This document shows, piece after piece, positions 1 through 64,000 of a stretch of DNA of 64,000 nt; within the stretch, counting starts at the first letter, position 1; every line of letters begins with the position of its first letter. A program made the translations under genes and the position numbers. The DNA comes from Edaphobacter paludis (GTDB lineage: Bacteria; Acidobacteriota; Terriglobia; Terriglobales; Acidobacteriaceae), in contig NZ_CP121194.1 in assembly GCF_039993895.1 (NCBI RefSeq), positions 1,426,001 to 1,490,000 of the forward strand, written 5' to 3'. The notes below the pieces were generated by a model, which was not told the origin of the DNA, did not search any database, and was given only the letters and a program-made list of their open reading frames with translations.

Positions 1-847
1 ATACCAGGATTTCATCGACATAACAGCGCACATTGAGATGATTTCCCGAATTGCTCAGCGAAATGATCGGATTCGATCCCTGAGTGTATGTGTCGTACGC
101 GCCCTGCTGGGATACGTACGCCCCCGCAACAGTGTTGACCACGAGGACCACGCCATCCTGAGGAGCCAGCAGCATATACTTCGCGAGCAACGCGCGGGAG
201 GAGGCATATGCCTTCATAAGTGCGTCATACTGCTTCTGCTGATTGGCGATGTCGTAGACCCAAGCGCCGGCTTTAGATAGATCGTATTGTCGTTTAGCTA
301 CATCGAGGTTCCGTTCGGCTACAGCCTTCGCGTTGATGGCACCATCGAGAGCATCCTTGCTGATTGAGCCGGGGTCGATCTTGTAAGCAGCCAGCTGCTT
401 ATCCAACTCATCCGATGCCGTTTTGAGACTAGCCCCTGCAGCATTCATCTGTGCCACGGTTACGTCCAGAGTCTCTTTCCGAGGCTCGGCTTTCAGTTCG
501 TCCAGCATTGCGTGGGCAGCCTGCGCCTGCGAGAGTTGCTGCTCGGTCGTAGCACGCTGGATCGAATCGTCGATGAGCAACAGCGGGGTACCCTTTTTCA
601 CCAACTGACCTTCACTTACAAAGATCCGTTTCACTGTGCCCGGGACTTCGGGATACATATTGATGTTTTCGCCGCTAGTCTGCACACCCTCTACAATGCC
701 TTCGGCGTAGATTCCATCAAAATAGGGATTCGCGGCAGGATTGAACAAAGGCGGTTGAGCGGCCCGCGTGATCGTGGCAAAGTAAGCTACGTAGCAAGCA
801 CCGAGCAGCCCTAACGCTGAGAGAATGAATAGCCATTTAATTTTCAT
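1..847 (-). CDS. HlyD-type periplasmic adaptor of an ABC exporter (3' part cut off by window edge)
   Basis: This is the membrane-fusion subunit of an ABC exporter, bridging the inner-membrane permease to the outer membrane. Reading leftward from the ATG at 847, it opens with MKIKWLFILSALGLLG, a single N-terminal membrane anchor. A biotinyl-lipoyl-like half follows (PEVPGTVKRIFVSEGQLVKKG), then a long alpha-helical hairpin region rich in Ala, Gln and Lys, then the start of the return barrel strand (LLAPQDGVVL). About 282 residues are visible and the C-terminus lies outside the window. The start overlaps the last 11 bases of the upstream ATPase gene, so the two are probably translationally coupled. 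With the next two genes it forms a DevB-DevA-DevC-like exporter; the substrate is unknown. Confidence 0.88.
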   Translation of the reverse strand, partial: MKIKWLFILSALGLLGACYVAYFATITRAAQPPLFNPAANPYFDGIYAEGIVEGVQTSGENINMYPEVPGTVKRIFVSEGQLVKKGTPLLLIDDSIQRATTEQQLSQAQAAHAMLDELKAEPRKETLDVTVAQMNAAGASLKTASDELDKQLAAYKIDPGSISKDALDGAINAKAVAERNLDVAKRQYDLSKAGAWVYDIANQQKQYDALMKAYASSRALLAKYMLLAPQDGVVLVVNTVAGAYVSQQGAYDTYTQGSNPIISLSNSGNHLNVRCYVDEILV

Positions 848-1553
848 CGTGCCTCCCGTCCTCTTCGCTTCTCAGCCTACCGTCTTCCATGTGCAGGATT
901 CTGGTCGCGAATTCGTAGATTCTGCTGTCGTGAGTAACGATGAGGATGCAACGATTTTCGTTAAGCACCTTCTCCTTGACGAAACTAACTATCGCGCGCC
1001 CGGTATCTCCGTCGAGCGAGGCCGTCGGCTCGTCCATTATAAGAATGTCTGGCTGACCGACGATCGCGCGGGCGATGGCTACGCGCTGCTGTTCGCCGCC
1101 GCTGAGCTTCACAGGCGGAAGATTCGCACGTCCTTTGAGCCCTACAATTTCAAGATATTTCATTGCCTCTTCGATCGCCTTGTCCCATTCGATGTGCTTC
1201 AGGATAAGAGGAATGGCGACATTTTCCGCCACAGTCAATCTCGGAAAAAGGTGGTAATCCTGAAAGGCGAACCCAATCTTGTTGAGCCGAAAGGCTGCCA
1301 GCTCATCGGTCGTGAGAGTCCAAAGATTCATTTTCTCGGCGATGACAGTGCCCGCATCTGGCCGCAGAATTCCAGAGAGGACGCTGAGCAGTGTTGTCTT
1401 GCCGCTGCCCGAAGGACCGACCACATAGATCATCTCGCCAAAGCGCATCTCCAGATTGACGTCCCGTAATGCGGCGGTTCGAACCTCTCCCTCGCCGAAC
1501 CACTTTGTGATTCCATCGGCCTTGATCGCTATCTTAGTGTCGATGGTTGGCAT
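837..1553 (-). CDS. ABC transporter ATP-binding protein (LolD/MacB/DevA class)
   Basis: Cytoplasmic ATPase subunit powering the exporter encoded with its neighbours. At 238 residues it is the usual size for this class. Walker A is GPSGSGKTT near residue 46, the Q-loop follows in AFQDYHLFPR, the ABC signature is LSGGEQQRVAIARA, Walker B is ILIMDEPTASLD, and the H-loop is in IVTHD. The LSGGEQQR signature and the short length match ATPases that partner FtsX/MacB-fold permeases. The gene starts two bases after the permease stop codon and its 3' end overlaps the adaptor gene, so all three genes lie in one leftward operon. Specificity cannot be read from the sequence. Confidence 0.93.
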   Translation of the reverse strand: MPTIDTKIAIKADGITKWFGEGEVRTAALRDVNLEMRFGEMIYVVGPSGSGKTTLLSVLSGILRPDAGTVIAEKMNLWTLTTDELAAFRLNKIGFAFQDYHLFPRLTVAENVAIPLILKHIEWDKAIEEAMKYLEIVGLKGRANLPPVKLSGGEQQRVAIARAIVGQPDILIMDEPTASLDGDTGRAIVSFVKEKVLNENRCILIVTHDSRIYEFATRILHMEDGRLRSEEDGRHDEN

Positions 1554-1555
1554 TT

Positions 1556-2692
1556 CTAGCCCCTGAAGATGTCAAATGACTCGATGCGAAGAACTCTTCG
1601 TATGCCGATGTAGCTGGAAAACCCGGCGATGATGACAACCATGCCGAGGGCAAGGAGCAGATTTTTATAGGTAAGCATCGCGGCGTAGTCGGGAAGCCGC
1701 ATCTTTGCCAAGGTCATGGCGAGAGTGGAAAGTCCGATGCCAAGGCCGTAGCCTGTCAACGCGGTGAATGTGGCCTGAAAAAGGATCATGAAGATCAGGA
1801 CGCGGCTGCTTGTGCCGATCGCTTTTAAGGCACCGAACTTGTCGATGTTTTCGAGGATGAACGTGTAAAACGTTTGCCCCGAGATTGACAATCCCACGAT
1901 GAAGCTAATGGTGGTCATCAGCATGATGTTCATGCCGAGACCGGTCTGAAAAACGTAGAAATTTGAGATCCTTCGCTCAAACTGCTCACGCGTCAGCGCA
2001 AGATAGCCGAGCGACTGCACCTGGCGCTGAATTTGTTGAACGTCGGCCACGTTCTTCGGCTCCACCAGGACATAGGAAATCGTATATCGGGGGTTCGGGA
2101 TATACTGGATCGCTCGGTAGTAGGTCGTATACAGGGTTGGAATGCCGAAAAGACTGCTGGTTGTAGCTTGCGCGGTGCCGACGATTACTCCACGGTGGTC
2201 GTTCAACTCAAAGGTGGTCCCTTTTGACGGATTGCCCAGCTTCGAGAACTCAGAGTCGCGCACTGCGATAAACGAGTTTTCGGCATAGATATCCTCAATG
2301 CGCCCTTCGGCCATCGCGGGTCTCCCGAAGAGGCTCGAGTCGTCGAGGCCGATCACAGTGACTGGCTGGTAGGTGCCGTTGTCCAACTTGACCAGTGCAC
2401 CACCGGAGAAGAGCGGTACCGCATATTTGACGCCGTGCATGCTACGCACTGCGTCCAGAGTATAGTCAGGCAGTCCTATAGAGTTGGATACGGTGTTGAC
2501 CGCCGGATCCATAACCCAGATCTTCGCTCCGATATTGATGACCGTGGAGGACGCCCGGTTCAATACGCCAGCAAACATCGATAACATCATGATCATCAGG
2601 AAGACGGAGAAGCTGATGCCGACCAGGAGCGTAACGAACTTTGCCCGGTCATTGACGAGCAGCTTGTACGCCAGTTTGAGGATTCCGCGCAT
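1556..2692 (-). CDS. ABC transporter permease, FtsX/DevC-like
   Basis: Inner-membrane permease of the same exporter. The 378 residues show an N-terminal membrane segment (about residues 17-40: FVTLLVGISFSVFLMIMMLS), a periplasmic domain of roughly 200 residues, and three further hydrophobic segments near residues 255-280, 300-325 and 345-365, ending IRRVLRIESFDIFRG. This is the topology of FtsX/MacB-fold permeases; the order permease-ATPase-HlyD resembles cyanobacterial DevCAB. The ATG at 2692 is preferred over the TTG at 2698 because an AGGA lies 8 bases upstream. The intergenic region in front carries two TGTGA-N6-TCACA palindromes shared with the divergent L,D-transpeptidase gene. Confidence 0.88.
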   Translation of the reverse strand: MRGILKLAYKLLVNDRAKFVTLLVGISFSVFLMIMMLSMFAGVLNRASSTVINIGAKIWVMDPAVNTVSNSIGLPDYTLDAVRSMHGVKYAVPLFSGGALVKLDNGTYQPVTVIGLDDSSLFGRPAMAEGRIEDIYAENSFIAVRDSEFSKLGNPSKGTTFELNDHRGVIVGTAQATTSSLFGIPTLYTTYYRAIQYIPNPRYTISYVLVEPKNVADVQQIQRQVQSLGYLALTREQFERRISNFYVFQTGLGMNIMLMTTISFIVGLSISGQTFYTFILENIDKFGALKAIGTSSRVLIFMILFQATFTALTGYGLGIGLSTLAMTLAKMRLPDYAAMLTYKNLLLALGMVVIIAGFSSYIGIRRVLRIESFDIFRG

Positions 2693-2748
2693 ACTCAAAA
2701 TCCTGACTGAACATTACAGAATGTGCGGGGTGGCTTATCACTAGTGGG

Positions 2749-2764
2749 TGTGATCGAGGTCACA
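2749..2764. promoter_or_regulatory. CRP/FNR-family palindrome, perfect TGTGA-N6-TCACA (site 1)
   Basis: TGTGA TCGAGG TCACA, a perfect palindrome in its ten fixed positions. It lies 57 bp before the permease start and 113 bp before the L,D-transpeptidase start, between divergent genes. The centre is 26 bp from the next site. It matches the E. coli CRP consensus core and is assigned by inference to the Crp/Fnr protein at 25662. Confidence 0.75.
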
Positions 2765-2774
2765 TTCAAATGAA

Positions 2775-2790
2775 TGTGACAGCGATCACA
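2775..2790. promoter_or_regulatory. CRP/FNR-family palindrome, perfect TGTGA-N6-TCACA (site 2)
   Basis: TGTGA CAGCGA TCACA, the second perfect copy in the same divergent intergenic region. It lies 87 bp upstream of the L,D-transpeptidase ATG at 2877. Having two sites suggests one per divergent promoter, or cooperative binding. Confidence 0.75.
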
Positions 2791-2876
2791 ATCCTGTGTG
2801 TAGACGCTCCCTTGGCGGATCGGGGGCGACAGACTTAGTCTTCTGGCAAGCTCCTCCAATCCGGCGGCGGCCTAAA

Positions 2877-4522
2877 ATGAAACTCGCTCTATGCATCCTC
2901 CTGCTGCTGAGTCGCCCTTGGAACCAAATGCACGCTGCTCCTATGACGGCGTTTCCGGAGTATTGCCATTCCATTCCTGCATCACTAAACGAGGAAGACT
3001 ATCTCCTGAGTGCAAAGATCGCTCAGAGCATCTTGTTGTTGCCGACGTCAGATGCGCAATTGCTGGGCGCCTTCTATAGAGCTTGCAGCGATGTTCCTGC
3101 CTGGGTATTGAACGGTAAAGTTACTCCTTCGGCGCTCGCCATGTTGCAGGTGTTCCGAGATGTGTCTGGAAGGGGATTAGATCCGGACGATTATCCTATT
3201 TTTCTCATACCGCCTCTGGGCAGTATGGAAACGACACCAAATTCCGTTGTCACTTTTACCGATTTTGAACTTCAACTCAGTCTTGGAGCGTTGCATCTTG
3301 CGGGTGATCTGCGATGTGGGCGGATCGATCCCCATGCTCTTCACGTCGATCTGCCTCACTCCTGTGAAGGCTTTCGGCCAGTTGAATTTGTGTGGAATCT
3401 TTCGCACACCCAAAATCCATCGATAGAGTTTGATTTCTTGGAACCAACGACTGCTGGATATCTCAGGACAAAGACTGCCTTAATAAAGTATCTAAACTTC
3501 GCTCGTACTCCTCAGACGGTTCTTTCTCCATTCCGTGGAACGGTGCATCCGGGGCAACTCTCCGAAAGCGTCGTAGCTTTACGAACGGCTCTGACCAGGA
3601 CAGGAGATCTCCCCGGCGTTCAAGATGCTAGTAACTCCTTGTATGACGATGCGTTGGCTGCTGCAGTCCGGTCCTTTCAAGTACGGCACGGTCTCATGCC
3701 AGACGGACTATTGACTACAGAGACATACAAACAGCTTGGAGTGCCGATGCAAGAACGCGCGGAGCAACTCGAACTCACACTAGAGCGGTGGCGTTGGTTT
3801 GAAAGGTCCTTTGCTCAACCACCCATCGTGGTGAATATCCCAGAATTCAGACTTCGTGCTTACGGAAGCGACATGCGGGTTGCACTTTCCATGAAGGTAA
3901 TCGTCGGCGGCGCTTACCATCGCAAGACTCCTGTCTTTGAGAATCAGAATCGTCCGTCATCTTTCGCCCATACTGGAATATCCCTCCGAGTATTCAGCGC
4001 AGCGAAATCGCACCAGCGATGCGACGGGATCCGAAATATCTTGAAAAACACGGGTATGAACTCGTACATGAACCTCGAGGCTCTGTTCGCATCCGGCAAC
4101 GGCCGGGAGATCAAAATGCTCTCGGCCTGCTCAAATTCTCCTTACCTAATGTGCATGACGTCTATCTTCACGGCACGCCGGCACAAAGTCTATTTGATAA
4201 GCCACGACGTGATTTTAGCCACGGATGCATCCGGGTCGAAGATCCAGCGGCTCTTGCAGTTTGGGTCTTGAGGAACAACCCTGGTTGGACACATGAGAAG
4301 ATCGAAGCCGCCATGTACGGTTCGGAGACACTGTCCGTTGCAGTGAGTCATCCGATTCCTGTTCTCATCGTGTATGGAACAGGGTTCGCCGCAGAAGACG
4401 GAGCTGTGTATTTTCTCCCCGATATCTACAACGAGGATGCGGCCCTGCGTGCTGCTCTCCGAAAATTGACGATGCACAGACAGGAAGAAATTCGCGCTAT
4501 CACCAGTGCAGTTCGCCCATAA
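2877..4522 (+). pseudogene. YcbB-like L,D-transpeptidase, interrupted by one frameshift
   Basis: Periplasmic peptidoglycan cross-linking enzyme that forms 3-3 links between diaminopimelate residues. From the ATG at 2877 there is a signal peptide (MKLALCILLLLSRP), an N-terminal region, a peptidoglycan-binding module (VRSFQVRHGLMPDG) and the start of the YkuD domain (IVVNIPEFRLRAYG). Around 3945-3970 the frame changes: frame one runs on to a stop at 4271, while the rest of the catalytic domain, including YLHGT and the active-site SHGCIRV, is read in another frame from about 3960 to 4522. The sequence at the join reads naturally as FRPYWNIPPSIQRSEI in the second frame. A one-base deletion or a sequencing error would explain it. 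If real, the enzyme lacks its catalytic cysteine. Two CRP-like palindromes lie upstream. Confidence 0.8.
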
Positions 4523-4621
4523 ACAGTAGGAGTGGAAGCCTCCAAGTTAATCCTTTGTTGGCGGTTGCCCCAATCTCCATCGAAGCCCTATGCTCACAAT
4601 TGAAAGAAAGAGGCTTAGTAG

Positions 4622-4639
4622 CCAACCCGCCGAGGTTGG
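4622..4639. terminator. Weak hairpin between convergent genes
   Basis: CCAACC and GGTTGG flank a 6-nt loop in the 140-bp gap between the convergent L,D-transpeptidase and universal stress protein genes. There is no clear T-run on either side, so a terminator role is a guess from position. Confidence 0.3.
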
Positions 4640-4662
4640 GAAGATAAAACCCGCTCTTGCTG

Positions 4663-5556
4663 TCAGCTAAGAGCGACTTCCTCATGTCCCTGCTTATGTA
4701 TGATCAGGACAGGGCATGGCGTATCTGTAATAATTTGCGGCACGAGCCCACGCATGAGATGTGTTGCAGTGGAGGAAGCGGTGTGTGCACCCATCACAAT
4801 CAGATCTGCGTTACGATCCGTCGCGAAATCAACGATTGCAAAGCCTGCGTTTCCTGGACTCATGTTCCGAAATGCGACGATTGGACTTGGTTGATCGGGA
4901 AGAATGTGTTCGAATGCCTTTTCGAATAACTGCAGATCGCTTTTTTTTTCTTTTTTAACGGGATCTTGGACATGCAATAAAGTGAATGCAGCCTGAAATT
5001 CACGAGCGATCATATAGGCATAAGCCGCTATTGTCGCTGTATCTGGATTGAGATCGCTAGCACAAACGATGTTGCTGGGGTGCCAAGCCAGATTGCTCGG
5101 AGATTGCGTGACAGGGCCAATAACCAACACGGGGCAGGGTGAATTTCGCAATAGAGCCTCCGCATCCGACCCAAACAATAGACGCTCGATCCCGGTCTCG
5201 CCGTGGGTACCAAGCACAACCAGGTCAGCTTTCTCCCTATTCACTGCTGAGAGAACCTCCTCTTGTACCTTTCCCGTAACCGAGATTGTTCGGACGTGGA
5301 ATCCTTCAGATCGCAGCTCTGCTCCTTCCTGTTCAAGTTGCTGTTCGATCGCCTGTTGAATCGCATTACTAAGTCCCCCTTCATCAATAGGAGGGGCCGA
5401 ATGAACCTGCTGATTCACGTGCGTAAGCAAGATCTGTGCGTTATAACGAGTGGCAATGCTCTTGCCATATTCGATTGCGCGCCCAGAGACATCCGAGAAG
5501 TCAGTCGGGATGAGAATTCGCTCGAAGGTAATTTGGGCTGGTGCAGAAGTGATCAT
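4663..5556 (-). CDS. Universal stress protein, two UspA domains (first of three)
   Basis: Cytoplasmic tandem UspA protein of 297 residues. Domain 1 spans about residues 8-145 and carries a good ATP-binding motif G-x2-G-x9-G-S (GTHGETGIERLLFGS), followed by CPVLVIG. Domain 2 spans about 160-290; its glycine motif is degenerate (GAHTASSTATHLMRG), and it ends CPVLIIH. The N-terminus ITFERILIPTDFSDVS is the classic UspA first strand. An AGGGGA precedes the ATG at 5556. Proteins of this type bind ATP or other ligands and accumulate under growth arrest or oxygen limitation in many bacteria; the exact role is unknown. Two CRP-like palindromes lie 216 and 262 bp upstream. Confidence 0.92.
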   Translation of the reverse strand: MITSAPAQITFERILIPTDFSDVSGRAIEYGKSIATRYNAQILLTHVNQQVHSAPPIDEGGLSNAIQQAIEQQLEQEGAELRSEGFHVRTISVTGKVQEEVLSAVNREKADLVVLGTHGETGIERLLFGSDAEALLRNSPCPVLVIGPVTQSPSNLAWHPSNIVCASDLNPDTATIAAYAYMIAREFQAAFTLLHVQDPVKKEKKSDLQLFEKAFEHILPDQPSPIVAFRNMSPGNAGFAIVDFATDRNADLIVMGAHTASSTATHLMRGLVPQIITDTPCPVLIIHKQGHEEVALS

Positions 5557-5771
5557 CTTTTCCCCTTTCTATCGCTTTTGTCGAGCAAATTTCATCGCAC
5601 TGACTTCAACAAGTTAAGTTGAAGAATGCCCCTTGTCCGATTTACATCAACCCTATCTGCATCCGTGGACTGGGTAACTCCATGTGGCAGAGCTAACTAG
5701 CAGAACCTTCGCTATGCTTCAAATCCCTTCCGCTCTTATCTTTAATGTTGAGCGTCATTTCGCGACCGTTC

Positions 5772-5787
5772 GGTGATTTCGGTCACA
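5772..5787. promoter_or_regulatory. CRP/FNR-family palindrome, one mismatch (site 3)
   Basis: GGTGA TTTCGG TCACA, nine of ten consensus positions. It lies upstream of the leftward universal stress protein gene (start 5556), in a stretch from 5557 to 5934 with no convincing gene. Confidence 0.55.
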
Positions 5788-5817
5788 TCGCCGGACGAAG
5801 TCTCTGCTCTATATCGC

Positions 5818-5833
5818 AGTGATGCTGATCACC
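5818..5833. promoter_or_regulatory. CRP/FNR-family palindrome, degenerate (site 4)
   Basis: AGTGA TGCTGA TCACC, eight of ten consensus positions with both outer bases changed. Its centre lies 46 bp from site 3. Support comes mainly from that closeness. Confidence 0.4.
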
Positions 5834-5934
5834 GTAATCTCCCCAATTGCTCCATACGATCATTATGTCGGACCGAGGAGATACTTTCGTTCAACTGGAA
5901 TCTGCGATACGACCTGATTCGTCATGCCTTGTTT

Positions 5935-6198
5935 ATGGAAAAGTCTCTTTCCATGCCGCATGCTTTTCAGGACTTACAGTATCTTTGTGAAGAAATTGCC
6001 ACGGCTCTCCGTGAGCCAGGCGTGACGGTCTCAGAATCGCTGCTGTTCGGAAAGCCCGACGGAACCATAGTCTCGCGAAGCCAAGAACTGCAAAGCTCAT
6101 TCATTTTGATTCCACTTAAAATCAGAGAACGCACTTCTGCAACGAAGTCTGACAATGTCGCTGCGAATGTTATTAGGGTGACTTACAGAATGCGCTAG
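5935..6198 (+). CDS. Small hypothetical protein, doubtful
   Basis: An 87-residue open frame from the ATG at 5935, beginning MEKSLSMPHAFQDL. I do not recognise it. There is no clear ribosome binding site, signal peptide or membrane segment. The frame is open further upstream from a GTG at 5773, but that part overlaps two palindromic operator-like sites and is probably not translated. It could be chance. The following stretch to 6383 holds nothing I can identify. Confidence 0.22.
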   Translation: MEKSLSMPHAFQDLQYLCEEIATALREPGVTVSESLLFGKPDGTIVSRSQELQSSFILIPLKIRERTSATKSDNVAANVIRVTYRMR

Positions 6199-6383
6199 CA
6201 ATGCTAAATATCATTAGTATTGGATGGAGTTGTGGTCGTCAGACAGAGACTTCCAACGAAATCTTTCGATACTGGAAGCTGAATCTTCCGTGATCCTTCA
6301 GCTTCCGGCAGAGATCAATCGAAAAATGGTGTTGTCATCCAAGTAAAAATCCCTGTCACCAGAAGCTTTCGACTTATAAGTCT

Positions 6384-7985
6384 TTACGGGCCTTCTTGCC
6401 TGTCGTGCAATGCAAAGAAAGCCTTGAATAAGATGCGTGGATCGTGATATCCCTTGTATACGGGCGGTGGGTCCCTAGGCAGTCCCAGTAACGCATAAAC
6501 TGCAGTTTGTGCCGAGCGAATTGAATATTCTATAGTGAATACTACATCGTCCGGAAGTTCACAAAATTGTCCGACAAAGGCGAGATTCTTTGAGCGCTTC
6601 GGTACTACCTGAGGACGATCTCCTTTGGCTCGACATAAAAACTGGCTAGTAATGAAGGGCATCATACAGGGGATACAGATGCATTTACCTAAAATTTGTT
6701 GCGCATCAGACTCAATCCTCAGGTGACCCATAATTTCCGTCATAATCTCTCGTCCCGTACATGAAGACATAGGTTTCTTCACAAAATTTCCGGGTTTATC
6801 CACAAAGAGACCGTAGCCCCAAAAGACCTGAGTATCAGTTGGCTGTCCTATGAAATGGGGCTGCTGGGGTATGACGATCGATGCTAGCCAATTGGAGTCC
6901 GGAAACGTTACGAGGCCTCCTTCTCCAGGAATATTTCCTGTCATGTCTTTAACGAGACGAAAGAAAGTTGGATCGTAGAGTGTTGTGGTGAAAGAAATCC
7001 ATTTGGACTGGTCTATATGATCGGCGAAGGTTGCAGGACAGCCAAATTGCGGATGGCCATCTGCTATTTTTTCCCACAAAGCCCAAGACCCTTCTCTCGC
7101 CTTATTTTTTAGCACAGGCGCTAAATCCATGGATCCCAAACTAGAACTCTCTGTCATCGACCCCAAAGTAACTATGACCGAGTCTTTTCCTTTTATCAGG
7201 ATTTGTTGTTTGCGACCCTCGCACTGACAAGTAATGCGATCGACACGATAGCCTTCGGCATCATGACAAAATCCAAGATCTGTGACGCAGGTAGCATACT
7301 CAAATCGCACGCCGTGGGCCTCCAACCACCTCTGGAGCGGACGAATCATGGAGTCGTATTGGTTATAGGGGGTTCGCATGATCCCGCCGAGCGTGTTGAA
7401 TCCTGAAACCAGGTGGGTGAAGCGCAGCAGATAACGCTTGAATTCGACCGCACTGTGCCAGGGCTGAAAGGCGAAGGTCGAACACCACATGATCCAGAAA
7501 TCTGTTTCAAAGAATGAAGGTTCGAAATGATCGGAAATACTGGTGCGCCCTAGTATCATTTCTGGTTGGAGTTCGAGACGTTCGATCGCCAGAATATGTC
7601 CTTCGCTGAGTCCAAATTTAGGGGCATTTATCCTATGTCCCTCTCGAAAGAGGCGGGATTTCGACGAGATTTTCATCGCTCTGTTCCATTCGAAGATCTC
7701 TTCCGTGACTGTTTTGCTGTCATCGAGGGTTGGAATTGAAGAAAATAAATCATATGTACAGAGATATTTACTTTCGATCATTCGACCGCCACGTATAACG
7801 TAGCCATTTCTCGAGGTTCCGGCGGCGTCAAGGCTGCCGCCGATTTTCTCTGCCTCTTCGAACACGATGATGTTACCGCCCCGTACGTCTCCGTCGCGAA
7901 TGAGGAAGGCAGCCGCTGCAAGCGATGCGATTCCGCCGCCCACCAGGTAAATGAGAGAGTTCTTATCGGCTGAGTTTTGTAGCAT
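6384..7985 (-). CDS. ohyA: Oleate hydratase / MCRA-family flavoprotein
   Basis: FAD-dependent fatty acid hydratase of the myosin-cross-reactive antigen family, which adds water across the cis-9 double bond of oleate to give 10-hydroxystearate. The FAD-binding GxGxxG-like motif is at the N-terminus (YLVGGGIASLAAAAFLIRDG), followed by the family-typical IGGSLDAAG and GGRMIESKYLCTYDLFSSIP. The length of about 533 residues is slightly shorter than the 560-650 of characterised members but spans the whole fold. The ATG at 7985 is used; a GTG at 7994 is possible. It follows the universal stress protein gene at 8063 by 77 bp on the same strand and may share its promoter. Membrane-lipid or fatty-acid stress defence is plausible by inference. 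Confidence 0.9.
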   Translation of the reverse strand: MLQNSADKNSLIYLVGGGIASLAAAAFLIRDGDVRGGNIIVFEEAEKIGGSLDAAGTSRNGYVIRGGRMIESKYLCTYDLFSSIPTLDDSKTVTEEIFEWNRAMKISSKSRLFREGHRINAPKFGLSEGHILAIERLELQPEMILGRTSISDHFEPSFFETDFWIMWCSTFAFQPWHSAVEFKRYLLRFTHLVSGFNTLGGIMRTPYNQYDSMIRPLQRWLEAHGVRFEYATCVTDLGFCHDAEGYRVDRITCQCEGRKQQILIKGKDSVIVTLGSMTESSSLGSMDLAPVLKNKAREGSWALWEKIADGHPQFGCPATFADHIDQSKWISFTTTLYDPTFFRLVKDMTGNIPGEGGLVTFPDSNWLASIVIPQQPHFIGQPTDTQVFWGYGLFVDKPGNFVKKPMSSCTGREIMTEIMGHLRIESDAQQILGKCICIPCMMPFITSQFLCRAKGDRPQVVPKRSKNLAFVGQFCELPDDVVFTIEYSIRSAQTAVYALLGLPRDPPPVYKGYHDPRILFKAFFALHDRQEGP

Positions 7986-8062
7986 CGAGATCACGCTTTC
8001 TTTTCGTTCAGAACATTTTTATCGAGGTTTGAAGAATGACCATCGATTTGCTCATGGAATGC

Positions 8063-8989
8063 TCATAAGCACGTTGCCTGGTGCGGGTGTAATTTCGATG
8101 CGTAGGCGATCGTCAGTACCGAGCATGGAGACTCCGTGATGATACGGTACGCAATGTGATCGGGAACATGCGACGCGAGAATTGATGCCCGCTGAATGCC
8201 GAGGACAATTAGCCATGCCCTGTGCTGCCTAGCATATTCGCTGATTGCTTTTGCGACGTCGTTGCCATAGGTAACGCTGTAAATAGCAGGAGGATCTGCT
8301 GAGCTCTTTTCGATAGCGACGTGATGCAACGCCTCCGTCATGATCTGCGGAACGATTTGGCTTGGTGTGCCGGATTCAAGCGTTTCTGGGAGTACATGGA
8401 GGCAATGCAGTGGCGATTGTGTTGCCTTACAGAAAACCCCCGCATAACGAATTGCATGAGTCGTCGTGTGATCGAAGTCAGTCGCGAAGAGCACCGGGCT
8501 CTTACACTCATCTTGCATTGCTTGATCTGTCACATGAGGGCCTACCGTCAATACCGGGCATGAAGCTTCACGAAGGACGGTTTCGGCAGTTGAACCGAAG
8601 ACAATACGTTCAAACCCGTGGGGGTCGCTCGTTCCCAAGATAACCAGATCGTACTTGTTATGTGAAAGGGCCTTCAGGATTGTTAGGGATGGGATTCCAG
8701 TAGACATTGTCGTTTCGCATGTGACCCCCTCTTGTTTAGCTGTTGTACGGAGCCTTTCAAGTGATATTAGAGCGACTTTCTTAAGGGAGTCTAATTCAAG
8801 GATCTGACCTCTCCGCTCGGATGCAATAGCCTTGGGGTACTCAAAGACGTGCAGGATGGAAAGACTCGCTTTGAACGCTGTGCACACACGAAGGGCCACG
8901 GGGAAGGCAGCTTGCGCTGCCTCAGAGAAGTCACTCGCGAAAATAATTCGTCCAAACGTCCGTGCTGTTTCATTCTCTGAGGCCTGCAT
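8063..8989 (-). CDS. Universal stress protein, two UspA domains (second of three)
   Basis: 308 residues with two UspA folds. Domain 1 opens GRIIFASDFSEAAQAAFPVAL and its ligand motif is GTSDPHGFERIVFGST, where the second motif glycine is Asp. Domain 2 opens SPVLFATDFDHTTTHAI and has no standard glycine motif. AAGGAAC lies before the ATG at 8989. The missing glycine suggests altered or absent ATP binding. It is followed by the oleate hydratase gene on the same strand, probably one transcript. The nearest candidate operator is the perfect palindrome at 9285, about 300 bp upstream. Confidence 0.9.
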   Translation of the reverse strand: MQASENETARTFGRIIFASDFSEAAQAAFPVALRVCTAFKASLSILHVFEYPKAIASERRGQILELDSLKKVALISLERLRTTAKQEGVTCETTMSTGIPSLTILKALSHNKYDLVILGTSDPHGFERIVFGSTAETVLREASCPVLTVGPHVTDQAMQDECKSPVLFATDFDHTTTHAIRYAGVFCKATQSPLHCLHVLPETLESGTPSQIVPQIMTEALHHVAIEKSSADPPAIYSVTYGNDVAKAISEYARQHRAWLIVLGIQRASILASHVPDHIAYRIITESPCSVLTIAYASKLHPHQATCL

Positions 8990-9284
8990 ACTTGCCGTTC
9001 CTTTCTGTCCTGTTTGGAGATTTCATGAAAATGCATCGGATGTTTAAAATTGACATAGACCGACCTTTCCGGAATGCGCTAATTCCCTCGGTCGGCTGGC
9101 TTGATACGATGATGTATACTCCGCGAAGTCGGGAAGGAATTGAGTCTTCGCGAATCGTCTTTCGACACCATCGTGATGTAAAAGTGTGAAGTGTTTCTAG
9201 ACTTCGGTCCGGCAATCAGGATATACACAGGAGTTAATCGTGGTCACCTCCGCATTCAACGTATGAGGCGACCAGAGATCATGC

Positions 9285-9300
9285 TGTGACCGCCGTCACA
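9285..9300. promoter_or_regulatory. CRP/FNR-family palindrome, perfect TGTGA-N6-TCACA (site 5)
   Basis: TGTGA CCGCCG TCACA, all ten fixed positions match. It lies 296 bp upstream of the universal stress protein start at 8989, with no intervening gene on that strand that I trust. Confidence 0.7.
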
Positions 9301-9888
9301 GAACGGCCGTTCGGGGAGGCTGTAGAGGTAAAACATGGCGGAGTAGAGCATGCCTAGGCAAATAAGAGGGTTCATAAAGACCAGCGGAAGTACGGTTATC
9401 ATTCTCCCCACATCGGACTGCAGCGAACTGCACCTGATCCAAACCGACCTGACTGCTTCAACTGCAACGGCAGCAGCGTACACCCGCACACATCGCCTTG
9501 ACGAATCGTCCCAGGAAATATTGTCGCGGTCTTTGAAGAGCACTCCAACTGGTATGTGGATGGCTCGCTCGAGATGGTCTGTAGCAGGCGGGTTGTCCAT
9601 GAAAGTTAAGGTGCTGGTGATCAAATAAATCCCATAATCTCGCTCTCTATTCACCAACTAGGAAAGAGAGTGGACCTTAGTAAACCAGTGCGCGCCGACT
9701 GAGCAGCAAGAGGGATCTGCCCCGATGAGGAAGAAGAAGTCCGCAATTTTAATATTAACGAATCTTATCAATCGAAATGCAGCGTGACGTTACCAGGAGA
9801 GAAGCCAGGAATCAGCCGAGTAGTTGGTTGGAAGAGTTAGTTATTGGGATGCGGCACTTCGATCATGGCTATTGGCACCGCCCTCAAG

Positions 9889-9904
9889 CGTGACAGACGT
9901 CACA
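9889..9904. promoter_or_regulatory. CRP/FNR-family palindrome, one mismatch (site 6)
   Basis: CGTGA CAGACG TCACA, nine of ten positions. It lies 146 bp before the BON-protein ATG at 10050 and would also control the downstream hsp20 gene if they are cotranscribed. Confidence 0.6.
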
Positions 9905-10049
9905 GCATAGACGAGAGGTTAGTCATATTTTGTAATCTAAGTTCCGCGCGCGGCCTCTGTTGGGCGGCCGGATCGGCTATGTCTGCTGTTCTCGATTCGG
10001 CAACTCACCGGTAACGAGGAATTTGATGTAACCCACCATAAAGTTATTT

Positions 10050-10701
10050 ATGAAAACCGGGGACCGACGTATTCAGGACGACGTGACACAACAAATTGCG
10101 TGGCAACCGGAGGTTCATTCTAAAGACATCAGCGTCAAGGTGCGTGACGGGAATGTAACTCTTACCGGTTTTTTCCACGGATATCTGGAAAAAATGGCCG
10201 CGGAACGCGCAACGCAGGGGGTCTACAGTATTGTCTCCTTAGCGAACGACATTGAAGTTAAACCAGTGGGGCATGCGCACCGCTCCTGAAATAGCACGTG
10301 ATGTAGTGGAAGCCCTCCGTCTCCATGCCGGTGTGCCAGACAAGAAAATCAAAGTTATTGTCGCCAATGGCTTCGTAACCTTGACCGGAACTTCGGACTG
10401 GCACCACGAACTGGAAAATGCGGAGATTGCGGCACATTCGGTCAATGGAGTACGCGGCATCGTGAATATCCTGGAGATCAAGCCGTGAGCCTCCAGTCAA
10501 CAGGTGCGCGAGAATATCGAGGACGCGCTTCGGCGCATGGTCGATCTTGACGCGCGTTCCATGTCTGTGGAGACAAGCGACGGAACGGTAACGCTTTACG
10601 GAAATGTACATTCCTGGTCCGAGCTCGAAAAGGCTGAACGCGCTGCCTGTCAGGCCCCCGGTGTCCAGCAAGTATCCAATCATCTGACGATTCACCCTTA
10701 G
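10050..10701 (+). pseudogene. Triple BON-domain protein split by a frameshift and an in-frame stop
   Basis: Three consecutive BON domains (each about 65 residues, with a VTLTG or VTLYG strand) make up what is normally one OsmY-like protein of about 217 residues, thought to bind membranes or periplasmic structures during stress. Domain 1 (10050-10270) runs into a TGA at 10287 after a GGGG run at 10268-10271. Removing one G continues directly into domain 2 (MRTAPEIARDVVEALRLHAG). Domain 2 ends at a TGA at 10486-10488, and domain 3 (VRENIEDALRRMVDLDARS) continues in the same frame straight after it. So there is one indel plus one nonsense codon. Both could be decay or sequence error; three separate small proteins are less likely because domain 3 lacks a proper start. 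No signal peptide is seen. Confidence 0.8.
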
Positions 10702-10777
10702 GCTCTTCACAGTTGGAAGGTTGCTGGCCCAGCATTGATGATTCTCATCATTTGTCCAAAAAAAAGGAGAAAGAAAC

Positions 10778-11296
10778 ATGTCAACCGCGATTGCCATTCA
10801 ACCCAAAACCGCTGGAAGATCTATTATTGATTTTCCGCAAAGCCGGAGTATTTTCGATGACTTCGAAGCCATTACCAACCAAATTGCTCAGCGTGCCTTC
10901 AGCTTGTTCCGGGAGAGAGGCACTGAAGGCAGGGACTTGGAGGATTGGTTTCGTGCTGAGTCAGAACTCCTGAAACCGATGCCTGTGGAACTGAGTGAGA
11001 GCGATAAAGACTTCACAGTGAAGGCCGAGGTCGCCGGATTCTCAATCAAAGACCTAACTGTTCGAGCTGAACCGAACTCCGTCTGTATCCATGGCAAGAA
11101 ACAGGAAACCAAAGAGGAGAAGGAGGGCAAGAAGGTCAGATACAGTGAAGTGTCATCGAGCGAGATCTGCCGGCGCATTGACCTTCCTGCCTCCATCAAT
11201 CCCGACAAGGTGTCTGCCAACTTGAATAACGGTGTGCTTGAACTGAACATACCAAAAGCCGCGCCTCCGAAGACCATTGAGGTCACGGCTGCGTAA
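10778..11296 (+). CDS. Small heat shock protein, Hsp20/alpha-crystallin family
   Basis: ATP-independent holdase chaperone of 172 residues. The alpha-crystallin domain begins around residue 70 (PVELSESDKDFTVKAEVAGF) and includes the conserved end motif LNNGVLELNIPK. The N-terminal arm (residues 1-65) is variable, as is usual, and carries a short FDDFEAITNQIAQRAFSLF segment. A strong AGGAG sits 9 bases before the ATG. It lies 76 bp behind the BON gene and may be cotranscribed with it. It is followed by a good terminator hairpin. Confidence 0.95.
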   Translation: MSTAIAIQPKTAGRSIIDFPQSRSIFDDFEAITNQIAQRAFSLFRERGTEGRDLEDWFRAESELLKPMPVELSESDKDFTVKAEVAGFSIKDLTVRAEPNSVCIHGKKQETKEEKEGKKVRYSEVSSSEICRRIDLPASINPDKVSANLNNGVLELNIPKAAPPKTIEVTAA

Positions 11297-11314
11297 AGCA
11301 ATTTGTGATATCCC

Positions 11315-11353
11315 GAAAGGCGCCGGCTTCCGTGAGGCTGGCGCTTCTTTTTG
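11315..11353 (+). terminator. Rho-independent terminator after hsp20
   Basis: A GC-rich hairpin (AAGGCGCCGGC pairing imperfectly with GGCTGGCGCTT) is followed by a run of five T, starting 19 bp after the hsp20 stop codon. Confidence 0.65.
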
Positions 11354-11499
11354 AATGGGACATTCATCCATGGATGGTTTGCTCCGGCATCATAGCAAGA
11401 GACAAACGGAGCCCCTCAAGCGTAGCCCTAAGTGGATTCTGCAAACCAACAGAGTCTATGTTTCTCTCTGAAGAGAGACAGGCTAACGGGCTATTGTGT

Positions 11500-14004
11500 T
11501 TAGAGGCTGCGGACGGCATTTTCTACCTGTTTCGCGAGATCGGAATAGGCTTGTCCTTTCAGCGTTATCGGAGCGCCAAACCGCACGTCCACGCGACCGG
11601 GGTGCAGCTTTGCCGAGCCGCGATGCAGGACCTTATCCAGACCGATAAGACGAATAGGTATGATGGGCACCTGCATGCGAGAGGCGATCATGGCTATGCC
11701 GGGATAGAAGTGACCGATGTCGCCGGTCATGGTCCGCTCTCCTTCAGGGAAGATCAGGATGGACCATTTTTCTTCGGTAAGTTCACCAATATAACGCAGG
11801 GTCTGTCGTGTGCCTGTTTCCGCTTGGGATAGCGGGAATGCGTTGAAGAGGAAGGTTAGCAAACAATAGAGAATCGTGGTGCCGAGTCGCGTAGAGAATG
11901 GAAAACGCTCCGGGTGGAAGTGCGGATCAAAATACTCCATCCACATTGCGGGGGCTATATGGTAACGCCAATCTGAAGGGAGGCTTGCCAGAATGACGGA
12001 TGCGTCGATGTAGCTCTGGTGATTGGCAGCGAAAATGATAGGGCCTTCTATTCCACGAAGATGATGTCGTCCTGAAATTGCAGGGCGGGCGATGACGCGA
12101 GTGAGAGGCAAGAATATGGATGGAAGAAGAATTCGACGGGCGAGCTTCGCTATCCAGGTGCGGTTATAGGTGGGTTCGGGGATGGGTTCAGCCAAGGTGA
12201 GAGGCTGTGCGAGATCGGAGACTTTGCTTACGGAGGAGAAGGCGCTGTCATCGATGGTGATATTGAGCTTCTCTTCAAGGTCGAGGATCAGTTCGACACG
12301 ATCCAGTGAACTGAGTCCCAGCTCGTCCAGTGTGGTATCGGTTGTGACTTTGCGTCCGGGTGCGTACTTCTGGACCAGATCGATGATTGATAACGCGGGC
12401 TTTGCTGTGATTGTGCCCCCCGTGCGGATTGCGGCGGCGATATCGTTGCGGCGAAGCTTCTGCGTAGAGCTGGTTCGGGGGAGTCCAGCCTGCGGCCAGA
12501 TGGAGAAGGAGCGGATTCTCTGGTAGGCTTCGAGTTGCTGGTTGGCCTGATGTATGACTGCTTCGCCCTGAGCCCCGGGCTCGAGGATGAGTACTGCGTA
12601 CACTCCGTTGTTGTCGATGACGGCGGATTCGCGCACGCCGGCGATGCCGTTGAGAATGTGTTCGACGTCGCTAGGATGAATTTTTAGGCCGGAAGGAGTG
12701 ACGATGAGATCCTTCTTTCGGCCGCGGATGATGAGATCGCCTTTCGCGGTAAGCTCTCCAATGTCGCCGGTGTGTAACCAACCGTTCTCAAATGCTGCCG
12801 CGGTTTCGCCAGGAAGCTGGAAGTAGCCGGGCGTGACATTGTCCCCGCGTACAAGCACCTCCCCGTCGGGGCCGAGCCGAAGCTGCAAGCCAGCGATGGG
12901 TTTTCCGACAGTGTTCTTTTCAGCGTGAAAGGGATGGTTGAAGCTGATGATCGGCGCGGTTTCAGTAAGCCCATAGCCCTGGGCGACGACAAAGCCGAGG
13001 GCCAACCAGAACTGTTCGACCTCCGGTGACAGCGCGGCTCCGCCGACGTAGAGGCAGCAGAACCTACAGCCGAAAAAACGATGAACGGTACGATAACGCC
13101 ACCAGCGCTGGGGCCAGGCTCCCATCTCGTTCGCGGCGTTTGCTGTCTCGGGAAAGCGATGCAGCACATACTTACGTAACACTTCGAGTATCTGTGGCAC
13201 AGATACGATGGCGCAGATTTTTCGCCGGCGGATCTGCGCTGCAATTTCTTCCGGGCTGGTGCTATCGAGAAAGACAGCCGTGCCTGGGATCAGTGGCAGC
13301 ACGAAGAGAGTAACCGCTTGCCCGAAGAGGTGGCTCATCGGAAGCAGGTTAAGCACGCGAAATGGGTGTATTAGGTTGAGATATTTGCGATAGGGTGCGA
13401 GCTGCGCTTCGAGCGGCTGAAGGGCTGCGGCCAGATTGCGGTGGGTCATGATCACGCCCTTAGGCTCCGCGGTGCTGCCGGACGTGTAGATAATTTCCGC
13501 GACGTCGTCTCGGTAGAGTGCTGGCCGTTTCTCGGGAGGCTGGGCGCGGTCTGTTTCCACGTCGCGAAGAAATCGGACGGGGAACTGTGTCGTGTCTTCG
13601 ATATAGGTGACGAGGTCGCCAAGTAGGACGAGCCGAGGTCTAATCTGCTGCTCGATGCGACGCAGCAATGCCAGCGTTGCATGAAACTCGACCGGAACAA
13701 GTATCACGCCTTCGAGCAGGCACGCCCATAGAGCTGCGATCCATCCGGCGCGACTTTCCGACCAGATCAGCACGTGGTCGCCTTTGCCGATGCCAATGGA
13801 TCGAAATTGTGCGGTCAGCGCTCCAGCCATCTGTGCTACATCGCTGTAACGGTAGGTCCAACCCCGCCACCCATCGTCATAGACGATGAAGTCGCTATCA
13901 ATCTGTGCGATGCGCTGAAAGAATTCTGATAATGCGCTTGGGGTTCCCGGCTGTGTGGCGTGCGCTGGTTCGAGATGCCTAGATGGGGCTGAAGATGCGA
14001 TCAT
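11500..14004 (-). CDS. Acyl-ACP/acyl-CoA synthetase - acyl carrier protein - acyltransferase fusion
   Basis: Three enzymes in one chain of about 834 residues. Residues 15-500 are an AMP-forming acyl ligase: P-loop YTSGSTAEPKGV, then GYGLTETAPI and the adenylate motif WLHTGDIGE. About residues 520-600 form an acyl carrier domain with the phosphopantetheine serine in LGLSSLDRVE. About 630-834 form a PlsC acyltransferase with NHQSYID (H-x4-D) and FPEGERT. The layout recalls Aas, which reacylates lysophospholipids, but has the domains in reverse order and adds an internal ACP. It probably activates a fatty acid, loads it on its own ACP and transfers it to a lysolipid. The ATG at 14004, with GGAGG six bases before it, is preferred over 14019. 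The C-terminal stretch may be membrane-associated. A palindrome lies 265 bp upstream. Confidence 0.88.
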   Translation of the reverse strand: MIASSAPSRHLEPAHATQPGTPSALSEFFQRIAQIDSDFIVYDDGWRGWTYRYSDVAQMAGALTAQFRSIGIGKGDHVLIWSESRAGWIAALWACLLEGVILVPVEFHATLALLRRIEQQIRPRLVLLGDLVTYIEDTTQFPVRFLRDVETDRAQPPEKRPALYRDDVAEIIYTSGSTAEPKGVIMTHRNLAAALQPLEAQLAPYRKYLNLIHPFRVLNLLPMSHLFGQAVTLFVLPLIPGTAVFLDSTSPEEIAAQIRRRKICAIVSVPQILEVLRKYVLHRFPETANAANEMGAWPQRWWRYRTVHRFFGCRFCCLYVGGAALSPEVEQFWLALGFVVAQGYGLTETAPIISFNHPFHAEKNTVGKPIAGLQLRLGPDGEVLVRGDNVTPGYFQLPGETAAAFENGWLHTGDIGELTAKGDLIIRGRKKDLIVTPSGLKIHPSDVEHILNGIAGVRESAVIDNNGVYAVLILEPGAQGEAVIHQANQQLEAYQRIRSFSIWPQAGLPRTSSTQKLRRNDIAAAIRTGGTITAKPALSIIDLVQKYAPGRKVTTDTTLDELGLSSLDRVELILDLEEKLNITIDDSAFSSVSKVSDLAQPLTLAEPIPEPTYNRTWIAKLARRILLPSIFLPLTRVIARPAISGRHHLRGIEGPIIFAANHQSYIDASVILASLPSDWRYHIAPAMWMEYFDPHFHPERFPFSTRLGTTILYCLLTFLFNAFPLSQAETGTRQTLRYIGELTEEKWSILIFPEGERTMTGDIGHFYPGIAMIASRMQVPIIPIRLIGLDKVLHRGSAKLHPGRVDVRFGAPITLKGQAYSDLAKQVENAVRSL

Positions 14005-14268
14005 GGGTTTCCTCCACATCCGTGAACCGCTTTTCGGGGGATGGAGTGGTGACCGTTAGTAATTGAATTGTTATTGGACGCAACCGGCCGGATTCTATGC
14101 GTGTTATATCTTCCGCTCCATGATTGTTTTATAGATAGACAAGCAAAGCCTCGCGAGACAAGATTCCCTGCACGACTATAGATCAGCGACAATGCTGGCC
14201 TAGAACCGAAGCGATGATCGTGAAGACGTGCGTTCGACCTCATCATTCTTCAAACTCAGCAAGCCCTC

Positions 14269-14284
14269 AGTGATAGCTGTCACA
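14269..14284. promoter_or_regulatory. CRP/FNR-family palindrome, one mismatch (site 7)
   Basis: AGTGA TAGCTG TCACA, nine of ten positions. It lies in the 292-bp gap between the macB-like stop (14297) and the start of the fusion gene (14004), on the upstream side of the latter. Confidence 0.55.
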
Positions 14285-14296
14285 CTTACCAGCATG

Positions 14297-16393
14297 CTAC
14301 TCGAAACGAAGTGCATCGATTGGATTCAAAGCGGCCGCCTTCCTTGCCGGATAAAAGCCAAAGAAGACGCCAACTGCCCCCGAGAATAGGAAGCCCCCTA
14401 TCATGGACGATGGAGCCAGCATCGTCGGCCAATGGCCGATTGATGAAAGCAGTTGCGTTACCAGAGAACCTCCGAAGATCCCTGCAACTCCGCCAAAGCC
14501 GCTTAGAAGGACCGCCTCTACGAGAAATTGCATCAGCACTTGTCTGCGCTGCGCTCCAATAGCCATACGTAGCCCGATTTCTCTTGTCCGCTCCGTCACC
14601 GAGACGAGCAAGATATTCATGATGCCGATGCCACCCACGAGTAACGAGATGGATGCGACAATCGCCAGCAACAGTGCCATTACGTGACTGCTGCTCTCCG
14701 CCGTCGATGCGATCTGACTCAGGTTGCGCACCGCGAAGTCGGGCACGTCATTGGGTTTGAGATGATGTTGACGAGTGAGTGTAGCGGTCACCTGCTTGAT
14801 CGCGGACTGAACGTCCGATGGTGCGTCGGCCTGCACATAAATCTGATTCACCAGCCCGGTCAATCGAGGTGGTATTCCGAAAGGGTTGGCCGGTGGAAGG
14901 TATGCCCAGTTGGCGTCTATGGATTGACTGGGGGCTGCGACGCCCAAAACACGTCGTTCCGCGGTTGTGAAGGGAATCATGACGATGTCATCCTGATCCT
15001 GACCGTATGTGGATTGCCCCTTCGCCGCGAGTAGCCCAATCACCTGCACAGGCACACCTTTGATGAGGATTCTTGCTCCGACCGGGTTGGAGTTGCCACC
15101 AAAGAGCTGCTGAGATACGGACTGGCCGAGCAACGCAACCGAAGCACCACTGTTCTCATCGGCTTCTGTGATCGAACGTCCCTCGGCGATTTGCCAGTTC
15201 GTAGCAGGAGGATAGTTAGCTGTGACGCCTTGTATAGAAGTAGTCCAGTTCTGATCGCGGTATTGCACCTGTGCGGACTGACGAATCAGATACGCCACTT
15301 GGGATACCGATGAGTCCTCGCGCAGGATGGCCTTGGCATCGTTGACGCGCAGGGTGGAGGCGCTTCCGAAGCCGCCCCGCACCCCCGAGGTCGTGACCGT
15401 GCCTGGTACGACAACCATTAAATTAGTGCCGAGGCTCGCGATCTGTTTCTGGACAGCGAGGTTTGCTCCACGTCCCACCGCTACCATCGCGATCAGAGCT
15501 GCCACACCGATAAATACCCCGAGCATAGTCAACGCAGAGCGCATGATGTTTCGCGTGATCGCCTGAAATGCCACACCAAGCACCATAGTGTTAATGTGGG
15601 ACGAGACGGCACTTGCAGCGGGGCGCGCCATCTGTCGCCTGATTGGAGCCTTGTTATCTCGAGGCACAGCACTCCTCTGCTGGGCGTCGGAGATGATGAG
15701 CCCATCCCGCATCGTGATGATACGGTCTGCGAAAGCAGCAATACCGCTGTCGTGAGTCACCAGGATGACGGTAACGCCCTGTTCGCGATTCATGCGCACC
15801 AGGATGTCCATGATTTCATGTGCTGTTTTCGTATCGAGATTTCCTGTCGGTTCATCCGCCAAAAGGACAGTGGGATGCCGGATAAGCGCGCGAGCGATCG
15901 CGACGCGCTGCTGCTGGCCGCCTGACAACTGCCCGGGAGTGTTTTGAAGCCTTTCCGCCATGCCCACGGCCGCTAGAGCTTCGCGTGCTCGTGTTGTGCG
16001 GTCTGGCGCCTGTTCGCTGCGCAAGCCATAAAACAGCGGAAGCATTGTGTTCTCGAGGGCCGTGGTCCGAGGTAGCAGATTGAAGGTCTGGAATACAAAG
16101 CCAATCCACTCGCTCCGGAGGTGTGCCAACTCAGGTTCCGCGAGATGCGAGACATCACAGCCCTGAAGCCGATACTCGCCGGAAGTGGGACGGTCGAGGC
16201 AGCCCAAAATGCCCATCAGCGTGGACTTGCCGGAACCGGAGCTTCCCATGATCGCGAGGAACTCGCCTGCTGAAACCGAAAAGCTCACGTCCTGAAGTGC
16301 GAGCACCGAAACGTCGCCCAACTCATAGACCTTGCGCAGGTGGCGTACTTCGAGAATGGACGGGCTGGCGGGGGATAGAGGCATAGGCTTCAC
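14297..16393 (-). CDS. macB: MacB-like ABC exporter, fused ATPase and permease
   Basis: Inner-membrane exporter of 698 residues. ATPase residues 10-235 have Walker A GSSGSGKST, signature LSGGQQQRVAIARAL and Walker B VLLADEPTGNLD. A linker (about 240-270) leads to a first membrane segment near 285 (ALTMLGVFIGVAALIAMVAV), a large periplasmic domain, and three C-terminal membrane segments starting ALLLAIVASISLLVGGIGIM. It ends RKAAALNPIDALRFE, the typical MacB tail. It is slightly longer than E. coli MacB (648 residues). It starts at a GTG that overlaps the macA stop by four bases (GTGA). Exported substrates in the family include macrolides, lipopeptides and siderophores; none can be assigned here. 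Confidence 0.92.
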   Translation of the reverse strand: MKPMPLSPASPSILEVRHLRKVYELGDVSVLALQDVSFSVSAGEFLAIMGSSGSGKSTLMGILGCLDRPTSGEYRLQGCDVSHLAEPELAHLRSEWIGFVFQTFNLLPRTTALENTMLPLFYGLRSEQAPDRTTRAREALAAVGMAERLQNTPGQLSGGQQQRVAIARALIRHPTVLLADEPTGNLDTKTAHEIMDILVRMNREQGVTVILVTHDSGIAAFADRIITMRDGLIISDAQQRSAVPRDNKAPIRRQMARPAASAVSSHINTMVLGVAFQAITRNIMRSALTMLGVFIGVAALIAMVAVGRGANLAVQKQIASLGTNLMVVVPGTVTTSGVRGGFGSASTLRVNDAKAILREDSSVSQVAYLIRQSAQVQYRDQNWTTSIQGVTANYPPATNWQIAEGRSITEADENSGASVALLGQSVSQQLFGGNSNPVGARILIKGVPVQVIGLLAAKGQSTYGQDQDDIVMIPFTTAERRVLGVAAPSQSIDANWAYLPPANPFGIPPRLTGLVNQIYVQADAPSDVQSAIKQVTATLTRQHHLKPNDVPDFAVRNLSQIASTAESSSHVMALLLAIVASISLLVGGIGIMNILLVSVTERTREIGLRMAIGAQRRQVLMQFLVEAVLLSGFGGVAGIFGGSLVTQLLSSIGHWPTMLAPSSMIGGFLFSGAVGVFFGFYPARKAAALNPIDALRFE

Positions 16394-17664
16394 AGTCGAG
16401 GAGCCCCCGTCGCGGGGCGACTCTGGGAACTCACTTGCTCATTAAGAATGACCGCGTCGGATTCGTGTAGGTCACCTCCGGTTACTTCAGTGAAGGTGTC
16501 GCCCTCCAGACCGAGCTGGACGGAAACCGGATGCGGAGCGCTGTTTTTCATGACCCACACTATTCCTGATCTCCGAGCCTGATCGGTGCTCTCCTTGCCC
16601 CTCGGAGTTCCGGAGGGCACAAAGCGCAGCGCCTGGTTCGGCACACGCAAAGCATTTGAACGCTGATCGGTCACAATGCGCACTGTCGCTGTCATTCCCG
16701 GCTTCAGTTCGAAATCCTTATTGCTCACTCTGACTACCACGTCGTACGTAACGACGTTCTGAACCGCTTGCGGTGCTTGGCGGACCTGTACTACTTGTCC
16801 GTGGAAGGGACGGTCAGGATAACTCTCGACAGTGAAAACTGCATCATTGTGGTCGGCTAGGTGTGCGAGATCGCTTTCACTCACGTTGGTATCGACCTGC
16901 ATGCTGGTGAGGTCCGTGGCGATCAGAAAGAGGGTTGGCGTCTGAAAGCTTGCGGCCACAGTCTGCCCGATCGTTACGTTCCGCTGAACCACCGTACCGC
17001 TCACCGGCGAACGTATATCCGTATAGGAGAGGTTGACCAGGGCGCTCTGGAGTTCGGCTTGATGCTGTGAGATCGTGGCCTGATCCAGCGCAACCTGTGC
17101 CCTCAAAGCGTCCCGCGCACTGCGGGCGTTGTCCAGCGAGTCTTGGGAGGTAACCCCCTCGCCGAATAAAGCCGACTGACGAGAGAAGGTCAGTTCGGCA
17201 TAAGCCAGGCCGGCTTGATCTTTCGCCAACTGAGCGTCTGCAGTCATCACATTCGCCCTGTCTTGATCGACGATTGTCTGGTATGGACGAGGATCGATCT
17301 TTGCACAGAGTTGACCCTTCGACACGCGGGTATTGAAGTCGCAATAGAGGCTCTCAATTACCCCGGAGACGTAGCTGCCAACGATGATGTTCAGCACGGG
17401 ATTGACAGTTCCGGTGGTGGTGATGCTCTGTGTCACAGGACCACGGTCAACAGCAACCGTCGTGTAGCCAACACGCGCAGCATGTTGTGCCCTCCACAAC
17501 GAAGTGAGAAGAACAGCCGCGACAGCGAGACCGAGGATCGTCGCCCATACTAGCCACGATTTGTACCGCTTATGAGATCGGGATCCTATAGTGGCCGGCG
17601 GAGAGGAAATAACCGGGAGATCGAGAGCGGCGCCTTCTGGTCCGATCTGTACATCTGCTCCCAT
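16390..17664 (-). CDS. macA: MacA-like periplasmic adaptor
   Basis: Membrane-fusion partner of the MacB-like exporter, about 424 residues. A cytoplasmic N-terminus precedes one membrane anchor (LVWATILGLAVAAVLLTSLW, about residues 38-58), then lipoyl half-domains (VGSYVSGVIESLYCDFNTRVSKGQ), a coiled-coil hairpin, and a beta-barrel region (IRSPVSGTVVQRNVTIGQTV). The ATG at 17664 follows GGAGG and is preferred over the GTG at 17676. The stop overlaps the macB start. The small secreted protein gene lies 27 bp upstream on the same strand. Confidence 0.92.
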   Translation of the reverse strand: MGADVQIGPEGAALDLPVISSPPATIGSRSHKRYKSWLVWATILGLAVAAVLLTSLWRAQHAARVGYTTVAVDRGPVTQSITTTGTVNPVLNIIVGSYVSGVIESLYCDFNTRVSKGQLCAKIDPRPYQTIVDQDRANVMTADAQLAKDQAGLAYAELTFSRQSALFGEGVTSQDSLDNARSARDALRAQVALDQATISQHQAELQSALVNLSYTDIRSPVSGTVVQRNVTIGQTVAASFQTPTLFLIATDLTSMQVDTNVSESDLAHLADHNDAVFTVESYPDRPFHGQVVQVRQAPQAVQNVVTYDVVVRVSNKDFELKPGMTATVRIVTDQRSNALRVPNQALRFVPSGTPRGKESTDQARRSGIVWVMKNSAPHPVSVQLGLEGDTFTEVTGGDLHESDAVILNEQVSSQSRPATGAPRL

Positions 17665-17691
17665 GCCGTCCTCCACATTCTTCGCGCTTCG

Positions 17692-18225
17692 TCATCGCCC
17701 CCAATACTGGACGTGCACGTATACGCCAGTATTGATGTTGTAGAGCAGGTACCATCCGATGTGGACTGGATCTTCGTAGATCACAAAGTCCTCGCCGCAA
17801 TCCCAGCACCAGTCGAGAAACAGAGGCCAGTCCCATGGAGCGACAACGAAATAGAACCCACCCGGAATCCAGAAGCGATGCATATTTCGGTCAACTCGCA
17901 GAAGAGGATAACGAAAGTTGCGGCCGGTGCGGGGGAAAGTGCCGTGTTCAAAAGGCCTCTGCAAACGATACCGTGCATCGCCTGCAGAATCGTGTCCAAA
18001 CCATTGGTCGTGATTGACGTGCGGCAGACTGTTTGTGCGGCCATCGGAGTACCGTTCAGCGGACTGTCCTTGCGCTCCGCCTTGTGAAGGCGGCGGCGGA
18101 AGATGTCCTTGGTTGGCTCGAGGCAGAGAGGTATGCGTTGACGGTCCTGTTCGCCCCGCGTTCCGCTGTAATGGAACGAAAGATGCCAGAAGAAAAGCGC
18201 ACGCCAGTGGGGCAAGCTTGAACAT
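17692..18225 (-). CDS. Small secreted Trp/Tyr-rich protein at the head of the macAB operon
   Basis: 177 residues from the ATG at 18225, beginning with a signal peptide (MFKLAPLACAFLLASFVPL). A low-complexity Pro/Gln/Gly stretch follows (LPPPPSQGGAQGQS), then a C-terminal module rich in Trp, Tyr and Asp (WDWPLFLDWCWDCGEDF ... YNINTGVYVHVQYWG). I do not recognise a named family. Its place 27 bp before macA suggests a periplasmic protein working with, or exported alongside, the MacAB pump. A perfect palindrome is centred about 60 bp before the start. Confidence 0.75.
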   Translation of the reverse strand: MFKLAPLACAFLLASFVPLQRNAGRTGPSTHTSLPRANQGHLPPPPSQGGAQGQSAERYSDGRTNSLPHVNHDQWFGHDSAGDARYRLQRPFEHGTFPRTGRNFRYPLLRVDRNMHRFWIPGGFYFVVAPWDWPLFLDWCWDCGEDFVIYEDPVHIGWYLLYNINTGVYVHVQYWGR

Positions 18226-18277
18226 ATTAATCCTCGATCTTTCGCTAATCACTGTGCTCCGCAACATATGCCCACGC

Positions 18278-18293
18278 TGTGATGCGCATCACA
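18278..18293. promoter_or_regulatory. CRP/FNR-family palindrome, perfect TGTGA-N6-TCACA (site 8)
   Basis: TGTGA TGCGCA TCACA, with the six-base spacer also self-complementary, making all 16 bases palindromic. It is centred 60 bp before the ATG of the macAB-linked secreted protein. A class II (-41.5) position would put the transcription start about 19 bp before the ATG. Confidence 0.8.
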
Positions 18294-18949
18294 CGGAACA
18301 ATGCTTGTCCGAGGAAAGTCCTACGCCATACCTTCCCTGAGGCCTCATTGTCGACCGCTCTCAATACCTTAGAAGCGCTGGCCAGCGTGTTGCGCAAAAA
18401 GATGTCCGTGTAGCCCGCCAGCGAGACGACGCCCTCCGACTTCGTATGCCTGATAGTGCTCCTCGCTGGCAGGAGCAATGATCTCTGCGCCGCTCCAGCA
18501 GCGCTTGGCAACCGATAAATTCGTCGATGGACACTGGATTTAGTTGCTGTCCGGAGCAGTAGATACACTGAGAGGACATCCCGGGCCGTGATCTTCCGCA
18601 GGCTGGGTATTCGATGAGTTCTCCATCCGGTATGGAACCCAGAAAGAGTTTGTGAACGCGGCCGCTATCTAGGCACTCCAAAAGTTTCTCAGATCCGACC
18701 GCGCTATGCCCCGCGACGCGGCAGCAAACTCTGGATAGGAAAATGACCGACCCGATCGGCGGGTCCTTTTATGCTACGGACGCCCCGAACCCATTCGGTT
18801 GCCGCTCCAGCGGCTCCACAAGAAGAGGAAGGTTGAAGAGCAGGTTTAGCGCATATTTTTGGTATTGTGCAGGCCGCAGGCGCTCCCATCGCAAATGAGA
18901 CCATCCCATATTGGCGCCCCTACACAGTCAAGCCATGGCTTCTGATTAG
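18294..18949. other. Gap without a supportable gene
   Basis: About 650 bp between the macAB operon promoter and the DUF155 gene. Short leftward frames (18361-18681 from a TTG; 18704-18904) lack clear domains and ribosome binding sites. One reads LGSIPDGELIEYPACG and might be a decayed small Cys-containing protein. A terminator-like hairpin is listed separately. Confidence 0.45.
18749..18771 (+). terminator. Hairpin with T-run
   Basis: GACCCG and CGGGTC (six pairs) flank a five-base loop, followed by CTTTTA. No clear rightward gene ends just before it, so its transcript is unknown. Confidence 0.4.
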
Positions 18950-20062
18950 TCAAAAAAGCTTTCCCCTAAATAGGAAGACCAGTTCCACGATCAGAATGAT
19001 CACAACGGTTAATTCAAGAAAGAAAGCACGGCTCTGGTTAAACTGATCCACCATGAAACGGTAAAGCTCTTCAGCCGTCCGAACTTTCTGAGTCACGAGG
19101 TCTTTGTAATCCGGGACACCGACCTTCGCCGCAGCCAGCTTGTACAGTCGCGCAGAAAACATGTCGCTGAGAAACTTGATGGCGTTATCGGCATGTTCAG
19201 TCAGTTCCGCGACCTCGAGAAGCGTGGTGTGGAGGTGAGTTGCTGACCGCGCTAACCGCCAGCGCGCGAACGTTCCGGTTCCTTCTTCCAGTTGCTTGTA
19301 AACGTGTTCCAACTCTCGCGTTAGCAACTCGTCATAATGACGAAACTCCAGCAACTGGGAGTTTGAGTACTCCAACAATTGGATAGCTGTCTCCGCTCCG
19401 GCACTCGTGTCATACAGGAACGCTGCGTTCCATCCGATTACTGTCAGGTCCGTCGTATAGTATGAGATGCGCGACTGCATCACTTCTGCAATCTCGCTTT
19501 CGGCGAGCTCAACCAAATCGCCGCGCACAACCTGGGCAATACGTCCCCCATACTTTGAAACCGCATGCTTCGCTGACGGGGCCCCGGAAATGTCCGTCAC
19601 GTGGAAGATGAGGTAGTCTTCACTCAGATACTCCGCATAAGGTTTGCTCATTGCTGCTGCGGCACGCTTTATTTTTTCGCGGACAATGCGTTCAGCATGT
19701 GAAGCGAAATCGACATCCCATACCCAGCGGCTTGCCAGTCCGACCAGCCGCCTCCAGTCTCCGGAAAACGGAAGCTGAAAGACGACGCTCACAACCCCAT
19801 AATCGTAATACTTGATTTCGCCGCTCAGTCTTTCCCCGCTTGGGAGTTCCAACTCTTCAATGCCTTCGACTACAGGGGGTCGTTCGTAGCGGACGTAGCC
19901 AAGCGCAGGATGTTTCGGCTGCATTACTGTGCCCGCACCAAGAATCGCACCCAACCGATCCAGTAGAATCTCTTCGCAGACATCAAACTGCACCAGGACC
20001 AGCACGGCGCCTGTGAGGATGGGTCCAGTCGACTCCGCGCCTTCTAGGGGTTCTGCTGTCAT
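18950..20062 (-). CDS. RMD1/DUF155-family membrane-anchored protein
   Basis: About 370 residues with the pattern of the DUF155 (RMD1/YagE) family: a globular N-terminal part, the central YLSEDYLIFHV segment, long C-terminal helices (LEYSNSQLLEFRHYDELL), and one C-terminal membrane segment (LELTVVIILIVELVFLF, about residues 347-363) followed by RGKLF. In mitochondria, RMD1 and RMND1 relatives support translation and membrane attachment of ribosomes; the bacterial role is unknown. The ATG at 20062 is preferred over the TTG at 20068. The 295 bp to the next gene hold nothing I recognise. Confidence 0.75.
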   Translation of the reverse strand: MTAEPLEGAESTGPILTGAVLVLVQFDVCEEILLDRLGAILGAGTVMQPKHPALGYVRYERPPVVEGIEELELPSGERLSGEIKYYDYGVVSVVFQLPFSGDWRRLVGLASRWVWDVDFASHAERIVREKIKRAAAAMSKPYAEYLSEDYLIFHVTDISGAPSAKHAVSKYGGRIAQVVRGDLVELAESEIAEVMQSRISYYTTDLTVIGWNAAFLYDTSAGAETAIQLLEYSNSQLLEFRHYDELLTRELEHVYKQLEEGTGTFARWRLARSATHLHTTLLEVAELTEHADNAIKFLSDMFSARLYKLAAAKVGVPDYKDLVTQKVRTAEELYRFMVDQFNQSRAFFLELTVVIILIVELVFLFRGKLF

Positions 20063-20357
20063 ATCCAAAGTCTATTCGATGAAAGAGACGGTTTAATTGG
20101 CCTGCGGCTAGATCGAGATTTTCGCTATGGGTGTAGAAAGCAGATTTGTGGAACGGGATGTTACCGCGCGCAAAAAGCGGGGCAGGCAAAAATAGTTCCA
20201 TAAGCGTTCCCAAGGCTCCTAGAGGTTCCTCTTAAGACCAGCCGTTTCTATCGTTTCAGAACAACCCTTTCACGGCGGTAATACGGGTTTCCCCAACATG
20301 TTCATCAGTCTCTCTCTTGATCTCTAGATAGCCCAGATGTTCTTTGCAGCAATCTCG

Positions 20358-21239
20358 TTACGATACAGTCAGTACTGGACAACGCGCCTCTGCCACTAGA
20401 TTGGGTGTTACACCCTGATCGAGATTCGTTAGCCAAAATGAAGCACTACGCGTGCCGAGGACGATTAGGTCTGCCCGAATTCTAGCAGCGAGTTCGAGAA
20501 TGGCTTTCGCCGCATTTCCATGCTCCACTACAAATTCCGGATGGCAATGATCGGAAAAATATTCAGGAACTATTTTCTTTATAGCGGATCGAAAGGCGGT
20601 GTCCAGTAGCTGTCTCTTTGGGGAGTTATCTGCTTTCAGACCCCGTACATAACAGAAGTAAAGGTGGGCGCTGCTATCTGCGGCGAAAGAGAGAGCATAC
20701 TGCGCAGCTTTCGTGGCTTCAGATGAGAAGTCGGCAGCGCAAACTATCGTCTTAAAGGCTATCGGAGCGTCTACAGGGAGCGTGACCTTTGGGCCTACGG
20801 TAAGGATCGCACACTCGGCATTGCGTATGAGTTGTTCTGCCGTCGAGCCAAGGACCAGCCTCTCCTTTGCAGACTTGGATCCCGTACCAGCCACTATAAG
20901 ATTGACCTCCTCGTCCCTCGCAAGTTTGAGGAGGCCAGCAAACGGCCGATATCCCTCCGGTAATGCAGTTCGAACCGCAATCTCTGAAAGGCGGAAGTCG
21001 GCACACAGATCCTGGAGATACTCCTCACAAACGCGCCGATTTTCTGGTAGATTGGCAATTCCTTCTGAGGAGGATAAGTATTTACCGGGATTGAAGACGT
21101 GTGCGATTTCGACGGTCGAAGAGAAATGGAGAGCTAAAGCTTTTGCATACAAGGCGGCTTTGTGCGATGTAGCGGAGAAGTCTGTGGCAAATAGTATCTT
21201 TTTGATAGAAATAGAGGCATTTTCTACAATGACTGACAT
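20358..21239 (-). CDS. Universal stress protein, two UspA domains (third of three)
   Basis: 293 residues. Domain 1 opens KKILFATDFSATSHKAALYA and has the motif GTGSKSAKERLVLGST. Domain 2 opens KTIVCAADFSSEATKAAQYA and ends CPVLTVS. The domain-1 motif keeps the G-x9-type ending (LGS), but its second glycine is Ser, so nucleotide binding is uncertain. GGGGGT lies before the ATG at 21239. A one-mismatch CRP-like palindrome lies 87 bp upstream. Confidence 0.92.
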   Translation of the reverse strand: MSVIVENASISIKKILFATDFSATSHKAALYAKALALHFSSTVEIAHVFNPGKYLSSSEGIANLPENRRVCEEYLQDLCADFRLSEIAVRTALPEGYRPFAGLLKLARDEEVNLIVAGTGSKSAKERLVLGSTAEQLIRNAECAILTVGPKVTLPVDAPIAFKTIVCAADFSSEATKAAQYALSFAADSSAHLYFCYVRGLKADNSPKRQLLDTAFRSAIKKIVPEYFSDHCHPEFVVEHGNAAKAILELAARIRADLIVLGTRSASFWLTNLDQGVTPNLVAEARCPVLTVS

Positions 21240-21325
21240 AGACCCCCAATATCTTTTAAAGGTGTTCTGCGCCCAACTTCACCGACAGTGCGGCTTCTAT
21301 CTAAGGTGCTAACGCATACTGCGTC

Positions 21326-21341
21326 GGTGACGACCATCACA
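21326..21341. promoter_or_regulatory. CRP/FNR-family palindrome, one mismatch (site 9)
   Basis: GGTGA CGACCA TCACA, nine of ten positions. It lies in the 370-bp gap between the leftward universal stress protein (start 21239) and the rightward histidine kinase (start 21610), closer to the former. Nothing else is recognised in this gap. Confidence 0.6.
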
Positions 21342-21609
21342 TTGGTCAAAGAAGCTCTTGGGTTTCCTGAGATTTATTAGTCTTACATCCTCTTCTCTTG
21401 GTGCAGATCAGTTGAAACCACAATGAAGGTCACCTCTTAATGGAGAGGTTCAGGTACTCGAACGTGATATACCTCTTCCCGATGGTAGAGTGCCGACGAT
21501 CACAGGTGCATGAAGCTCGGAGTAACGCTTGATTTCGGGTCATGTCGAAGGATTGTCTATATTACGGAAGTAGCAGTAAAATGCACAGCTATGACGTCCC
21601 TGTGTGAAA

Positions 21610-23565
21610 ATGCCCCCAATTCAACGACCAATCCGGCAAATCGACGAGGCGATACCCTCGCAGAGCCTACCTTATATACCTGATGCCCAACAATGGCTTG
21701 CGTCTATTGTCGAATCTTCTGACGATGCGATTATCGGCGAATCTCTTGAAGGCATAGTGACAAGTTGGAACAACAGTGCTAAGAGAATCTTCGGTTACGA
21801 AGCTTCTGAAGTGCTTGGAAGGCATATTTCTTTATTGGCGTGGCCGGGAAATGAAGAGGATACGCCGCGGTTCATCGAAGCAATCCGTCGTGGGGAACGA
21901 GTTGATCATTACGAGACAACAAGACGTCATAAAGATGGCAGCCAGATATTTGTCTCACTCACGTTGTCCGGCATTCATGATGCGGAAGGCAAACTGATCG
22001 GCATTTCGAAGATTTCTCGTGATCTCTCAAGCAGGAACGCTGCTGACGCAACTCTCGTTCGGCAGGCTCGGCTCCTAGATCAGGTCTACGAACCAATTCT
22101 GGTGCTGTCGAGAGATGATCGCATTATGTATTGGAATAAGGGCGCCGAGCGGGTCTATGGGTGGACTGCTACGGAAGCGATCGGCCGAACCGGGAGGGAT
22201 CTCCTTCAGACGGAGTTCCTCGAACCGGAATTATCAATGCGTGAGGCACTAGAGATCGAAGGAAATTGGGAAGGCGAGCTAGCCAATGTAACCCGCGATG
22301 GTGTGCGGCGAACGATGTTAAGTCGACGAAAGAGGCAAGAGGGGACTGTTGGCTGGGAAGTTATCGAGACCAGCTTCGATATTACGGAACGAAAAATTGC
22401 CCGCGAACTGGAAGAACAGACTCGAGCGATCGTGCTCGCTGAGGCGAAGTTTCGGGAGCTAATAGAAAATGCTCCTGATGCGATTCTTCAGGTCGATCCA
22501 AGCGGAAAAATTCTTGTGGCCAATCATACTGCGGAGGTTATGTTTGGCTACACACGACAGGAACTGCTTAGTCAAAGTGTGGACGTCCTTGTTCCAAATG
22601 CGGTGCGAGGACCTCATATAGAGCATAGAGCCTCCTTTGCCAAATCTCCGATGGCGCGTCCAATGGGGCGCGGTATGGAACTATCCGCTTTGAGAAAGGA
22701 TGGGATTGAAATCCCGGTAGAGATCAGCCTCAGTCCCTCTCAGAGAGAGGGTGGCCTTAACGTCACAGCAGTTATTCGGGATGTCAGTGAACGCCGGCAG
22801 GTGGAGGCCCAGATACGGACTCTCCGGGAAAATTACATGGCAGAACTGGAGGCCCGACAACGAGAAGCCGAACGGTTGAACCTTTTGAAGAGTGAATTTC
22901 TGGCGAGCATGAGCCATGAACTGAGGACTCCCTTACATACGATTATGGGTTTCTCAGAGCTGCTGAGTGAAGAAGGGGAGGGACCTCTAAACGACAAACA
23001 AAAACGCTTTCTCCAGCACATCCGGGAGGACTCAAAACATCTTCTTGGATTGATTAACGATGTTCTGGATCTAAGTAGGATTGAGGCGGGAGCGATTTCG
23101 TTAAGGATCGAACATATCTCTCTTGCCGATGCAGTTTCAGAAGCAGTCAATGCGATCATTCCTAATGCGGCGATGAAGTCTCTGGCTTTGGAAAGTCATG
23201 ACATTTTCAAGGGCCTGGTTGCCGTTGATCCGATGCGCCTCAAAGAGATACTTTACAATCTGTTGGGAAATGCGGTGAAATTTACTCCGCAAGGGGGAAA
23301 GGTCACAGTGCAAACGGAGGAGGAGGGGCGATTCGTTCGTGTCACGATCGCGGATACTGGGATTGGCATACCGGCAGATCAATTAGAACAAATTTTTGAG
23401 AAATTTTATCAGGTAGGTTTTGCCACAAGTGGCGTTCGCGAAGGAACTGGTTTGGGATTAGCTATCTCCAAGCGTTTGATTGAAATGCATGGAGGCTCAA
23501 TCGGGATTGAAAGCAAACTAGGTTCTGGAAGTCGCTTTTATTTTACGGTTCCAAAAGTGATGTGA
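21610..23565 (+). CDS. PAS-domain sensor histidine kinase
   Basis: Cytoplasmic hybrid-less sensor of about 651 residues with no membrane segment. Three PAS domains lie at about residues 30-140 (IVESSDDAIIGESLEGIVTSWN), 150-260 and 275-395 (LIENAPDAILQVDPSGKILVAN). HisKA has its phospho-acceptor His near residue 436 in SHELRTPLHTIMGF. HATPase_c carries the N box NLLGNAVKF and the G boxes DTGIGIP and GTGLGLAISKRL. A soluble triple-PAS sensor often reads redox, oxygen or small ligands; no haem or flavin signature can be named. The ATG at 21610 is used; a GTG lies two codons earlier. A receiver gene follows 53 bp downstream. Confidence 0.92.
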   Translation: MPPIQRPIRQIDEAIPSQSLPYIPDAQQWLASIVESSDDAIIGESLEGIVTSWNNSAKRIFGYEASEVLGRHISLLAWPGNEEDTPRFIEAIRRGERVDHYETTRRHKDGSQIFVSLTLSGIHDAEGKLIGISKISRDLSSRNAADATLVRQARLLDQVYEPILVLSRDDRIMYWNKGAERVYGWTATEAIGRTGRDLLQTEFLEPELSMREALEIEGNWEGELANVTRDGVRRTMLSRRKRQEGTVGWEVIETSFDITERKIARELEEQTRAIVLAEAKFRELIENAPDAILQVDPSGKILVANHTAEVMFGYTRQELLSQSVDVLVPNAVRGPHIEHRASFAKSPMARPMGRGMELSALRKDGIEIPVEISLSPSQREGGLNVTAVIRDVSERRQVEAQIRTLRENYMAELEARQREAERLNLLKSEFLASMSHELRTPLHTIMGFSELLSEEGEGPLNDKQKRFLQHIREDSKHLLGLINDVLDLSRIEAGAISLRIEHISLADAVSEAVNAIIPNAAMKSLALESHDIFKGLVAVDPMRLKEILYNLLGNAVKFTPQGGKVTVQTEEEGRFVRVTIADTGIGIPADQLEQIFEKFYQVGFATSGVREGTGLGLAISKRLIEMHGGSIGIESKLGSGSRFYFTVPKVM

Positions 23566-23576
23566 TGAAAATCACG
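23561..23576. promoter_or_regulatory. CRP/FNR-family palindrome overlapping the kinase stop (site 10)
   Basis: TGTGA TGAAAA TCACG, nine of ten positions. It overlaps the kinase stop codon and lies 43 bp before the TTG start of the receiver gene. It could give the receiver its own promoter, but the coding overlap lowers confidence. Confidence 0.45.
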
Positions 23577-23618
23577 TCAGCATGTCATTGTCTGCTGTAA
23601 GACTAGGAGTTGAATTAG

Positions 23619-24044
23619 TTGAAATACGGCAGGCCTATTGTGCAATCTAATCAGATTTCCAGCCTTCGACGGGTCATACTGGTCGCGGACGATAAGCAAA
23701 GCAGCCGCGACCTTCTACACGCCATTCTCGACGACAAATATGTAGTGGTGGAGGCTTCCGACGGGGAAGAGGCTCTTCTGATGGCTTTTGAATCTATCCC
23801 TCACCTGGTGATTTTGGATATTCACATGCCGAAGAGGGATGGATTTGGCGTAGTGACAGAGTTGCGAAAAGAACCGGCTCTGCAGAATGTCCCAATCATG
23901 GCGCTGACGGCAAGCGCTTCGCTAGATGAGAAAGACAAAATCATGAATTCTGGCTTTGATGCGTGTTTTGTCAAGCCAATCGGACCCGCAAAACTGCGGG
24001 AGGCTGTAGCTGCTTTGCTGCAGAAAAAATCGTTAATTACGTAG
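23619..24044 (+). CDS. Single-domain response regulator (receiver only)
   Basis: 141 residues that are all receiver domain: acidic pair in LVADDKQSS, phospho-acceptor Asp in LVILDIHMPKRDG, Thr in IMALTASAS and Lys in CFVKPIG. There is no output domain, so it probably acts by protein contact or phosphorelay with the upstream kinase. The start is a TTG, chosen because AGGAG lies nine bases before it and no ATG or GTG precedes the conserved first strand. It ends overlapping, tail to tail, the 3' end of the leftward NtrC-type gene by 12 bp. Confidence 0.9.
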   Translation: MKYGRPIVQSNQISSLRRVILVADDKQSSRDLLHAILDDKYVVVEASDGEEALLMAFESIPHLVILDIHMPKRDGFGVVTELRKEPALQNVPIMALTASASLDEKDKIMNSGFDACFVKPIGPAKLREAVAALLQKKSLIT

Positions 24045-25469
24045 ACCGAAGTCGTCGACTTGACGCTCCAGACTGTATTTCTTCAGCTTATAGCGAAACG
24101 CATCTCGGCCGATTCCTAGCCGCCGAGCAGCTTGCGATTGATTTCCGCCTGCCTCGGAGAGTGCGCGAGCGATAAGTTGCGATTCGTGTGCAGCCAATTT
24201 CGAACCGCCAGGGTCATTACTTAAATTGAATTCGGCATGAGAAGTGGCGGGCATCTCAAATATCCCATCGGGATGCCCCAGCCATGATTTACAGGCCTGT
24301 ACCATCCGCTCGGGTAGATCCGGCACATCAATTCGATCGCCAGTTGCCATCATGCAGGCATGACCGATAGCATGTTCAAGTTCGCGCACGTTTCCAGGCC
24401 AGGTATAGCGTTCCAACAGAATCATGGCTCGGGGCGCTATGCCGTGAATGGGCTTGCCGTACTCCTCAGAAAAGCGTTGCACGAAATGCCGGACGAGCAA
24501 GGGCAAATCTTCCATTCTCTCCTGCAAACTGGGAGCGACAATTTCAACCATCGACAAACGATAGTACAGATCCTCACGGAAGACTTTGTCCCGGATGGCT
24601 GATGGCAGGTTCTTATGTGTGGCAGCAATGATACGGACATTCACTCGGCGACAATCGAGTGAACCGACGCGGGTAATCTCCTGGTTCTGAACCGCTCGCA
24701 ACAATTTGGCCTGGGTAGACATTGGCATGTCGCCAATTTCATCTAGAAAAAGTGTTCCTTGATCCGCAAGCTCGAAAAGGCCGGTTTTGTCGCGATCCGC
24801 TCCGGTAAATGAACCTCGTACATGTCCGAATAATTCACTTTCAAAGAGGGTCTCTACGACAGCAGAACAATTCAGAACAACGAATCTTCCTTTTACTCCA
24901 CTCAGACGATGCAGTGCTTGTGCCAGCAGATCTTTGCCAGAGCCGGTTTGGCCATTGATGAGCAACGAACGATAGTGCGGTGCGACTCTCTGCAACCTAG
25001 CAAAGATATCCCACATTAGGGGACTCCTTGCAATCAGGCCTTCAAATTTCACAACATCAGGTCTGGAAGCATCAGCGTTTAGCGCACTCTGTCTCCGCTG
25101 TGCAGTCTCCAGCAGCCTATTCACTCGATCCCTAAGAAGAGATAATTGCACCGGTTTTTCGAGGTAATCTGCGGCCCCGTTACGAATAGCCTCGACCGCA
25201 GTTTCTGTTGTGTAGTGCGCTGTCATAAGAATGACATCAATTGCCGGATCAGTCATCATCACCCGGTCTAACACTTCCAGGCCGCTGAGACGGGGCATAA
25301 CAAGATCAGTAATGACGAGACGAGGGCGTAGCTTTCGAACGAGTTCCAGCCCCACTTCGGGACTACTGGCTGTATGGATCTGGATTCCGTCGCGATCTAA
25401 TGCCGCTGAGAGCAGTTCAAGACTGCGCACATTGTCATCTATCACCACGATCTGTATGAGATCCGCCAT
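24033..25469 (-). CDS. NtrC-family sigma-54-dependent response regulator
   Basis: 478 residues from the ATG at 25469. The receiver (residues 5-120) has Asp in LVITDLVMPRLSG. The AAA+ sigma-54 activator domain (about 150-385) has Walker A INGQTGSGKD, the sigma-54 contact loop as GSFTGA (the usual form is GAFTGA), Walker B LFLDEIGDM, and WPGNVRELEHAI. The C-terminal Fis-type helix-turn-helix is QSQAARRLGIGRDAFRYKLK. It activates sigma-54 promoters on phosphorylation, presumably by the kinase at 21610. The first loop residue change (Ala to Ser after Gly) occurs in some active relatives. The frame is open 43 codons upstream, but that part lacks homology and overlaps an inverted repeat. Confidence 0.93.
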   Translation of the reverse strand: MADLIQIVVIDDNVRSLELLSAALDRDGIQIHTASSPEVGLELVRKLRPRLVITDLVMPRLSGLEVLDRVMMTDPAIDVILMTAHYTTETAVEAIRNGAADYLEKPVQLSLLRDRVNRLLETAQRRQSALNADASRPDVVKFEGLIARSPLMWDIFARLQRVAPHYRSLLINGQTGSGKDLLAQALHRLSGVKGRFVVLNCSAVVETLFESELFGHVRGSFTGADRDKTGLFELADQGTLFLDEIGDMPMSTQAKLLRAVQNQEITRVGSLDCRRVNVRIIAATHKNLPSAIRDKVFREDLYYRLSMVEIVAPSLQERMEDLPLLVRHFVQRFSEEYGKPIHGIAPRAMILLERYTWPGNVRELEHAIGHACMMATGDRIDVPDLPERMVQACKSWLGHPDGIFEMPATSHAEFNLSNDPGGSKLAAHESQLIARALSEAGGNQSQAARRLGIGRDAFRYKLKKYSLERQVDDFGLRN

Positions 25470-25513
25470 GGACCGCGTTGCCTCGAAAGATAAATCTATC
25501 TTAGACCCACTGC

Positions 25514-25553
25514 TGCGCCAGATGGCGCAATGAATTGGGCTTCTTGGCGCAAT
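25514..25553. promoter_or_regulatory. TGCGCCA/TGGCGCA triple repeat before the NtrC-type gene
   Basis: TGCGCCA-GA-TGGCGCA forms a 16-bp inverted repeat (25514-25529), and a third copy TGGCGCAAT begins at 25545, exactly 22 bp after the second and so on the same DNA face. It lies in the 192-bp divergent gap between the NtrC-type gene and the Crp/Fnr gene. A plausible operator for autoregulation or cross-regulation; the binding protein is unknown. Confidence 0.5.
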
Positions 25554-25661
25554 TAGCCGTCTGCTCGATGGGAAAACTATGCAAACTATTGAAAACAAAC
25601 GCTCTAGTTTGGCATTTTAGTTGCAGAGTAAGCAAGCGTAACTCCCCCTAGGAGCAGAGCG

Positions 25662-26351
25662 ATGCAAACCTGTCAGAACTGCACCCCAAAAAACCAGCAT
25701 GCATTTTGCCATCTTGGCGAAGACGCCAAAGCATTTATGGAATCTGTCTCGATCTCTACCGAATGCCCGCGTGGAGCGACATTCTTCCGGCAGGGAGACC
25801 GATGCGACGCTGTCTACATCCTCTGTCGAGGTCGAGTAAAGCTCACAACGACATCGAGGGAGGGACGGACGATGATATTGAGGGTTGTGGATGCCGGCTA
25901 TGTGCTCGGCCTGAGCGCGATCTTGTCTGAAGGGATTCATGAGGTCACCGTAGAAGCTCTGGAACCTTGTCAGGTCAGGGTCATCAATCGCAGGCCGCTG
26001 ATGGAAATGCTGGAGAAATACAGAGAAGCCAGTGTCGGCGCGGCAAGGGCTCTCGCCCAGGAATGTTGCAGTGGCTTTAATGAAGTTCGCCGGATTGCGC
26101 TTCCCGCGTCTCCGGCGGGTCGGGTGGCCCGCTTATTGCTCGACTGGACAGCAGAAAAATCAAATCCCCAGTGCACGAAGGGGGTGGCGTTACCACTCAC
26201 CCATGAAGAAATTGCATCAATGACCTCCACTTCGCGCGAAACGGTTACTCGTACACTGAGTCGCTTCCGCCGTGACAATTTGATCACCTTCAAAGGTGTT
26301 CTCCTTACGGTGATGCAGCCAGATGCGCTAGAACGTCTCTCCGCATGCTGA
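25662..26351 (+). CDS. Crp/Fnr-family transcription regulator with N-terminal Cys cluster
   Basis: 229 residues. An N-terminal Cys pattern (C4, C7, C16, in MQTCQNCTPKNQHAFC) precedes a cyclic-nucleotide-type beta-roll (about 22-120), a dimer helix, and a winged helix-turn-helix (about 150-215). C103 sits where FNR has its fourth cluster ligand (Cys122). So four cysteines could hold a [4Fe-4S] cluster, although spacing differs (C-x2-C-x8-C against C-x2-C-x5-C in FNR). The recognition helix TSTSRETVTRTL carries R192, E193 and R197, the same R-E-x3-R as E. coli CRP, which reads TGTGA; FNR instead has E-x2-SR. This predicts binding to the TGTGA-N6-TCACA sites in the region. The start is at the ATG following GGAGCAGAG. 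Confidence 0.92.
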   Translation: MQTCQNCTPKNQHAFCHLGEDAKAFMESVSISTECPRGATFFRQGDRCDAVYILCRGRVKLTTTSREGRTMILRVVDAGYVLGLSAILSEGIHEVTVEALEPCQVRVINRRPLMEMLEKYREASVGAARALAQECCSGFNEVRRIALPASPAGRVARLLLDWTAEKSNPQCTKGVALPLTHEEIASMTSTSRETVTRTLSRFRRDNLITFKGVLLTVMQPDALERLSAC

Positions 26352-26502
26352 ATCGCTCACATGTTGGAAAAGATCGGTATAGCGTGTTTCATCCCTAAGC
26401 GCATTGGTCTCCGAATCTGGACTTGCTGGGTAGGCAATCTATCAGGAAGAGCGAAACCCATAATTTGAAAACTTATTATTCGCCAAGTGTGAGGTAATCG
26501 GC

Positions 26503-27615
26503 ATGGCAACAATCGGACATCAATTGAGCACCGGCGTCACACCCGTTACGCCTATCTCCACCATGAAAGCATTGGTGTATCACATGTCTGGCAATGGTTC
26601 TGGCCAGCATGCATGGGAAGATCATCCAACTCCATCGATCAAAGGACCGGGAGATGCGATCGTTCGAATTACGACATCAACAATCTGCGGAACTGACCTT
26701 CACATCTTAAAAGGAGATGTGCCTTCTGTGACCGATGGTCGTATCCTTGGACATGAAGGCATCGGGGTAATTGAGCAACTCGGAGCAGGAGTTACAGAGT
26801 TTCAGGTGGGAGAGAAAGTCATAATTTCGTGTATTACTTCTTGCACAAAGTGCGAATTCTGTAGAAGAGGCATGCCATCGCATTGCCGGCATGGGGGCTG
26901 GATCCTCGGTAACACTATCGATGGGACACAGGCTGAATATGTGCGTATTCCTTACGCTGACGGAAGCCTCTATCACTTTCCTGCGGGCGGTGACGAAGAA
27001 GCTCTGGTGATGCTCAGCGACATCCTCCCAACCGCATTTGAATGCGGGGTCTTGAATGGGCAAGTGAAGCCAGGAGATTCAATCGCCATTGTCGGTGCCG
27101 GACCGATTGGGCTAGCGGTTCTGCTTACAGCGCAGTTTTATTCACCGGCTGCGATTTACGTGATCGACGTGGACGACAAGCGGTTGGCGGTTGCAATGAA
27201 GCTTGGCGCGACTGCTGTAATAAATGACAGAGATGGAAAAGCAGCTGCACGCTTCCTTGAGTTGACAGGTGGTGCCGGGGTTGATGTCTGTGTTGAAGCG
27301 GTCGGGATTCCCGAAACCTTTGGAATTTGTCAGGTTCTCATCGCACCGGGTGGACGAATTGCAAACATCGGCGTGCATGGCAAACCCGGGATTCTACATC
27401 TGGAACAGTTATGGGATCGCAATATCACATTGACCACACGTCTCGTCGATACCACGACGCTGCCATTGTTGCTGAAAGTTATTACATCAGGCAAACTGCA
27501 ACCGAGGAAGCTAGTTACCCACCGTTTTCATCTTAACGACATCCAAAAAGCCTATGAGACATTTGGCAATGCAGCTCAACAGGGCGCTTTGAAGATAATT
27601 CTGACGAGCAATTAA
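26503..27615 (+). CDS. Zinc-dependent alcohol dehydrogenase (MDR family)
   Basis: NAD(P)-dependent oxidoreductase of 370 residues. The catalytic zinc ligands are Cys in TICGTDLH and His/Glu in GHEGIGVIEQLGAGV. The structural zinc site is four Cys in CTKCEFCRRGMPSHC. The Rossmann motif is VGAGPIGLAVLL, followed by IDVDDKRL (acidic end of strand two, suggesting NAD preference). The substrate is unknown; close families oxidise short secondary alcohols or reduce aldehydes. GAGG eight bases upstream supports the ATG at 26503; MKALVYHMSG, 20 codons in, is the usual family N-terminus and a possible alternative start. It follows the Crp/Fnr gene by 151 bp. Confidence 0.92.
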   Translation: MATIGHQLSTGVTPVTPISTMKALVYHMSGNGSGQHAWEDHPTPSIKGPGDAIVRITTSTICGTDLHILKGDVPSVTDGRILGHEGIGVIEQLGAGVTEFQVGEKVIISCITSCTKCEFCRRGMPSHCRHGGWILGNTIDGTQAEYVRIPYADGSLYHFPAGGDEEALVMLSDILPTAFECGVLNGQVKPGDSIAIVGAGPIGLAVLLTAQFYSPAAIYVIDVDDKRLAVAMKLGATAVINDRDGKAAARFLELTGGAGVDVCVEAVGIPETFGICQVLIAPGGRIANIGVHGKPGILHLEQLWDRNITLTTRLVDTTTLPLLLKVITSGKLQPRKLVTHRFHLNDIQKAYETFGNAAQQGALKIILTSN

Positions 27616-27743
27616 CCGAAAAGATCCATGGACCCATCCCAAAAGTATGAGGAAGCATAAGGGTTTCTTACTAGGTCCTGATGCTACTAGCCTTAGCTGA
27701 TGGGCGAGCTATATGTTCTGTAGCTTTAAAGTGACTCGTACGA

Positions 27744-30287
27744 TCAAAGCAGTGCGTGCCGGCGATAGAACCAGGCCTTTACAATTTGCACGAGCACCAG
27801 ATATGTAGCGGTAAGAAGAGTAATCATGCCCAGTAGCGATATGGGCAACGGTGTAAAGCGCAGCAATCCTCCGAGTACAGTGTATGGCAGTACAACTGCC
27901 ACGGTGACGACCAGCAGTACACTAAACAACAACGCACGGCTGGGATGACTCTTAAGGGGATTGGCTTGGGTTCGGATCACAAACACTACGAGAGTTTGGG
28001 TCGCCAGAGATTCCACAAACCAACCAGTGTGGAAGAGAGACTCGTTTGCGGACGCATGAAACAACCAAAGTAATATACCGAAGGTCAGGAAATCATAGAT
28101 GGAACTGATTGGTCCGATAATCATCATGAACTGCCTGATAAATTCAATCCGCCATCGTTTCGGTCGTCGTTTTGCGGCCAAGTCAACATTGTCACTGGGG
28201 ATACTGACTTGCGACACATCATAGAGAAAATTATTTAAGAGTATCTGACTCGGTAGCATCGGCAAGAACGGCAGAAAGAGCGATGCGGCAGCCATGCTAA
28301 ACATATTGCCAAAGTTCGAACTGGTGCCCATGATGATGTATTTCATGATGTTGGCGAAAGAACGCCTTCCTTCTGATACACCATCGTTCACAACGGAAAG
28401 ATCTTTTTCCAAGAGGATAATCTTCGCAGCGTCCTTAGCTACGTTTACGCCATTCATGACGGAAATTCCAACATCTGCGGTATGCAGCGATGGGGCGTCG
28501 TTGATTCCGTCTCCCAGGTAACCGACAACGTGTCCGCGGCCCTTTAGGGCCAGGATGACCCTATTCTTCTGTTCAGGCGACATGCGGGCAAAGATAGCGC
28601 CGCTTTCTGCCTGATAGGCAATAGAGGCATCGTCCATCGCGTCAACCTGGTTTCCGATGAGAATGCGGTCCACATTAAGTCCTACTTCATGGGCTACCTT
28701 TTGGGTAACGTACTGATTGTCCCCCGTCATGACGATCACAGAAATGCCATTCTGCTTCAATGCTCCAAGGACGGAAAGAACTCCTTCTTTGGGTGGATCG
28801 AGGAACGCCGCGAATCCGACCAGTGTCATCGCATGTTCGGCCGTCACAGTATAGAAGCTCTGCTTTTTAACATTTGACTTTGCCACACCAAGTACGCGAT
28901 ATCCATCTGCGCTTAGCTTCTTAAGCGTACATTCTGCCTCAGCCCGTCGGCTGTCGTCGAACGGTTGGGGAACACCATCTATGGCGACCGTTTCGCAGAT
29001 TGCAAAAACACTCTCAGCCTCGCCCTTGGTGATGAGGCGGTAGTCTTCACCGTATCGCACCACGACTGAGAGACGCTTTCGGTTGAAATCGAAGGGGATT
29101 TCATCTATCTTTTCGTAACCCACTACGGAGGGGGCATCGTGCTTCAAAATGGCATCGTCAAGAGGGCTTTTAATACCCGCTTCAAAGTGACTGTTTAGGT
29201 AAATGAGTTGCAGCACATTCTCATTGTCGTGGCCTTGATAATCCACGTGCCGGTCAAGCACGATCTCCCCTTCGGTGAGAGTTCCTGTCTTGTCGGTACA
29301 AATAATATCGATGCTCCCAAAATCCTCGATAGCCGCGAGCTGTTTCACCAGAACCTTTTTCCTCGTCATACGCTTTGCTCCCTGAGCCAGGGTCACCGTA
29401 ATGATCATTGGCATCATTTCAGGTGTCATCCCGACTGCGAGAGCAGCCGCAAAGAGGAAAGATTCGAGCACGGGACGATGAAAGATGATGTTCACCATCA
29501 AGACGAAGAGGACGAGCAACAGGGTTACCCACGTCAGCATCATCCCGAAGTGACGTGTGCCTCGAGTAAATTCTGTTTCTGGCGGCCGCATCGCCAGACG
29601 ATGTGCAATTTCGCCACAGGCGGTGTGCTTTCCAGTGCGAACTATGATGGCGGTGCCGATACCCGTTTGGACGGCGGTTCCCAGGAAGACACTGTTACTT
29701 GCCTCTGCGATGCCGTGCTTCTCTTGAGAAAGATCAGCGACCGTCTTCTCGACCGGCAAAGACTCGCCGGTCAGCATGGATTCGCGCACATGGAGGTCCT
29801 TTACATTGATTAAGCGGGCATCCGCAGGTACAAGGTCTCCCGCCTTGAGTTGGATGACATCTCCAGGGACTAGTTCGGCTGTCCGCAGATCAACTAGTCG
29901 GCCATCTCTCGTCGTACGTGCTGTGATTGCAATCTGCTTCTGTATCTCTTCGACCGCATGACGAGCCTGAAATTCCATCAAAAAATTCAGAAGAACACTG
30001 AACATTACGATGGCGATGATAATCAGTCCACCGATATGCTCTCCAAGGACCAGGGATATCACACTGGCGATGACAAGGATGATCACGAGCGGACTAGTGA
30101 AGAAGCCAATAAAACTAAGTAAGGCGGTGAAGTGGTGTTCCTGATCCAGACTGTTAGGGCCATAGAGGCGAAGCCGCCGGTTGGCTTCTTCTGATGTCAG
30201 ACCATTGGAAGCTGTCTGGAGAATCTGAAGCAATTCCAGTAACGGCAGATCCCAGAAGTCAGCAAAAGCCTTTGGTTGAATTTCCAT
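27744..30287 (-). CDS. mgtA: Magnesium-translocating P-type ATPase (MgtA/MgtB type)
   Basis: Inner-membrane P3B-type ATPase importing Mg2+, 847 residues. It has an N-terminal cation-ATPase domain, a first membrane pair (about 60-105), an actuator domain with TGESLPVEK, membrane pair near 245-300, phosphorylation motif DKTGTLT (about residue 333), KGEAESVFAICE in the nucleotide-binding domain, MTGDNQYVTQKVA, and the hinge GDGINDAPSLHTADVGISV. The C-terminal six-helix part includes SSNFGNMFSMAAASL and NNFLYDVSQV, both characteristic of MgtA. It stands alone, with a perfect CRP-like palindrome 119 bp upstream. No Mg2+-sensing leader was recognised in the 5' region. Confidence 0.95.
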   Translation of the reverse strand: MEIQPKAFADFWDLPLLELLQILQTASNGLTSEEANRRLRLYGPNSLDQEHHFTALLSFIGFFTSPLVIILVIASVISLVLGEHIGGLIIIAIVMFSVLLNFLMEFQARHAVEEIQKQIAITARTTRDGRLVDLRTAELVPGDVIQLKAGDLVPADARLINVKDLHVRESMLTGESLPVEKTVADLSQEKHGIAEASNSVFLGTAVQTGIGTAIIVRTGKHTACGEIAHRLAMRPPETEFTRGTRHFGMMLTWVTLLLVLFVLMVNIIFHRPVLESFLFAAALAVGMTPEMMPMIITVTLAQGAKRMTRKKVLVKQLAAIEDFGSIDIICTDKTGTLTEGEIVLDRHVDYQGHDNENVLQLIYLNSHFEAGIKSPLDDAILKHDAPSVVGYEKIDEIPFDFNRKRLSVVVRYGEDYRLITKGEAESVFAICETVAIDGVPQPFDDSRRAEAECTLKKLSADGYRVLGVAKSNVKKQSFYTVTAEHAMTLVGFAAFLDPPKEGVLSVLGALKQNGISVIVMTGDNQYVTQKVAHEVGLNVDRILIGNQVDAMDDASIAYQAESGAIFARMSPEQKNRVILALKGRGHVVGYLGDGINDAPSLHTADVGISVMNGVNVAKDAAKIILLEKDLSVVNDGVSEGRRSFANIMKYIIMGTSSNFGNMFSMAAASLFLPFLPMLPSQILLNNFLYDVSQVSIPSDNVDLAAKRRPKRWRIEFIRQFMMIIGPISSIYDFLTFGILLWLFHASANESLFHTGWFVESLATQTLVVFVIRTQANPLKSHPSRALLFSVLLVVTVAVVLPYTVLGGLLRFTPLPISLLGMITLLTATYLVLVQIVKAWFYRRHALL

Positions 30288-30405
30288 CCCATATTCCCTC
30301 GGCTACTACTGTCGGATCCGTAGGCCACAGATTTAATTGTTTGAAAGGAGATTCTGGTTTTTGCCTCTGTACAAATGAGGTTAGCGTCTCAAACTATGCG
30401 GTTAT

Positions 30406-30421
30406 TGTGATCTTCATCACA
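30406..30421. promoter_or_regulatory. CRP/FNR-family palindrome, perfect TGTGA-N6-TCACA (site 11)
   Basis: TGTGA TCTTCA TCACA, all ten fixed positions match. It lies 119 bp before the mgtA start. The rest of the gap to the tRNA gene (30422-30972) contains a long inverted repeat listed next and nothing else recognised. Confidence 0.75.
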
Positions 30422-30539
30422 GTAGAGGCAGAACGTTGCGGAGATTAAGTCGAGAGAGCTGAAACGGAAGCAACTGGTGTATATCGGTCGATGCCAGCAG
30501 TCTACGAGGTGATTTGCGTAGCTCTGTCGGATTTGGTTG

Positions 30540-30584
30540 GCGCATACACCTGAACAAGTTCACTATCTGCTCAGGTGTATGCGC
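30540..30584. repeat. Perfect 14-bp inverted repeat with 17-nt loop
   Basis: GCGCATACACCTGA (30540-30553) is repeated as its exact reverse complement at 30571-30584. There is no T-run on either side. It could be a terminator-like hairpin downstream of the leftward tRNA-Gln, a recombination site or a mobile-element relic. Confidence 0.6.
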
Positions 30585-30972
30585 TTCATCGCCATAACAA
30601 GCTCATTTGATTCAACTCGTACAAAGGCACTGGGCAAACCACTCTGAATTGGAAAAGGAAAAGCATAATTTCGGCGAACTGTCGACTTCAGGGTCGAAAT
30701 GCCGACGATACAATTTGGGGGTCTCGATAAGAAATTCTGTTTGACCGGTCAGTGCCAACAAGTCCCGATGGCCGATGACTATCAGTTGGCTGATTATTCA
30801 CCTCCCCGCAAGCGAATTTCGATCTCTTTATCTTTTTCGATCGCTTCATCGGAGGGGAGATATTCGCCCAACAAGTCGCGGAGTCCCTCACCCTTCTGGA
30901 TGATAAACCCTCGTAAGTTATTGATTTTTATTATTGGACAAGGGTTTGGGAAGCACGAGAAAGTGTTATCTT

Positions 30973-31046
30973 TGGTTGCCCCCCAGGGATTCGAACCCCG
31001 ATTGGCCGAGTCAGAGTCGGCAGTCCTACCATTGAACGAGGGGGCA
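30973..31046 (-). tRNA. tRNA-Gln (anticodon CTG)
   Basis: Cloverleaf on the minus strand: acceptor stem TGCCCCC paired with GGGGGCA, D-loop TTCAATGGTAGGA, anticodon loop CTCTGAC (anticodon CTG, reading CAG), T-arm GGGGTTCGAATCCC, discriminator A, and an encoded CCA at 30975-30973. Confidence 0.95.
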
Positions 31047-31147
31047 ACAGGTGATCTAGGGGTCGCGAATTGGTGCTCGCTGACGGCCTTTTTAGAGTGT
31101 ACGGGGCGGCTCGATTCTGGTCAACGTCCTTCAGCTAGAATGCGGAG

Positions 31148-31648
31148 ATGGAAAACGAGATCGCTGGACTATTCCTGAATTTTTCTTGCCGCAGGTTGGA
31201 CATGGTTGCGACAAACATGTCGACCTGTCTGGGCAAACTGACGGATGAGCAAATCTGGAGTCGCGGTGGAGCACATGAGAACGCCGTGGGAAATATCGTG
31301 CTGCATCTTTGCGGAAATATCCGGCAGTGGGTGATGCATGGCATTAGCGGCACCGAAGACATTCGTGTACGTGAGGCTGAATTCAGCGCCGACGGTGGTG
31401 TCAGCGGAACCGTGTTGGCGGAGATGTTCGCTGCCACTGTGGCGGAGGCGCGTACGATTATTGCCAGGCTGCCGCCGGAGCGCCTGACCGACCGCACCAG
31501 TCCACAGCCAGGACGGCCTGAAGTGAGCGTTCTGGAGGCCATCTATCAGGTGGTGGCGCACGCTCATGAGCATGTTGGCCAGATCATTCTGGTGACGAAA
31601 CAGATGATCACGACAGATCTCGATCTGACGATGCCCCGGCCTCGTTGA
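31148..31648 (+). CDS. DinB-superfamily protein (DUF1572-like)
   Basis: 166-residue four-helix-bundle protein of the DinB/YfiT superfamily. Metal-ligand-type histidines sit in NIVLHLCGNIRQW and in the C-terminal AHAHEHVGQII, spaced as in DinB_2 proteins. Superfamily members include thiol-dependent S-transferases, and some use bacillithiol. A bacillithiol gene (bshA) lies 3 kb away, which makes thiol transfer an attractive but unproven role. It starts 100 bp from the tRNA-Gln gene, divergently. The ATG at 31148 has only a poorly spaced GGAG. Confidence 0.8.
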   Translation: MENEIAGLFLNFSCRRLDMVATNMSTCLGKLTDEQIWSRGGAHENAVGNIVLHLCGNIRQWVMHGISGTEDIRVREAEFSADGGVSGTVLAEMFAATVAEARTIIARLPPERLTDRTSPQPGRPEVSVLEAIYQVVAHAHEHVGQIILVTKQMITTDLDLTMPRPR

Positions 31649-31665
31649 AGTGCGAAGCTGCGCAG

Positions 31666-32859
31666 CTATTCGACGGGAAGTTTGGCCTTGTAGCCGTCGC
31701 GGGCGATGATGGAGTATTTCAGTGGCTTGCCTTTCTCGTCCTGCATTCGCAGGGGGTGGCCCTCGTTGTCTACAAGTAAGACCTTGATCTTGCGGTAGGA
31801 GCCGTCGTCGTTGGAGTTTGTAGGCCGATAGGTAAGGACATATTGATTGCGGATCGAGTTATTGATCTGCGAAAAGATGTCGGGCAGCTCTCCCTGAAAG
31901 AGAGGGCTGAAGCTGAGGCCTCCGGTCATGGCGGCGAAGGTCTTTAGCTGATTCTGGGCCTGGAGGTAGTTCAGGTCGGCCATGCCGCCGCCCATACCGC
32001 CGCGGCCCCCGTACATCTCGTTGAGCAGTGCCCCGGTGCTGATGGTGAATATGGTCACATTTGGCGTTGCCTTGACCTTCGCGAGAATCTTGTCGAGGGT
32101 GAGCTTGGAGAAGGTATCGCGGCCGCTGCCGATGAGGATTACGTATTTGCGGCCTTCGATGCGGCTGAGCCGGTCGAGCGTCTCGTAAAGCGCGTCAAAA
32201 ACGTTGGTGTCCGAAAAACCGGGAATGACAAGGGATTGCAGCGCCTGGGCGACGATCTCCCTGTTGTTGGTGAAGTCGGTGAGAATGTGGGTGTGCAGAT
32301 CGTAGGTGACGACGGCTACATAATCGTCGGGACGCAGCGTGCGAAAGAAGCTGTACGACGCGTTCTGCATTTCATTGATGAGATAGTAACTGTTGGCTGC
32401 GAACTCCAGCAGCATCACGGCAGTGATGGGCGTCTGTGTCATGCGGACGCTGGTGATTGTCTGGGGGACGCCATCTTCGAGTACAAGGAAGTTGGCCGGT
32501 TTTAAGCCGGGGATGAACTGGTGAGTCTTATCAAGGATCACGTTTACGTTCAGGTTGACGATGGGCACGTCGACGCGCAGCGAAAAGGTCTCGTTATTGG
32601 GGTTTTTGACCGTCGGCTCGGCGGGTGCGGGGGGCGGTGCAGGTTCTGTCTCCTCTGGCTTCTTGCGAATGACGAGCGGGCCATTGTCGGTTTGGGGTCC
32701 GCCTTCGTCGGTGGTCTGATCCGGCTTGGTCTGTTGCTTCGGCGGTGTCTGAGTAGCAGGGGCGTTCTGGGCGTGGCTAGCCGGTATGGCAAATATTAGC
32801 GTCACGAGGACAAGAAAAGTGGCCGGAATGCGGAGGCAGTTCGCGCGGTGATTCATCAT
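31666..32859 (-). CDS. Secreted VWFA-related domain protein (acidobacterial type)
   Basis: 397 residues with a signal peptide (IPATFLVLVTLIFAIPASHA), a Pro/Thr/Gln-rich linker (about residues 30-95), then a von Willebrand A-like domain of the type expanded in Acidobacteria. It opens NVILDKTHQFIPGLKPANF with VLEDGVPQ. The MIDAS motif is degenerate: ITAVMLLEFAANSYYLI stands where DxSxS would be expected. A glycine-rich loop MYGGRGGMGGGMAD lies near residue 290. The C-terminus (YVLTYRPTNSNDDGSYRKIKV) is typical of the family. The function is unknown, probably cell-surface protein binding. It ends 17 bp from the DinB gene, tail to tail. Confidence 0.87.
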   Translation of the reverse strand: MMNHRANCLRIPATFLVLVTLIFAIPASHAQNAPATQTPPKQQTKPDQTTDEGGPQTDNGPLVIRKKPEETEPAPPPAPAEPTVKNPNNETFSLRVDVPIVNLNVNVILDKTHQFIPGLKPANFLVLEDGVPQTITSVRMTQTPITAVMLLEFAANSYYLINEMQNASYSFFRTLRPDDYVAVVTYDLHTHILTDFTNNREIVAQALQSLVIPGFSDTNVFDALYETLDRLSRIEGRKYVILIGSGRDTFSKLTLDKILAKVKATPNVTIFTISTGALLNEMYGGRGGMGGGMADLNYLQAQNQLKTFAAMTGGLSFSPLFQGELPDIFSQINNSIRNQYVLTYRPTNSNDDGSYRKIKVLLVDNEGHPLRMQDEKGKPLKYSIIARDGYKAKLPVE

Positions 32860-32932
32860 GGAAACTTTACTCCGTACTGTTGGACGGTGTTAAGTGGTAC
32901 TCGTGAGAATCTAGGGATTGTAACCTGCCGCT

Positions 32933-33895
32933 CTACCTTACCTCTTTCTCCATGACCATAGGTACATAACGGGGAGCGGGGTAGTGGGTGCCGGTTGCCA
33001 TCAGCTTTTCAACGGTCTCGACTGCTCGAATGCCTCCCCTGGCCCCGACCGCCATACAGTTTAAGGCTCCTGCTGCGCAGGCGAAATCGAGTTGCCGGTC
33101 CAGCGGCCAGCCCCGGTGCAATCCATAGATGAACCCGGCACGGAAGGTATCCCCAGCGCCCGTCGTATCTACAACCGGTACCTGATAGGCGGGGGTGTAG
33201 TGTAGCTGCTTGCCGTCCCATGCGAGCACACCGTCCTCGCCCAGCGTCGCCGCGGCCAGCCGGCATCCGTAGTGGCGTTGCATTCTGCGGAGCGCCTCCT
33301 CCAGGTCAGTTTCCTTCATCAGACGGCACGGAAAATCTTTATTCACTATTAAATAGTCTACGTTCTCAATCAGGCCTTCGACACCTGGGTAGAGCTCGTC
33401 CAGATCGGCGATAACCGGAATGCCTGCTTCGCGCGCCCAGGCCGCCGCTACGGTCGCGGTGGCTGTGTCGTAGCCATCGACGTGAAGCGCTCGCGCGTTG
33501 ACGATCCACTCGCGGTCGAGGTCGCTGGGCTTCAGGTCAAGCCGGACGTCCTTTTTCCAAAGGACGGTCCTGTCGCCCCCGCCGTCGACCAGAATGACCG
33601 ATTGACGGCTGGCGCACTCAGAAACCGTGATGATCTGCGTCTCTACACCAGCCTCCGCGAACGCCCTGCGATGAAGCCTGGCGGCGCTATCGTCGCCCAG
33701 GCTACCCACGTATCTGGTGCTCATGCCCCATTGCTGACAGGCAACAACCGTACTCGCGACTTGGCCGCCGGGCAACACGTCCGAGGTGCTGAACTCAACC
33801 TTTGAGCCTTGTACCGGGTAGTTTGCAAGCGAGATCACGGTATCGGTGGCGTTCAAGCCAACGCCAACAAGGTCAACCTTCGACAAATTCACCAT
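32933..33895 (-). CDS. PfkB-family carbohydrate kinase
   Basis: Ribokinase-fold sugar kinase of about 320 residues. The first strand is VDLVGVGLNATDTVI, the substrate lid region has GGQVASTVVACQQWG, and the catalytic signature 2 is DTTGAGDTFRAGFIYGL, with the base Asp in GAGD. The substrate cannot be told from sequence; ribose, fructose or nucleosides are possible. The ATG at 33895 is used since residues before it in the open frame (TTG at 33964) show no homology, although no good Shine-Dalgarno precedes either start. Confidence 0.85.
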   Translation of the reverse strand: MVNLSKVDLVGVGLNATDTVISLANYPVQGSKVEFSTSDVLPGGQVASTVVACQQWGMSTRYVGSLGDDSAARLHRRAFAEAGVETQIITVSECASRQSVILVDGGGDRTVLWKKDVRLDLKPSDLDREWIVNARALHVDGYDTATATVAAAWAREAGIPVIADLDELYPGVEGLIENVDYLIVNKDFPCRLMKETDLEEALRRMQRHYGCRLAAATLGEDGVLAWDGKQLHYTPAYQVPVVDTTGAGDTFRAGFIYGLHRGWPLDRQLDFACAAGALNCMAVGARGGIRAVETVEKLMATGTHYPAPRYVPMVMEKEVR

Positions 33896-34160
33896 ATTAT
33901 TACTGTAAATGGAACGTGAGTGTCCGAATAATAGGGTTGGTTGGTAAAGTGCCAATTCCTTCAAGAAGTGTTGTAAACATGCAACGACGAACTACAGGGA
34001 TTTCTCCACTGCGGTCGTAAAGCACCGCCTTGCACCCCTGACGAGCCAGTACGCACGCCGGACTTGCGCGCCTTCGGTATAGATGACGTGAGTTTGGGTG
34101 CAGATAAGGAAAAACTTGCAACCGCAAGAGAATCTGTTCATTGGAGCCGCAGGCAGTTTC

Positions 34161-35303
34161 TTAGAGGGTGGTTCGAGCAATCACGCGATCGTAATAATCC
34201 TCGTAGAGAGGAATGATTCGGGAGGCACAAAATCTGTCCTGCGCAGTCTTGCGGGCAGCCTGAGACATGGCGGCTAGGCGGCCCTCGTCGTGGAGGAGCG
34301 CGATAGCGGCGGTGGACATGGAATCGACATCACCGACGTTGAAGAGGAGGCCGTTGCTTCCGTCCTCGATGAGCTCGGAGACGCCGCCGACCTGGGTAGC
34401 AATGGAAGGGACGCTGCACGCCATGGCTTCGAGCGCCGCCAGTCCGAAGGATTCCATTTCGCTGGGCATCAGCATAAGGTCGGCGAGCGGAAGCAGCTCA
34501 TTGACGTTGTCCTGTTTACCGACGAATTGGATGCGGTCTTGCACCTTAAGCTGGAGAGCCAGATGCTCGGCGGCGCTGCGGTCAGGACCATCACCGATCA
34601 GCATGAGGCGTGCAGGCATGGCGGCGGCAACGCGGGCGAAGACCTTGATGACATCCTGAACACGCTTGACCGGACGGAAGTTGGAGAGATGAACCAGAAG
34701 ACGCTCGTGCGGAGCAGCGAAGCGAGGGCGCATGGCGGCGACGAGATCGGGATTGCGGACGTAGACGTCGCAATTGACGAAGTTAGGGATGACCTCTATT
34801 TCTGAGGTGACGGCGAAGGCCTCGCGGGTTCGGTCGCGCAGATGACCGGAGATTGCGGTAACGCCGTCTGACTTGACGATTCCAAACCGGGTAATGGGAA
34901 GGTAGGAGGCGTCGAGGCCGACGAGCGTAATGTCGGTGCCGTGCAGGGTGGTGATGAATGGCAGCTTGCGGCCGTTCGCGGCGAGCATTTGTTGGGCAAG
35001 TAGAGCACTGACAGAATGCGGAATTGCGTAGTGGACGTGCAGCAGATCCAGAGAGTAAAACTCGGCGACCTCGGCCATGCGTGTAGCGAGAGCAAGATCG
35101 TAGGGTGGATGCTCGAAGAGAGGATAGTTCGACACCGCGACTTCATGAAAGTGGATGTTGGCCTCGCGGCCGGTCAGGCGAAAGGGCTGGGAGTAGGTGA
35201 TGAAGTGAATGTCATGGCCGCGGGCGGCGAGCTCGATGCCCAGCTCGGTGGCGACAACTCCGCTGCCGCCATAGGTGGGATAACAGGTGATGCCGATCTT
35301 CAT
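34161..35303 (-). CDS. bshA: N-acetyl-alpha-D-glucosaminyl L-malate synthase (bacillithiol step 1)
   Basis: GT4 glycosyltransferase of 380 residues joining UDP-GlcNAc to L-malate. The N-terminus MKIGITCYPTYGGSGVVATE is diagnostic of BshA. Other marks are HVHYAIPHSVSALLA, TTLHGTDITLVG, HLSNFRPVKRVQDVI and the donor-binding E-x7-E (PSEMESFGLAALEAMAC). Bacillithiol is the low-molecular-weight thiol of Firmicutes, Deinococcus and many Acidobacteria. The start overlaps the stop of the upstream deacetylase-like gene by four bases (ATGA). Confidence 0.95.
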   Translation of the reverse strand: MKIGITCYPTYGGSGVVATELGIELAARGHDIHFITYSQPFRLTGREANIHFHEVAVSNYPLFEHPPYDLALATRMAEVAEFYSLDLLHVHYAIPHSVSALLAQQMLAANGRKLPFITTLHGTDITLVGLDASYLPITRFGIVKSDGVTAISGHLRDRTREAFAVTSEIEVIPNFVNCDVYVRNPDLVAAMRPRFAAPHERLLVHLSNFRPVKRVQDVIKVFARVAAAMPARLMLIGDGPDRSAAEHLALQLKVQDRIQFVGKQDNVNELLPLADLMLMPSEMESFGLAALEAMACSVPSIATQVGGVSELIEDGSNGLLFNVGDVDSMSTAAIALLHDEGRLAAMSQAARKTAQDRFCASRIIPLYEDYYDRVIARTTL

Positions 35304-36196
35304 GGAAGTCTCTCGTGGCTATGAGTGGGCTGGTCTATCTGTCCATAATGGATGAGTTCCAGGCCGGGAAGGGTGCGGACTGCCTGCGGAATTTCTTTGA
35401 GCAGGGCCTCGCGCTCGATGTTCCGGGTTGTGCGGAGGCGAGTGGCGACGCTGGCGAGCGCAGCATCGTTGTAGCCAGGGTGGCAGACAAGCTCCCATGT
35501 GCCTTCGGGCATGGCGTAGAGGATTTTTCGGAGCGAGTCCTCATTGAGTTCGCCGGTTGCGGAGACGCCAATGGTGCCATTACTGGTGAGGACCTGGCCA
35601 TCGCCGAGCTGAGGCAGCGACTGGAACGACTTTTTGCCAAGGATGCTGAGGATGTGGAACTCAAGCCGACGGACGAATGCGTTGGGGGCGAGTCGGGAGC
35701 TCCACGCGGGCTCGAAGGGATTTCGGACAGCCCCGATGGAGCAATGCTGTGCAAGGCGAAGCAATGGGCGAGCGACGGCAGGGAAGAGGTGGGTATGTTT
35801 GTGGGTATCGAGGTGCGTGACCGTTATCCCGGCTCGTTGCAGCTTCTCAATCTGTGCGAGCGCTTCGCGCTCAATGTCGTCTTCGTGAATGACGCCGCGC
35901 ACGAGCGCCTGGATGAAATCGAGGAGAGACGGTCGGAAAGTTTTGCCGTCGCTACCGAGAAGCGTGGGGACGTTTCGAGGGTCGGAGACTGGCGCGCCGT
36001 CGGTGAGGACGATGTGACAGCCAACGCCAAGAGTTGGATGAGCGTGGGCGATGGCGACAGCATCGTCGAAGGCTGCGCCGGTTGCCATAAGGGTTGCAGA
36101 GGTGAGAGCTTTCGCGTTGTAAAGTTCCGCGATGGCACGATTGACGCCCGGCGTGAGGCCGAAGTCGTCCGCGTTGATGATGAGGCGGGGAGGCAT
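35300..36196 (-). CDS. ChbG/HpnK (YdjC)-family carbohydrate deacetylase
   Basis: 298-residue polysaccharide-deacetylase-like fold. The metal-binding aspartates are in IINADDFGL; conserved histidines are in GVGCHIVLTDGAP and THLDTHKHTHLFP; the C-terminus has LVCHPGYND. The family removes acetyl groups from chitooligosaccharides (ChbG) or hopanoid lipid sugars (HpnK). Here it overlaps bshA by four bases, so it is cotranslated with the enzyme that makes GlcNAc-malate, the substrate normally deacetylated by the unrelated LmbE-fold BshB. A role on that sugar is possible, but this is inference. Confidence 0.88.
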   Translation of the reverse strand: MPPRLIINADDFGLTPGVNRAIAELYNAKALTSATLMATGAAFDDAVAIAHAHPTLGVGCHIVLTDGAPVSDPRNVPTLLGSDGKTFRPSLLDFIQALVRGVIHEDDIEREALAQIEKLQRAGITVTHLDTHKHTHLFPAVARPLLRLAQHCSIGAVRNPFEPAWSSRLAPNAFVRRLEFHILSILGKKSFQSLPQLGDGQVLTSNGTIGVSATGELNEDSLRKILYAMPEGTWELVCHPGYNDAALASVATRLRTTRNIEREALLKEIPQAVRTLPGLELIHYGQIDQPTHSHERLP

Positions 36197-36518
36197 GTGA
36201 GGGTAGGTTGCGGACTGAAAGGTAAAAAAGTGTTGGCAGCCAGAGACTCTCAGACTGTAAGGAAAATGGTCTTTATTTTGTATAACTTACATTTGGTAAT
36301 CTTACACCGGCTTTCATGAAGCTTCTTTATACGGCATGTGCAAATATTTACCACGTATGTGGGAAGTCTCGTACCCAAAAGTGCCTCGCAGAGCATGAGA
36401 TCAACCGGCCCGTTGGCCGAAGCGGACATTTTTACCTGAAAATAGGTATTTGCAAATGGCCAACAACTTGCTATAGGGAGATTGTCTGCATCTTGTGAGG
36501 CCCGAGGAGAAATACCAA
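36197..36518. other. Gap upstream of the PEP-CTERM gene
   Basis: About 320 AT-rich bases between the divergent deacetylase gene and the PEP-CTERM gene. It must contain both promoters, but I see no clear -35/-10 pair, palindrome or small gene. Confidence 0.4.
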
Positions 36519-37157
36519 ATGAAGAAAATTGTTTATTTGTTACCCGCTATCTGTCTTGCAACTCTCGCTATGTCTTCCATGTCTGCACATGCAGACACTC
36601 TCAACCTAGCTCCATACGTCGGACAAACCGTGTCCATGACTGTCGAGCCGTATGCGTCAGGAGAAAATAACGGCTCGTTCTATGTTGGCCTTACCCAGGC
36701 CAATTTCAGTCAGAACGGATCTCCTCTTGGATCTCTCGAAGCATTCTGCGACGACTTCAATCACGAAATCACTGTACCAGCCACCTACAACGTGACAGTT
36801 CAGGCCGTCGCGGGCAATACCACTCGGGAGCAGGAAGCCTATTACGGCATGTTGTTCGGATCCACGCCGTCGGGCAATACAGCATTGGACACCGACATCC
36901 AGGAACTGATCTGGAACTTCAGTTCCCCCGGACAATATGCGCTGAACACTGAGATGACCACTTTGCAGACGCAAATGTTGGCGAATTACCAGAGTGTCAA
37001 CTACTCCGGCTCTTTCTATCTGAATGCGGGCGACGGCGGACAATCGTTTATGACAACGGATCCCAGCCCAGTACCCGAACCAGCCAGCTTTGCGTTGCTT
37101 GGCACTGGCATCCTCGGATTGGCTGGCGCCGCACGCCGTAAGTATTTCCAAGCGTAG
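36519..37157 (+). CDS. PEP-CTERM sorting-domain secreted protein
   Basis: 212 residues from the ATG at 36519, preceded by GAGGAGAA. Signal peptide MKKIVYLLPAICLATLAMSS, with probable cleavage after SAHA. The middle has no named domain but contains a single Cys in EAFCDDFNHEI. The C-terminus is a textbook PEP-CTERM anchor: VPEPASFALLGTG, a hydrophobic helix, then AARRKYFQA. Such proteins are exported and processed by an exosortase, often linked to exopolysaccharide. No exosortase gene is in the window. A strong terminator follows. Confidence 0.9.
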   Translation: MKKIVYLLPAICLATLAMSSMSAHADTLNLAPYVGQTVSMTVEPYASGENNGSFYVGLTQANFSQNGSPLGSLEAFCDDFNHEITVPATYNVTVQAVAGNTTREQEAYYGMLFGSTPSGNTALDTDIQELIWNFSSPGQYALNTEMTTLQTQMLANYQSVNYSGSFYLNAGDGGQSFMTTDPSPVPEPASFALLGTGILGLAGAARRKYFQA

Positions 37158-37171
37158 CCAGGGTCAACAAT

Positions 37172-37218
37172 AAAAGCCCCACACCAAGTGCAGGCTATGC
37201 GGATGGTGTGGGGCCTTT
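37172..37218 (+). terminator. Strong hairpin after the PEP-CTERM gene
   Basis: GCCCCACACCA (37176-37186) pairs perfectly with TGGTGTGGGGC (37204-37214), flanked by AAAA and CTTT, starting 15 bp after the stop codon. The A-rich left side means it could also act on leftward transcripts. Confidence 0.8.
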
Positions 37219-37311
37219 GCTGCTACAGCGAGAACAGCCGATTTCTAGGGGATGGGAGAAGTTCCGGCATTCACGTTATAGCTGCCTGCTCTCGACACGC
37301 CCAACGATAAA

Positions 37312-37551
37312 ATGCTGCAGCTCCTGAAACGATGTGTAAGACGGGCGGGCTTGAATTGTGGCCACTGTTCGGGATGCTGCGGAACTAAAGAGTGCTCACA
37401 ATGGAAGATTAAGACGTTTTGCAGCACTTATTGCTCGCAATGCTTGCGCGCCGGTGTGGACCCTCGGACCCTGATGCAGTGGACCGGCCACGAAGACTTA
37501 GCAACGCTACTCAAGTACCTGGCTGCCTCTCGAGATCCAAACATGCAATAA
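37312..37551 (+). pseudogene. Tyrosine recombinase (integrase) C-terminal fragment
   Basis: 79 codons matching only the tail of phage-type integrases: LKRCVRRAGLNCGHCSGCCG, a degraded region where the HRFRRT-like catalytic motif would be (TFCSTYCSQCLRAG), then VDPRTLMQWTGHEDLATLLK and the catalytic Tyr in KYLAA. The N-terminal 300 residues or so are missing, and the conserved His-x-x-Arg is lost. It marks the left end of a decayed mobile region. Confidence 0.75.
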
Positions 37552-37583
37552 AGGGTATCAGCTATTCAATGGACGTAAAATAA

Positions 37584-37606
37584 GAAGGCCACCCTCGCGG
37601 GTGCCT
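37584..37606. terminator. Hairpin next to the excisionase-like gene
   Basis: AAGGC-ACCC and GGGT-GCCTT pair around TCGC with one bulged C. It lies just past the end of the leftward excisionase-like gene and 30 bp past the integrase fragment, so it could serve both. Confidence 0.45.
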
Positions 37607-37613
37607 TCATAGC

Positions 37614-37831
37614 TTAAACGGTGTGATCCTTCAGCCATTGCGCGGTGGTCGCCGGGTCGAACGGATAGTCGAACGGATAATAGATCCAATCCTGATTGCC
37701 GGCAGCTGGCGTTGCTTCACCCATGCGTATATGGACTTTTTACTGCAATCCAAAAACTCCGCAAGCACTTCTGCTTTCCACGCTCCACGCTTATTTCGAA
37801 TCAGTGCCGCCAATTGGTGCGTTGATTCCAT
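37614..37831 (-). pseudogene. Excisionase-type helix-turn-helix protein, C-terminus frameshifted
   Basis: A small MerR/Xis-fold DNA-binding protein: RGAWKAEVLAEFLDCSKKSI then YAWVKQRQLPAIRIGSIIR. The next family residues would be FDPATTAQWLKDHTV. They are present in another frame up to a TAA at 37614, but the current frame runs into the unrelated sequence STIRSTRRPPRNG and stops at 37631. At the break, TATCCGTTCGAC is duplicated in tandem (12 bp) and a T is missing from an expected TTTCGAC. The protein therefore probably lost its last helix. Its position beside an integrase tail supports a former integrative element. Confidence 0.7.
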
Positions 37832-38317
37832 TTACTACCCATTCCACTCTCTATCTCCTTGATGGTATCGTTGACGACGACGTGCGGTCGTGGACCCGCG
37901 ACATCATCATTGTTATCGAGAATGGCAGCAACGATCTTTTGTCTCGGCTTCGACATTGGTCGATTTCAGCTTTCTAAAGTCTTGAGGACTTCACCGTCAA
38001 TAGGTAGGCTCTTCTTATAGAGATAGGCCATCTCTCGAACTGTCCTACCAGAAAGCCCAAGTCCCCGCCAATCACAACGGAAGCATCCATCCAAGCTTCC
38101 ATGGCACAAGATCATCCCTATAGGCGGATAGGGCCTTCCCTAGTGCATATCTGGAGTTGCTGAAACCCTCGGCTGCTTTGATGAAGGTTGCTTACGCAGC
38201 AACTGAACCGAGGTTGTGTCTGCTGAATCCCCTGCATCAAGACGGCTCCAGCAAGTTCGTACGGCGATGTACCTTGACCTTCTACACCTGGAAACTGCAT
38301 ATGTAGAAGCCATAGGC
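37832..38317. other. Gap in the decayed island
   Basis: About 485 bp between the excisionase-like gene and the PadR remnant. Short frames only; none is convincing. It contains a small hairpin GTTGC-TTACGCA-GCAAC just before the PadR frame. Confidence 0.4.
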
Positions 38318-38669
38318 ATGCAGAAGACAAACGACAGCTTCGATCTCCCGCAGGGCACTCTCGACCTCCTCATCATGAGGGCGTCGCCCTTGGGCCCCAT
38401 TCATGGCTATGCCATCGCGCAAAGAATCCAACAGATCTGGCGAGACGCACTCCAAGTCCCGCAGGGCTCTCTCTACCCCGCGCTTCATCGTCTGGGATAT
38501 AAAAAGTTGCTCAGCTCTCGCTGGAAGCCCTTCGAGATCGGTAGGGAAGCCAAGTTCTACGAGCTCACTTCCAAGGCCCGAATCCACCTCAAAGCTGAAA
38601 CCGAGGGTCTGGATGCGCCTGACTGATGTAGTGAGCCTCATTCTCAAAGGAATGCTGGAGGGAATTTGA
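38318..38669 (+). pseudogene. PadR-family regulator with a late frameshift
   Basis: The winged-helix PadR fold is clear: LPQGTLDLLIMRASPLGPIH, QGSLYPALHRLGYK, FYELTSKARIHLKAETEG. The frame then ends early (LDAPD, stop near 38626), while the expected C-terminus (MRLTDVVSLILKGMLEGI) is read in another frame to 38669, where it meets the ATG of the permease remnant. In Acidobacteria such PadR genes sit directly before ADOP permease genes and are thought to repress them. Reading starts at the ATG at 38318. Confidence 0.75.
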
Positions 38670-39175
38670 TGGGCTGGTTACGGAGGACCTTCTCCGCGAA
38701 CGATTGGAAGCCGATCTGGAGAAGGAGCTGCGCTTCCACTTCGAATCTCAGGTCGCCGACAAGATTCGCTCCGACATCCCGAAGACTGAAGCCCGTCGGC
38801 TCACACGGATCGAGTTTGGCGGGATCGAGCAGATTAAGGAAGACGCGAGCGTGGAACTATGTGGTTCGAGTCGTTTCTGCAGGATGTCCGTTACGGCTTT
38901 CGTCAGCTTCGAAAGGTACCGAGTTTTACGCTCACTACAGTGCTGGCACTCGCGTTGGGATTGGTGCGAACGCGGCCATCTTAACCCTTGTAAACGCAGT
39001 ACTGCTGAGGAGCTTCTCGGTGGTCGACCAGAAGGCGCTGGTGCGAGTGGGCGACCGGGCTGACTGTTGTCAGAACTCCGGACCGAGCCTGAAGGGAGAC
39101 TCCAGCATGTTTTCGACCGACACCTATCAGCAGATGAAGAAGAATACGCCGGAGTTGATCCAGATGCATCGCTAG
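38669..39175 (+). pseudogene. ADOP-type FtsX-like permease, N-terminal remnant
   Basis: Pieces of an acidobacterial duplicated orphan permease in several frames: MGWLRR at the start, then LEADLEKELRFHFESQVADK and [18 protein letters not shown], then [19 protein letters not shown] and a membrane segment, then [19 protein letters not shown] and DTYQQMKKNTPEL. At least three frameshifts separate them, and the remaining 650 or so residues of the family are absent after 39175, where IS110-like sequence begins 74 bp later. The gene is dead and truncated, probably through insertion followed by deletion. Confidence 0.8.
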
Positions 39176-39248
39176 CGAAAAGCCAGTTTTTGTTGTCCGA
39201 CCACGATTTCAACTTGTGAGAACAGTCAGTTTGGAGTGACCGGCGCCG

Positions 39249-39857
39249 ATGTGCCGACCGTGGGTTAGGCTACGATTTTTAGGTTTGGATGTCCATGGCG
39301 AGACGATCGCTGTAGCGGTTGCTGAACCCGACGGCGAAGTGCGAAGTTTGGGAACGATTCCGAACCGCGCCGAGTCGATCCGCAAGCTGATTAATAAGCT
39401 TGGTTCGGCGGCGAAGTTGAGAGCCTGTTATGAGGCCGGACCAACGGGCTACGTCGTGTACTGGCAGTTGGCGGAGCTGGACATTCAGTGCGAGGTTGTG
39501 GCGCCCACGTTGGTACCGGTTAAGGCGGGGGATCGAGTCAAGACGGATCGGCGGGATGCTGAAAAGCTGGCACGTTGCTATCGATCCGGGGATCTAACGG
39601 CGGTATGGGTTCCGGATGAAGGTTCCGATGCCCTATGCGACAGGCTCGACCGGACTCGTGATAACAGTCAGAGGCAGCTCCCGACGGATCATGATTATGC
39701 GGTTCCGACCCGCAAATATCAGACTGATCAATCGTCGCCCAAAACTGCTCCAACTGCTCGCTCTGTCTTCGGGAAAAGAAGCGCAAACCACCGAAACAAA
39801 CTCACAGATCTCGCCCAGTTGACACGGTCACTCATATCAGGCCAATGCACTTATTGA
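39249..39857 (+). mobile_element. IS110-family transposase remnant A
   Basis: N-terminal DEDD RuvC-like half of an IS110 transposase: RFLGLDVHGETIAVAVAEPD (first catalytic Asp), ACYEAGPTGYVVYWQLAEL (Glu), VVAPTLVPVKAGDRVKTDRR and DAEKLARCYRSGDLTAVWVP. After about residue 135 the sequence shifts frame (the expected ALRDLVR becomes ALCDRLDRTRD) and the C-terminal Tnp20 domain is missing. The initiating region reads MCRPWV rather than a normal start. It lies directly downstream of the broken permease. Confidence 0.8.
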
Positions 39858-40313
39858 CCGCGATTTGGTCGGAGTTCACCAGATAGGCAATGATGAAAAG
39901 CGCTTTTGATCACTTGTTTGAATGGAGAAGTCGCTGGTAAGGAGCCCTTGGTGTACAAGGGCTGCACCCAGCAATCAATGGCCCCGGACCCCTGCCGGTG
40001 GCTGGATGTCGTCGAAACGGCTCGAGACAATCTGGTCGTTGGCCAAGTTTGATGCGAGCCGAACTGAGCCAGCACTCTGTGTGCCAAATAATTAGCAAAG
40101 AGTGCGCCGCTTGATTAGAAAAACAACAGGTGGCCGTGCGCTTTCGGCCAGATATTCCGAGTATTCGGGAGCGGGACAATTGCCATTAGCCTCCCAATTG
40201 CAGTGCCCCTTGCAAGATGAATGTTCATTCATGTAGAACTTCGCTTTACTAAACGCGCCAGCGCCTTAGCTTGTGAGCTGCGCGGCGCGGCTGAGCGACA
40301 AGGGGGCAAATCC
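39858..40313. other. Gap before the TonB receptor
   Basis: About 455 bp. It has a hairpin AGCCCTTG-GTGTA-CAAGGGCT (39943-39963), possibly an end of the IS110 remnant or a terminator. The receptor promoter must lie in the last part, but no clear elements are seen. Confidence 0.4.
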
Positions 40314-43300
40314 ATGTCCACTCGCAAAAAGCGGCATCTTTCTATGATCTGTCTTGGCGCAATACTCACCCTAGTGTGTATCCGGACCGCCAGCCTACAG
40401 GCACAGAGCATCTCCACCGCACAACTGAGTGGCACGGTGCGCGACCAGACCGGCGCCGTAATTCCAAAGGCAGCCGTAACTGCGACGGATGAGTCCAAGG
40501 GCTTCTCCCGCTCCACCGCAAGCGACGATCAAGGCGATTACCAACTTCTCCTTCTGCCCCCCGGCACCTATACCGTCACGGCCACCGCTCCGGGCTTCAA
40601 CACCTTTGTCAGCAAGAACGTCGTTCTTACTACGGGTGAAGAGGCCCAGCTGTCCCTTTCCCTCACGGTTGGCAGTACCGAGACCGTCACCGTCACCTCC
40701 GGCGCCGACATCATCGAGACACAACGCAGCTCGCAGTCCACCACTGTCGATCAGATGCGCATCAATAATCTGCCCATCAACGGCCGCAACTACATTAACT
40801 TCACGCTCACCAACTCCCAGATCGCTCGTGATGCAGCACCTTCCATCGGAGCCATCCCCACCTCGGGTCTGAACTTCGGAGGTGTCCGCGCCCGGTCAAA
40901 CTCCGTCAACGTCGATGGCGCGGACGTCGGCGACTACATCTCCGGAGGAACCCGCTCCACCGTCTCGCAAGACGCGGTGCAGGAGTTCCAGATCGTCACC
41001 AACGGTTTCGTCGCCGAGTACGGCCGCGCCGCCGGAGGAGTCGTCAATATCGTCACCAAATCCGGAACCAACACCACGCACGGCAGCGCGTTCGGCTTTC
41101 TCCGCAACAGGTATATCCAGGCCACAAACCCATTCAGCACCGTCTACCAGCCTGCATATACTCGCGTGCAAGCCGGTTTTACGCTAGGCGGAGCCATCAA
41201 GCCGGACAAGACCTTCTATTTCTTCGCAACCGAGATCACTCGTCGGCAAGAGTCCGGCTTCTCCGTCATCGGCAGGAATAACTTCAACCTCACCAGCATC
41301 GATGTCAGCAGATTTTACGGAGTTCCCGCAGGCGCGCTGACCGTTCAGGGAACCGCACAGCAGAAGTCCTTCCTTACCGCGGTACCGACCGCTACTCCCG
41401 GAATCCAGCAATATATCGCGCTGGTCGGCTCCAGCTCTTCGCTCGCTCTTACGGGCCAGAATCCCGCATTCCTGCAGGCGACCATCGGTGCAAACAGATT
41501 CGTCACCTCGGGCCAGGTGACGCCGGCCTCCTTCACTCCGCTCAACAGCCTTATCGGCAACTTCCCCATCTCGGATAAGACCGAGATTTATTCGCTGCGT
41601 CTGGACCACAAGCTCACCACGAACCAGCAATTGATGCTCCGCGGTAGTGTCAGCCCAAGCTTTATCAGCGGCATCCAGGAGAGTGCCGCCAACCAGAATC
41701 TAGGCGAAAACTCTTTCTCTCGCACTGCCACGCAGACGTACCACGACTACTCCATCGTCGGTCAGCACACCGTCACCCTTGGTTCGAACAAGATCAATGA
41801 ACTCCACATCCAGTTCGCCCGCCATCCGGTTCGGTTTGCCAACTCTCCCTCGCCCGGCGGCAGTGGCGTGGCTGTCAATATCCCCGGCTTCGGCTACTTC
41901 GGCAAGACCCCTTTCTCTGTAGTCGACCGCATCGAGTATCAGACTCAGCTTCAGGACAACTTCACTTACACCCGCGGTGCCCACACCTTCAAGATCGGCA
42001 TCGACCTCCGCTATATCCCCATCAATTTGAAGCAGGGACAGCTGTACGGTGGTGGTGACTACACCTTCGCCGGCCTCAACTCGACAGACATCTCGCCCCA
42101 GTTGGCCGGCCTGCCCGGTTTCTCACCGATACAGGCGTACGGCCTCGGCATCCCCCAGTCCTTTGTGCAGGGCATTGGCATCACCCAGTTCTATTACGAT
42201 TTGAAGGTTCTCGGCGCTTTCCTGGAGGACAGCTGGCGCATGACCAACAAACTCACGCTGAACGCAGGCATCCGCTACGACGTGGAGGCCTTCCCCACTA
42301 AGAGCGCGCTCAACGCCAACACCAACGCGGCCGAGCGAACCTATGGCGTTCGCGAGGGTATCCGCCTGCGGGACACTAACTTCGCGCCGCGTATCGGTCT
42401 CGCCTACGACCCACGCGGGGATGGCAAGACGGTAGTCCGCGCCAACTATGGCATATTCTATGACCGGGCCCCGGGAAATCTCGAGTCGCAATCCATGATC
42501 TTCAACTCCCACACGGTGCCCCTGGTCATCGTAGCCGGCGGAGCGCCCTGCACCGCGGCAAGCACCATCGGCCCTTTGAATCTGAACGCGACCAACACCT
42601 TCCAGGGCTCGCTCTCGAACGCTAACTGCCTCCCCGTCGCAGGCCTGAACTACCTACCCGGCCAGCAGCGATTCGACACCAACAATCCAGCCTCCCTCTT
42701 CGTCAATCAGACCTTCCTCTCCACCGGCTTCCCGCTCGCCATCCTCCCGTCCGGCCTGCCTGCGGATCTCAACTACGTCACCCCGTATGTCCAGCAGATA
42801 TCCTTAGGGATCGAGCAGGACCTCGGCCACGACCTCTCCCTGAACATCGCCTTTAACTCCACCGCCGGCCGGCATCTCAACCGTCCCATCAACGTCAATC
42901 CCGTCAATCCGTCGCTGCTGGTTGCCAATTGGCGCAATGCCGTCGCAGCCGTCAACGCCGGAACCGCCTCCGTCCTGCCCGGAACTCCGCAGACCGCCGT
43001 AGCCAGCGGTACATCGAATCCCCTCACGGTCGCCACCGGCAGCGGCACCATTCCCTGCGGAGCCGGTCCCCGCGGCCCCTATGTAGCGCCGCCACTGCTC
43101 AATTTCTTTCGCAAGTCGGGCATGAACGCCTCGCTCGGCCCCTTCCTCGCCAGCCAGGGTGCAGGCGCGTGCGTCACCCTCGCTGGCCAGATCGCTACCG
43201 CGGACGGCCTCGGAGTTGGCCTCGCCGTCCCCTTCGGCGACATGTCGCCCAACCTCACCAGCGGGACATCCAGCTACAACGGCCTCAGCGTGAACCTCAG

Positions 43301-44006
43301 GAAGCGCTTCTCCTCCAAGTACGAGTTCCTCTTCAGCTACACCTGGTCGCACGCGATCGACGATTCCACCGATGTCGTCTCTACCTCCGATGCTCCGCAG
43401 AATAACTTCAACCCCAACGCCGAACGCAGCAACTCCACCTTCGACCAGCGCAACCGCTTCGTCCTCTCCGGGGTCTACAATTCCGGCCGCGTCGGTGGAA
43501 CCGGCTTCGTCCCTGCCGTCTTCTCGGAAGTCGCGGTCGCTCCGATCTTCGAAATATCTTCCGGTCGTCCCTTCAACGTCCTCACCGGCACGGATACCAA
43601 CTTCGACTTCGATCCCCTCACCGACCGCCCTAACGCCGTCCTGCCTGGTAGCGCGCCTACCAGCTGCGGCACCAGCCCTGTGCTCTCGAAATACTCGCCT
43701 ACCGGAGCCTTCAATCTACCCTGCTACATCGACGCGCCAGCCAATGCTGGCATTGGCAGCAGCTTCTTCAACGGAACGCTCGGCCGCAACATCGCCACCA
43801 AGCCTTATACCGTCTTTACTGATCTCCGCATCGCCAAGGCATTCACCTTCTCACACGAGCTGTCGCTGCAACTCACGATGGACCTCTTCAACATCATCAA
43901 TAAAAACAATACGCTGGACGTCAATCTGCTCTATACCGCCGCCGGTCAGGAAACCGCCGCCTCTGACATGCGGCAGTTCCAGTTCGGTGCAAGACTTTCC
44001 TTCTGA
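40314..44006 (+). CDS. Large Oar-like TonB-dependent outer-membrane receptor
   Basis: 1,230 residues from the ATG at 40314, with AGGGGG before it. Signal peptide (MICLGAILTLVCIRTASLQA), then a carboxypeptidase-regulatory-like domain (LSGTVRDQTGAVIPKAAVTA, about residues 45-130), a plug domain (VGSTETVTVTSGADIIETQ; GRAAGGVVNIVTKSGTN), and a long beta-barrel, ending FQFGARLSF with the C-terminal aromatic expected for outer-membrane insertion. Acidobacteria carry dozens of such paralogues, thought to import plant-polymer oligosaccharides or other large nutrients. It is intact within an otherwise decayed region; it has higher GC at third positions than its neighbours by eye. No ligand can be named. 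Confidence 0.9.
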   Translation: MSTRKKRHLSMICLGAILTLVCIRTASLQAQSISTAQLSGTVRDQTGAVIPKAAVTATDESKGFSRSTASDDQGDYQLLLLPPGTYTVTATAPGFNTFVSKNVVLTTGEEAQLSLSLTVGSTETVTVTSGADIIETQRSSQSTTVDQMRINNLPINGRNYINFTLTNSQIARDAAPSIGAIPTSGLNFGGVRARSNSVNVDGADVGDYISGGTRSTVSQDAVQEFQIVTNGFVAEYGRAAGGVVNIVTKSGTNTTHGSAFGFLRNRYIQATNPFSTVYQPAYTRVQAGFTLGGAIKPDKTFYFFATEITRRQESGFSVIGRNNFNLTSIDVSRFYGVPAGALTVQGTAQQKSFLTAVPTATPGIQQYIALVGSSSSLALTGQNPAFLQATIGANRFVTSGQVTPASFTPLNSLIGNFPISDKTEIYSLRLDHKLTTNQQLMLRGSVSPSFISGIQESAANQNLGENSFSRTATQTYHDYSIVGQHTVTLGSNKINELHIQFARHPVRFANSPSPGGSGVAVNIPGFGYFGKTPFSVVDRIEYQTQLQDNFTYTRGAHTFKIGIDLRYIPINLKQGQLYGGGDYTFAGLNSTDISPQLAGLPGFSPIQAYGLGIPQSFVQGIGITQFYYDLKVLGAFLEDSWRMTNKLTLNAGIRYDVEAFPTKSALNANTNAAERTYGVREGIRLRDTNFAPRIGLAYDPRGDGKTVVRANYGIFYDRAPGNLESQSMIFNSHTVPLVIVAGGAPCTAASTIGPLNLNATNTFQGSLSNANCLPVAGLNYLPGQQRFDTNNPASLFVNQTFLSTGFPLAILPSGLPADLNYVTPYVQQISLGIEQDLGHDLSLNIAFNSTAGRHLNRPINVNPVNPSLLVANWRNAVAAVNAGTASVLPGTPQTAVASGTSNPLTVATGSGTIPCGAGPRGPYVAPPLLNFFRKSGMNASLGPFLASQGAGACVTLAGQIATADGLGVGLAVPFGDMSPNLTSGTSSYNGLSVNLRKRFSSKYEFLFSYTWSHAIDDSTDVVSTSDAPQNNFNPNAERSNSTFDQRNRFVLSGVYNSGRVGGTGFVPAVFSEVAVAPIFEISSGRPFNVLTGTDTNFDFDPLTDRPNAVLPGSAPTSCGTSPVLSKYSPTGAFNLPCYIDAPANAGIGSSFFNGTLGRNIATKPYTVFTDLRIAKAFTFSHELSLQLTMDLFNIINKNNTLDVNLLYTAAGQETAASDMRQFQFGARLSF

Positions 44007-44080
44007 CTGAATCGAGTTTCATCTGGTTGTTTTGAGAGTAGTCTCACGATTGGCCGGGGCAAACTCAGAAACCAGCGACG

Positions 44081-44263
44081 CTAACAAGGCTCCAAAATCT
44101 TTTTTACATGGTTCCCCCTTGGCTTAGACCCATGCGACTTGGCGCCAGCCCGGAACTCTGTAAGAACATCTTCTGGCGTCAATCTTCGCAGCGTCTCCAG
44201 TCCTAAAATGAGCACCAGCACGTCATCCACTTGACCAATGACCGGAATTGCTCGTGATTTCAA
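44081..44263 (-). pseudogene. DUF1232/YkvA-like fragment
   Basis: About 60 codons starting SRAIPVIGQVDDVLVLILGL, which resembles the conserved core (IPVLGxLDDxxVL) of small DUF1232 membrane proteins. The upstream part is cut by a stop in the same frame. Probably a gene remnant. The remainder of 44007-44592 shows nothing else. Confidence 0.4.
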
Positions 44264-44592
44264 GATCCAGTCCGATTTCTCGTTGCCCTTTCACTGCTCG
44301 GAGGAGTTGATGTGCGTTCGTGCATATCCCCTGTCAAACCGCGCTTCTTATCTCGGTTTACACGCTTAGATTGGCGATTCAGTGCATTAGTTCAATAGCG
44401 GGGAGTTGCGTGCCGGCCCCTGTCCATTGAACCCCAAGACATCGAAGGCGGACTGGCGTCCGGAGCATAGCTCCGCTCGGGAGGCGTGTCAATTGGTGAT
44501 AACAGATGGGATGAGAAGGGCGGTCTCCAGCGGGATGCGTTAAGCTCCCAGTTATCGACGCGCGCGAAGCGCGGGAGACAAGGATACCGGCG

Positions 44593-44780
44593 ATGAAGAA
44601 GCTTACCACCACGATGATGCAGGAGACACTCAACAAGTAGGACCGACGCCTGACAGTCGGTCTGGATCTGGGCGACAGGTCGAGCTTTTATTGCGTGCTG
44701 GATGAGAAGGTGACGTGCTGCTGGAGCAGAAGGTGAGCACGACATCCAAGGCGATAAACGAGATTTTCGAAGCGATGCCT
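44593..44780 (+). mobile_element. IS110-family transposase remnant B
   Basis: From an ATG at 44593: MKKLTTTMMQETLNK, a TAG at 44638, then LTVGLDLGDRSSFYCVLDE (the first DEDD Asp motif), a frameshift near 44705, and VLLEQKVSTTSKAINEIFEA in the new frame. Only the first 65 or so residues remain. It is a different subgroup from remnants A and C. The 150 bp upstream hold small hairpins (GGAGC-ATA-GCTCC; GCGC-GCGAA-GCGC). Confidence 0.75.
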
Positions 44781-44948
44781 CATAGGAGTCTCGTTCACGA
44801 GAACATCACGCAGCATACCGCCCAATCCGGGTCAACATCCCCATAAGTGCAGCCATCACGGGGTTGAGTTCGGCGGCCAACTCTTTTTGTGTACCGGTAA
44901 CAGCGAACTGATACGCCTACGGGAAGCTCTGGACCTTACTATAATTTT

Positions 44949-45953
44949 ATGGCTTATATCGACGGCGAGCTGATCGGGTCTTGGGAAAACCAAACCTTCT
45001 TTTGGGCAGGAAAGGACTGGTTGGGAACAAAGCGATATGAAGCAGCGGGGAAGGAGATATAGGCTCAACGGCTGTACCCGTATACCGTAATGCCTATACC
45101 AGCTTGCCCTTCGGCGATGCTCTTAGCTCCATCGGCTTTGATCCTCTGCACTTTACCCGCAAAGAAAGAGACGCTGAAAGCGGCTTGGATAACTTCGGTG
45201 CTCGCATGTACGCGTCTACGATGGGCCGCTTCATGTCGCCCGATCCGCTGAACCTCACAGATGACCGCGTGCTCAATCCTCAGACCCTCAACAAGTACGC
45301 TTACGCCGCCGACAATCCATTGAAGTATGTGGATGATGACGGCAAGGACATAACGGTCTTCTATGAGAAGTCAGCTCCACTTGAGCCGACAAGTTTCGGC
45401 CACATCATGTTCGTGGCTGAGAATCAGCAGACTGGGGATGCTGCGGCAATGAGCTTTGGCCCAGTTCACGATTCGGAATATGGCTTGACGCCATTAGGGG
45501 CACCGGTAAACAGTACGAATTCATTTATTGCCCCAGGGCACATTTAGCGCTGATGATCTTCGTCAGAACTTCGCGTCCCTGACGATCCAAACGAGTCCGG
45601 AAGAAGCTCAAAAGGTGATCGAGTTCATTCGCAATTTATCCAATTCTTCCAATCCCTACATGTTGTTTAAAAACAACTGCACCACGACCTGCGTACAGGC
45701 TCTGAAAATCCTTGGCATATTGCCCAGTAACAACAAGATCATTACGCCTAAAGGTCTCTGGAACAATCTTTTTCCTAAATATTCGGGTACGAAGAACACG
45801 AACTTCTTCGGCCAACAGAAGGCACCGACAAACGGCGTCAATTATGGGTATCAGTCCGGCTACGACCCCTTCCAGCTAATGGATCTTTTGGAGAAGCACT
45901 GCACCGATAGTTGGGACGATAAGACGAACACGCTGACAAGTACCTGCAACTGA
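44949..45953 (+). pseudogene. Rhs C-terminal tip: core end plus possible toxin domain, two frameshifts
   Basis: An orphan tip of an Rhs/YD-repeat protein. The first piece (44949-45074) reads ELIGSWENQTFFWAGKDWLG TKRYEAAG. After a frame change it continues VPVYRNAYTSLPFGDALSS, RKERDAESGLDNFGARMYAS and MGRFMSPDPL, the hallmark of the Rhs-associated core. Beyond this comes a polymorphic C-terminal domain (from DGKDITVFYEK), broken by a frameshift near 45535 and continuing ADDLRQNFASLTIQTSPEEA to 45953. It contains SFGHIMFV and NNCTTTCVQAL, a His-then-Cys order reminiscent of permuted papain-fold (NlpC/P60-like) enzymes. That match is by eye only. All of the upstream YD repeats are missing. Confidence 0.7.
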
Positions 45954-45962
45954 GGGGCCAAG

Positions 45963-46276
45963 ATGAACAATCAAGCGATAGAGCAAAACACGAAGACACA
46001 GCGGAATGCATATCGGATTTCGGCTCTTATCGCCACCCTTGTGTTCTTGATTAGCGCTTATGTATGGTTCCAGGCATGTATCCAAGAGACCAATTTTTGC
46101 TCTTTGCTGCCGCAGCAGTCGTTCTGATCGCATCGCTGACGGTCGGATCGTGGTGGATAAAGAAAGCTCCCCTCGCAAAGTGGCCGGTTGATCCGTTGAT
46201 CGGAATCGTACTTCTCTTTGAGCTAGGAGAATGTGCGTTCGGAATCTTCAAGGTGCTGTCGTTAGCCTTCCGCTGA
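45963..46276 (+). pseudogene. Small membrane protein after the Rhs tip, possible immunity protein, frameshifted
   Basis: Starting ten bases after the Rhs stop: MNNQAIEQNTKTQRNAYRIS then a membrane segment ALIATLVFLISAYVWFQ. The frame changes around 46065-46080, and the second frame gives LLFAAAAVVLIASLTVGSWW and LIGIVLLFELGECAFGIFKV, two more membrane segments, to 46276. Read as one gene it is a three-helix protein of about 100 residues. Immediate linkage to an Rhs toxin-like tip is the classic place for an immunity gene; this is inference from context only. Confidence 0.5.
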
Positions 46277-46350
46277 TCAGAGTCCTTGTCTGGCTTCTGT
46301 GGTGTGCCTCTTGAAAAGCACGCTGCTACGCAGCGGAATAAGGGTGACAG

Positions 46351-46446
46351 CTCAACCCTGACTGCGGGTGAGGTCTTGCCCTTGCCATCGATCTCCACGA
46401 AGACAGAGAACTGCTTGTGGGCATCGCATCCGATCACTGCTGGCAT
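46351..46446 (-). mobile_element. IS110-family transposase remnant C (first 32 codons)
   Basis: From the ATG at 46446, MPAVIGCDAHKQFSVFVEID GKGKTSPAVRVE matches only the N-terminus of an IS110 transposase of a third subgroup (IGCDAHK carries the first catalytic Asp). The homology stops near 46351, where other sequence begins; the open frame continues to 46051 without meaning. Upstream of the ATG a leader with two hairpins is kept (46455-46570). Confidence 0.7.
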
Positions 46447-46454
46447 AGTGCTCT

Positions 46455-46484
46455 CCTATGAGGCGCAAGTGGCGCTTTCATAGG
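46455..46484 (-). repeat. Hairpin in the leader of IS110 remnant C
   Basis: CCTATGA (46455-46461) pairs with TCATAGG (46478-46484), and within it GCGC pairs with GCGC. It sits 9 bp before the transposase start, in the non-coding end that carries bridge RNA in IS110 elements. Confidence 0.5.
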
Positions 46485-46549
46485 TTCACCAAACCTGAAA
46501 GGGAGCTGACGAGCAAACCTAACATAGCCGCAGCATCCCCGACGTCACA

Positions 46550-46574
46550 GCCCCGGCTCATCACCGGGGCGTTT
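46550..46574. terminator. GC-rich hairpin with short T-run
   Basis: GCCCCGG (46550-46556) pairs with CCGGGGC (46564-46570) around a seven-base loop, followed by GTTT. It could be a terminator, or the 5' stem-loop of an IS110 leader RNA read leftward. The remaining bases to the tRNA (46575-46783) contain several TGTAAGG repeats and no gene. Confidence 0.45.
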
Positions 46575-46783
46575 CGCGTCTGTGATGCTGATCAAATTCA
46601 GGCGATCCGGTGGTCTTATGGAGTTTTGTAAGGCTTTGTAAGGTGACTCTGATTTTGTAAGGTAAAACAGGGGATTGGCCGAAATTAGAGGGTACTGTAG
46701 GGACTAGAGGGCATCAGCCATCGTACTGTAAGGTGCTGATTCTAAGGCTATTGTGTGAGATCTAAAGATCTTGCGGAAGGGTT

Positions 46784-46860
<77 letters not shown>

Positions 46861-47074
46861 ATTCCGGTTATTCCATGACTGGATTCAGTGTATGGGAGGG
46901 ATGGCAGAGATGCAATGCGTGAAATTTGTTGCCGAAGTCACCATCCGTTCAGGGAAATAAATTCTTCTGATTCAAGAGCTTTGCGAAATTTGAAATTTTG
47001 CACCATACTAAAGTTGTGTTGCGAGAGTCTATTTAGTGGAAAGCTCTCCAAATTGACATGACCCAACTGAACTG

Positions 47075-47458
47075 ATGAATGTTGAGCAGACAAGACGGCG
47101 CGGCGGTTCGCAGTGGATGATCGTTGCCATTGCCATGCTTGCGTTCGCAGTCTTCTCGTGGGGCGTTCGTTATAAGGTTTCCCTCTATAATCCCGCAACC
47201 CATATGTCAGCGGCAAAGCTGCTCTCGCAACGGGAAAGGCCCGCTACGTTTGAAAGTGCAAAGCTAGCCGCTGATCCCGCGGTCAACCTTGAGCCGGTCA
47301 CGTTTTTCGCCCTTGCAATGGGTGTCGTGCTGGCATGGGTGTGGTCGCTGAAGCCCACTTTCTCCCCGAGAAGTGTAAGGCATCGGGCTAAGGCCCCTAA
47401 GCAGCCCGACCAGACCTTCTTCTTCTTTCGTCCCCCGCCTGTACCTCTCGTTAATTAA
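47075..47458 (+). CDS. Hypothetical two-helix membrane protein
   Basis: 127 residues with one membrane segment near the N-terminus (WMIVAIAMLAFAVFSWGV), a charged periplasmic-type loop, a second segment (PVTFFALAMGVVLAWVWSL) and a basic, proline-rich C-terminus. No family recognised. It lies 124 bp before the RND pump operon on the same strand, but has its own gap and need not belong to it. Confidence 0.65.
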   Translation: MNVEQTRRRGGSQWMIVAIAMLAFAVFSWGVRYKVSLYNPATHMSAAKLLSQRERPATFESAKLAADPAVNLEPVTFFALAMGVVLAWVWSLKPTFSPRSVRHRAKAPKQPDQTFFFFRPPPVPLVN

Positions 47459-47581
47459 TCCCCGCACATAGCGTTTGCCTTGAGCACAATTGCTCAAGCA
47501 CAGTTTCAGGTTCCTGTCCGGAGGACCTGCGGCTGCGTATTTTTCTATGCCGGCTTCCGTTTCAACACAGGTGTTTACAAC

Positions 47582-48817
47582 ATGTGCAAGCGAATTTCCC
47601 TGACCTCGGCAGGGATCCCCGTGCTAGTTACTTTGGCGTGTTTAGTCTCCATTGGCTGTAAAAACAGTAGCCATCAAGCAACCCTCTTGGCTCCGATAGG
47701 TGCGTCGGTGGTTCGTGTCACTCGGGGCAATCTCGCCAGCACACTTACAGTAGCCGGACAGTTTCAGCCGTATCAGCAAGTTGATCTTCATGCCAAGGTA
47801 TCGGGGTATATTCGGCATATTAACGTGGACATCGGTGACCGCGTATACGCTGGGCAGGTAATTGCGACACTGGAGGTTCCTGAACTCAACGCACAACTGG
47901 CAGGAGCACAGGCTGAGGTGCGACATAGTCAATCGGAGATCAACCGAGCCAAGAGCCAAGTTGCCGGAGCTAAGTCGAGCCACGCTGCGCTGCACGATGC
48001 GTACATGCGTCTGGCTCAAGCTGCACAGCAGCGGCCGGGCTTGATCGCGCAGCAGGAGCTGGATGATGCACTGGCGAAAGATCAGAATTCAGAGGCTAGC
48101 GTCGATGTTGCAAAGGCTGCTCTCGAAGCTACGGAAGAGCAATTAGGTGTATCGAGTGCCGACAAGCAACGAGTTCAGGCCTTGTCCGACTACTCCGTTG
48201 TCACTGCCCCATTTAGTGGAGTCATTACGAAGCGCTATGCCGACACGGGGTCACTGATCCAGGCTGGGACAGCCTCGAATACACAGGCAATGCCTGTCGT
48301 GCAGCTTGCACAAAGCGACATGCTGCGGTTGCGTATGCCGGTGCCGGAGGCAGACGTCCCGTACATCGAAGATGGTGGAACTGTGCAGGTGAAAGTACAG
48401 GCTACCGGGAAAGACTTTACTGGCAAGGTAATCCGATTTGCTCGTGCATTGGATCCTACGACCAGAACGATGATTACTGAGGTAGACGTTGCCAATCCTA
48501 CGCTGGAACTTAGCCCTGGAATGTATGCGGAGGCGATTATTTCGCTCCAGCAACGAAAAAGCGTCCTGACTCTTCCCATTCAAGCGGTTGTGCAGGGAGA
48601 TTCACAGTCATACGTTTTAGCGCTTGACTCAAGTAATCATGTGCAAAAAAAGATTGTCACCTTGGGGGTACAGGGGGCGGACAAGGTTGAGATTACCAGT
48701 GGCCTTACCGAGGGCCAACTCGTGATTGTATCTGCCCAGGCAAACTATCAGGTGGGACAGCCCGTCAGTCCGAAGTTCGAATCAGTTTCGATGCCGAGCG
48801 AAGTGGGAGGTAAGTAA
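47582..48817 (+). CDS. RND efflux periplasmic adaptor (lipoprotein-type)
   Basis: Membrane-fusion subunit of a tripartite RND pump, 411 residues from the ATG at 47582. Its N-terminus MCKRISLTSAGIPVLVTLAC plus LVSIGCKN looks like a lipoprotein signal with a weak lipobox before the Cys. Then come the lipoyl half (VDLHAKVSGYIRHINVDIGD), an alpha hairpin (AEVRHSQSEINRAKSQVAGA), the second lipoyl half (VTAPFSGVITKRYADTGSL) and the beta-barrel and membrane-proximal domains. The stop (TAA) overlaps the permease ATG by one base (TAATG), which indicates translational coupling. Confidence 0.92.
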   Translation: MCKRISLTSAGIPVLVTLACLVSIGCKNSSHQATLLAPIGASVVRVTRGNLASTLTVAGQFQPYQQVDLHAKVSGYIRHINVDIGDRVYAGQVIATLEVPELNAQLAGAQAEVRHSQSEINRAKSQVAGAKSSHAALHDAYMRLAQAAQQRPGLIAQQELDDALAKDQNSEASVDVAKAALEATEEQLGVSSADKQRVQALSDYSVVTAPFSGVITKRYADTGSLIQAGTASNTQAMPVVQLAQSDMLRLRMPVPEADVPYIEDGGTVQVKVQATGKDFTGKVIRFARALDPTTRTMITEVDVANPTLELSPGMYAEAIISLQQRKSVLTLPIQAVVQGDSQSYVLALDSSNHVQKKIVTLGVQGADKVEITSGLTEGQLVIVSAQANYQVGQPVSPKFESVSMPSEVGGK

Positions 48818-51800
48818 TGTCATCGTTTGCCATTAAATATCCCTTCTTTGTCTTGATGATGTGTCTCATCGTTGTTGTTGTAGGTGTGACGACTGTCATC
48901 GGCATGCCGGTTGACCTATTTCCGCAGGTGAATATCCCGGTGGTGGTAGTGGCAACATTTTATTCAGGGATGCCGCCGCAGCAGATTGAATCCGATATTA
49001 CGAACAGCTATGAGCGCTTCTTTACACTTGGCAGCGGAATTGATCATATTGAGTCTCGTTCATTGCCCGGTGTAAGTCTGATCAAGATTTATTTTCAACC
49101 CGGCGTTGATAGTAACGCTGCGGTAAGTAATATCTCGAACCTCGCCATGGCGAACTTGCGTCGGCTACCTCCGGGAACGCTGCCACCTGTTGTCCTCAAA
49201 TTCGACGCTTCCAACATGCCTGTCTGCCTGATCACGTTAAAAGGGCAGGGTCTCAATGAGACGCAGTTGAAAGATCTTGCGCAGTTCAGTGTGAGGAACC
49301 AGGTTGCGAATGTTCCCGGAGCCTCAGTCCCACAGCCATATGGCGGAAAATATCGGCAGATTCAGGTGTATGTCGATCCGGTAAAGCTGGAAGCCCACCA
49401 GATGAGCGTAATGGATGTGGTGAAATCCCTGAACGCGTCGAACCTGATTTTGCCTGCCGGGGATGTTCGGATCGGACCCAAGGACTACAACATCTATGCA
49501 AATAGTCAGGTACCTATCGTCGATCAGATTAATGATTTACCACTTAAGACGGTGGGTAACTCATCTGTGATGGTGGGGGATATCGGGCAGGCGAAAGATG
49601 CAGGACAGTTACAGACCAATATTGTTCGGGTGGATGGGCAGAAATCGGTCTACATTCCGGTATTGAAGCAAGGCGGCAATTCAAACACGATCACCATTGT
49701 TAATGGTGTCAAGAACGCTGTAGCTCATTTGCTGGACGTTCCTAAGGTGCTGAAGACGGATGTGGTCTTCGACCAATCGGTGTTTGTCAAGATCGCAGTG
49801 AAGAACGTGATCAACGAAGGCATGATTGGTCTTGTGCTCACGGCACTCATGATTCTGTTATTTCTCGGTAATTTCCGCGCAACGATTGCTGTTTTGCTCT
49901 CCATTCCTATCTCTTGTCTGGCAACGTTTCTTATTTTGAATATGGGCGGCAGTTCCATCAACACGATGGTCCTTGGCGGTCTTGCGCTTGCGCTTTCTCG
50001 GCTTATCGATAATTCCGTTGTCGTGCTGGAAAACATATTTAGACATATGGAGATGGGAGAGTCCCCTGTTGTTGCCGCCGAGCGAGGTGGAAAGGAAGTG
50101 CAACTCGCTGTATTGGCGGGAACAGTTTGTACTTGTATTGTCTTTTTTCCTGTGGTGCTTCTATATGGAGTGAGTAAATATCTTTTTACCGCATTGGCAT
50201 TATCTGTCGTGATTGCATTGTTCGCGTCCTTTATCGTCGCGATGACTGTTGTCCCTTTATTTTGCGCACGCTTCATTCGTATGGATGAGACACATGAAGA
50301 CTTCGAAGAAGTGGAATCGAAAACGGACCCGGCCAGCGCTCTGAACGAAGCGAAGAAGCGAAATCCATTTCGCGCTGTCATCTTCCACTTCAATCGCGGG
50401 TTCTATGCGCTTCTGGCCTGGTATGAACGTGCCATATGGAAATGCCTCAAAAAGCCAGGTATTGTTGTTGGCGGCTTCTCGTTCATGTTTATTCTCAGTC
50501 TTGCGATCTATCCGTTTATGGGAAAAGCATTCTTTCCACGGACCGATCCGGGGCAGTTCGTTATTAACGTGAAGGTACCGGCGGGAACACGAATTGAGCT
50601 GACGAATGAATATGTTGCCAGGATGGAGCAGGACATACGAGGCATCGTAACTCCTCATGATCTGAACATTATTGTTTCAAATATTGGTATTACCCCAGAT
50701 CTCTCGGCCATCTACACCTCTAATTCAGGAATGCATACTGCGTTTATTCAGGTTAGCTTGAAGGAAGATCACAAAATCGGTAGTTATATTTACATGGACC
50801 GGGTTCGACGTAAGCTCACCGAAGACTTTCCAGATGTCGGAACTTACTTTCAGGCGGGTGGTCTAGTAGATTCGGTTGTAAATCAAGGTAAGCCGGCGCC
50901 TATCGATATTCAGATAGCGGGCAATAGTCTTAAGGAAGATTATCAACTGGCGCAGGCGACGGCTATGAAACTGCGAAAGCTCAGTTCTGTCAGTGATGTG
51001 CTGGTTCCTCAGGATCTGGACTATCCAGGGCTTGAACTTAATATCAATCGAGAGCGTGCTGCCCTGCTGGGCGTTTCGCCGAAGGATGTCGTTGACAACG
51101 TTATTACCGCCCTTACTTCGGACGGCATGATCGCTCCCAGCTTCTGGGTCGATCCGAAAAGCGGTAATAGCTATATGTTGACTGTCCAATACCCGGAGAA
51201 TCAGATCAAAACACTTACTGATTTTATGCAGATTCCTTTGCGTTCGCCAGATGGCCTTAAAACCACTCCACTGGAATCGCTCGCAAGTATCAAGCAAATC
51301 AATACACCCACGGAGGTGGACCACTATCAGCTTCGGCGCCTGATTGACATCTACGTGATGCCGAAGACGGAAGATCTAAGTCATGCCAATGCTGATGTGA
51401 ATAAGGTCTTATCGGAGACAAAGGTCCCTGAAGGCGTGATTGTGAAGGAGGTGGGAGCGATCCGGGATATGCAATCTTCTTTTTCCAGTTTCGGCATAGG
51501 TCTGATTCTGGCGATTGTGCTCGTCTACCTTGTATTGATGGCGCAATTCGCGTCCTTCTCTGATCCTTTTGTCATTCTGTTAGCGGTGCCACCTGGAATT
51601 ACAGGTGTGCTTGTCTTTCTGTGGATGACGGGTACGACTGTGAACGTGATGTCACTGATGGGTGCTGTAATGATGACCGGTATTGCCGTATCAAACAGTA
51701 TCTTGATCGTGGAATTTACCGGAACCTTGCGCGAGAAGGGAATGGGGCTTCTCCAGGCTTTGATTGAAGCGAGCAAAGCCAGGTTACGACCGATTCTGAT

Positions 51801-52005
51801 GACCACACTAGCGACCGTTCTGGGGCTAATTCCGATGGCATTGGCTCTCGAACCAGGCAGCGAACAGTATGCTCCGCTGGCGCGTGCCATTCTGGGCGGC
51901 TTGGTGGTTTCAGTTGTTGTGACGGTGTTTCTCGTTCCGTCAGCCTATTTATTGATTCATCACAAGGAAGAAACGGCTGCTGAGCAGGAGGCCCAACATG
52001 GTTAG
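48817..52005 (+). CDS. RND efflux transporter, AcrB/HAE-type
   Basis: Inner-membrane proton-driven drug or solvent exporter of 1,062 residues, near the family length. It opens MSSFAIKYPFFVLMMCLIVV, has the two large periplasmic loops (PVDLFPQVNIPVVVVATFYS; FPRTDPGQFVINVKVPAGTR) and twelve membrane segments. In TM4 the usual DD pair is altered: LALALSRLIDNSVVVLENI has one Asp (LIDNSVVV), with Ser-Arg where many HAE1 pumps have G-x-x-V-DD. The C-terminal repeat includes VLVYLVLMAQFASFSDPFVI and TGIAVSNSILIVEF. The exported substrate is unknown. It is the middle gene of the operon. Confidence 0.93.
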   Translation: MSSFAIKYPFFVLMMCLIVVVVGVTTVIGMPVDLFPQVNIPVVVVATFYSGMPPQQIESDITNSYERFFTLGSGIDHIESRSLPGVSLIKIYFQPGVDSNAAVSNISNLAMANLRRLPPGTLPPVVLKFDASNMPVCLITLKGQGLNETQLKDLAQFSVRNQVANVPGASVPQPYGGKYRQIQVYVDPVKLEAHQMSVMDVVKSLNASNLILPAGDVRIGPKDYNIYANSQVPIVDQINDLPLKTVGNSSVMVGDIGQAKDAGQLQTNIVRVDGQKSVYIPVLKQGGNSNTITIVNGVKNAVAHLLDVPKVLKTDVVFDQSVFVKIAVKNVINEGMIGLVLTALMILLFLGNFRATIAVLLSIPISCLATFLILNMGGSSINTMVLGGLALALSRLIDNSVVVLENIFRHMEMGESPVVAAERGGKEVQLAVLAGTVCTCIVFFPVVLLYGVSKYLFTALALSVVIALFASFIVAMTVVPLFCARFIRMDETHEDFEEVESKTDPASALNEAKKRNPFRAVIFHFNRGFYALLAWYERAIWKCLKKPGIVVGGFSFMFILSLAIYPFMGKAFFPRTDPGQFVINVKVPAGTRIELTNEYVARMEQDIRGIVTPHDLNIIVSNIGITPDLSAIYTSNSGMHTAFIQVSLKEDHKIGSYIYMDRVRRKLTEDFPDVGTYFQAGGLVDSVVNQGKPAPIDIQIAGNSLKEDYQLAQATAMKLRKLSSVSDVLVPQDLDYPGLELNINRERAALLGVSPKDVVDNVITALTSDGMIAPSFWVDPKSGNSYMLTVQYPENQIKTLTDFMQIPLRSPDGLKTTPLESLASIKQINTPTEVDHYQLRRLIDIYVMPKTEDLSHANADVNKVLSETKVPEGVIVKEVGAIRDMQSSFSSFGIGLILAIVLVYLVLMAQFASFSDPFVILLAVPPGITGVLVFLWMTGTTVNVMSLMGAVMMTGIAVSNSILIVEFTGTLREKGMGLLQALIEASKARLRPILMTTLATVLGLIPMALALEPGSEQYAPLARAILGGLVVSVVVTVFLVPSAYLLIHHKEETAAEQEAQHG

Positions 52006-53398
52006 AAAGCTACGTACTTTTGTTTTGCTATGGCTTGCATTCTGTGTTTCAGCGATAACATGGGCGCAGGTTCAACCTGCTATCCGGTTGCCGAATGCGC
52101 CGTCAGTGAGTGGCTCTCTGCTTGCGGCGGCGCAGGTTGGAGCCATCCCGGAGGCTTCCAGTTCAGGTGCTCCGGTTCTGCTGACTCGTGCGCAGGCGGA
52201 GACCATTGCTCTGGCGAACAATCCTCGTATTCATATTGGCCAGTTGCTGGCTAAGGTGCAGCACCAGGTGGTGAGAGAGACTCGTTCGAGTGAGTTGCCG
52301 GACCTGAGCGGAAATCTGACGGCGGTTAAAGCTGAGGAGGCAAGCCGTATGTCGGCGGGTAGCCTGACTGCTTCGCGGCTGTTGGAACATGCTGGAATGG
52401 GGGTTCAACTAAACCAGTTGATTACCGATTTCGGTCATACGCAAAATCTGGTAGCTTCGGCGAAGCTAAACGAGAAGGCTCGATTGGCGGATGCTGAGGC
52501 GAGCCGGGAAGACATCATCCTGGCTACGGACCAGGTGTTCTATCAGGCTATCGAGGCGGAAGCTACGTTGAAGGTTGCCGAGCAGACTGTTTCAGCAAGG
52601 CAGACGCTGGTCGATCAGGTTAGCGCGCTTACTTTGGCGAAGTTGAAGTCCGACCTCGATCTTAGCTTTGCACAGGTAAATTTGTCTCAGGCAAAATTAC
52701 TGCAACTGGATGCCCAGAACAATTTTGATGCCGCAAAAGCGGCGCTTGACGCCGTGCTTGGCTATGATAGTCGGACTAATTACAGTCTGGTGGCCGGATC
52801 GGATCCGCTGGCCGCATTGCCTCCGGATGTTGGGACGCTGATTGCATCGGCGCTTCAGAATCGGCCCGACCTTCAATCATTGCAGTGGAACGAGCAGGCG
52901 GCGCGGAAGTATAGCCGGGCGCAGCATGAACAGCTTTTGCCTACGATCAGCGCACTGGGAGTAGTCGGGAAGACACCCGTTGGTTCGAGCCAGTATTTTC
53001 CTACTGACTGGTATGGGGCTGTGGGCGTCAATATGAGCGTTCCGATCTTCAACGGATTCCGCTACTCTGCGGAGGCTTCTCAGGCTTCGCTGGAGGCGAA
53101 GGCTGCGGCCGAGCGCACGCGCGACCTGCGCGATCAGGTGGTTCGCGATGTTCGGACGGCGTGGCTGAATGCTAACACTGCTTTGCAGCGCGTGACGGTG
53201 ACGGGAGAGTTGATGCGTCAGGCGAATCTCGCACTCAATCTGGCGCAGACGCGGTATCAGCTTGGGTTGAGCTCCATCGTGGAACTGAGTCAGGCACAGT
53301 TGCAGCAGACGCAGGCGGCGATCGGCGACGCGAATGCGCGGTCTCAGTATGGCTTTGCAATGGCGGATCTGCGGTTTCAAACCGGAAGGCAGCCTTGA
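51998..53398 (+). CDS. TolC-family outer-membrane efflux protein
   Basis: Outer-membrane channel of the same pump, 466 residues, overlapping the permease end by eight bases. Signal peptide MVRKLRTFVLLWLAFCVSAI cut near TWAQ. Two outer-membrane-efflux repeats of long helices follow (LTRAQAETIALANNPRIHIG; ALQNRPDLQSLQWNEQAARK), typical of TolC. It ends in a Gln/Ala-rich helix, VELSQAQLQQTQAAIGDANA. No regulator lies next to the operon. Confidence 0.92.
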   Translation: MVRKLRTFVLLWLAFCVSAITWAQVQPAIRLPNAPSVSGSLLAAAQVGAIPEASSSGAPVLLTRAQAETIALANNPRIHIGQLLAKVQHQVVRETRSSELPDLSGNLTAVKAEEASRMSAGSLTASRLLEHAGMGVQLNQLITDFGHTQNLVASAKLNEKARLADAEASREDIILATDQVFYQAIEAEATLKVAEQTVSARQTLVDQVSALTLAKLKSDLDLSFAQVNLSQAKLLQLDAQNNFDAAKAALDAVLGYDSRTNYSLVAGSDPLAALPPDVGTLIASALQNRPDLQSLQWNEQAARKYSRAQHEQLLPTISALGVVGKTPVGSSQYFPTDWYGAVGVNMSVPIFNGFRYSAEASQASLEAKAAAERTRDLRDQVVRDVRTAWLNANTALQRVTVTGELMRQANLALNLAQTRYQLGLSSIVELSQAQLQQTQAAIGDANARSQYGFAMADLRFQTGRQP

Positions 53399-53410
53399 TG
53401 TCTTGCAGGG

Positions 53411-54691
53411 CTACTGAGGGCTGCGAGTTTCGGCGGTCACCTGAGTGGCATCGAGCAGCGTGAGGAGGATGCGGCGGAGGGCGGTTTCGCGGCCAGTGGG
53501 ATCGTACCACTCTTGCAGAGTGTGGATGCCGCCTCCGCTGCCTCCGCTGCCGATGGCCATGGCGGGAATTCCCAAGGAAAGAGGGATATTCGCATCGGTG
53601 GACCCGAGGTGGGTTTCGGTGCGCAGGGTGAGGTGGCGGTCTACCGCGCGCAGGGTTTCGAGCAGGGGTGAGTCGTCGGGAAGGACGGCAGCGGGACGAT
53701 TGCCTATATTTTGAACCGCGACTTCGGGTGTGGCTGTCGTAGCGTTTTGTGAAGTAGCTGTGGCCAGGAAACTGTTGCAGATTTTGTGGACGGCGGTCTC
53801 GGTGGCGTGTAAGTGGTCAGGGTTAGTGGAGCGCAGGTCGAGCAAGGCGGTGGCGGATTCAGGGATGGAGTTGATGGAGTGTCCGCCGGAGATTTGTCCG
53901 ACATTGAGAGTGATAAGGGGCTTGCTTGGCAAGTCGATGTCGGCGATGACAGTGAGGATGCGGCTGAGAATGATTATAGGATTGGGTGCTCCGGCGTTGG
54001 CCCAGGAGTGGCCGCCTGGCCCCTTTACAGTGATACGCAGACGCAGGCTGCCGAGGGCGCGGGTGACGACAGTGTTGGTGCCGCCGCCTTCGAGGACGAG
54101 CGCGGCGGCGATGCGGTTGCAGTAGGGCCCCTGCTCGAAGAGATGCCTCATGCCGCGAAGATTGCCTTCGCCCTCTTCGCCTACGTTAGCAGCGAAGAGG
54201 ATAGGGATCGGAGGCGTGATGTTGGCATAGCGGAGGGCAGCTGCGATGCCAAGCAGTGCGGTGAGTCCGGCGGCGTTGTCGCAAATGCCGGGAGCGTAAA
54301 TGCGGGAACCGGATTCGGTGGGGTCGCAGAAGGTTCCCCCCGGAAAGACGGTGTCGAGGTGGGCGGACAGGAGGATGACGGGGTCAGAAGCAAGACCGAC
54401 CGCGGATTTCGACGAACAAGTTACCGCTTGATGGGGGGGGGCCTTTCGAGTAAGTTCGGCTAAGGCGTTGCCTTCCTTATCGAGGTGGATGTTGCTGAGC
54501 CCGAGTTGCTGGAAGCGACTGAGGAACCAGGCTGCCCGGTCAGATTCTCCGAAGGAAGGCGCGGGGATGCGGACCATCTCTAACTGCCATTGGCGGAGTT
54601 GAGGCTGGTGGAGGTGCAGCCAGTGGAAGGCTCGGTGGACGGCGGTAAGAGTCGCCAGGCGGGTGATTCGCTGTTGGGCATTGGCGGACAT
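53411..54691 (-). CDS. M20-family metallopeptidase (tripeptidase-like)
   Basis: Zinc aminopeptidase/carboxypeptidase fold, 426 residues. Metal ligands and catalytic residues appear in order: H and D in LLSAHLDTVFPGG, D in YAPGICDNAAGL, the E-E pair in ANVGEEGEGNL, the dimerisation domain from LRITVKGPGGHSWANAG, and His near the C-terminus in GSGGSGGGIHTLQEWYD. It is most like M20B tripeptidase-type enzymes. The end lies 12 bp from the tolC-like stop, converging. Confidence 0.9.
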   Translation of the reverse strand: MSANAQQRITRLATLTAVHRAFHWLHLHQPQLRQWQLEMVRIPAPSFGESDRAAWFLSRFQQLGLSNIHLDKEGNALAELTRKAPPHQAVTCSSKSAVGLASDPVILLSAHLDTVFPGGTFCDPTESGSRIYAPGICDNAAGLTALLGIAAALRYANITPPIPILFAANVGEEGEGNLRGMRHLFEQGPYCNRIAAALVLEGGGTNTVVTRALGSLRLRITVKGPGGHSWANAGAPNPIIILSRILTVIADIDLPSKPLITLNVGQISGGHSINSIPESATALLDLRSTNPDHLHATETAVHKICNSFLATATSQNATTATPEVAVQNIGNRPAAVLPDDSPLLETLRAVDRHLTLRTETHLGSTDANIPLSLGIPAMAIGSGGSGGGIHTLQEWYDPTGRETALRRILLTLLDATQVTAETRSPQ

Positions 54692-54748
54692 TTGGCGGGT
54701 GTTGAAATCCTTTTAGCGGATGCGAATTACCGACTTGTACGAGCTTAC

Positions 54749-55573
54749 TCAGTATTCCACCTTGACGAGGAATAGGCCGGACGCGGGAGCGGTGGGCCCG
54801 GCGGCGGAGCGATTGCGGGCAGCGAGGATGGTGGGGATGGAATTGGCCGGGATACGCCCTGTGCCTGCTTCTGCAAAGGTTCCTACCAGGTTGCGGACCA
54901 TGTGGTGGAGGAAACCCGTGCCGGTGACCCTGTAGATGAGAAGGTCTTCGTGTTGGCGCCATGCCGATTCGTAGATAGTGCGGGTGGTTAAGGCAGAGGC
55001 GCTTTGGAAATTTACGTCGGAAGCTCCGGAGGGGGGGCTGGTAGAGCTGTTCTCATCTTTTAACACGGCGATACGGGCGGTCAGGTCGGGGTCGACGGCG
55101 GCGAAGGAGGTGAAGTCGTGGGTACCGAGGATGTAGGTGGCTGCCTCTTGGAGTTGCTCCATGTCGAGAGGGAAGGGGCAGGGCCAGACGTAGGGGGCCT
55201 GCATCGGCGAGCAGATGCTGTTGGTGGGGTGGATGCGGTACTCGTAGGTTTTGCCGATGGCGCTGTGGCGGGCGTGAAAGCTGGGCGCGGCGTGCTCGAT
55301 GGAGAGGACACGGATGCTGGGTGGAAGGGCGTGGTTGAGGGCTCGGAGGAAGTTTGCAGGGGGGATCGGGGATTCGAGGAAGAAGGAGGCTACCTGGGCG
55401 AGAGCGTGGACTCCGGCGTCGGTGCGGCCTGAGCCCTGGGGGAGGACCGACTCTCTCGTGATGTGATGGATTGCGTGGGCGAGGGTTCCCTGAATGGTAG
55501 GGAGGTTGGGTTGAACCTGCCAGCCGTGGAAGGGGGTTCCGTCGTAGCTGAGGATGGTTTTCCAGAGAGGCAT
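54749..55573 (-). CDS. truA: tRNA pseudouridine(38-40) synthase
   Basis: 274 residues. The N-terminus WKTILSYDGTPFHGWQVQPN and the catalytic Asp in GSGRTDAGVHALAQ are diagnostic of TruA, which isomerises uridines in the anticodon arm. Other conserved blocks are RHSAIGKTYEYRIH and FLHHMVRNLVGT. A short run of coding drift (NSSTSPPSGASDVNFQSASA) between strands is a variable insert. It follows the M20 peptidase start by 57 bp on the same strand. Confidence 0.96.
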   Translation of the reverse strand: MPLWKTILSYDGTPFHGWQVQPNLPTIQGTLAHAIHHITRESVLPQGSGRTDAGVHALAQVASFFLESPIPPANFLRALNHALPPSIRVLSIEHAAPSFHARHSAIGKTYEYRIHPTNSICSPMQAPYVWPCPFPLDMEQLQEAATYILGTHDFTSFAAVDPDLTARIAVLKDENSSTSPPSGASDVNFQSASALTTRTIYESAWRQHEDLLIYRVTGTGFLHHMVRNLVGTFAEAGTGRIPANSIPTILAARNRSAAGPTAPASGLFLVKVEY

Positions 55574-55659
55574 GGACGTCTTTGGACGGTATCACGGATG
55601 GTTTGGGGAGGGCAGGTTTAGTGGTTCAAGGACATGGAACTACATCAGCGGGATGGAGT

Positions 55660-55699
55660 GTGCCCTATCCTTTGCGCTGACCTACAAAGGATGGGGCAC
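55660..55699 (-). terminator. 15-bp hairpin downstream of rhaT
   Basis: GTGCCC-T-ATCCTTTG pairs with CAAAGGAT-G-GGGCAC around a ten-base loop; the single non-Watson-Crick step is a T-G pair. It starts 25 bp after the rhaT stop and 87 bp before truA. No T-run follows, so termination is likely but not certain. Confidence 0.55.
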
Positions 55700-55723
55700 C
55701 AGAGTTCTATTTGCTGAGCCAAG

Positions 55724-56917
55724 CTAGTGGAGCATCGTGGTTGTGACGATGACCTGCGTGGCCTTGAGGTAGTTGCCGTACCCGACGATGATCGTCGAGC
55801 TCACGAGGAGGAAGAGGCCAGCGGCGACGAGCCATCGCGTACGGCGGCTCGTGCCTCTCCACTCTTTTAGTGCCAAGCCCCATAAGGTGGCGAAGATGAT
55901 GATGCTTGCCATGTGCAGGGTCCAACTGGAGAAGTCGTACTTTCCCATCTTGGTCTGGCCCATCGAATAGAAGAAGAATTGGAAGTACCAGATGACGCCG
56001 GCCATGGCAGCGAAGAGGTAATTGGCAACCAGCGTTTTGGGGGCAAGCCGGTCGTAGGTGGAAGCGTCGAGCGGATCGAAGTCGACAAGGGTATCGCCGG
56101 AGGCGTGGGAGGCGCGCATGGGGTTGGTGCCAGGTGCGCCGAAGAACTGCTTGACGGAGCTGTTTTTGACGATGAGGATGGCGGACCAGATGAAGTTGGT
56201 GAGGAAGCCCCCCCAGAGGACGACGATCAGGATGGGAAGATTTTGCCAGAGGTCGAGGCGGTGGTGAGCCAGGAGCTGGGTTTTGGCGATGTCGCCGATG
56301 GGCTTGCCGGCGGCGAGGCCAAAGGCGAAGAAGCTGCTCATGATGCCGGCGAAGATGGCGACGGCGATGCCTTTGATAAACGAGAAGTCGGATTCGCCTG
56401 CTTCGGCCTTCTCTTCGGGGGTGATCTCTTTTTCTTTGGACCAGCCTGCGGCTCCATTGACGGCTACGGCGATAAGGCAGATGGCGACGCCGAGGAGGAT
56501 GATCTGGCCGGAGGTCTCATGCATAATGGTGGTGATCTGGCCGCTGTATATGGGCGGGATCAGCGTGCCGAAGGCGGTGCAGAGGCCGAGGGCGATGGCA
56601 TAGCCTAGAGCGATACCGAGATAGCGGATAGCAAGGCCGAAGGTGAGGCCACCAATTCCCCAGAGTGCACCGAAGAGGAAGGCGTAGAGGCAGTCGGACG
56701 GATGCGTGGCGTAGGCAGTATGGAGAATGCCGGCGAGGTTGGGTACGAAGATGGAGGCAAGAACTACTGGCGCGACGATCCAGGCAGCGAAGCCTTGGAT
56801 GAGCCAGTAAATCTCCCATGACCAGCGTTTGATGGCGCGAAAGGGAATGAAGTTAGTGGCGGAAGCGAAGCCGCCGATCCAGTGATAGATGACGCCGATA
56901 AACGGATTGGTTCCCAC
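55724..56917 (-). CDS. rhaT: L-rhamnose-proton symporter
   Basis: Ten-helix inner-membrane sugar transporter of 397 residues. The N-terminus NPFIGVIYHWIGGFASATNF and block FGALWGIGGLTFGLAIRYLG match RhaT, longer than E. coli RhaT (344) owing to an inserted hydrophilic loop (about residues 255-295: VKNSSVKQFFGAPGTNPMRA). It starts at a GTG with GAGG seven bases upstream. It diverges from lutABC; a copy of the shared 21-bp operator-like sequence lies about 77 bp before its start. Confidence 0.93.
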   Translation of the reverse strand: MGTNPFIGVIYHWIGGFASATNFIPFRAIKRWSWEIYWLIQGFAAWIVAPVVLASIFVPNLAGILHTAYATHPSDCLYAFLFGALWGIGGLTFGLAIRYLGIALGYAIALGLCTAFGTLIPPIYSGQITTIMHETSGQIILLGVAICLIAVAVNGAAGWSKEKEITPEEKAEAGESDFSFIKGIAVAIFAGIMSSFFAFGLAAGKPIGDIAKTQLLAHHRLDLWQNLPILIVVLWGGFLTNFIWSAILIVKNSSVKQFFGAPGTNPMRASHASGDTLVDFDPLDASTYDRLAPKTLVANYLFAAMAGVIWYFQFFFYSMGQTKMGKYDFSSWTLHMASIIIFATLWGLALKEWRGTSRRTRWLVAAGLFLLVSSTIIVGYGNYLKATQVIVTTTMLH

Positions 56918-56993
56918 GCAGACCTCGTTGATGGTGCAATGATAGTGACGGTGCTGTGTCGGGTACTATCCTACCTGACGAAATTTGCGTTGG

Positions 56994-57014
56994 GGAAATA
57001 TACTCTCTATTGAA
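56994..57014. promoter_or_regulatory. 21-bp shared operator candidate, copy 1 (rhaT / lutABC)
   Basis: Begins GGAAATATACTC and ends TATTGAA. Its exact reverse complement, all 21 bases, occurs at 59968 before rhaI. The core AATA-N7-TATT is an inverted repeat. It lies between the divergent rhaT and lutA starts. It is the likely binding site of the locus regulator at 61504. Confidence 0.75.
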
Positions 57015-57049
57015 TTTGACGCCGCTGGTAGTGCGGCTGGAGGTCGGCT

Positions 57050-57790
57050 CTGCGAGTTTCATTATTCATTACCTGCTACAACGACACGCTGTTTCCTGAG
57101 ACGGGTAAGTCCGTGGTGAAGGTGCTGGAACGGTTGGGGCATAGCGTGGAGTTTCCCGCTGGACAGACCTGTTGCGGGCAGATGCATTACAACACGGGCT
57201 ATCAGTTCGAGGCGATGCCGCTGGTGCAACGGTTCGTGGATCAGTTTCGCGGGGCCGAAGCCGTGGTAGTGCCCTCTTCGAGTTGCGTCGCGATGATGAA
57301 AGACCACTACCCCAAGATGGCTGCGTCGCTGAAGGACGAGAAATTGAGGGCGGATGTAGATGCTCTACTGCCTCGGGTGTACGAGTTTTCGGAGTTTTTG
57401 ACGCGAGGGCTGGGGCTCGTGGATGTGGGAGCTTATTATCCGCATCGGGTGACGTATCACGCGAGTTGCCACGGGTTGCGGAATCTTGAGCTGGGCGATG
57501 GGCCCCTTCGGTTGTTGAAAGCTGTTCGAGGGATTGATTTGGTTCCGCTGGAAGGGCTGGAGCAGTGCTGCGGGTTCGGGGGGACGTTTGCCATCAAGAA
57601 TGCCGAAGTTTCGAGCGCTATGTTGTCCGAGAAGACCACGGCAGTGCTTAATACAGGTGCGGAGGCTTGTACGGCTTGTGACAATAGCTGCCTGATGCAT
57701 ATTCAGGGAGCGCTGCATCGACAGAAAACCGGGGTGAAGACAGTGCATCTGGCGGAGATATTGGCTGGGGATGAGGGAACAACGCGATGA
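57050..57790 (+). CDS. lutA: Lactate utilisation protein A (Cys-rich subunit), CTG start
   Basis: Fe-S oxidoreductase subunit with two CCG (DUF224) domains: CYNDTLFPETGKSVV, then QTCCGQMHYNTGYQ, and later YHASCHGLRNL and QCCGFGGTFAIKNAEVS. With LutB and LutC it oxidises L-lactate to pyruvate. Homology begins RVSLFITCYNDTLF, in frame directly after a CTG at 57050, which has GGAGG six bases upstream and an in-frame stop at 57029. No ATG, GTG or TTG is present there, so CTG is the likely start. Length 246 residues, close to the usual 240. The stop overlaps lutB by four bases. Confidence 0.9.
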   Translation: MRVSLFITCYNDTLFPETGKSVVKVLERLGHSVEFPAGQTCCGQMHYNTGYQFEAMPLVQRFVDQFRGAEAVVVPSSSCVAMMKDHYPKMAASLKDEKLRADVDALLPRVYEFSEFLTRGLGLVDVGAYYPHRVTYHASCHGLRNLELGDGPLRLLKAVRGIDLVPLEGLEQCCGFGGTFAIKNAEVSSAMLSEKTTAVLNTGAEACTACDNSCLMHIQGALHRQKTGVKTVHLAEILAGDEGTTR

Positions 57791-59244
57791 GTGGAGTAGC
57801 TTTGGACCCGAAGACGGCGCCGGTGTTCCCAATGGCGGCACGGACTGCGTTGGCCGATACGCAGATGCGGAAGAATGTTCGTCATGCTACGGACGTGATT
57901 CAAGCGAAGCGCGCGCGGGTGGTTGCGGAAATGCCCGATTGGCAGCAATTGCGCGAGGCAGGGAAGCAGATCCGCCAGCACACGATGGAGCATCTGGATT
58001 TCTATCTGGAGCAATTTGAAGAGAACTGTACGCGGGCGGGCGGCGTGGTTCATTGGGCTCGCGATGCGGAGGAGGCCCGGAAGATTGTTACCGCTCTCGT
58101 GAAGGCGAGTGGGTCGGACGAGGTCATCAAGATCAAGTCGATGACAACCGAAGAGATTCATCTGAACGACGCTCTTGAGGCTGCGGGAATTCATGCGTAT
58201 GAGACCGACTTGGCGGAGTTGATCATTCAGCTTGGAGAAGACCAGCCTTCGCATATCGTGGTTCCGGCGCTGCATAAGAATCGGCAGCAGATTCGGGAGA
58301 TCTTTCAGCGAAAGATGAACCTGCCGGAATTAGGTGAGACTCCGCAGGACTTGGCCGATGCGGCGCGGATGTTTTTGCGCGAAAAATTTCTGCGGATAAA
58401 GACGGGTGTGAGTGGAGCGAACTTTCTGATTGCCGAGACCGGCGGGGTCTGCATCGTCGAGAGCGAGGGCAATGGGCGTATGTGCCTTACGCTGCCCGAG
58501 ACGCTGATTACGATTGCGGGCATCGATAAGGTGGTGCCGCGGTTTCAGGATTTGGAAGTGCTCCTGCAGTTGCTGCCTCGGTCGGCCACCGGCGAGCGAA
58601 TGAATCCGTATAACTCGATCTGGACTGGAGTTAAGCCAGGCGATGGTCCGCAAACATTTCATGTGGTGCTGATGGACAATGCTCGGACGGACATTCTGGC
58701 GGACAAGGAAGGTCGGCAGACGCTGAACTGCATTCGTTGCGGAGCTTGCCAGAATGCCTGTCCGGTATATCGGCAGACGGGTGGGCAGGCTTATGGAAGT
58801 GTATATGCCGGACCGATTGGCGCGATTTTGACGCCGCAGTTGCAGCAGATGCACCACGCGCAAAGTCTTCCGTTTGCCTCGTCGCTGTGCGGGGCCTGCT
58901 ATGAGGTTTGTCCGGTGAAGATCAACATTCCCGAGGTGCTGATTCATCTGCGAGCAAAGGTGGTGAATCAGAACACGGCGGGAATTACGGGTTTGTTTGA
59001 CTTTGAGGCCGCGGCGATGACTGCCATGGCGATGATCTTCAAGAGCGAGCGGCGGTTCCGGGCGGCGCAGCGGCTGGGGCGGATGGCCGAGACTCCGCTG
59101 GTGCGCAAGGATGGACAGGGTGTCGGGTGGATTAGCTGGCTGCCGGGGATGCTTGGCGGATGGACGCAGGTGAGGGACTTGCAGGAGATGCCGAAGGAGA
59201 CCTTCCGCGACTGGTGGGAGAGACGGGGCAAGAATGGGAACTGA
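57787..59244 (+). CDS. lutB: Lactate utilisation protein B (ferredoxin-type subunit)
   Basis: 485 residues. An LUD domain occupies the N-terminal two thirds (KSMTTEEIHLNDALEAAGI; ETGGVCIVESEGNGR), followed by two 4Fe-4S motifs, CIRCGACQNACPVY and CGACYEVCPVKI, and a C-terminal DUF3390-like part. It carries electrons in the LutABC lactate oxidase complex. Overlaps lutA by four bases and touches lutC, so lutABC form one tight operon. In this locus its substrate is probably the L-lactate made from rhamnose. Confidence 0.94.
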   Translation: MSGVALDPKTAPVFPMAARTALADTQMRKNVRHATDVIQAKRARVVAEMPDWQQLREAGKQIRQHTMEHLDFYLEQFEENCTRAGGVVHWARDAEEARKIVTALVKASGSDEVIKIKSMTTEEIHLNDALEAAGIHAYETDLAELIIQLGEDQPSHIVVPALHKNRQQIREIFQRKMNLPELGETPQDLADAARMFLREKFLRIKTGVSGANFLIAETGGVCIVESEGNGRMCLTLPETLITIAGIDKVVPRFQDLEVLLQLLPRSATGERMNPYNSIWTGVKPGDGPQTFHVVLMDNARTDILADKEGRQTLNCIRCGACQNACPVYRQTGGQAYGSVYAGPIGAILTPQLQQMHHAQSLPFASSLCGACYEVCPVKINIPEVLIHLRAKVVNQNTAGITGLFDFEAAAMTAMAMIFKSERRFRAAQRLGRMAETPLVRKDGQGVGWISWLPGMLGGWTQVRDLQEMPKETFRDWWERRGKNGN

Positions 59245-59245
59245 C

Positions 59246-59911
59246 ATGACGACTGCTACGACTATCTCTACATCGGCCAGAACTGAGATCTTGCGACGGA
59301 TTAGTGTGGCCAATGGCGGAACTTCGGATGCGGCCGCGGCGGGGGCCGCCTGGGAGCATTTGGCACGGGAGTATCGGCGGAAGGCTGTGCTGCAGCCTGA
59401 GTCGGTCCTGGACTTGCTGGAGGACCGTCTTCGCGACTATGACGCTCATGTAGAGCGCGTCAGGCGTGGCGATGTGGCTGACGTTGTCGCAAAGATGCTC
59501 GCTACGCGTGGGAAACGGCGCATGGTGATTCCGGCGGGAATTGCGCCAGAGTGGCTACCTGCCGGCTTTGAGTTTGTCGCGGATGAGGGAATGACTGCGA
59601 TCGAGCTCGATGGATTCGATGGTGTGATGACTGGTTCCACAGTTGCGATTGCCGAAACGGGAACAGTGGTGTTGCAGAACGTACCGGGGCAGGGGAGGCG
59701 AGCTGTCACGCTGGTCCCTGACTATCATTTGTGCCTTGTAAGTGCGGCTGATGTCGTGGAGACGGTGCCGGAGGCGATGGAAGGGCTCAGAGGGAAGGCG
59801 GAGTTGGCAACTACCTTCTTTTCGGGCCCGTCGGCTACGGCGGATATTGAAATGACGCGGATTAAGGGAGTCCATGGCCCACGTCATCTGGATGTAATTC
59901 TTATTTTATAA
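59246..59911 (+). CDS. lutC: Lactate utilisation protein C (LUD domain)
   Basis: 221 residues from the ATG at 59246; an in-frame ATG at 59234, inside lutB, is possible. The LUD domain shows MVIPAGIAPEWLPAGFEF, GVMTGSTVAIAETGTVVL and the conserved C-terminal LVSAADVVETVPEAM with FFSGPSATADIEMTRIKGVH, ending in GPRHLDVIL. It is the third subunit of the lactate-oxidising complex. Confidence 0.92.
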   Translation: MTTATTISTSARTEILRRISVANGGTSDAAAAGAAWEHLAREYRRKAVLQPESVLDLLEDRLRDYDAHVERVRRGDVADVVAKMLATRGKRRMVIPAGIAPEWLPAGFEFVADEGMTAIELDGFDGVMTGSTVAIAETGTVVLQNVPGQGRRAVTLVPDYHLCLVSAADVVETVPEAMEGLRGKAELATTFFSGPSATADIEMTRIKGVHGPRHLDVILIL

Positions 59912-59967
59912 GTCTCCGTCAGAATCTCTTTGACAAAAGGCGTAGGGGTGGTGCAGTCTTTGTATGT

Positions 59968-59988
59968 TTCAATAGAGAGTATATTTCC
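59968..59988. promoter_or_regulatory. 21-bp shared operator candidate, copy 2 (rhaI)
   Basis: Begins TTCAATAGAGAG and ends ATATTTCC, the exact reverse complement of the copy at 56994. It ends 32 bp before the rhaI ATG. If it overlaps the promoter, the bound protein would act as a repressor. Confidence 0.75.
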
Positions 59989-60020
59989 ATGTTTAGTTTC
60001 TTTAGTTGAGGTGATTTGCG

Positions 60021-61229
60021 ATGACGACGAGCAACGGGACAGGTACGGCGGAGCGGGAGGCGGCGAAGATCTGGGCCGCGCTCGATGGTTTTCGGATTGA
60101 AGTGCCTTCGTGGGGATTCGCCAACACCGGCACACGCTTTGGGAAGTTTATACAGGGCGGTGCAGCTACCACGACCGAAGAAAAGTTTGCCGACGCTGCG
60201 CAGGTCAACGCGCTGACCGGAGCCAGCCCGACCATTGCATTGCATGTGCTGTGGGACCTGCCGGGTGGAAAGGCCGATGTTCCGGCGATTAAGGCGTTGG
60301 AGAAAAAGTATGGAGTGAAGTCGGGTGGAATCAATCCAAACCTGTTTCAGAACTCCGAGTACAAATTTGGCTCGATTGCGAACCCGAGCGCTGAGATTCG
60401 TGAGATTGCACTGCAGCATGTGCTGGATTCGGTAGAGATCGGCAAGGCGCTGGGCTCGAAGGATGTTTCACTTTGGATTGCCGATGGTTCGAACTATCCG
60501 GGAACGCAGAGCATACGGCGGCGCATCGAGTGGATGCAGGAAGTGCTAGGTAAAGCTCATGCGGCGCTCGGCCCTGACCAGCGGATGCTGGTGGAGTACA
60601 AGCCGTTTGAGCCCGCCTTCTATCACACCGACATTGCAGACTGGGGCATGGCGTTGGAATTGGCGCGCAGTGCAGGGCCCCAGGCCAAGGTACTGGTGGA
60701 TACAGGCCATCACTATCAGGGAACGAACATCGAGCAGATTGTGGCCTGGCTGCTGCAACTGGGTCAACTGGGAGGCTTCCATTTCAACGATCGCAAGTAT
60801 GCCGATGACGACCTGACGCTGGGGTCGATCGATCCCTATCAGCTGTTCCGCATCTTTCATGAGATTGCGAGTGCGACCCCTGAAGAACGGAAGGACATCG
60901 CCTTCATGATCGACCAGAGCCATAACCTAAAGGGCAAGATGGAGGCGATGGTGCAGTCGGTGGTGACAGCGCAGGAGCTTTACGCGAAGGCTTCGCTGAT
61001 CGACCAGGAGAAACTGGCGGAGTTGCAGGATGCGTGCCGTTTGATAGAAGCCGAGGAGTGCTTCCGCACGGCGTTCTGGCAAGATGTGCGTCCTGTGGTC
61101 CGCGAGTGGCGTGCGGCGCGCGCATTGCCGGTCGATCCGCTGAAGGCCTTGGCCGACAGCGGATATGTGGAGAAGGTGACGCGCGAACGTGGCAGCAGGA
61201 ATACCAGCAGCGTTTCTAGCTATGCCTGA
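60021..61229 (+). CDS. rhaI: L-rhamnose isomerase, RhaI type
   Basis: Metal-dependent aldose-ketose isomerase converting L-rhamnose to L-rhamnulose, 402 residues. It belongs to the Pseudomonas-type RhaI family, not RhaA. TIM-barrel metal ligands appear in LVEYKPFEPAFYHTD, LVDTGHHYQGTNIEQIV, GFHFNDRKYADDDL and GSIDPYQLF. The N-terminus IEVPSWGFANTGTRFGKF is typical. TGAGGTGA lies before the ATG. One operator-like 21-mer lies directly upstream. Confidence 0.95.
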   Translation: MTTSNGTGTAEREAAKIWAALDGFRIEVPSWGFANTGTRFGKFIQGGAATTTEEKFADAAQVNALTGASPTIALHVLWDLPGGKADVPAIKALEKKYGVKSGGINPNLFQNSEYKFGSIANPSAEIREIALQHVLDSVEIGKALGSKDVSLWIADGSNYPGTQSIRRRIEWMQEVLGKAHAALGPDQRMLVEYKPFEPAFYHTDIADWGMALELARSAGPQAKVLVDTGHHYQGTNIEQIVAWLLQLGQLGGFHFNDRKYADDDLTLGSIDPYQLFRIFHEIASATPEERKDIAFMIDQSHNLKGKMEAMVQSVVTAQELYAKASLIDQEKLAELQDACRLIEAEECFRTAFWQDVRPVVREWRAARALPVDPLKALADSGYVEKVTRERGSRNTSSVSSYA

Positions 61230-61503
61230 CCCCAGCGGATTGCGTTCTTTGCAGAACAGGTTAAGCAAGTAGCAGCGGCAGCAGGAGGACCTTTGGGGTC
61301 GATTGCTGCCGTTCATCTTTCTGTTATTAGGAGTTGCAACATCGGTGAACAAGACGTTGTCCGTACGGGGCGAAGACTCGCAATTGTGTTGGTAGATGGC
61401 TTTCTTACTCGCAATTCAGAAGTGAATTTTCATTTCATTAACGAAACGCAGCCGCTTTGTCAGATAATGGAGCGGCTGAGTGGACGCTCCTCAGCGGGAG
61501 ACC

Positions 61504-62592
61504 ATGCCGGTGCGCAAAACGACGAAGAGACTTTATTTGATTCCTGTGCTGTCGAAGGCACTGGATATTCTTGAACTTCTGCAGGAAGAGAACCAGCCGA
61601 TGACGCTTGAGGCGATTCACCGCAAGACACGCATCTCGAAGACTACGGTTTACCGGATACTGAAGACGTTTGTGCATCGCGGCTATCTTTCGCAGTCGAA
61701 TGATGGGCTGTATCGGCAGGTGACCCGTCCTAAAAAGATGCGTTTCGGGTTTGCCGGGCAGAGTGCGGACATGCCCTTTTCCAACGAGGTGACTGAGAGC
61801 CTGAAAACTGCGGCGGCTTCAGTAGGAGTGGATCTGATGATTCTGGATAATCGCTACGATGCGGCGACGGCGCTTAAAAATGCGGAAGAATTTGTTCGCA
61901 GCAAGGTCGACCTAGTCATCGAGTTTCAAGTGGAGCAGGAGGTCGCGCCAATGATCGGGGACAAAATTGCGGGAGCAAACATTCCTTTGATTGCCATCGA
62001 TATTCCGCATCCTCACGCGACCTATTTTGGGGTGGACAACTATCGCGTTGGCATTGAGGCGGGAGAGACACTGGCGGCCCATGCGGTAGCGAACTGGGAT
62101 GGCAAGGTGGACTGGGTGCTGGGGCTGGATCTGGCTGAGGCCGGTCCACTGGTGCAGAGCAGAATTACGGGAGCGTTCGAGGGAGTTCGTAATGGGATCG
62201 CCGATCTGCCGGTGGAGCTGTTTGTCCGCATGGATGGGCGCGGAATGCGGGAGCGCAGCAAGAAGTTGGTCACTGACTTTTTGCAGCGACATCCCAAGGA
62301 CAAGCACATCCTGGTGGCGGCGGCTACCGATTCGAGCGCACTGGGCGCGGTTGATGCTGTGCGAGAGCTAAAGCGGGAGAAACATGTTGTGGTGGTGGGA
62401 CAGGACTGCATTGCTGATGCGATGGCGGAGATGCGGAAGGACAAGTCGCCGCTGATCGGCTCGGTGTCGCATGAGGCGAGTTCGTACGGTCCAAGCCTGA
62501 TTCATCTGGGGCTTCAACTGTTGCGGGGACAAACGGTTGCGCCGTATAACTACGTTGCGCACAAAATGGTGACGCAGAAGATGCTGGAGTAG
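61504..62592 (+). CDS. One-component regulator: IclR-type HTH fused to a sugar-binding protein
   Basis: 362 residues. Residues 10-65 form an IclR-like winged helix-turn-helix (VLSKALDILELLQEENQPMT; IHRKTRISKTTVYRILKTF). From about residue 80 there is a periplasmic-binding-protein fold of the Peripla_BP_4/RbsB kind (MRFGFAGQSADMPFSNEVTE; AANIPLIAIDIPHP-like; DSSALGAVDAVRELKREKHV; VGQDCIADAMAEM). LacI proteins share the sugar-binding fold, but their DNA-binding head is different. Position 275 bp after rhaI and before rhaEW points to rhamnose or rhamnulose as effector. It is the best candidate to bind the 21-bp repeats. The ATG at 61504 is preferred over the GTG at 61480. Confidence 0.85.
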   Translation: MPVRKTTKRLYLIPVLSKALDILELLQEENQPMTLEAIHRKTRISKTTVYRILKTFVHRGYLSQSNDGLYRQVTRPKKMRFGFAGQSADMPFSNEVTESLKTAAASVGVDLMILDNRYDAATALKNAEEFVRSKVDLVIEFQVEQEVAPMIGDKIAGANIPLIAIDIPHPHATYFGVDNYRVGIEAGETLAAHAVANWDGKVDWVLGLDLAEAGPLVQSRITGAFEGVRNGIADLPVELFVRMDGRGMRERSKKLVTDFLQRHPKDKHILVAAATDSSALGAVDAVRELKREKHVVVVGQDCIADAMAEMRKDKSPLIGSVSHEASSYGPSLIHLGLQLLRGQTVAPYNYVAHKMVTQKMLE

Positions 62593-62739
62593 GCCAAGTC
62601 GGGTCCATTGTTTCGAGTTTTGAAGAGATGAAATTTAGGGAAGCTTGCTGATTTATTTTTCATATAAGAAATAATTGCCGTATTGGTGTTCCGTGTGGAA
62701 TGATGAAGGGGAAATAGATTCAGCGAAGAGGTCAATACG

Positions 62740-64000
62740 ATGACGGCGAAGAGTGATCTGCGGTTTCTTGAGGATCGTTGGGATGATGCAGTGGCAGCGA
62801 AGCTGGATGGGCCGGAGCTGCTGCGATACCGGTCGAACCTACTGGGCTCGGACCTGCGCATCACGAACTTTGGCGGAGGAAACACCAGCTCGAAACTGGA
62901 CCAGGTCGATCCACTGGATGGCAAGACGAAGAAGATTCTATGGGTGAAAGGAAGCGGAGGCGACCTCGGCAGCATCAAGCGGACGGGATTCGCGACCCTC
63001 TATCTCGATAAGCTGTTGGCGCTTGAGAAGGCCTATCGGGGTGTTGAGTTCGAAGACGAGATGGTGGATATGTATCCACTGTGCACGTTTGGGAATAACC
63101 CTGTGGCGGCTTCGATTGATACATCGTTACATGGCTTTCTGCCCTTTCCACATGTGGACCATCTGCATCCGGACTGGGGGATCGCGCTGGCGGCCTCGGC
63201 CAATGGCAAGATCAAGATGGAGGAGTTCAACAAGGAGTTTGGGCACAAGCTGGCCTGGCTGCCTTGGCAACGTCCCGGATTCGAATTGGGCATGATGCTG
63301 AAGAAGATTGTCGAAGACACGCCGGGCTGCGATGGTGTCGTGCTGGGTGGACACGGCCTGTTTACCTGGGGCAATACGCAGCGCGAGAGCTACCTGAATA
63401 CGATTACGATCATCGACCAGCTTGGTCAATTTATCGAGCGACACGGTGCGTTGAAGGGGCATGAACATTTCGGTGGATCGAAAGTGAAGAGACGCGAAGA
63501 CCGGGCGGAGATTGCCCTCAATATCATGCCGTATCTGCGTGGTGTGGTCTCGCGCAGGCAACGCTGGATTGGAAGCTACTCGGACCTGCCGCAGGTACTC
63601 AACTTTGTGAACTCGGCACAGGCGGAGAAGCTGGCCCACTTGGGAACGAGCTGCCCGGACCACTTTATCCGCACCAAGATCCGTCCAATGTTCATCAAGT
63701 GGAACCCTGCAGGAAATCCCGCTGAATTGAAGGAGTTGGTGGAGACCGCGCTTGAGACCTATCGCGCCGAGTATGCGGAGTATTACAACAAACATGCTCT
63801 GAAAGATTCCCCCGCGTTGCGCGATGCCAGTCCGACAGTAGTGCTGGTGCCGGGAGTAGGCATGTTCAGCTTCGGCAAGAACAAGACTGAGTCGCGCATT
63901 ACCGGGGAGTTCTACATCAATGCAATCGGCGTGATGCAGGGTGCAGGAGCGCTGGGGGCAGGCGTGGAATGCAAGGACATTCCCCAGGCAGGACCGGCAG
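62740..64000 (+). CDS. rhaEW: Bifunctional rhamnulose-1-phosphate aldolase / lactaldehyde dehydrogenase (3' end cut off)
   Basis: The open frame runs off the window; 420 residues are seen. The N-terminal class II aldolase domain has RYRSNLLGSDLRITNFGGGN, PHVDHLHPDWGIALAAS (metal His) and GVVLGGHGLFTWG. The region from about residue 365 (TVVLVPGVGMFSFGKNKTES) leads into the short-chain dehydrogenase half. Full proteins of this kind are about 680-700 residues. The aldolase splits rhamnulose-1-phosphate to DHAP and L-lactaldehyde, and the dehydrogenase oxidises the latter to L-lactate, feeding LutABC. A GAAGAGG ribosome binding site precedes the ATG at 62740. The start GGGGAAATA of the operator recurs at 62708, but not the rest. 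Confidence 0.9.
   Translation, partial: MTAKSDLRFLEDRWDDAVAAKLDGPELLRYRSNLLGSDLRITNFGGGNTSSKLDQVDPLDGKTKKILWVKGSGGDLGSIKRTGFATLYLDKLLALEKAYRGVEFEDEMVDMYPLCTFGNNPVAASIDTSLHGFLPFPHVDHLHPDWGIALAASANGKIKMEEFNKEFGHKLAWLPWQRPGFELGMMLKKIVEDTPGCDGVVLGGHGLFTWGNTQRESYLNTITIIDQLGQFIERHGALKGHEHFGGSKVKRREDRAEIALNIMPYLRGVVSRRQRWIGSYSDLPQVLNFVNSAQAEKLAHLGTSCPDHFIRTKIRPMFIKWNPAGNPAELKELVETALETYRAEYAEYYNKHALKDSPALRDASPTVVLVPGVGMFSFGKNKTESRITGEFYINAIGVMQGAGALGAGVECKDIPQAGPA

Follow-up and report, generated by a model that had tools for sequence, protein, structure and literature searches.

A physically clustered regulon of TGTGA-type palindromes, most likely under a CRP/FNR-family regulator, in Edaphobacter paludis

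According to our analysis, the window, a 64,000-nucleotide stretch of the Edaphobacter paludis genome (genome positions 1426001 to 1490000; window coordinates are used below unless stated otherwise), holds at positions 1 to 30421 the right part of a 53.4-kb island. This part encodes three tandem universal stress proteins (Usp; 4663 to 5556, 8063 to 8989, and 20358 to 21239, all on the minus strand), an Hsp20 small heat-shock protein (10778 to 11296, plus strand), and a series of regulatory proteins, namely, a histidine kinase with three PAS domains (21604 to 23565, plus strand), a single-domain response regulator (23619 to 24044, plus strand), an NtrC-type response regulator with a receiver, a sigma-54 activation domain, and a Fis HTH (24033 to 25598, minus strand), and, divergent from the latter, a CRP/FNR-family regulator of 229 amino acids (25662 to 26351, plus strand), referred to here as the 25662 protein. 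A zinc alcohol dehydrogenase gene without a palindromic site of its own (26503 to 27615, plus strand) is found downstream of the regulator, and the part also encodes a magnesium-translocating, mgtA-type P-type ATPase scoring above the TIGR01524 cut-off (27744 to 30287, minus strand). Compared with its surroundings, the island has a higher AT content; it is flanked by two tRNA genes, of which the tRNA-Gln (CTG) gene at 30973 to 31046 (minus strand) forms the right edge and, with the same neighbours, also edges the island of a related genome, G040. Direct repeats that would mark integration at the two tRNA genes amounted to chance-type matches of 11 to 12 bases, no integrase was detected among the island proteins scanned (part of the ORFs), and no alignment was obtained between the left flank and the pieces of G040 or of a second relative, G044, that we examined.

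A preliminary description of this DNA had listed eleven TGTGA-N6-TCACA palindromes, and all of them, including the five said to match at all ten fixed bases, were recovered at their positions. The refined core motif is GTGAYN4RTCAC, within a full site of the form TGTGAYN4RTCACA. Two perfect sites, TGTGATCGAGGTCACA (2749 to 2764) and TGTGACAGCGATCACA (2775 to 2790), make up a pair between a MacB/FtsX gene (minus strand) and a peptidoglycan-binding, LDT-like gene (plus strand); the core of the first is preserved in G044, the aligned G044 position of the second falls short of the core by one base, and a strict -10 element at class II spacing is absent from both. The remaining perfect sites are all on the minus strand: 9285 to 9300, with TACGTT at -10 spacing, faces the Usp gene at 8063 to 8989 from a distance of 296 bp; 18278 to 18293, with a near -10 element only, precedes an ORF (17692 to 18267) and the genes for HlyD (16390 to 17676) and MacB (14297 to 16393); and 30406 to 30421, with TAACCT at -10 spacing and its core preserved in G044, precedes the mgtA-type gene. 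Five core sites show one mismatch to the full pattern, i.e., 5772 to 5787; 9889 to 9904 (plus strand, TATTTT at -10 spacing), which precedes BON-like ORFs and the Hsp20 gene; 14269 to 14284 (minus strand, near -10 AATGAT), 250 bp before a gene encoding an acyl-ligase/ACP/acyltransferase fusion (11500 to 14019); 21326 to 21341, with near -10 elements on both sides, between the Usp gene at 20358 to 21239 and the PAS kinase gene; and 23561 to 23576 (plus strand), before the receiver gene at 23619, with its core preserved in both G044 and G040. The core site at 5818 to 5833 (plus strand, TACGAT at -10 spacing) precedes a Usp-like fragment and carries two mismatches.

Markov models of order 2 to 4 built on the window (15 simulations per order) produced no perfect copy, against five observed, and a mean of 0.5 to 1.3 one-mismatch copies, against seven observed. 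When up to two mismatches are allowed, there is no enrichment in the window (33 copies versus 28 ± 5, with 21 of 100 shuffles reaching 33), so that the signal is confined to the good copies. The earlier remark that good copies are missing from 31 to 64 kb agrees with our scan, which detected no core-motif copy there and one-mismatch copies at 32044 and 46581 only. The sites do not occur at the same density everywhere, which the preliminary description had named as the outcome that would speak against it: 18 of the 44 core copies of the genome fall within 53.4 kb, corresponding to 1.3% of its length, and nine of the ten perfect copies lie within one 53-kb stretch. The extent of 28 kb initially proposed proved too small, since the island spans genome positions 1402976 to 1456421, beginning 23 kb before the window, and is joined by two satellite clusters of six core sites each, the three clusters together holding 30 of the 44 sites in 68 kb. 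When sites were placed at random (20,000 runs), the maximum was seven per 53.4 kb, as opposed to the 18 observed (binomial tail, 1e-22).

A TANNNT hexamer was found 21 to 22 bases from the site in 33 of 114 flanks (57 sites), where 1.5 would be expected, with 22 occurrences at offset 21 and 11 at offset 22 (0.73 expected per offset). The computed geometry is that of a class II CRP/FNR promoter, in which the site lies near -41.5 and the -10 element at a fixed spacing, and the sites, judged by their flanking sequence, look like promoters of this kind, centred at -41.5 or -42.5. Of the 30 cluster sites of this genome, no more than 16 are accompanied by a strict -10 element at the right spacing; the composite of site and -10 element occurs 16 times in the genome versus 0 times when reversed, and all 16 copies lie inside the three clusters. 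Chance or base composition as the source of the sites is ruled out by the Markov simulations, the random placement, and the reversed-composite control. We deem it extremely improbable that the palindromes are a sequence artefact, i.e., repeats or terminators resembling operators, which would fit their capacity to form hairpins and the lack of enrichment at two mismatches, but not the freely varying central four bases, the fixed -10 spacing, or the finding that none of the 30 cluster sites falls within a gene of a manually compiled list (the site at 9285 overlaps a DUF4015 fragment ORF, 9256 to 9657).

Conservation in related genomes, proposed earlier as a check, was indeed observed, as 62 congeneric genomes contain 211 copies of the composite versus 18 of its reversed form. 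The search for regulator homologues covered 49 of these 62 genomes. Where a homologue was found (30 genomes), there were 178 composites versus 3 reversed, and where none was detected (19 genomes), 13 versus 8, so that the composite is commoner in the presence of the homologue (P = 2e-6, 30 versus 19 genomes, counts which are not independent because the genomes share descent). Exceptions exist on both sides: G017 and G046, without a detected homologue, have five composites each (2 of 19), and G021 and G030, with a homologue, have none (2 of 30). True orthologues of the regulator are encoded in G044 and G040 (93% and 76%), where the sites cluster round the regulator gene, all 10 composites of G044 being located on a single contig and all 7 of G040 within 20 kb. 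Only 7 of the 18 island sites can be aligned to a relative, and the core is preserved in 6 of these. Among 29 regulator homologue loci, 28 were usable, as one stands at a contig end; a core site lies within 300 bp upstream of the regulator gene in 3 of them and within 300 bp downstream in 12. Genome-wide clustering, promoter geometry, and the comparison with relatives support well the initial proposal that the sites define one coherent regulon, its members clustered on the chromosome and in all likelihood governed by the 25662 protein.

This protein scores above the cut-offs of PF00027, PF13545, and PF00325, i.e., it combines a cNMP-binding barrel with a Crp-type HTH and belongs to the CRP/FNR superfamily; its AF2 model aligns with structures of both CRP and FNR at a TM of about 0.8. 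The recognition helix reads SRETVTR, versus SRETVGR in Escherichia coli CRP, and S191, R192, E193, T194, and R197 are invariant in 20 of 20 aligned proteins, from which the protein is predicted to recognize TGTGA through an R-E-x3-R helix in the manner of CRP. The sites might thus be taken as a dense piece of an ordinary global cAMP-CRP (catabolite) regulon that the window happens to hold. Their consensus equals that of E. coli CRP, the best PDB sequence match of the single protein is the E. coli catabolite gene activator, and its best profile and fold match is Mycobacterium tuberculosis CRP, with FNR ranking lower. However, aligning the protein with E. coli CRP shows substitutions or gaps at the positions that contact cAMP in CRP (E72, R82, and S83), the CRP equivalog score is 65 bits where 266 are needed, which speaks against a cAMP receptor protein, and no sugar-uptake operon appears among the annotated targets. 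A catabolite regulon is therefore quite unlikely and was dropped as the main reading because the sites are confined largely to three clusters and the cAMP residues are missing. Four cysteines, arranged as C4-x2-C7-x8-C16 and C55, are invariant across 30 aligned proteins, and the protein also yields a full-length profile match and a fold match to A. fischeri FNR. Since the cAMP residues are replaced or gapped and the four cysteines are invariant, the sequence suggests an FNR-like redox/oxygen sensor as likelier than a cAMP receptor. The assignment as CRP-type thus holds for the DNA sequence and the recognition helix, but probably not for the signal. By subfamily score and site type, the 25662 protein is likewise no typical FNR: its Fnr subfamily score is 44 bits versus 228 needed, and FNR sites are of the form TTGAT-N4-ATCAA and the island sites are TGTGA-type. 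FNR uses three N-terminal cysteines and one central cysteine as cluster ligands; C4, C7, C16, and C55 are putative counterparts, although the N-terminal spacing is x8 instead of x5 and C55 is away from the place of the fourth ligand. Binding of the sites by another protein appears very unlikely. A second HTH_Crp_2 protein is encoded at genome position 1585599, but its translation lacks the C-x2-C-x8-C set, and it was rejected because its helix reads VQRSTVTV rather than RETVxR; NtrC-type proteins, the other candidate binders, act from upstream of sigma-54 promoters, whereas the sites stand at a fixed distance from sigma-70-like -10 elements.

In front of the regulator gene, we found a predicted sigma-54 promoter of the -24/-12 type, TGGCATTTTAGTTGCA (25610 to 25625, plus strand), which in this genome matches TGGC-N8-TGC, with its invariant GG and GC, perfectly. 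The genome contains a sigma-54 gene (PF00309 match) and the NtrC-type gene adjoins the regulator, so that element, sigma factor, and nearby activator are all present at the sequence level. By eye, TGGC-N8-TGCW with the same GG/GC spacing is seen in G044 and G040, more than one base off the spelt-out consensus. At up to one mismatch, this consensus is missing upstream of all 29 regulator homologue loci, these two included; the sigma-54 step is therefore proposed for no more than three species. Of the three PAS domains of the kinase, the third matches haem PAS domains such as those of FixL and DosP (best PDB match, another PAS, 10jx), and, in the FixL numbering that we assume for the proximal His and distal Arg, the His is present in three species and the Arg position is a Met. 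Together with the PAS kinase and the divergently encoded NtrC-type regulator, the promoter points to a cascade of the FixLJ-FixK kind.

Taking these observations together, we infer, with a probability of about 0.7, a local, self-contained activator regulon, in which the palindromes would be operators bound by a dimer of the 25662 protein via its CRP-like recognition helix. As many operators have their centre at position -41.5 or -42.5 and are followed by a -10 element, the bound protein would recruit RNA polymerase (class II activation). It is probably active with an intact iron-sulfur cluster on Cys4, Cys7, Cys16, and Cys55, and hence at low oxygen. Its own gene would be transcribed from the sigma-54 promoter, most likely through the NtrC-type regulator encoded divergently from it and the PAS kinase encoded nearby, and the operator upstream of the kinase gene would provide positive feedback. 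The predicted targets comprise, in the island, universal stress proteins, Hsp20/BON proteins, P-type ATPases, a multihaem cytochrome, cytochrome b/Rieske proteins, and glycogen breakdown and, in the satellite clusters, formate dehydrogenase-like and phosphotransacetylase genes. The targets had been described as stress, envelope, or transport genes; with its Usp, Hsp20, BON, multihaem cytochrome, glycogen breakdown, formate dehydrogenase, and phosphotransacetylase genes, the set looks like a hypoxia/dormancy set more than a general envelope-stress one. The island gathers stress, storage, and respiration genes, many behind a common site, along with the gene of their most likely activator, probably acting at low oxygen.

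A published parallel may be the response of Acidobacterium capsulatum to a shift from 10 to 0.1 µmol/L O2, for which the relevant passages of the report describe a rise of usp genes (among them one 7-fold and another 56-fold), an 84-fold increase of one sensor kinase, and higher expression of glycogen genes, adhP, and pta (PMC11636273). These passages leave the regulator unnamed, and "fnr" does not occur in the main text. The same regulon and regulator could instead answer to nitric oxide, redox state, or another ligand, since the Fe-S CRP/FNR protein FnrP is described as responding also to NO and the cluster ligands of the 25662 protein are themselves putative; we consider this somewhat improbable, as the target set and, in the passages cited, the A. 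capsulatum transcriptome agree best with oxygen limitation (PMC11636273). No description of the regulon was found in a literature search covering mostly titles and abstract openings, with few subscription papers.

Tentatively, the island may be seen as a portable low-oxygen survival programme used across much of the genus, bounded by tRNA genes and equipped with its own kinase, an NtrC/sigma-54 step, and a four-cysteine FNR-like activator of CRP-type specificity. Species would swap genes of the island but retain the class II promoter, and any gene arriving downstream of such a promoter would thereby enter the regulon; if so, low-oxygen survival in much of the genus would depend on a single regulator subfamily and a shared composite promoter. 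Acidobacteria form an abundant group of soil bacteria, including some that live at oxygen concentrations in the nanomolar range. The analysis names one particular regulator as a candidate, lists its predicted targets, and proposes a cascade that can be tested; it also provides a promoter signature precise enough to be searched for in any acidobacterial genome and an example of a regulon that is physically clustered despite reshuffled gene content.

Several known systems share features with this arrangement. As in the FixLJ-FixK cascade of rhizobia, Caulobacter, and Burkholderia, a FixL-like PAS kinase and a response regulator would precede a CRP/FNR-family activator, but FixJ is a LuxR-type response regulator, in whose place E. 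paludis has an NtrC-type protein and a sigma-54 promoter, and the 25662 protein scores 60 bits against the NCBIfam FixK equivalog cut-off of 300. Fnr of Bacillus subtilis is an Fe-S CRP/FNR regulator that reads TGTGA-N6-TCACA, with cysteines located C-terminally, whereas those of the 25662 protein are N-terminal, with one in the barrel. DosR is a NarL/LuxR-type response regulator whose sites differ from the TGTGA type and, unlike the 25662 protein, does not belong to the CRP/FNR family; its hypoxia regulon shares with the island, a probable hypoxia set, a richness in Usp and the presence of an alpha-crystallin. In M. tuberculosis, it is reported to comprise 48 genes, 10 of them encoding Usp (PMC6127331). 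The lxa locus of Burkholderia cenocepacia is described as a physical cluster of usp, small heat-shock, and metabolic genes, with about 50 genes, six Usp, and alpha-crystallin, for which a CRP/FNR-family (Anr/FixK-like) protein is discussed as the regulator, a FixLJ-FixK link being reported in B. dolosa (PMC6127331, PMC9733578, PMC3759415). The E. paludis island belongs to another phylum, carries its regulator inside the cluster, with a sigma-54 promoter beside an NtrC-type regulator, and uses a TGTGA-type site; low-oxygen induction is reported for lxa and putative for the island. In its role, with oxygen as the putative signal, the island is comparable to both the lxa locus and the DosR regulon.

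A genome-wide search indicates that the clustered class II CRP/FNR-type regulon is real. All 11 TGTGA-N6-TCACA palindromes listed in the preliminary description were found at positions 2749 to 30406, and the five said to be perfect are so, while Markov models of order 2 to 4 trained on the window yield no perfect copies. Copies with one mismatch number seven in the window versus 0.5 to 1.3 on average in the same models; with two mismatches allowed, the window shows no excess of sites (33 versus 28). The window spans positions 1426001 to 1490000 of the genome, a single contig of 4,038,441 bases that holds 10 perfect copies, 9 of them within genome positions 1406866 to 1456421. The core rule GTGAYN4RTCAC, derived from the good sites, gives 44 copies genome-wide, and the reversed pattern gives 8. 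The clustering proposed for the palindromes also held at this scale: density is uneven, with 18 of the 44 core sites in one 53.4-kb island (genome 1402976 to 1456421), and two satellite clusters of six core sites each lie at genome 1527984 to 1538221 and 2123694 to 2128572. Together the three clusters take up 30 core sites in about 68 kb, whereas the largest number reached within 53.4 kb was 7 in 20,000 random placements of 44 sites. The remaining 14 core sites are dispersed over the genome, for the whole of which the reversed control is 8. The sole perfect site outside the island (genome 2590485, L015:5486) lies between a 496-amino-acid open reading frame (ORF) (−) and a 1,137-amino-acid ORF (+) and has a near −10 (AAAACT) at class II spacing.

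The sites look like promoters. We scanned both sides of 57 core sites (114 flanks) from the three clusters and from the islands of two congeneric genomes, G044 and G040; the −10 hexamer had played no part in selecting the sites. Offset 21 from the 16-mer carries TANNNT in 22 flanks and offset 22 in 11, where 0.73 per offset is expected. Taking TANNNT as the −10 element would centre the site at −41.5 or −42.5, which is where CRP/FNR activators sit at class II promoters. Among the 60 flanks of this genome, a −10 at the right spacing occurs in 16, on 16 of the 30 cluster sites, and 14 of these flanks face a listed gene within 400 bp. All 30 cluster sites lie outside genes according to a hand-made gene list, in which four starts were shifted and one fragment ORF overlapping the perfect site 9285 was omitted. 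That fragment (9256 to 9657, −) matches part of DUF4015; a full DUF4015 protein is encoded at L014:2739 to 4034, and a short piece occurs in G040. Six of the eight island sites lacking a strict −10 have a single-mismatch −10 at offset 21, which is weak support since chance gives it in about one flank of seven; sites 2749 and 2775 have none at that offset even with a single mismatch. The ORF at 5773 to 6198, with two core sites at its front, matches just the C-terminal part of a G040 Usp and is probably a usp remnant with its promoter retained.

The composite pattern GTGAYN4RTCAC-N22/23-TANNNT was searched in 62 genomes, giving 211 copies (reversed, 18); this genome has 16 (10 in the island and 3 in each satellite; reversed, 0). 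The search for regulator homologues (E at most 1e-20) covered 49 of the 62 genomes: the 30 with a homologue hold 178 composites versus 3 controls, and the 19 without hold 13 versus 8 (composite counts with versus without homologue, Mann-Whitney p = 2e-6). For the core motif alone the trend is similar but weaker (p = 0.004; control, p = 0.39). Four genomes are exceptions: no homologue was found in G017 or in G046 (the latter 63% complete), each of which has five composites, and a homologue but no composite is present in G021 and G030. Several composites also occur in some of the 13 genomes outside the regulator search (nine in G088). The most composites, 29 (control, 0), are found in G015, which has several small site groups and four regulator matches, and where the regulon may have expanded.

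Regulator matches were found in 44 of 81 genomes, with orthologues in G044 (93%) and G040 (76%) and the remaining matches 29 to 44% identical. One G044 contig (C11) holds all 10 composites of that genome along with 18 of its 28 core sites; in G040, a stretch of 20 kb takes in all 7 composites and 9 of the 21 core sites. Seven of the 18 island sites can be aligned to G044, with the core retained in six; that of the site before 23619 is retained in G040 too. Gene order and content differ among the three islands, and Usp genes are plentiful in all of them (seven here, seven in G044, and six in G040). The LDT-like gene at 2796 to 4522 is broken into two overlapping frames of 491 and 167 amino acids, both matching one 549-amino-acid G044 homologue.

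The GC content is 0.518 within the island and 0.55 to 0.58 in most outside stretches measured. Values for the satellite stretches are 0.530 and 0.546, and one 5-kb block outside the island is as low as 0.512. Corresponding values are 0.536 versus 0.580 in G044 and 0.511 versus 0.569 in G040. A tRNA-Leu gene (genome 1401699 to 1401787) lies 1.2 kb before the first island site and a tRNA-Gln gene (genome 1456973 to 1457046) 0.6 kb after the last. The G040 island start adjoins tRNA-Gln with the same neighbour genes, and in G044 about 5 kb separates the outermost site from tRNA-Gly and tRNA-Cys. Since no repeat was found at the island tRNA genes and no integrase among the island proteins scanned, mobility of the island is only suggested.

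We took as the gene set those genes adjoining sites or in the same-strand run behind them. In the island these encode seven Usp proteins, Hsp20, BON, a pentapeptide protein, a multihaem cytochrome c accompanied by Rieske and cytochrome b/c proteins, P-type ATPases for Mg and heavy metals, a zinc alcohol dehydrogenase, oleate hydratase, efflux and LDT-like proteins, and, downstream of the Usp whose site is at genome 1424257, glycogen phosphorylase and isoamylase. Satellite genes encode Hsp20, BON, phosphotransacetylase, nitroreductase, Usp, a chaperonin, and a formate dehydrogenase (above the cut-off) with a NuoF-like protein. The satellite in L061 (genome 2118001 to 2138000) has its six core sites in 5 kb, with genes for a Cpn60 chaperonin (540 amino acids), BON, Usp, a baeRF-family protein, a phosphoribosyltransferase-hydrolase fusion, and an erythromycin-esterase family protein. 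Three BON-like sequences recognized by eye at 10050 to 10701 fall in distinct short ORFs that do not all share a frame, and represent either the decay of one gene or small genes in their own right; their satellite counterpart is a single three-BON protein (L060:8862 to 9530). In a study of Acidobacterium capsulatum shifted from 10 to 0.1 μmol/L O2, usp genes rose (two specifically, 7- and 56-fold), as did one sensor kinase (84-fold), glycogen genes, pta, and adhP (up to 14.9-fold), and chaperones had no clear trend (PMC11636273). The low-O2 set agrees with the genes here at the level of gene classes.

The regulator (25662 to 26351, +; 229 amino acids) has CRP/FNR domains and the recognition helix SRETVTR (E. 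coli CRP, SRETVGR). The second HTH_Crp_2 protein, the only other one above the cut-off in the genome, has a different helix. The cAMP-holding positions of CRP are replaced or gapped in the alignment to E. coli CRP. Cys4, Cys7, Cys16, and Cys55 are present in all 30 aligned proteins (the regulator and 29 homologue loci) and invariant in a 20-row alignment, the profile of which matches Aliivibrio fischeri FNR over its full length, with mycobacterial and E. coli CRP scoring above FNR. The AF2 model (mean pLDDT, 80; 48 for residues 1 to 10 and 62 for residues 11 to 20, a stretch that includes three of the cysteines) fits CRP and holo-FNR structures alike. We infer that the protein is a sensor of the Fe-S type.

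The regulator gene, divergently oriented to one for an NtrC-type response regulator, has genes for a single receiver and for a kinase with three PAS domains as neighbours. The window's only perfect match to the sigma-54 consensus is TGGCATTTTAGTTGCA, ending 36 bases before the regulator ATG, and the genome has a sigma-54 gene. TGGC-N8-TGCW precedes the regulator in G044 and G040 with almost the same spacing as here, its start lying 47 to 52 bases from the ATG by hand count. Because none of the 29 homologue loci, including G044 and G040, matches the spelt-out consensus with at most one mismatch, we limit the claim of a sigma-54 step to at most three species. The best match of the third PAS domain is the PAS of a multi-sensor kinase (10jx), with the haem PAS domains of FixL and DosP next; three species retain the His that aligns with the proximal His of FixL, but Met stands at the distal Arg position.

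No published description of this regulon was found in the literature searched. The lxa and Anr/FixK-type regulons are of the same kind, and the regulon here is one whose parts are assembled in an uncommon way.
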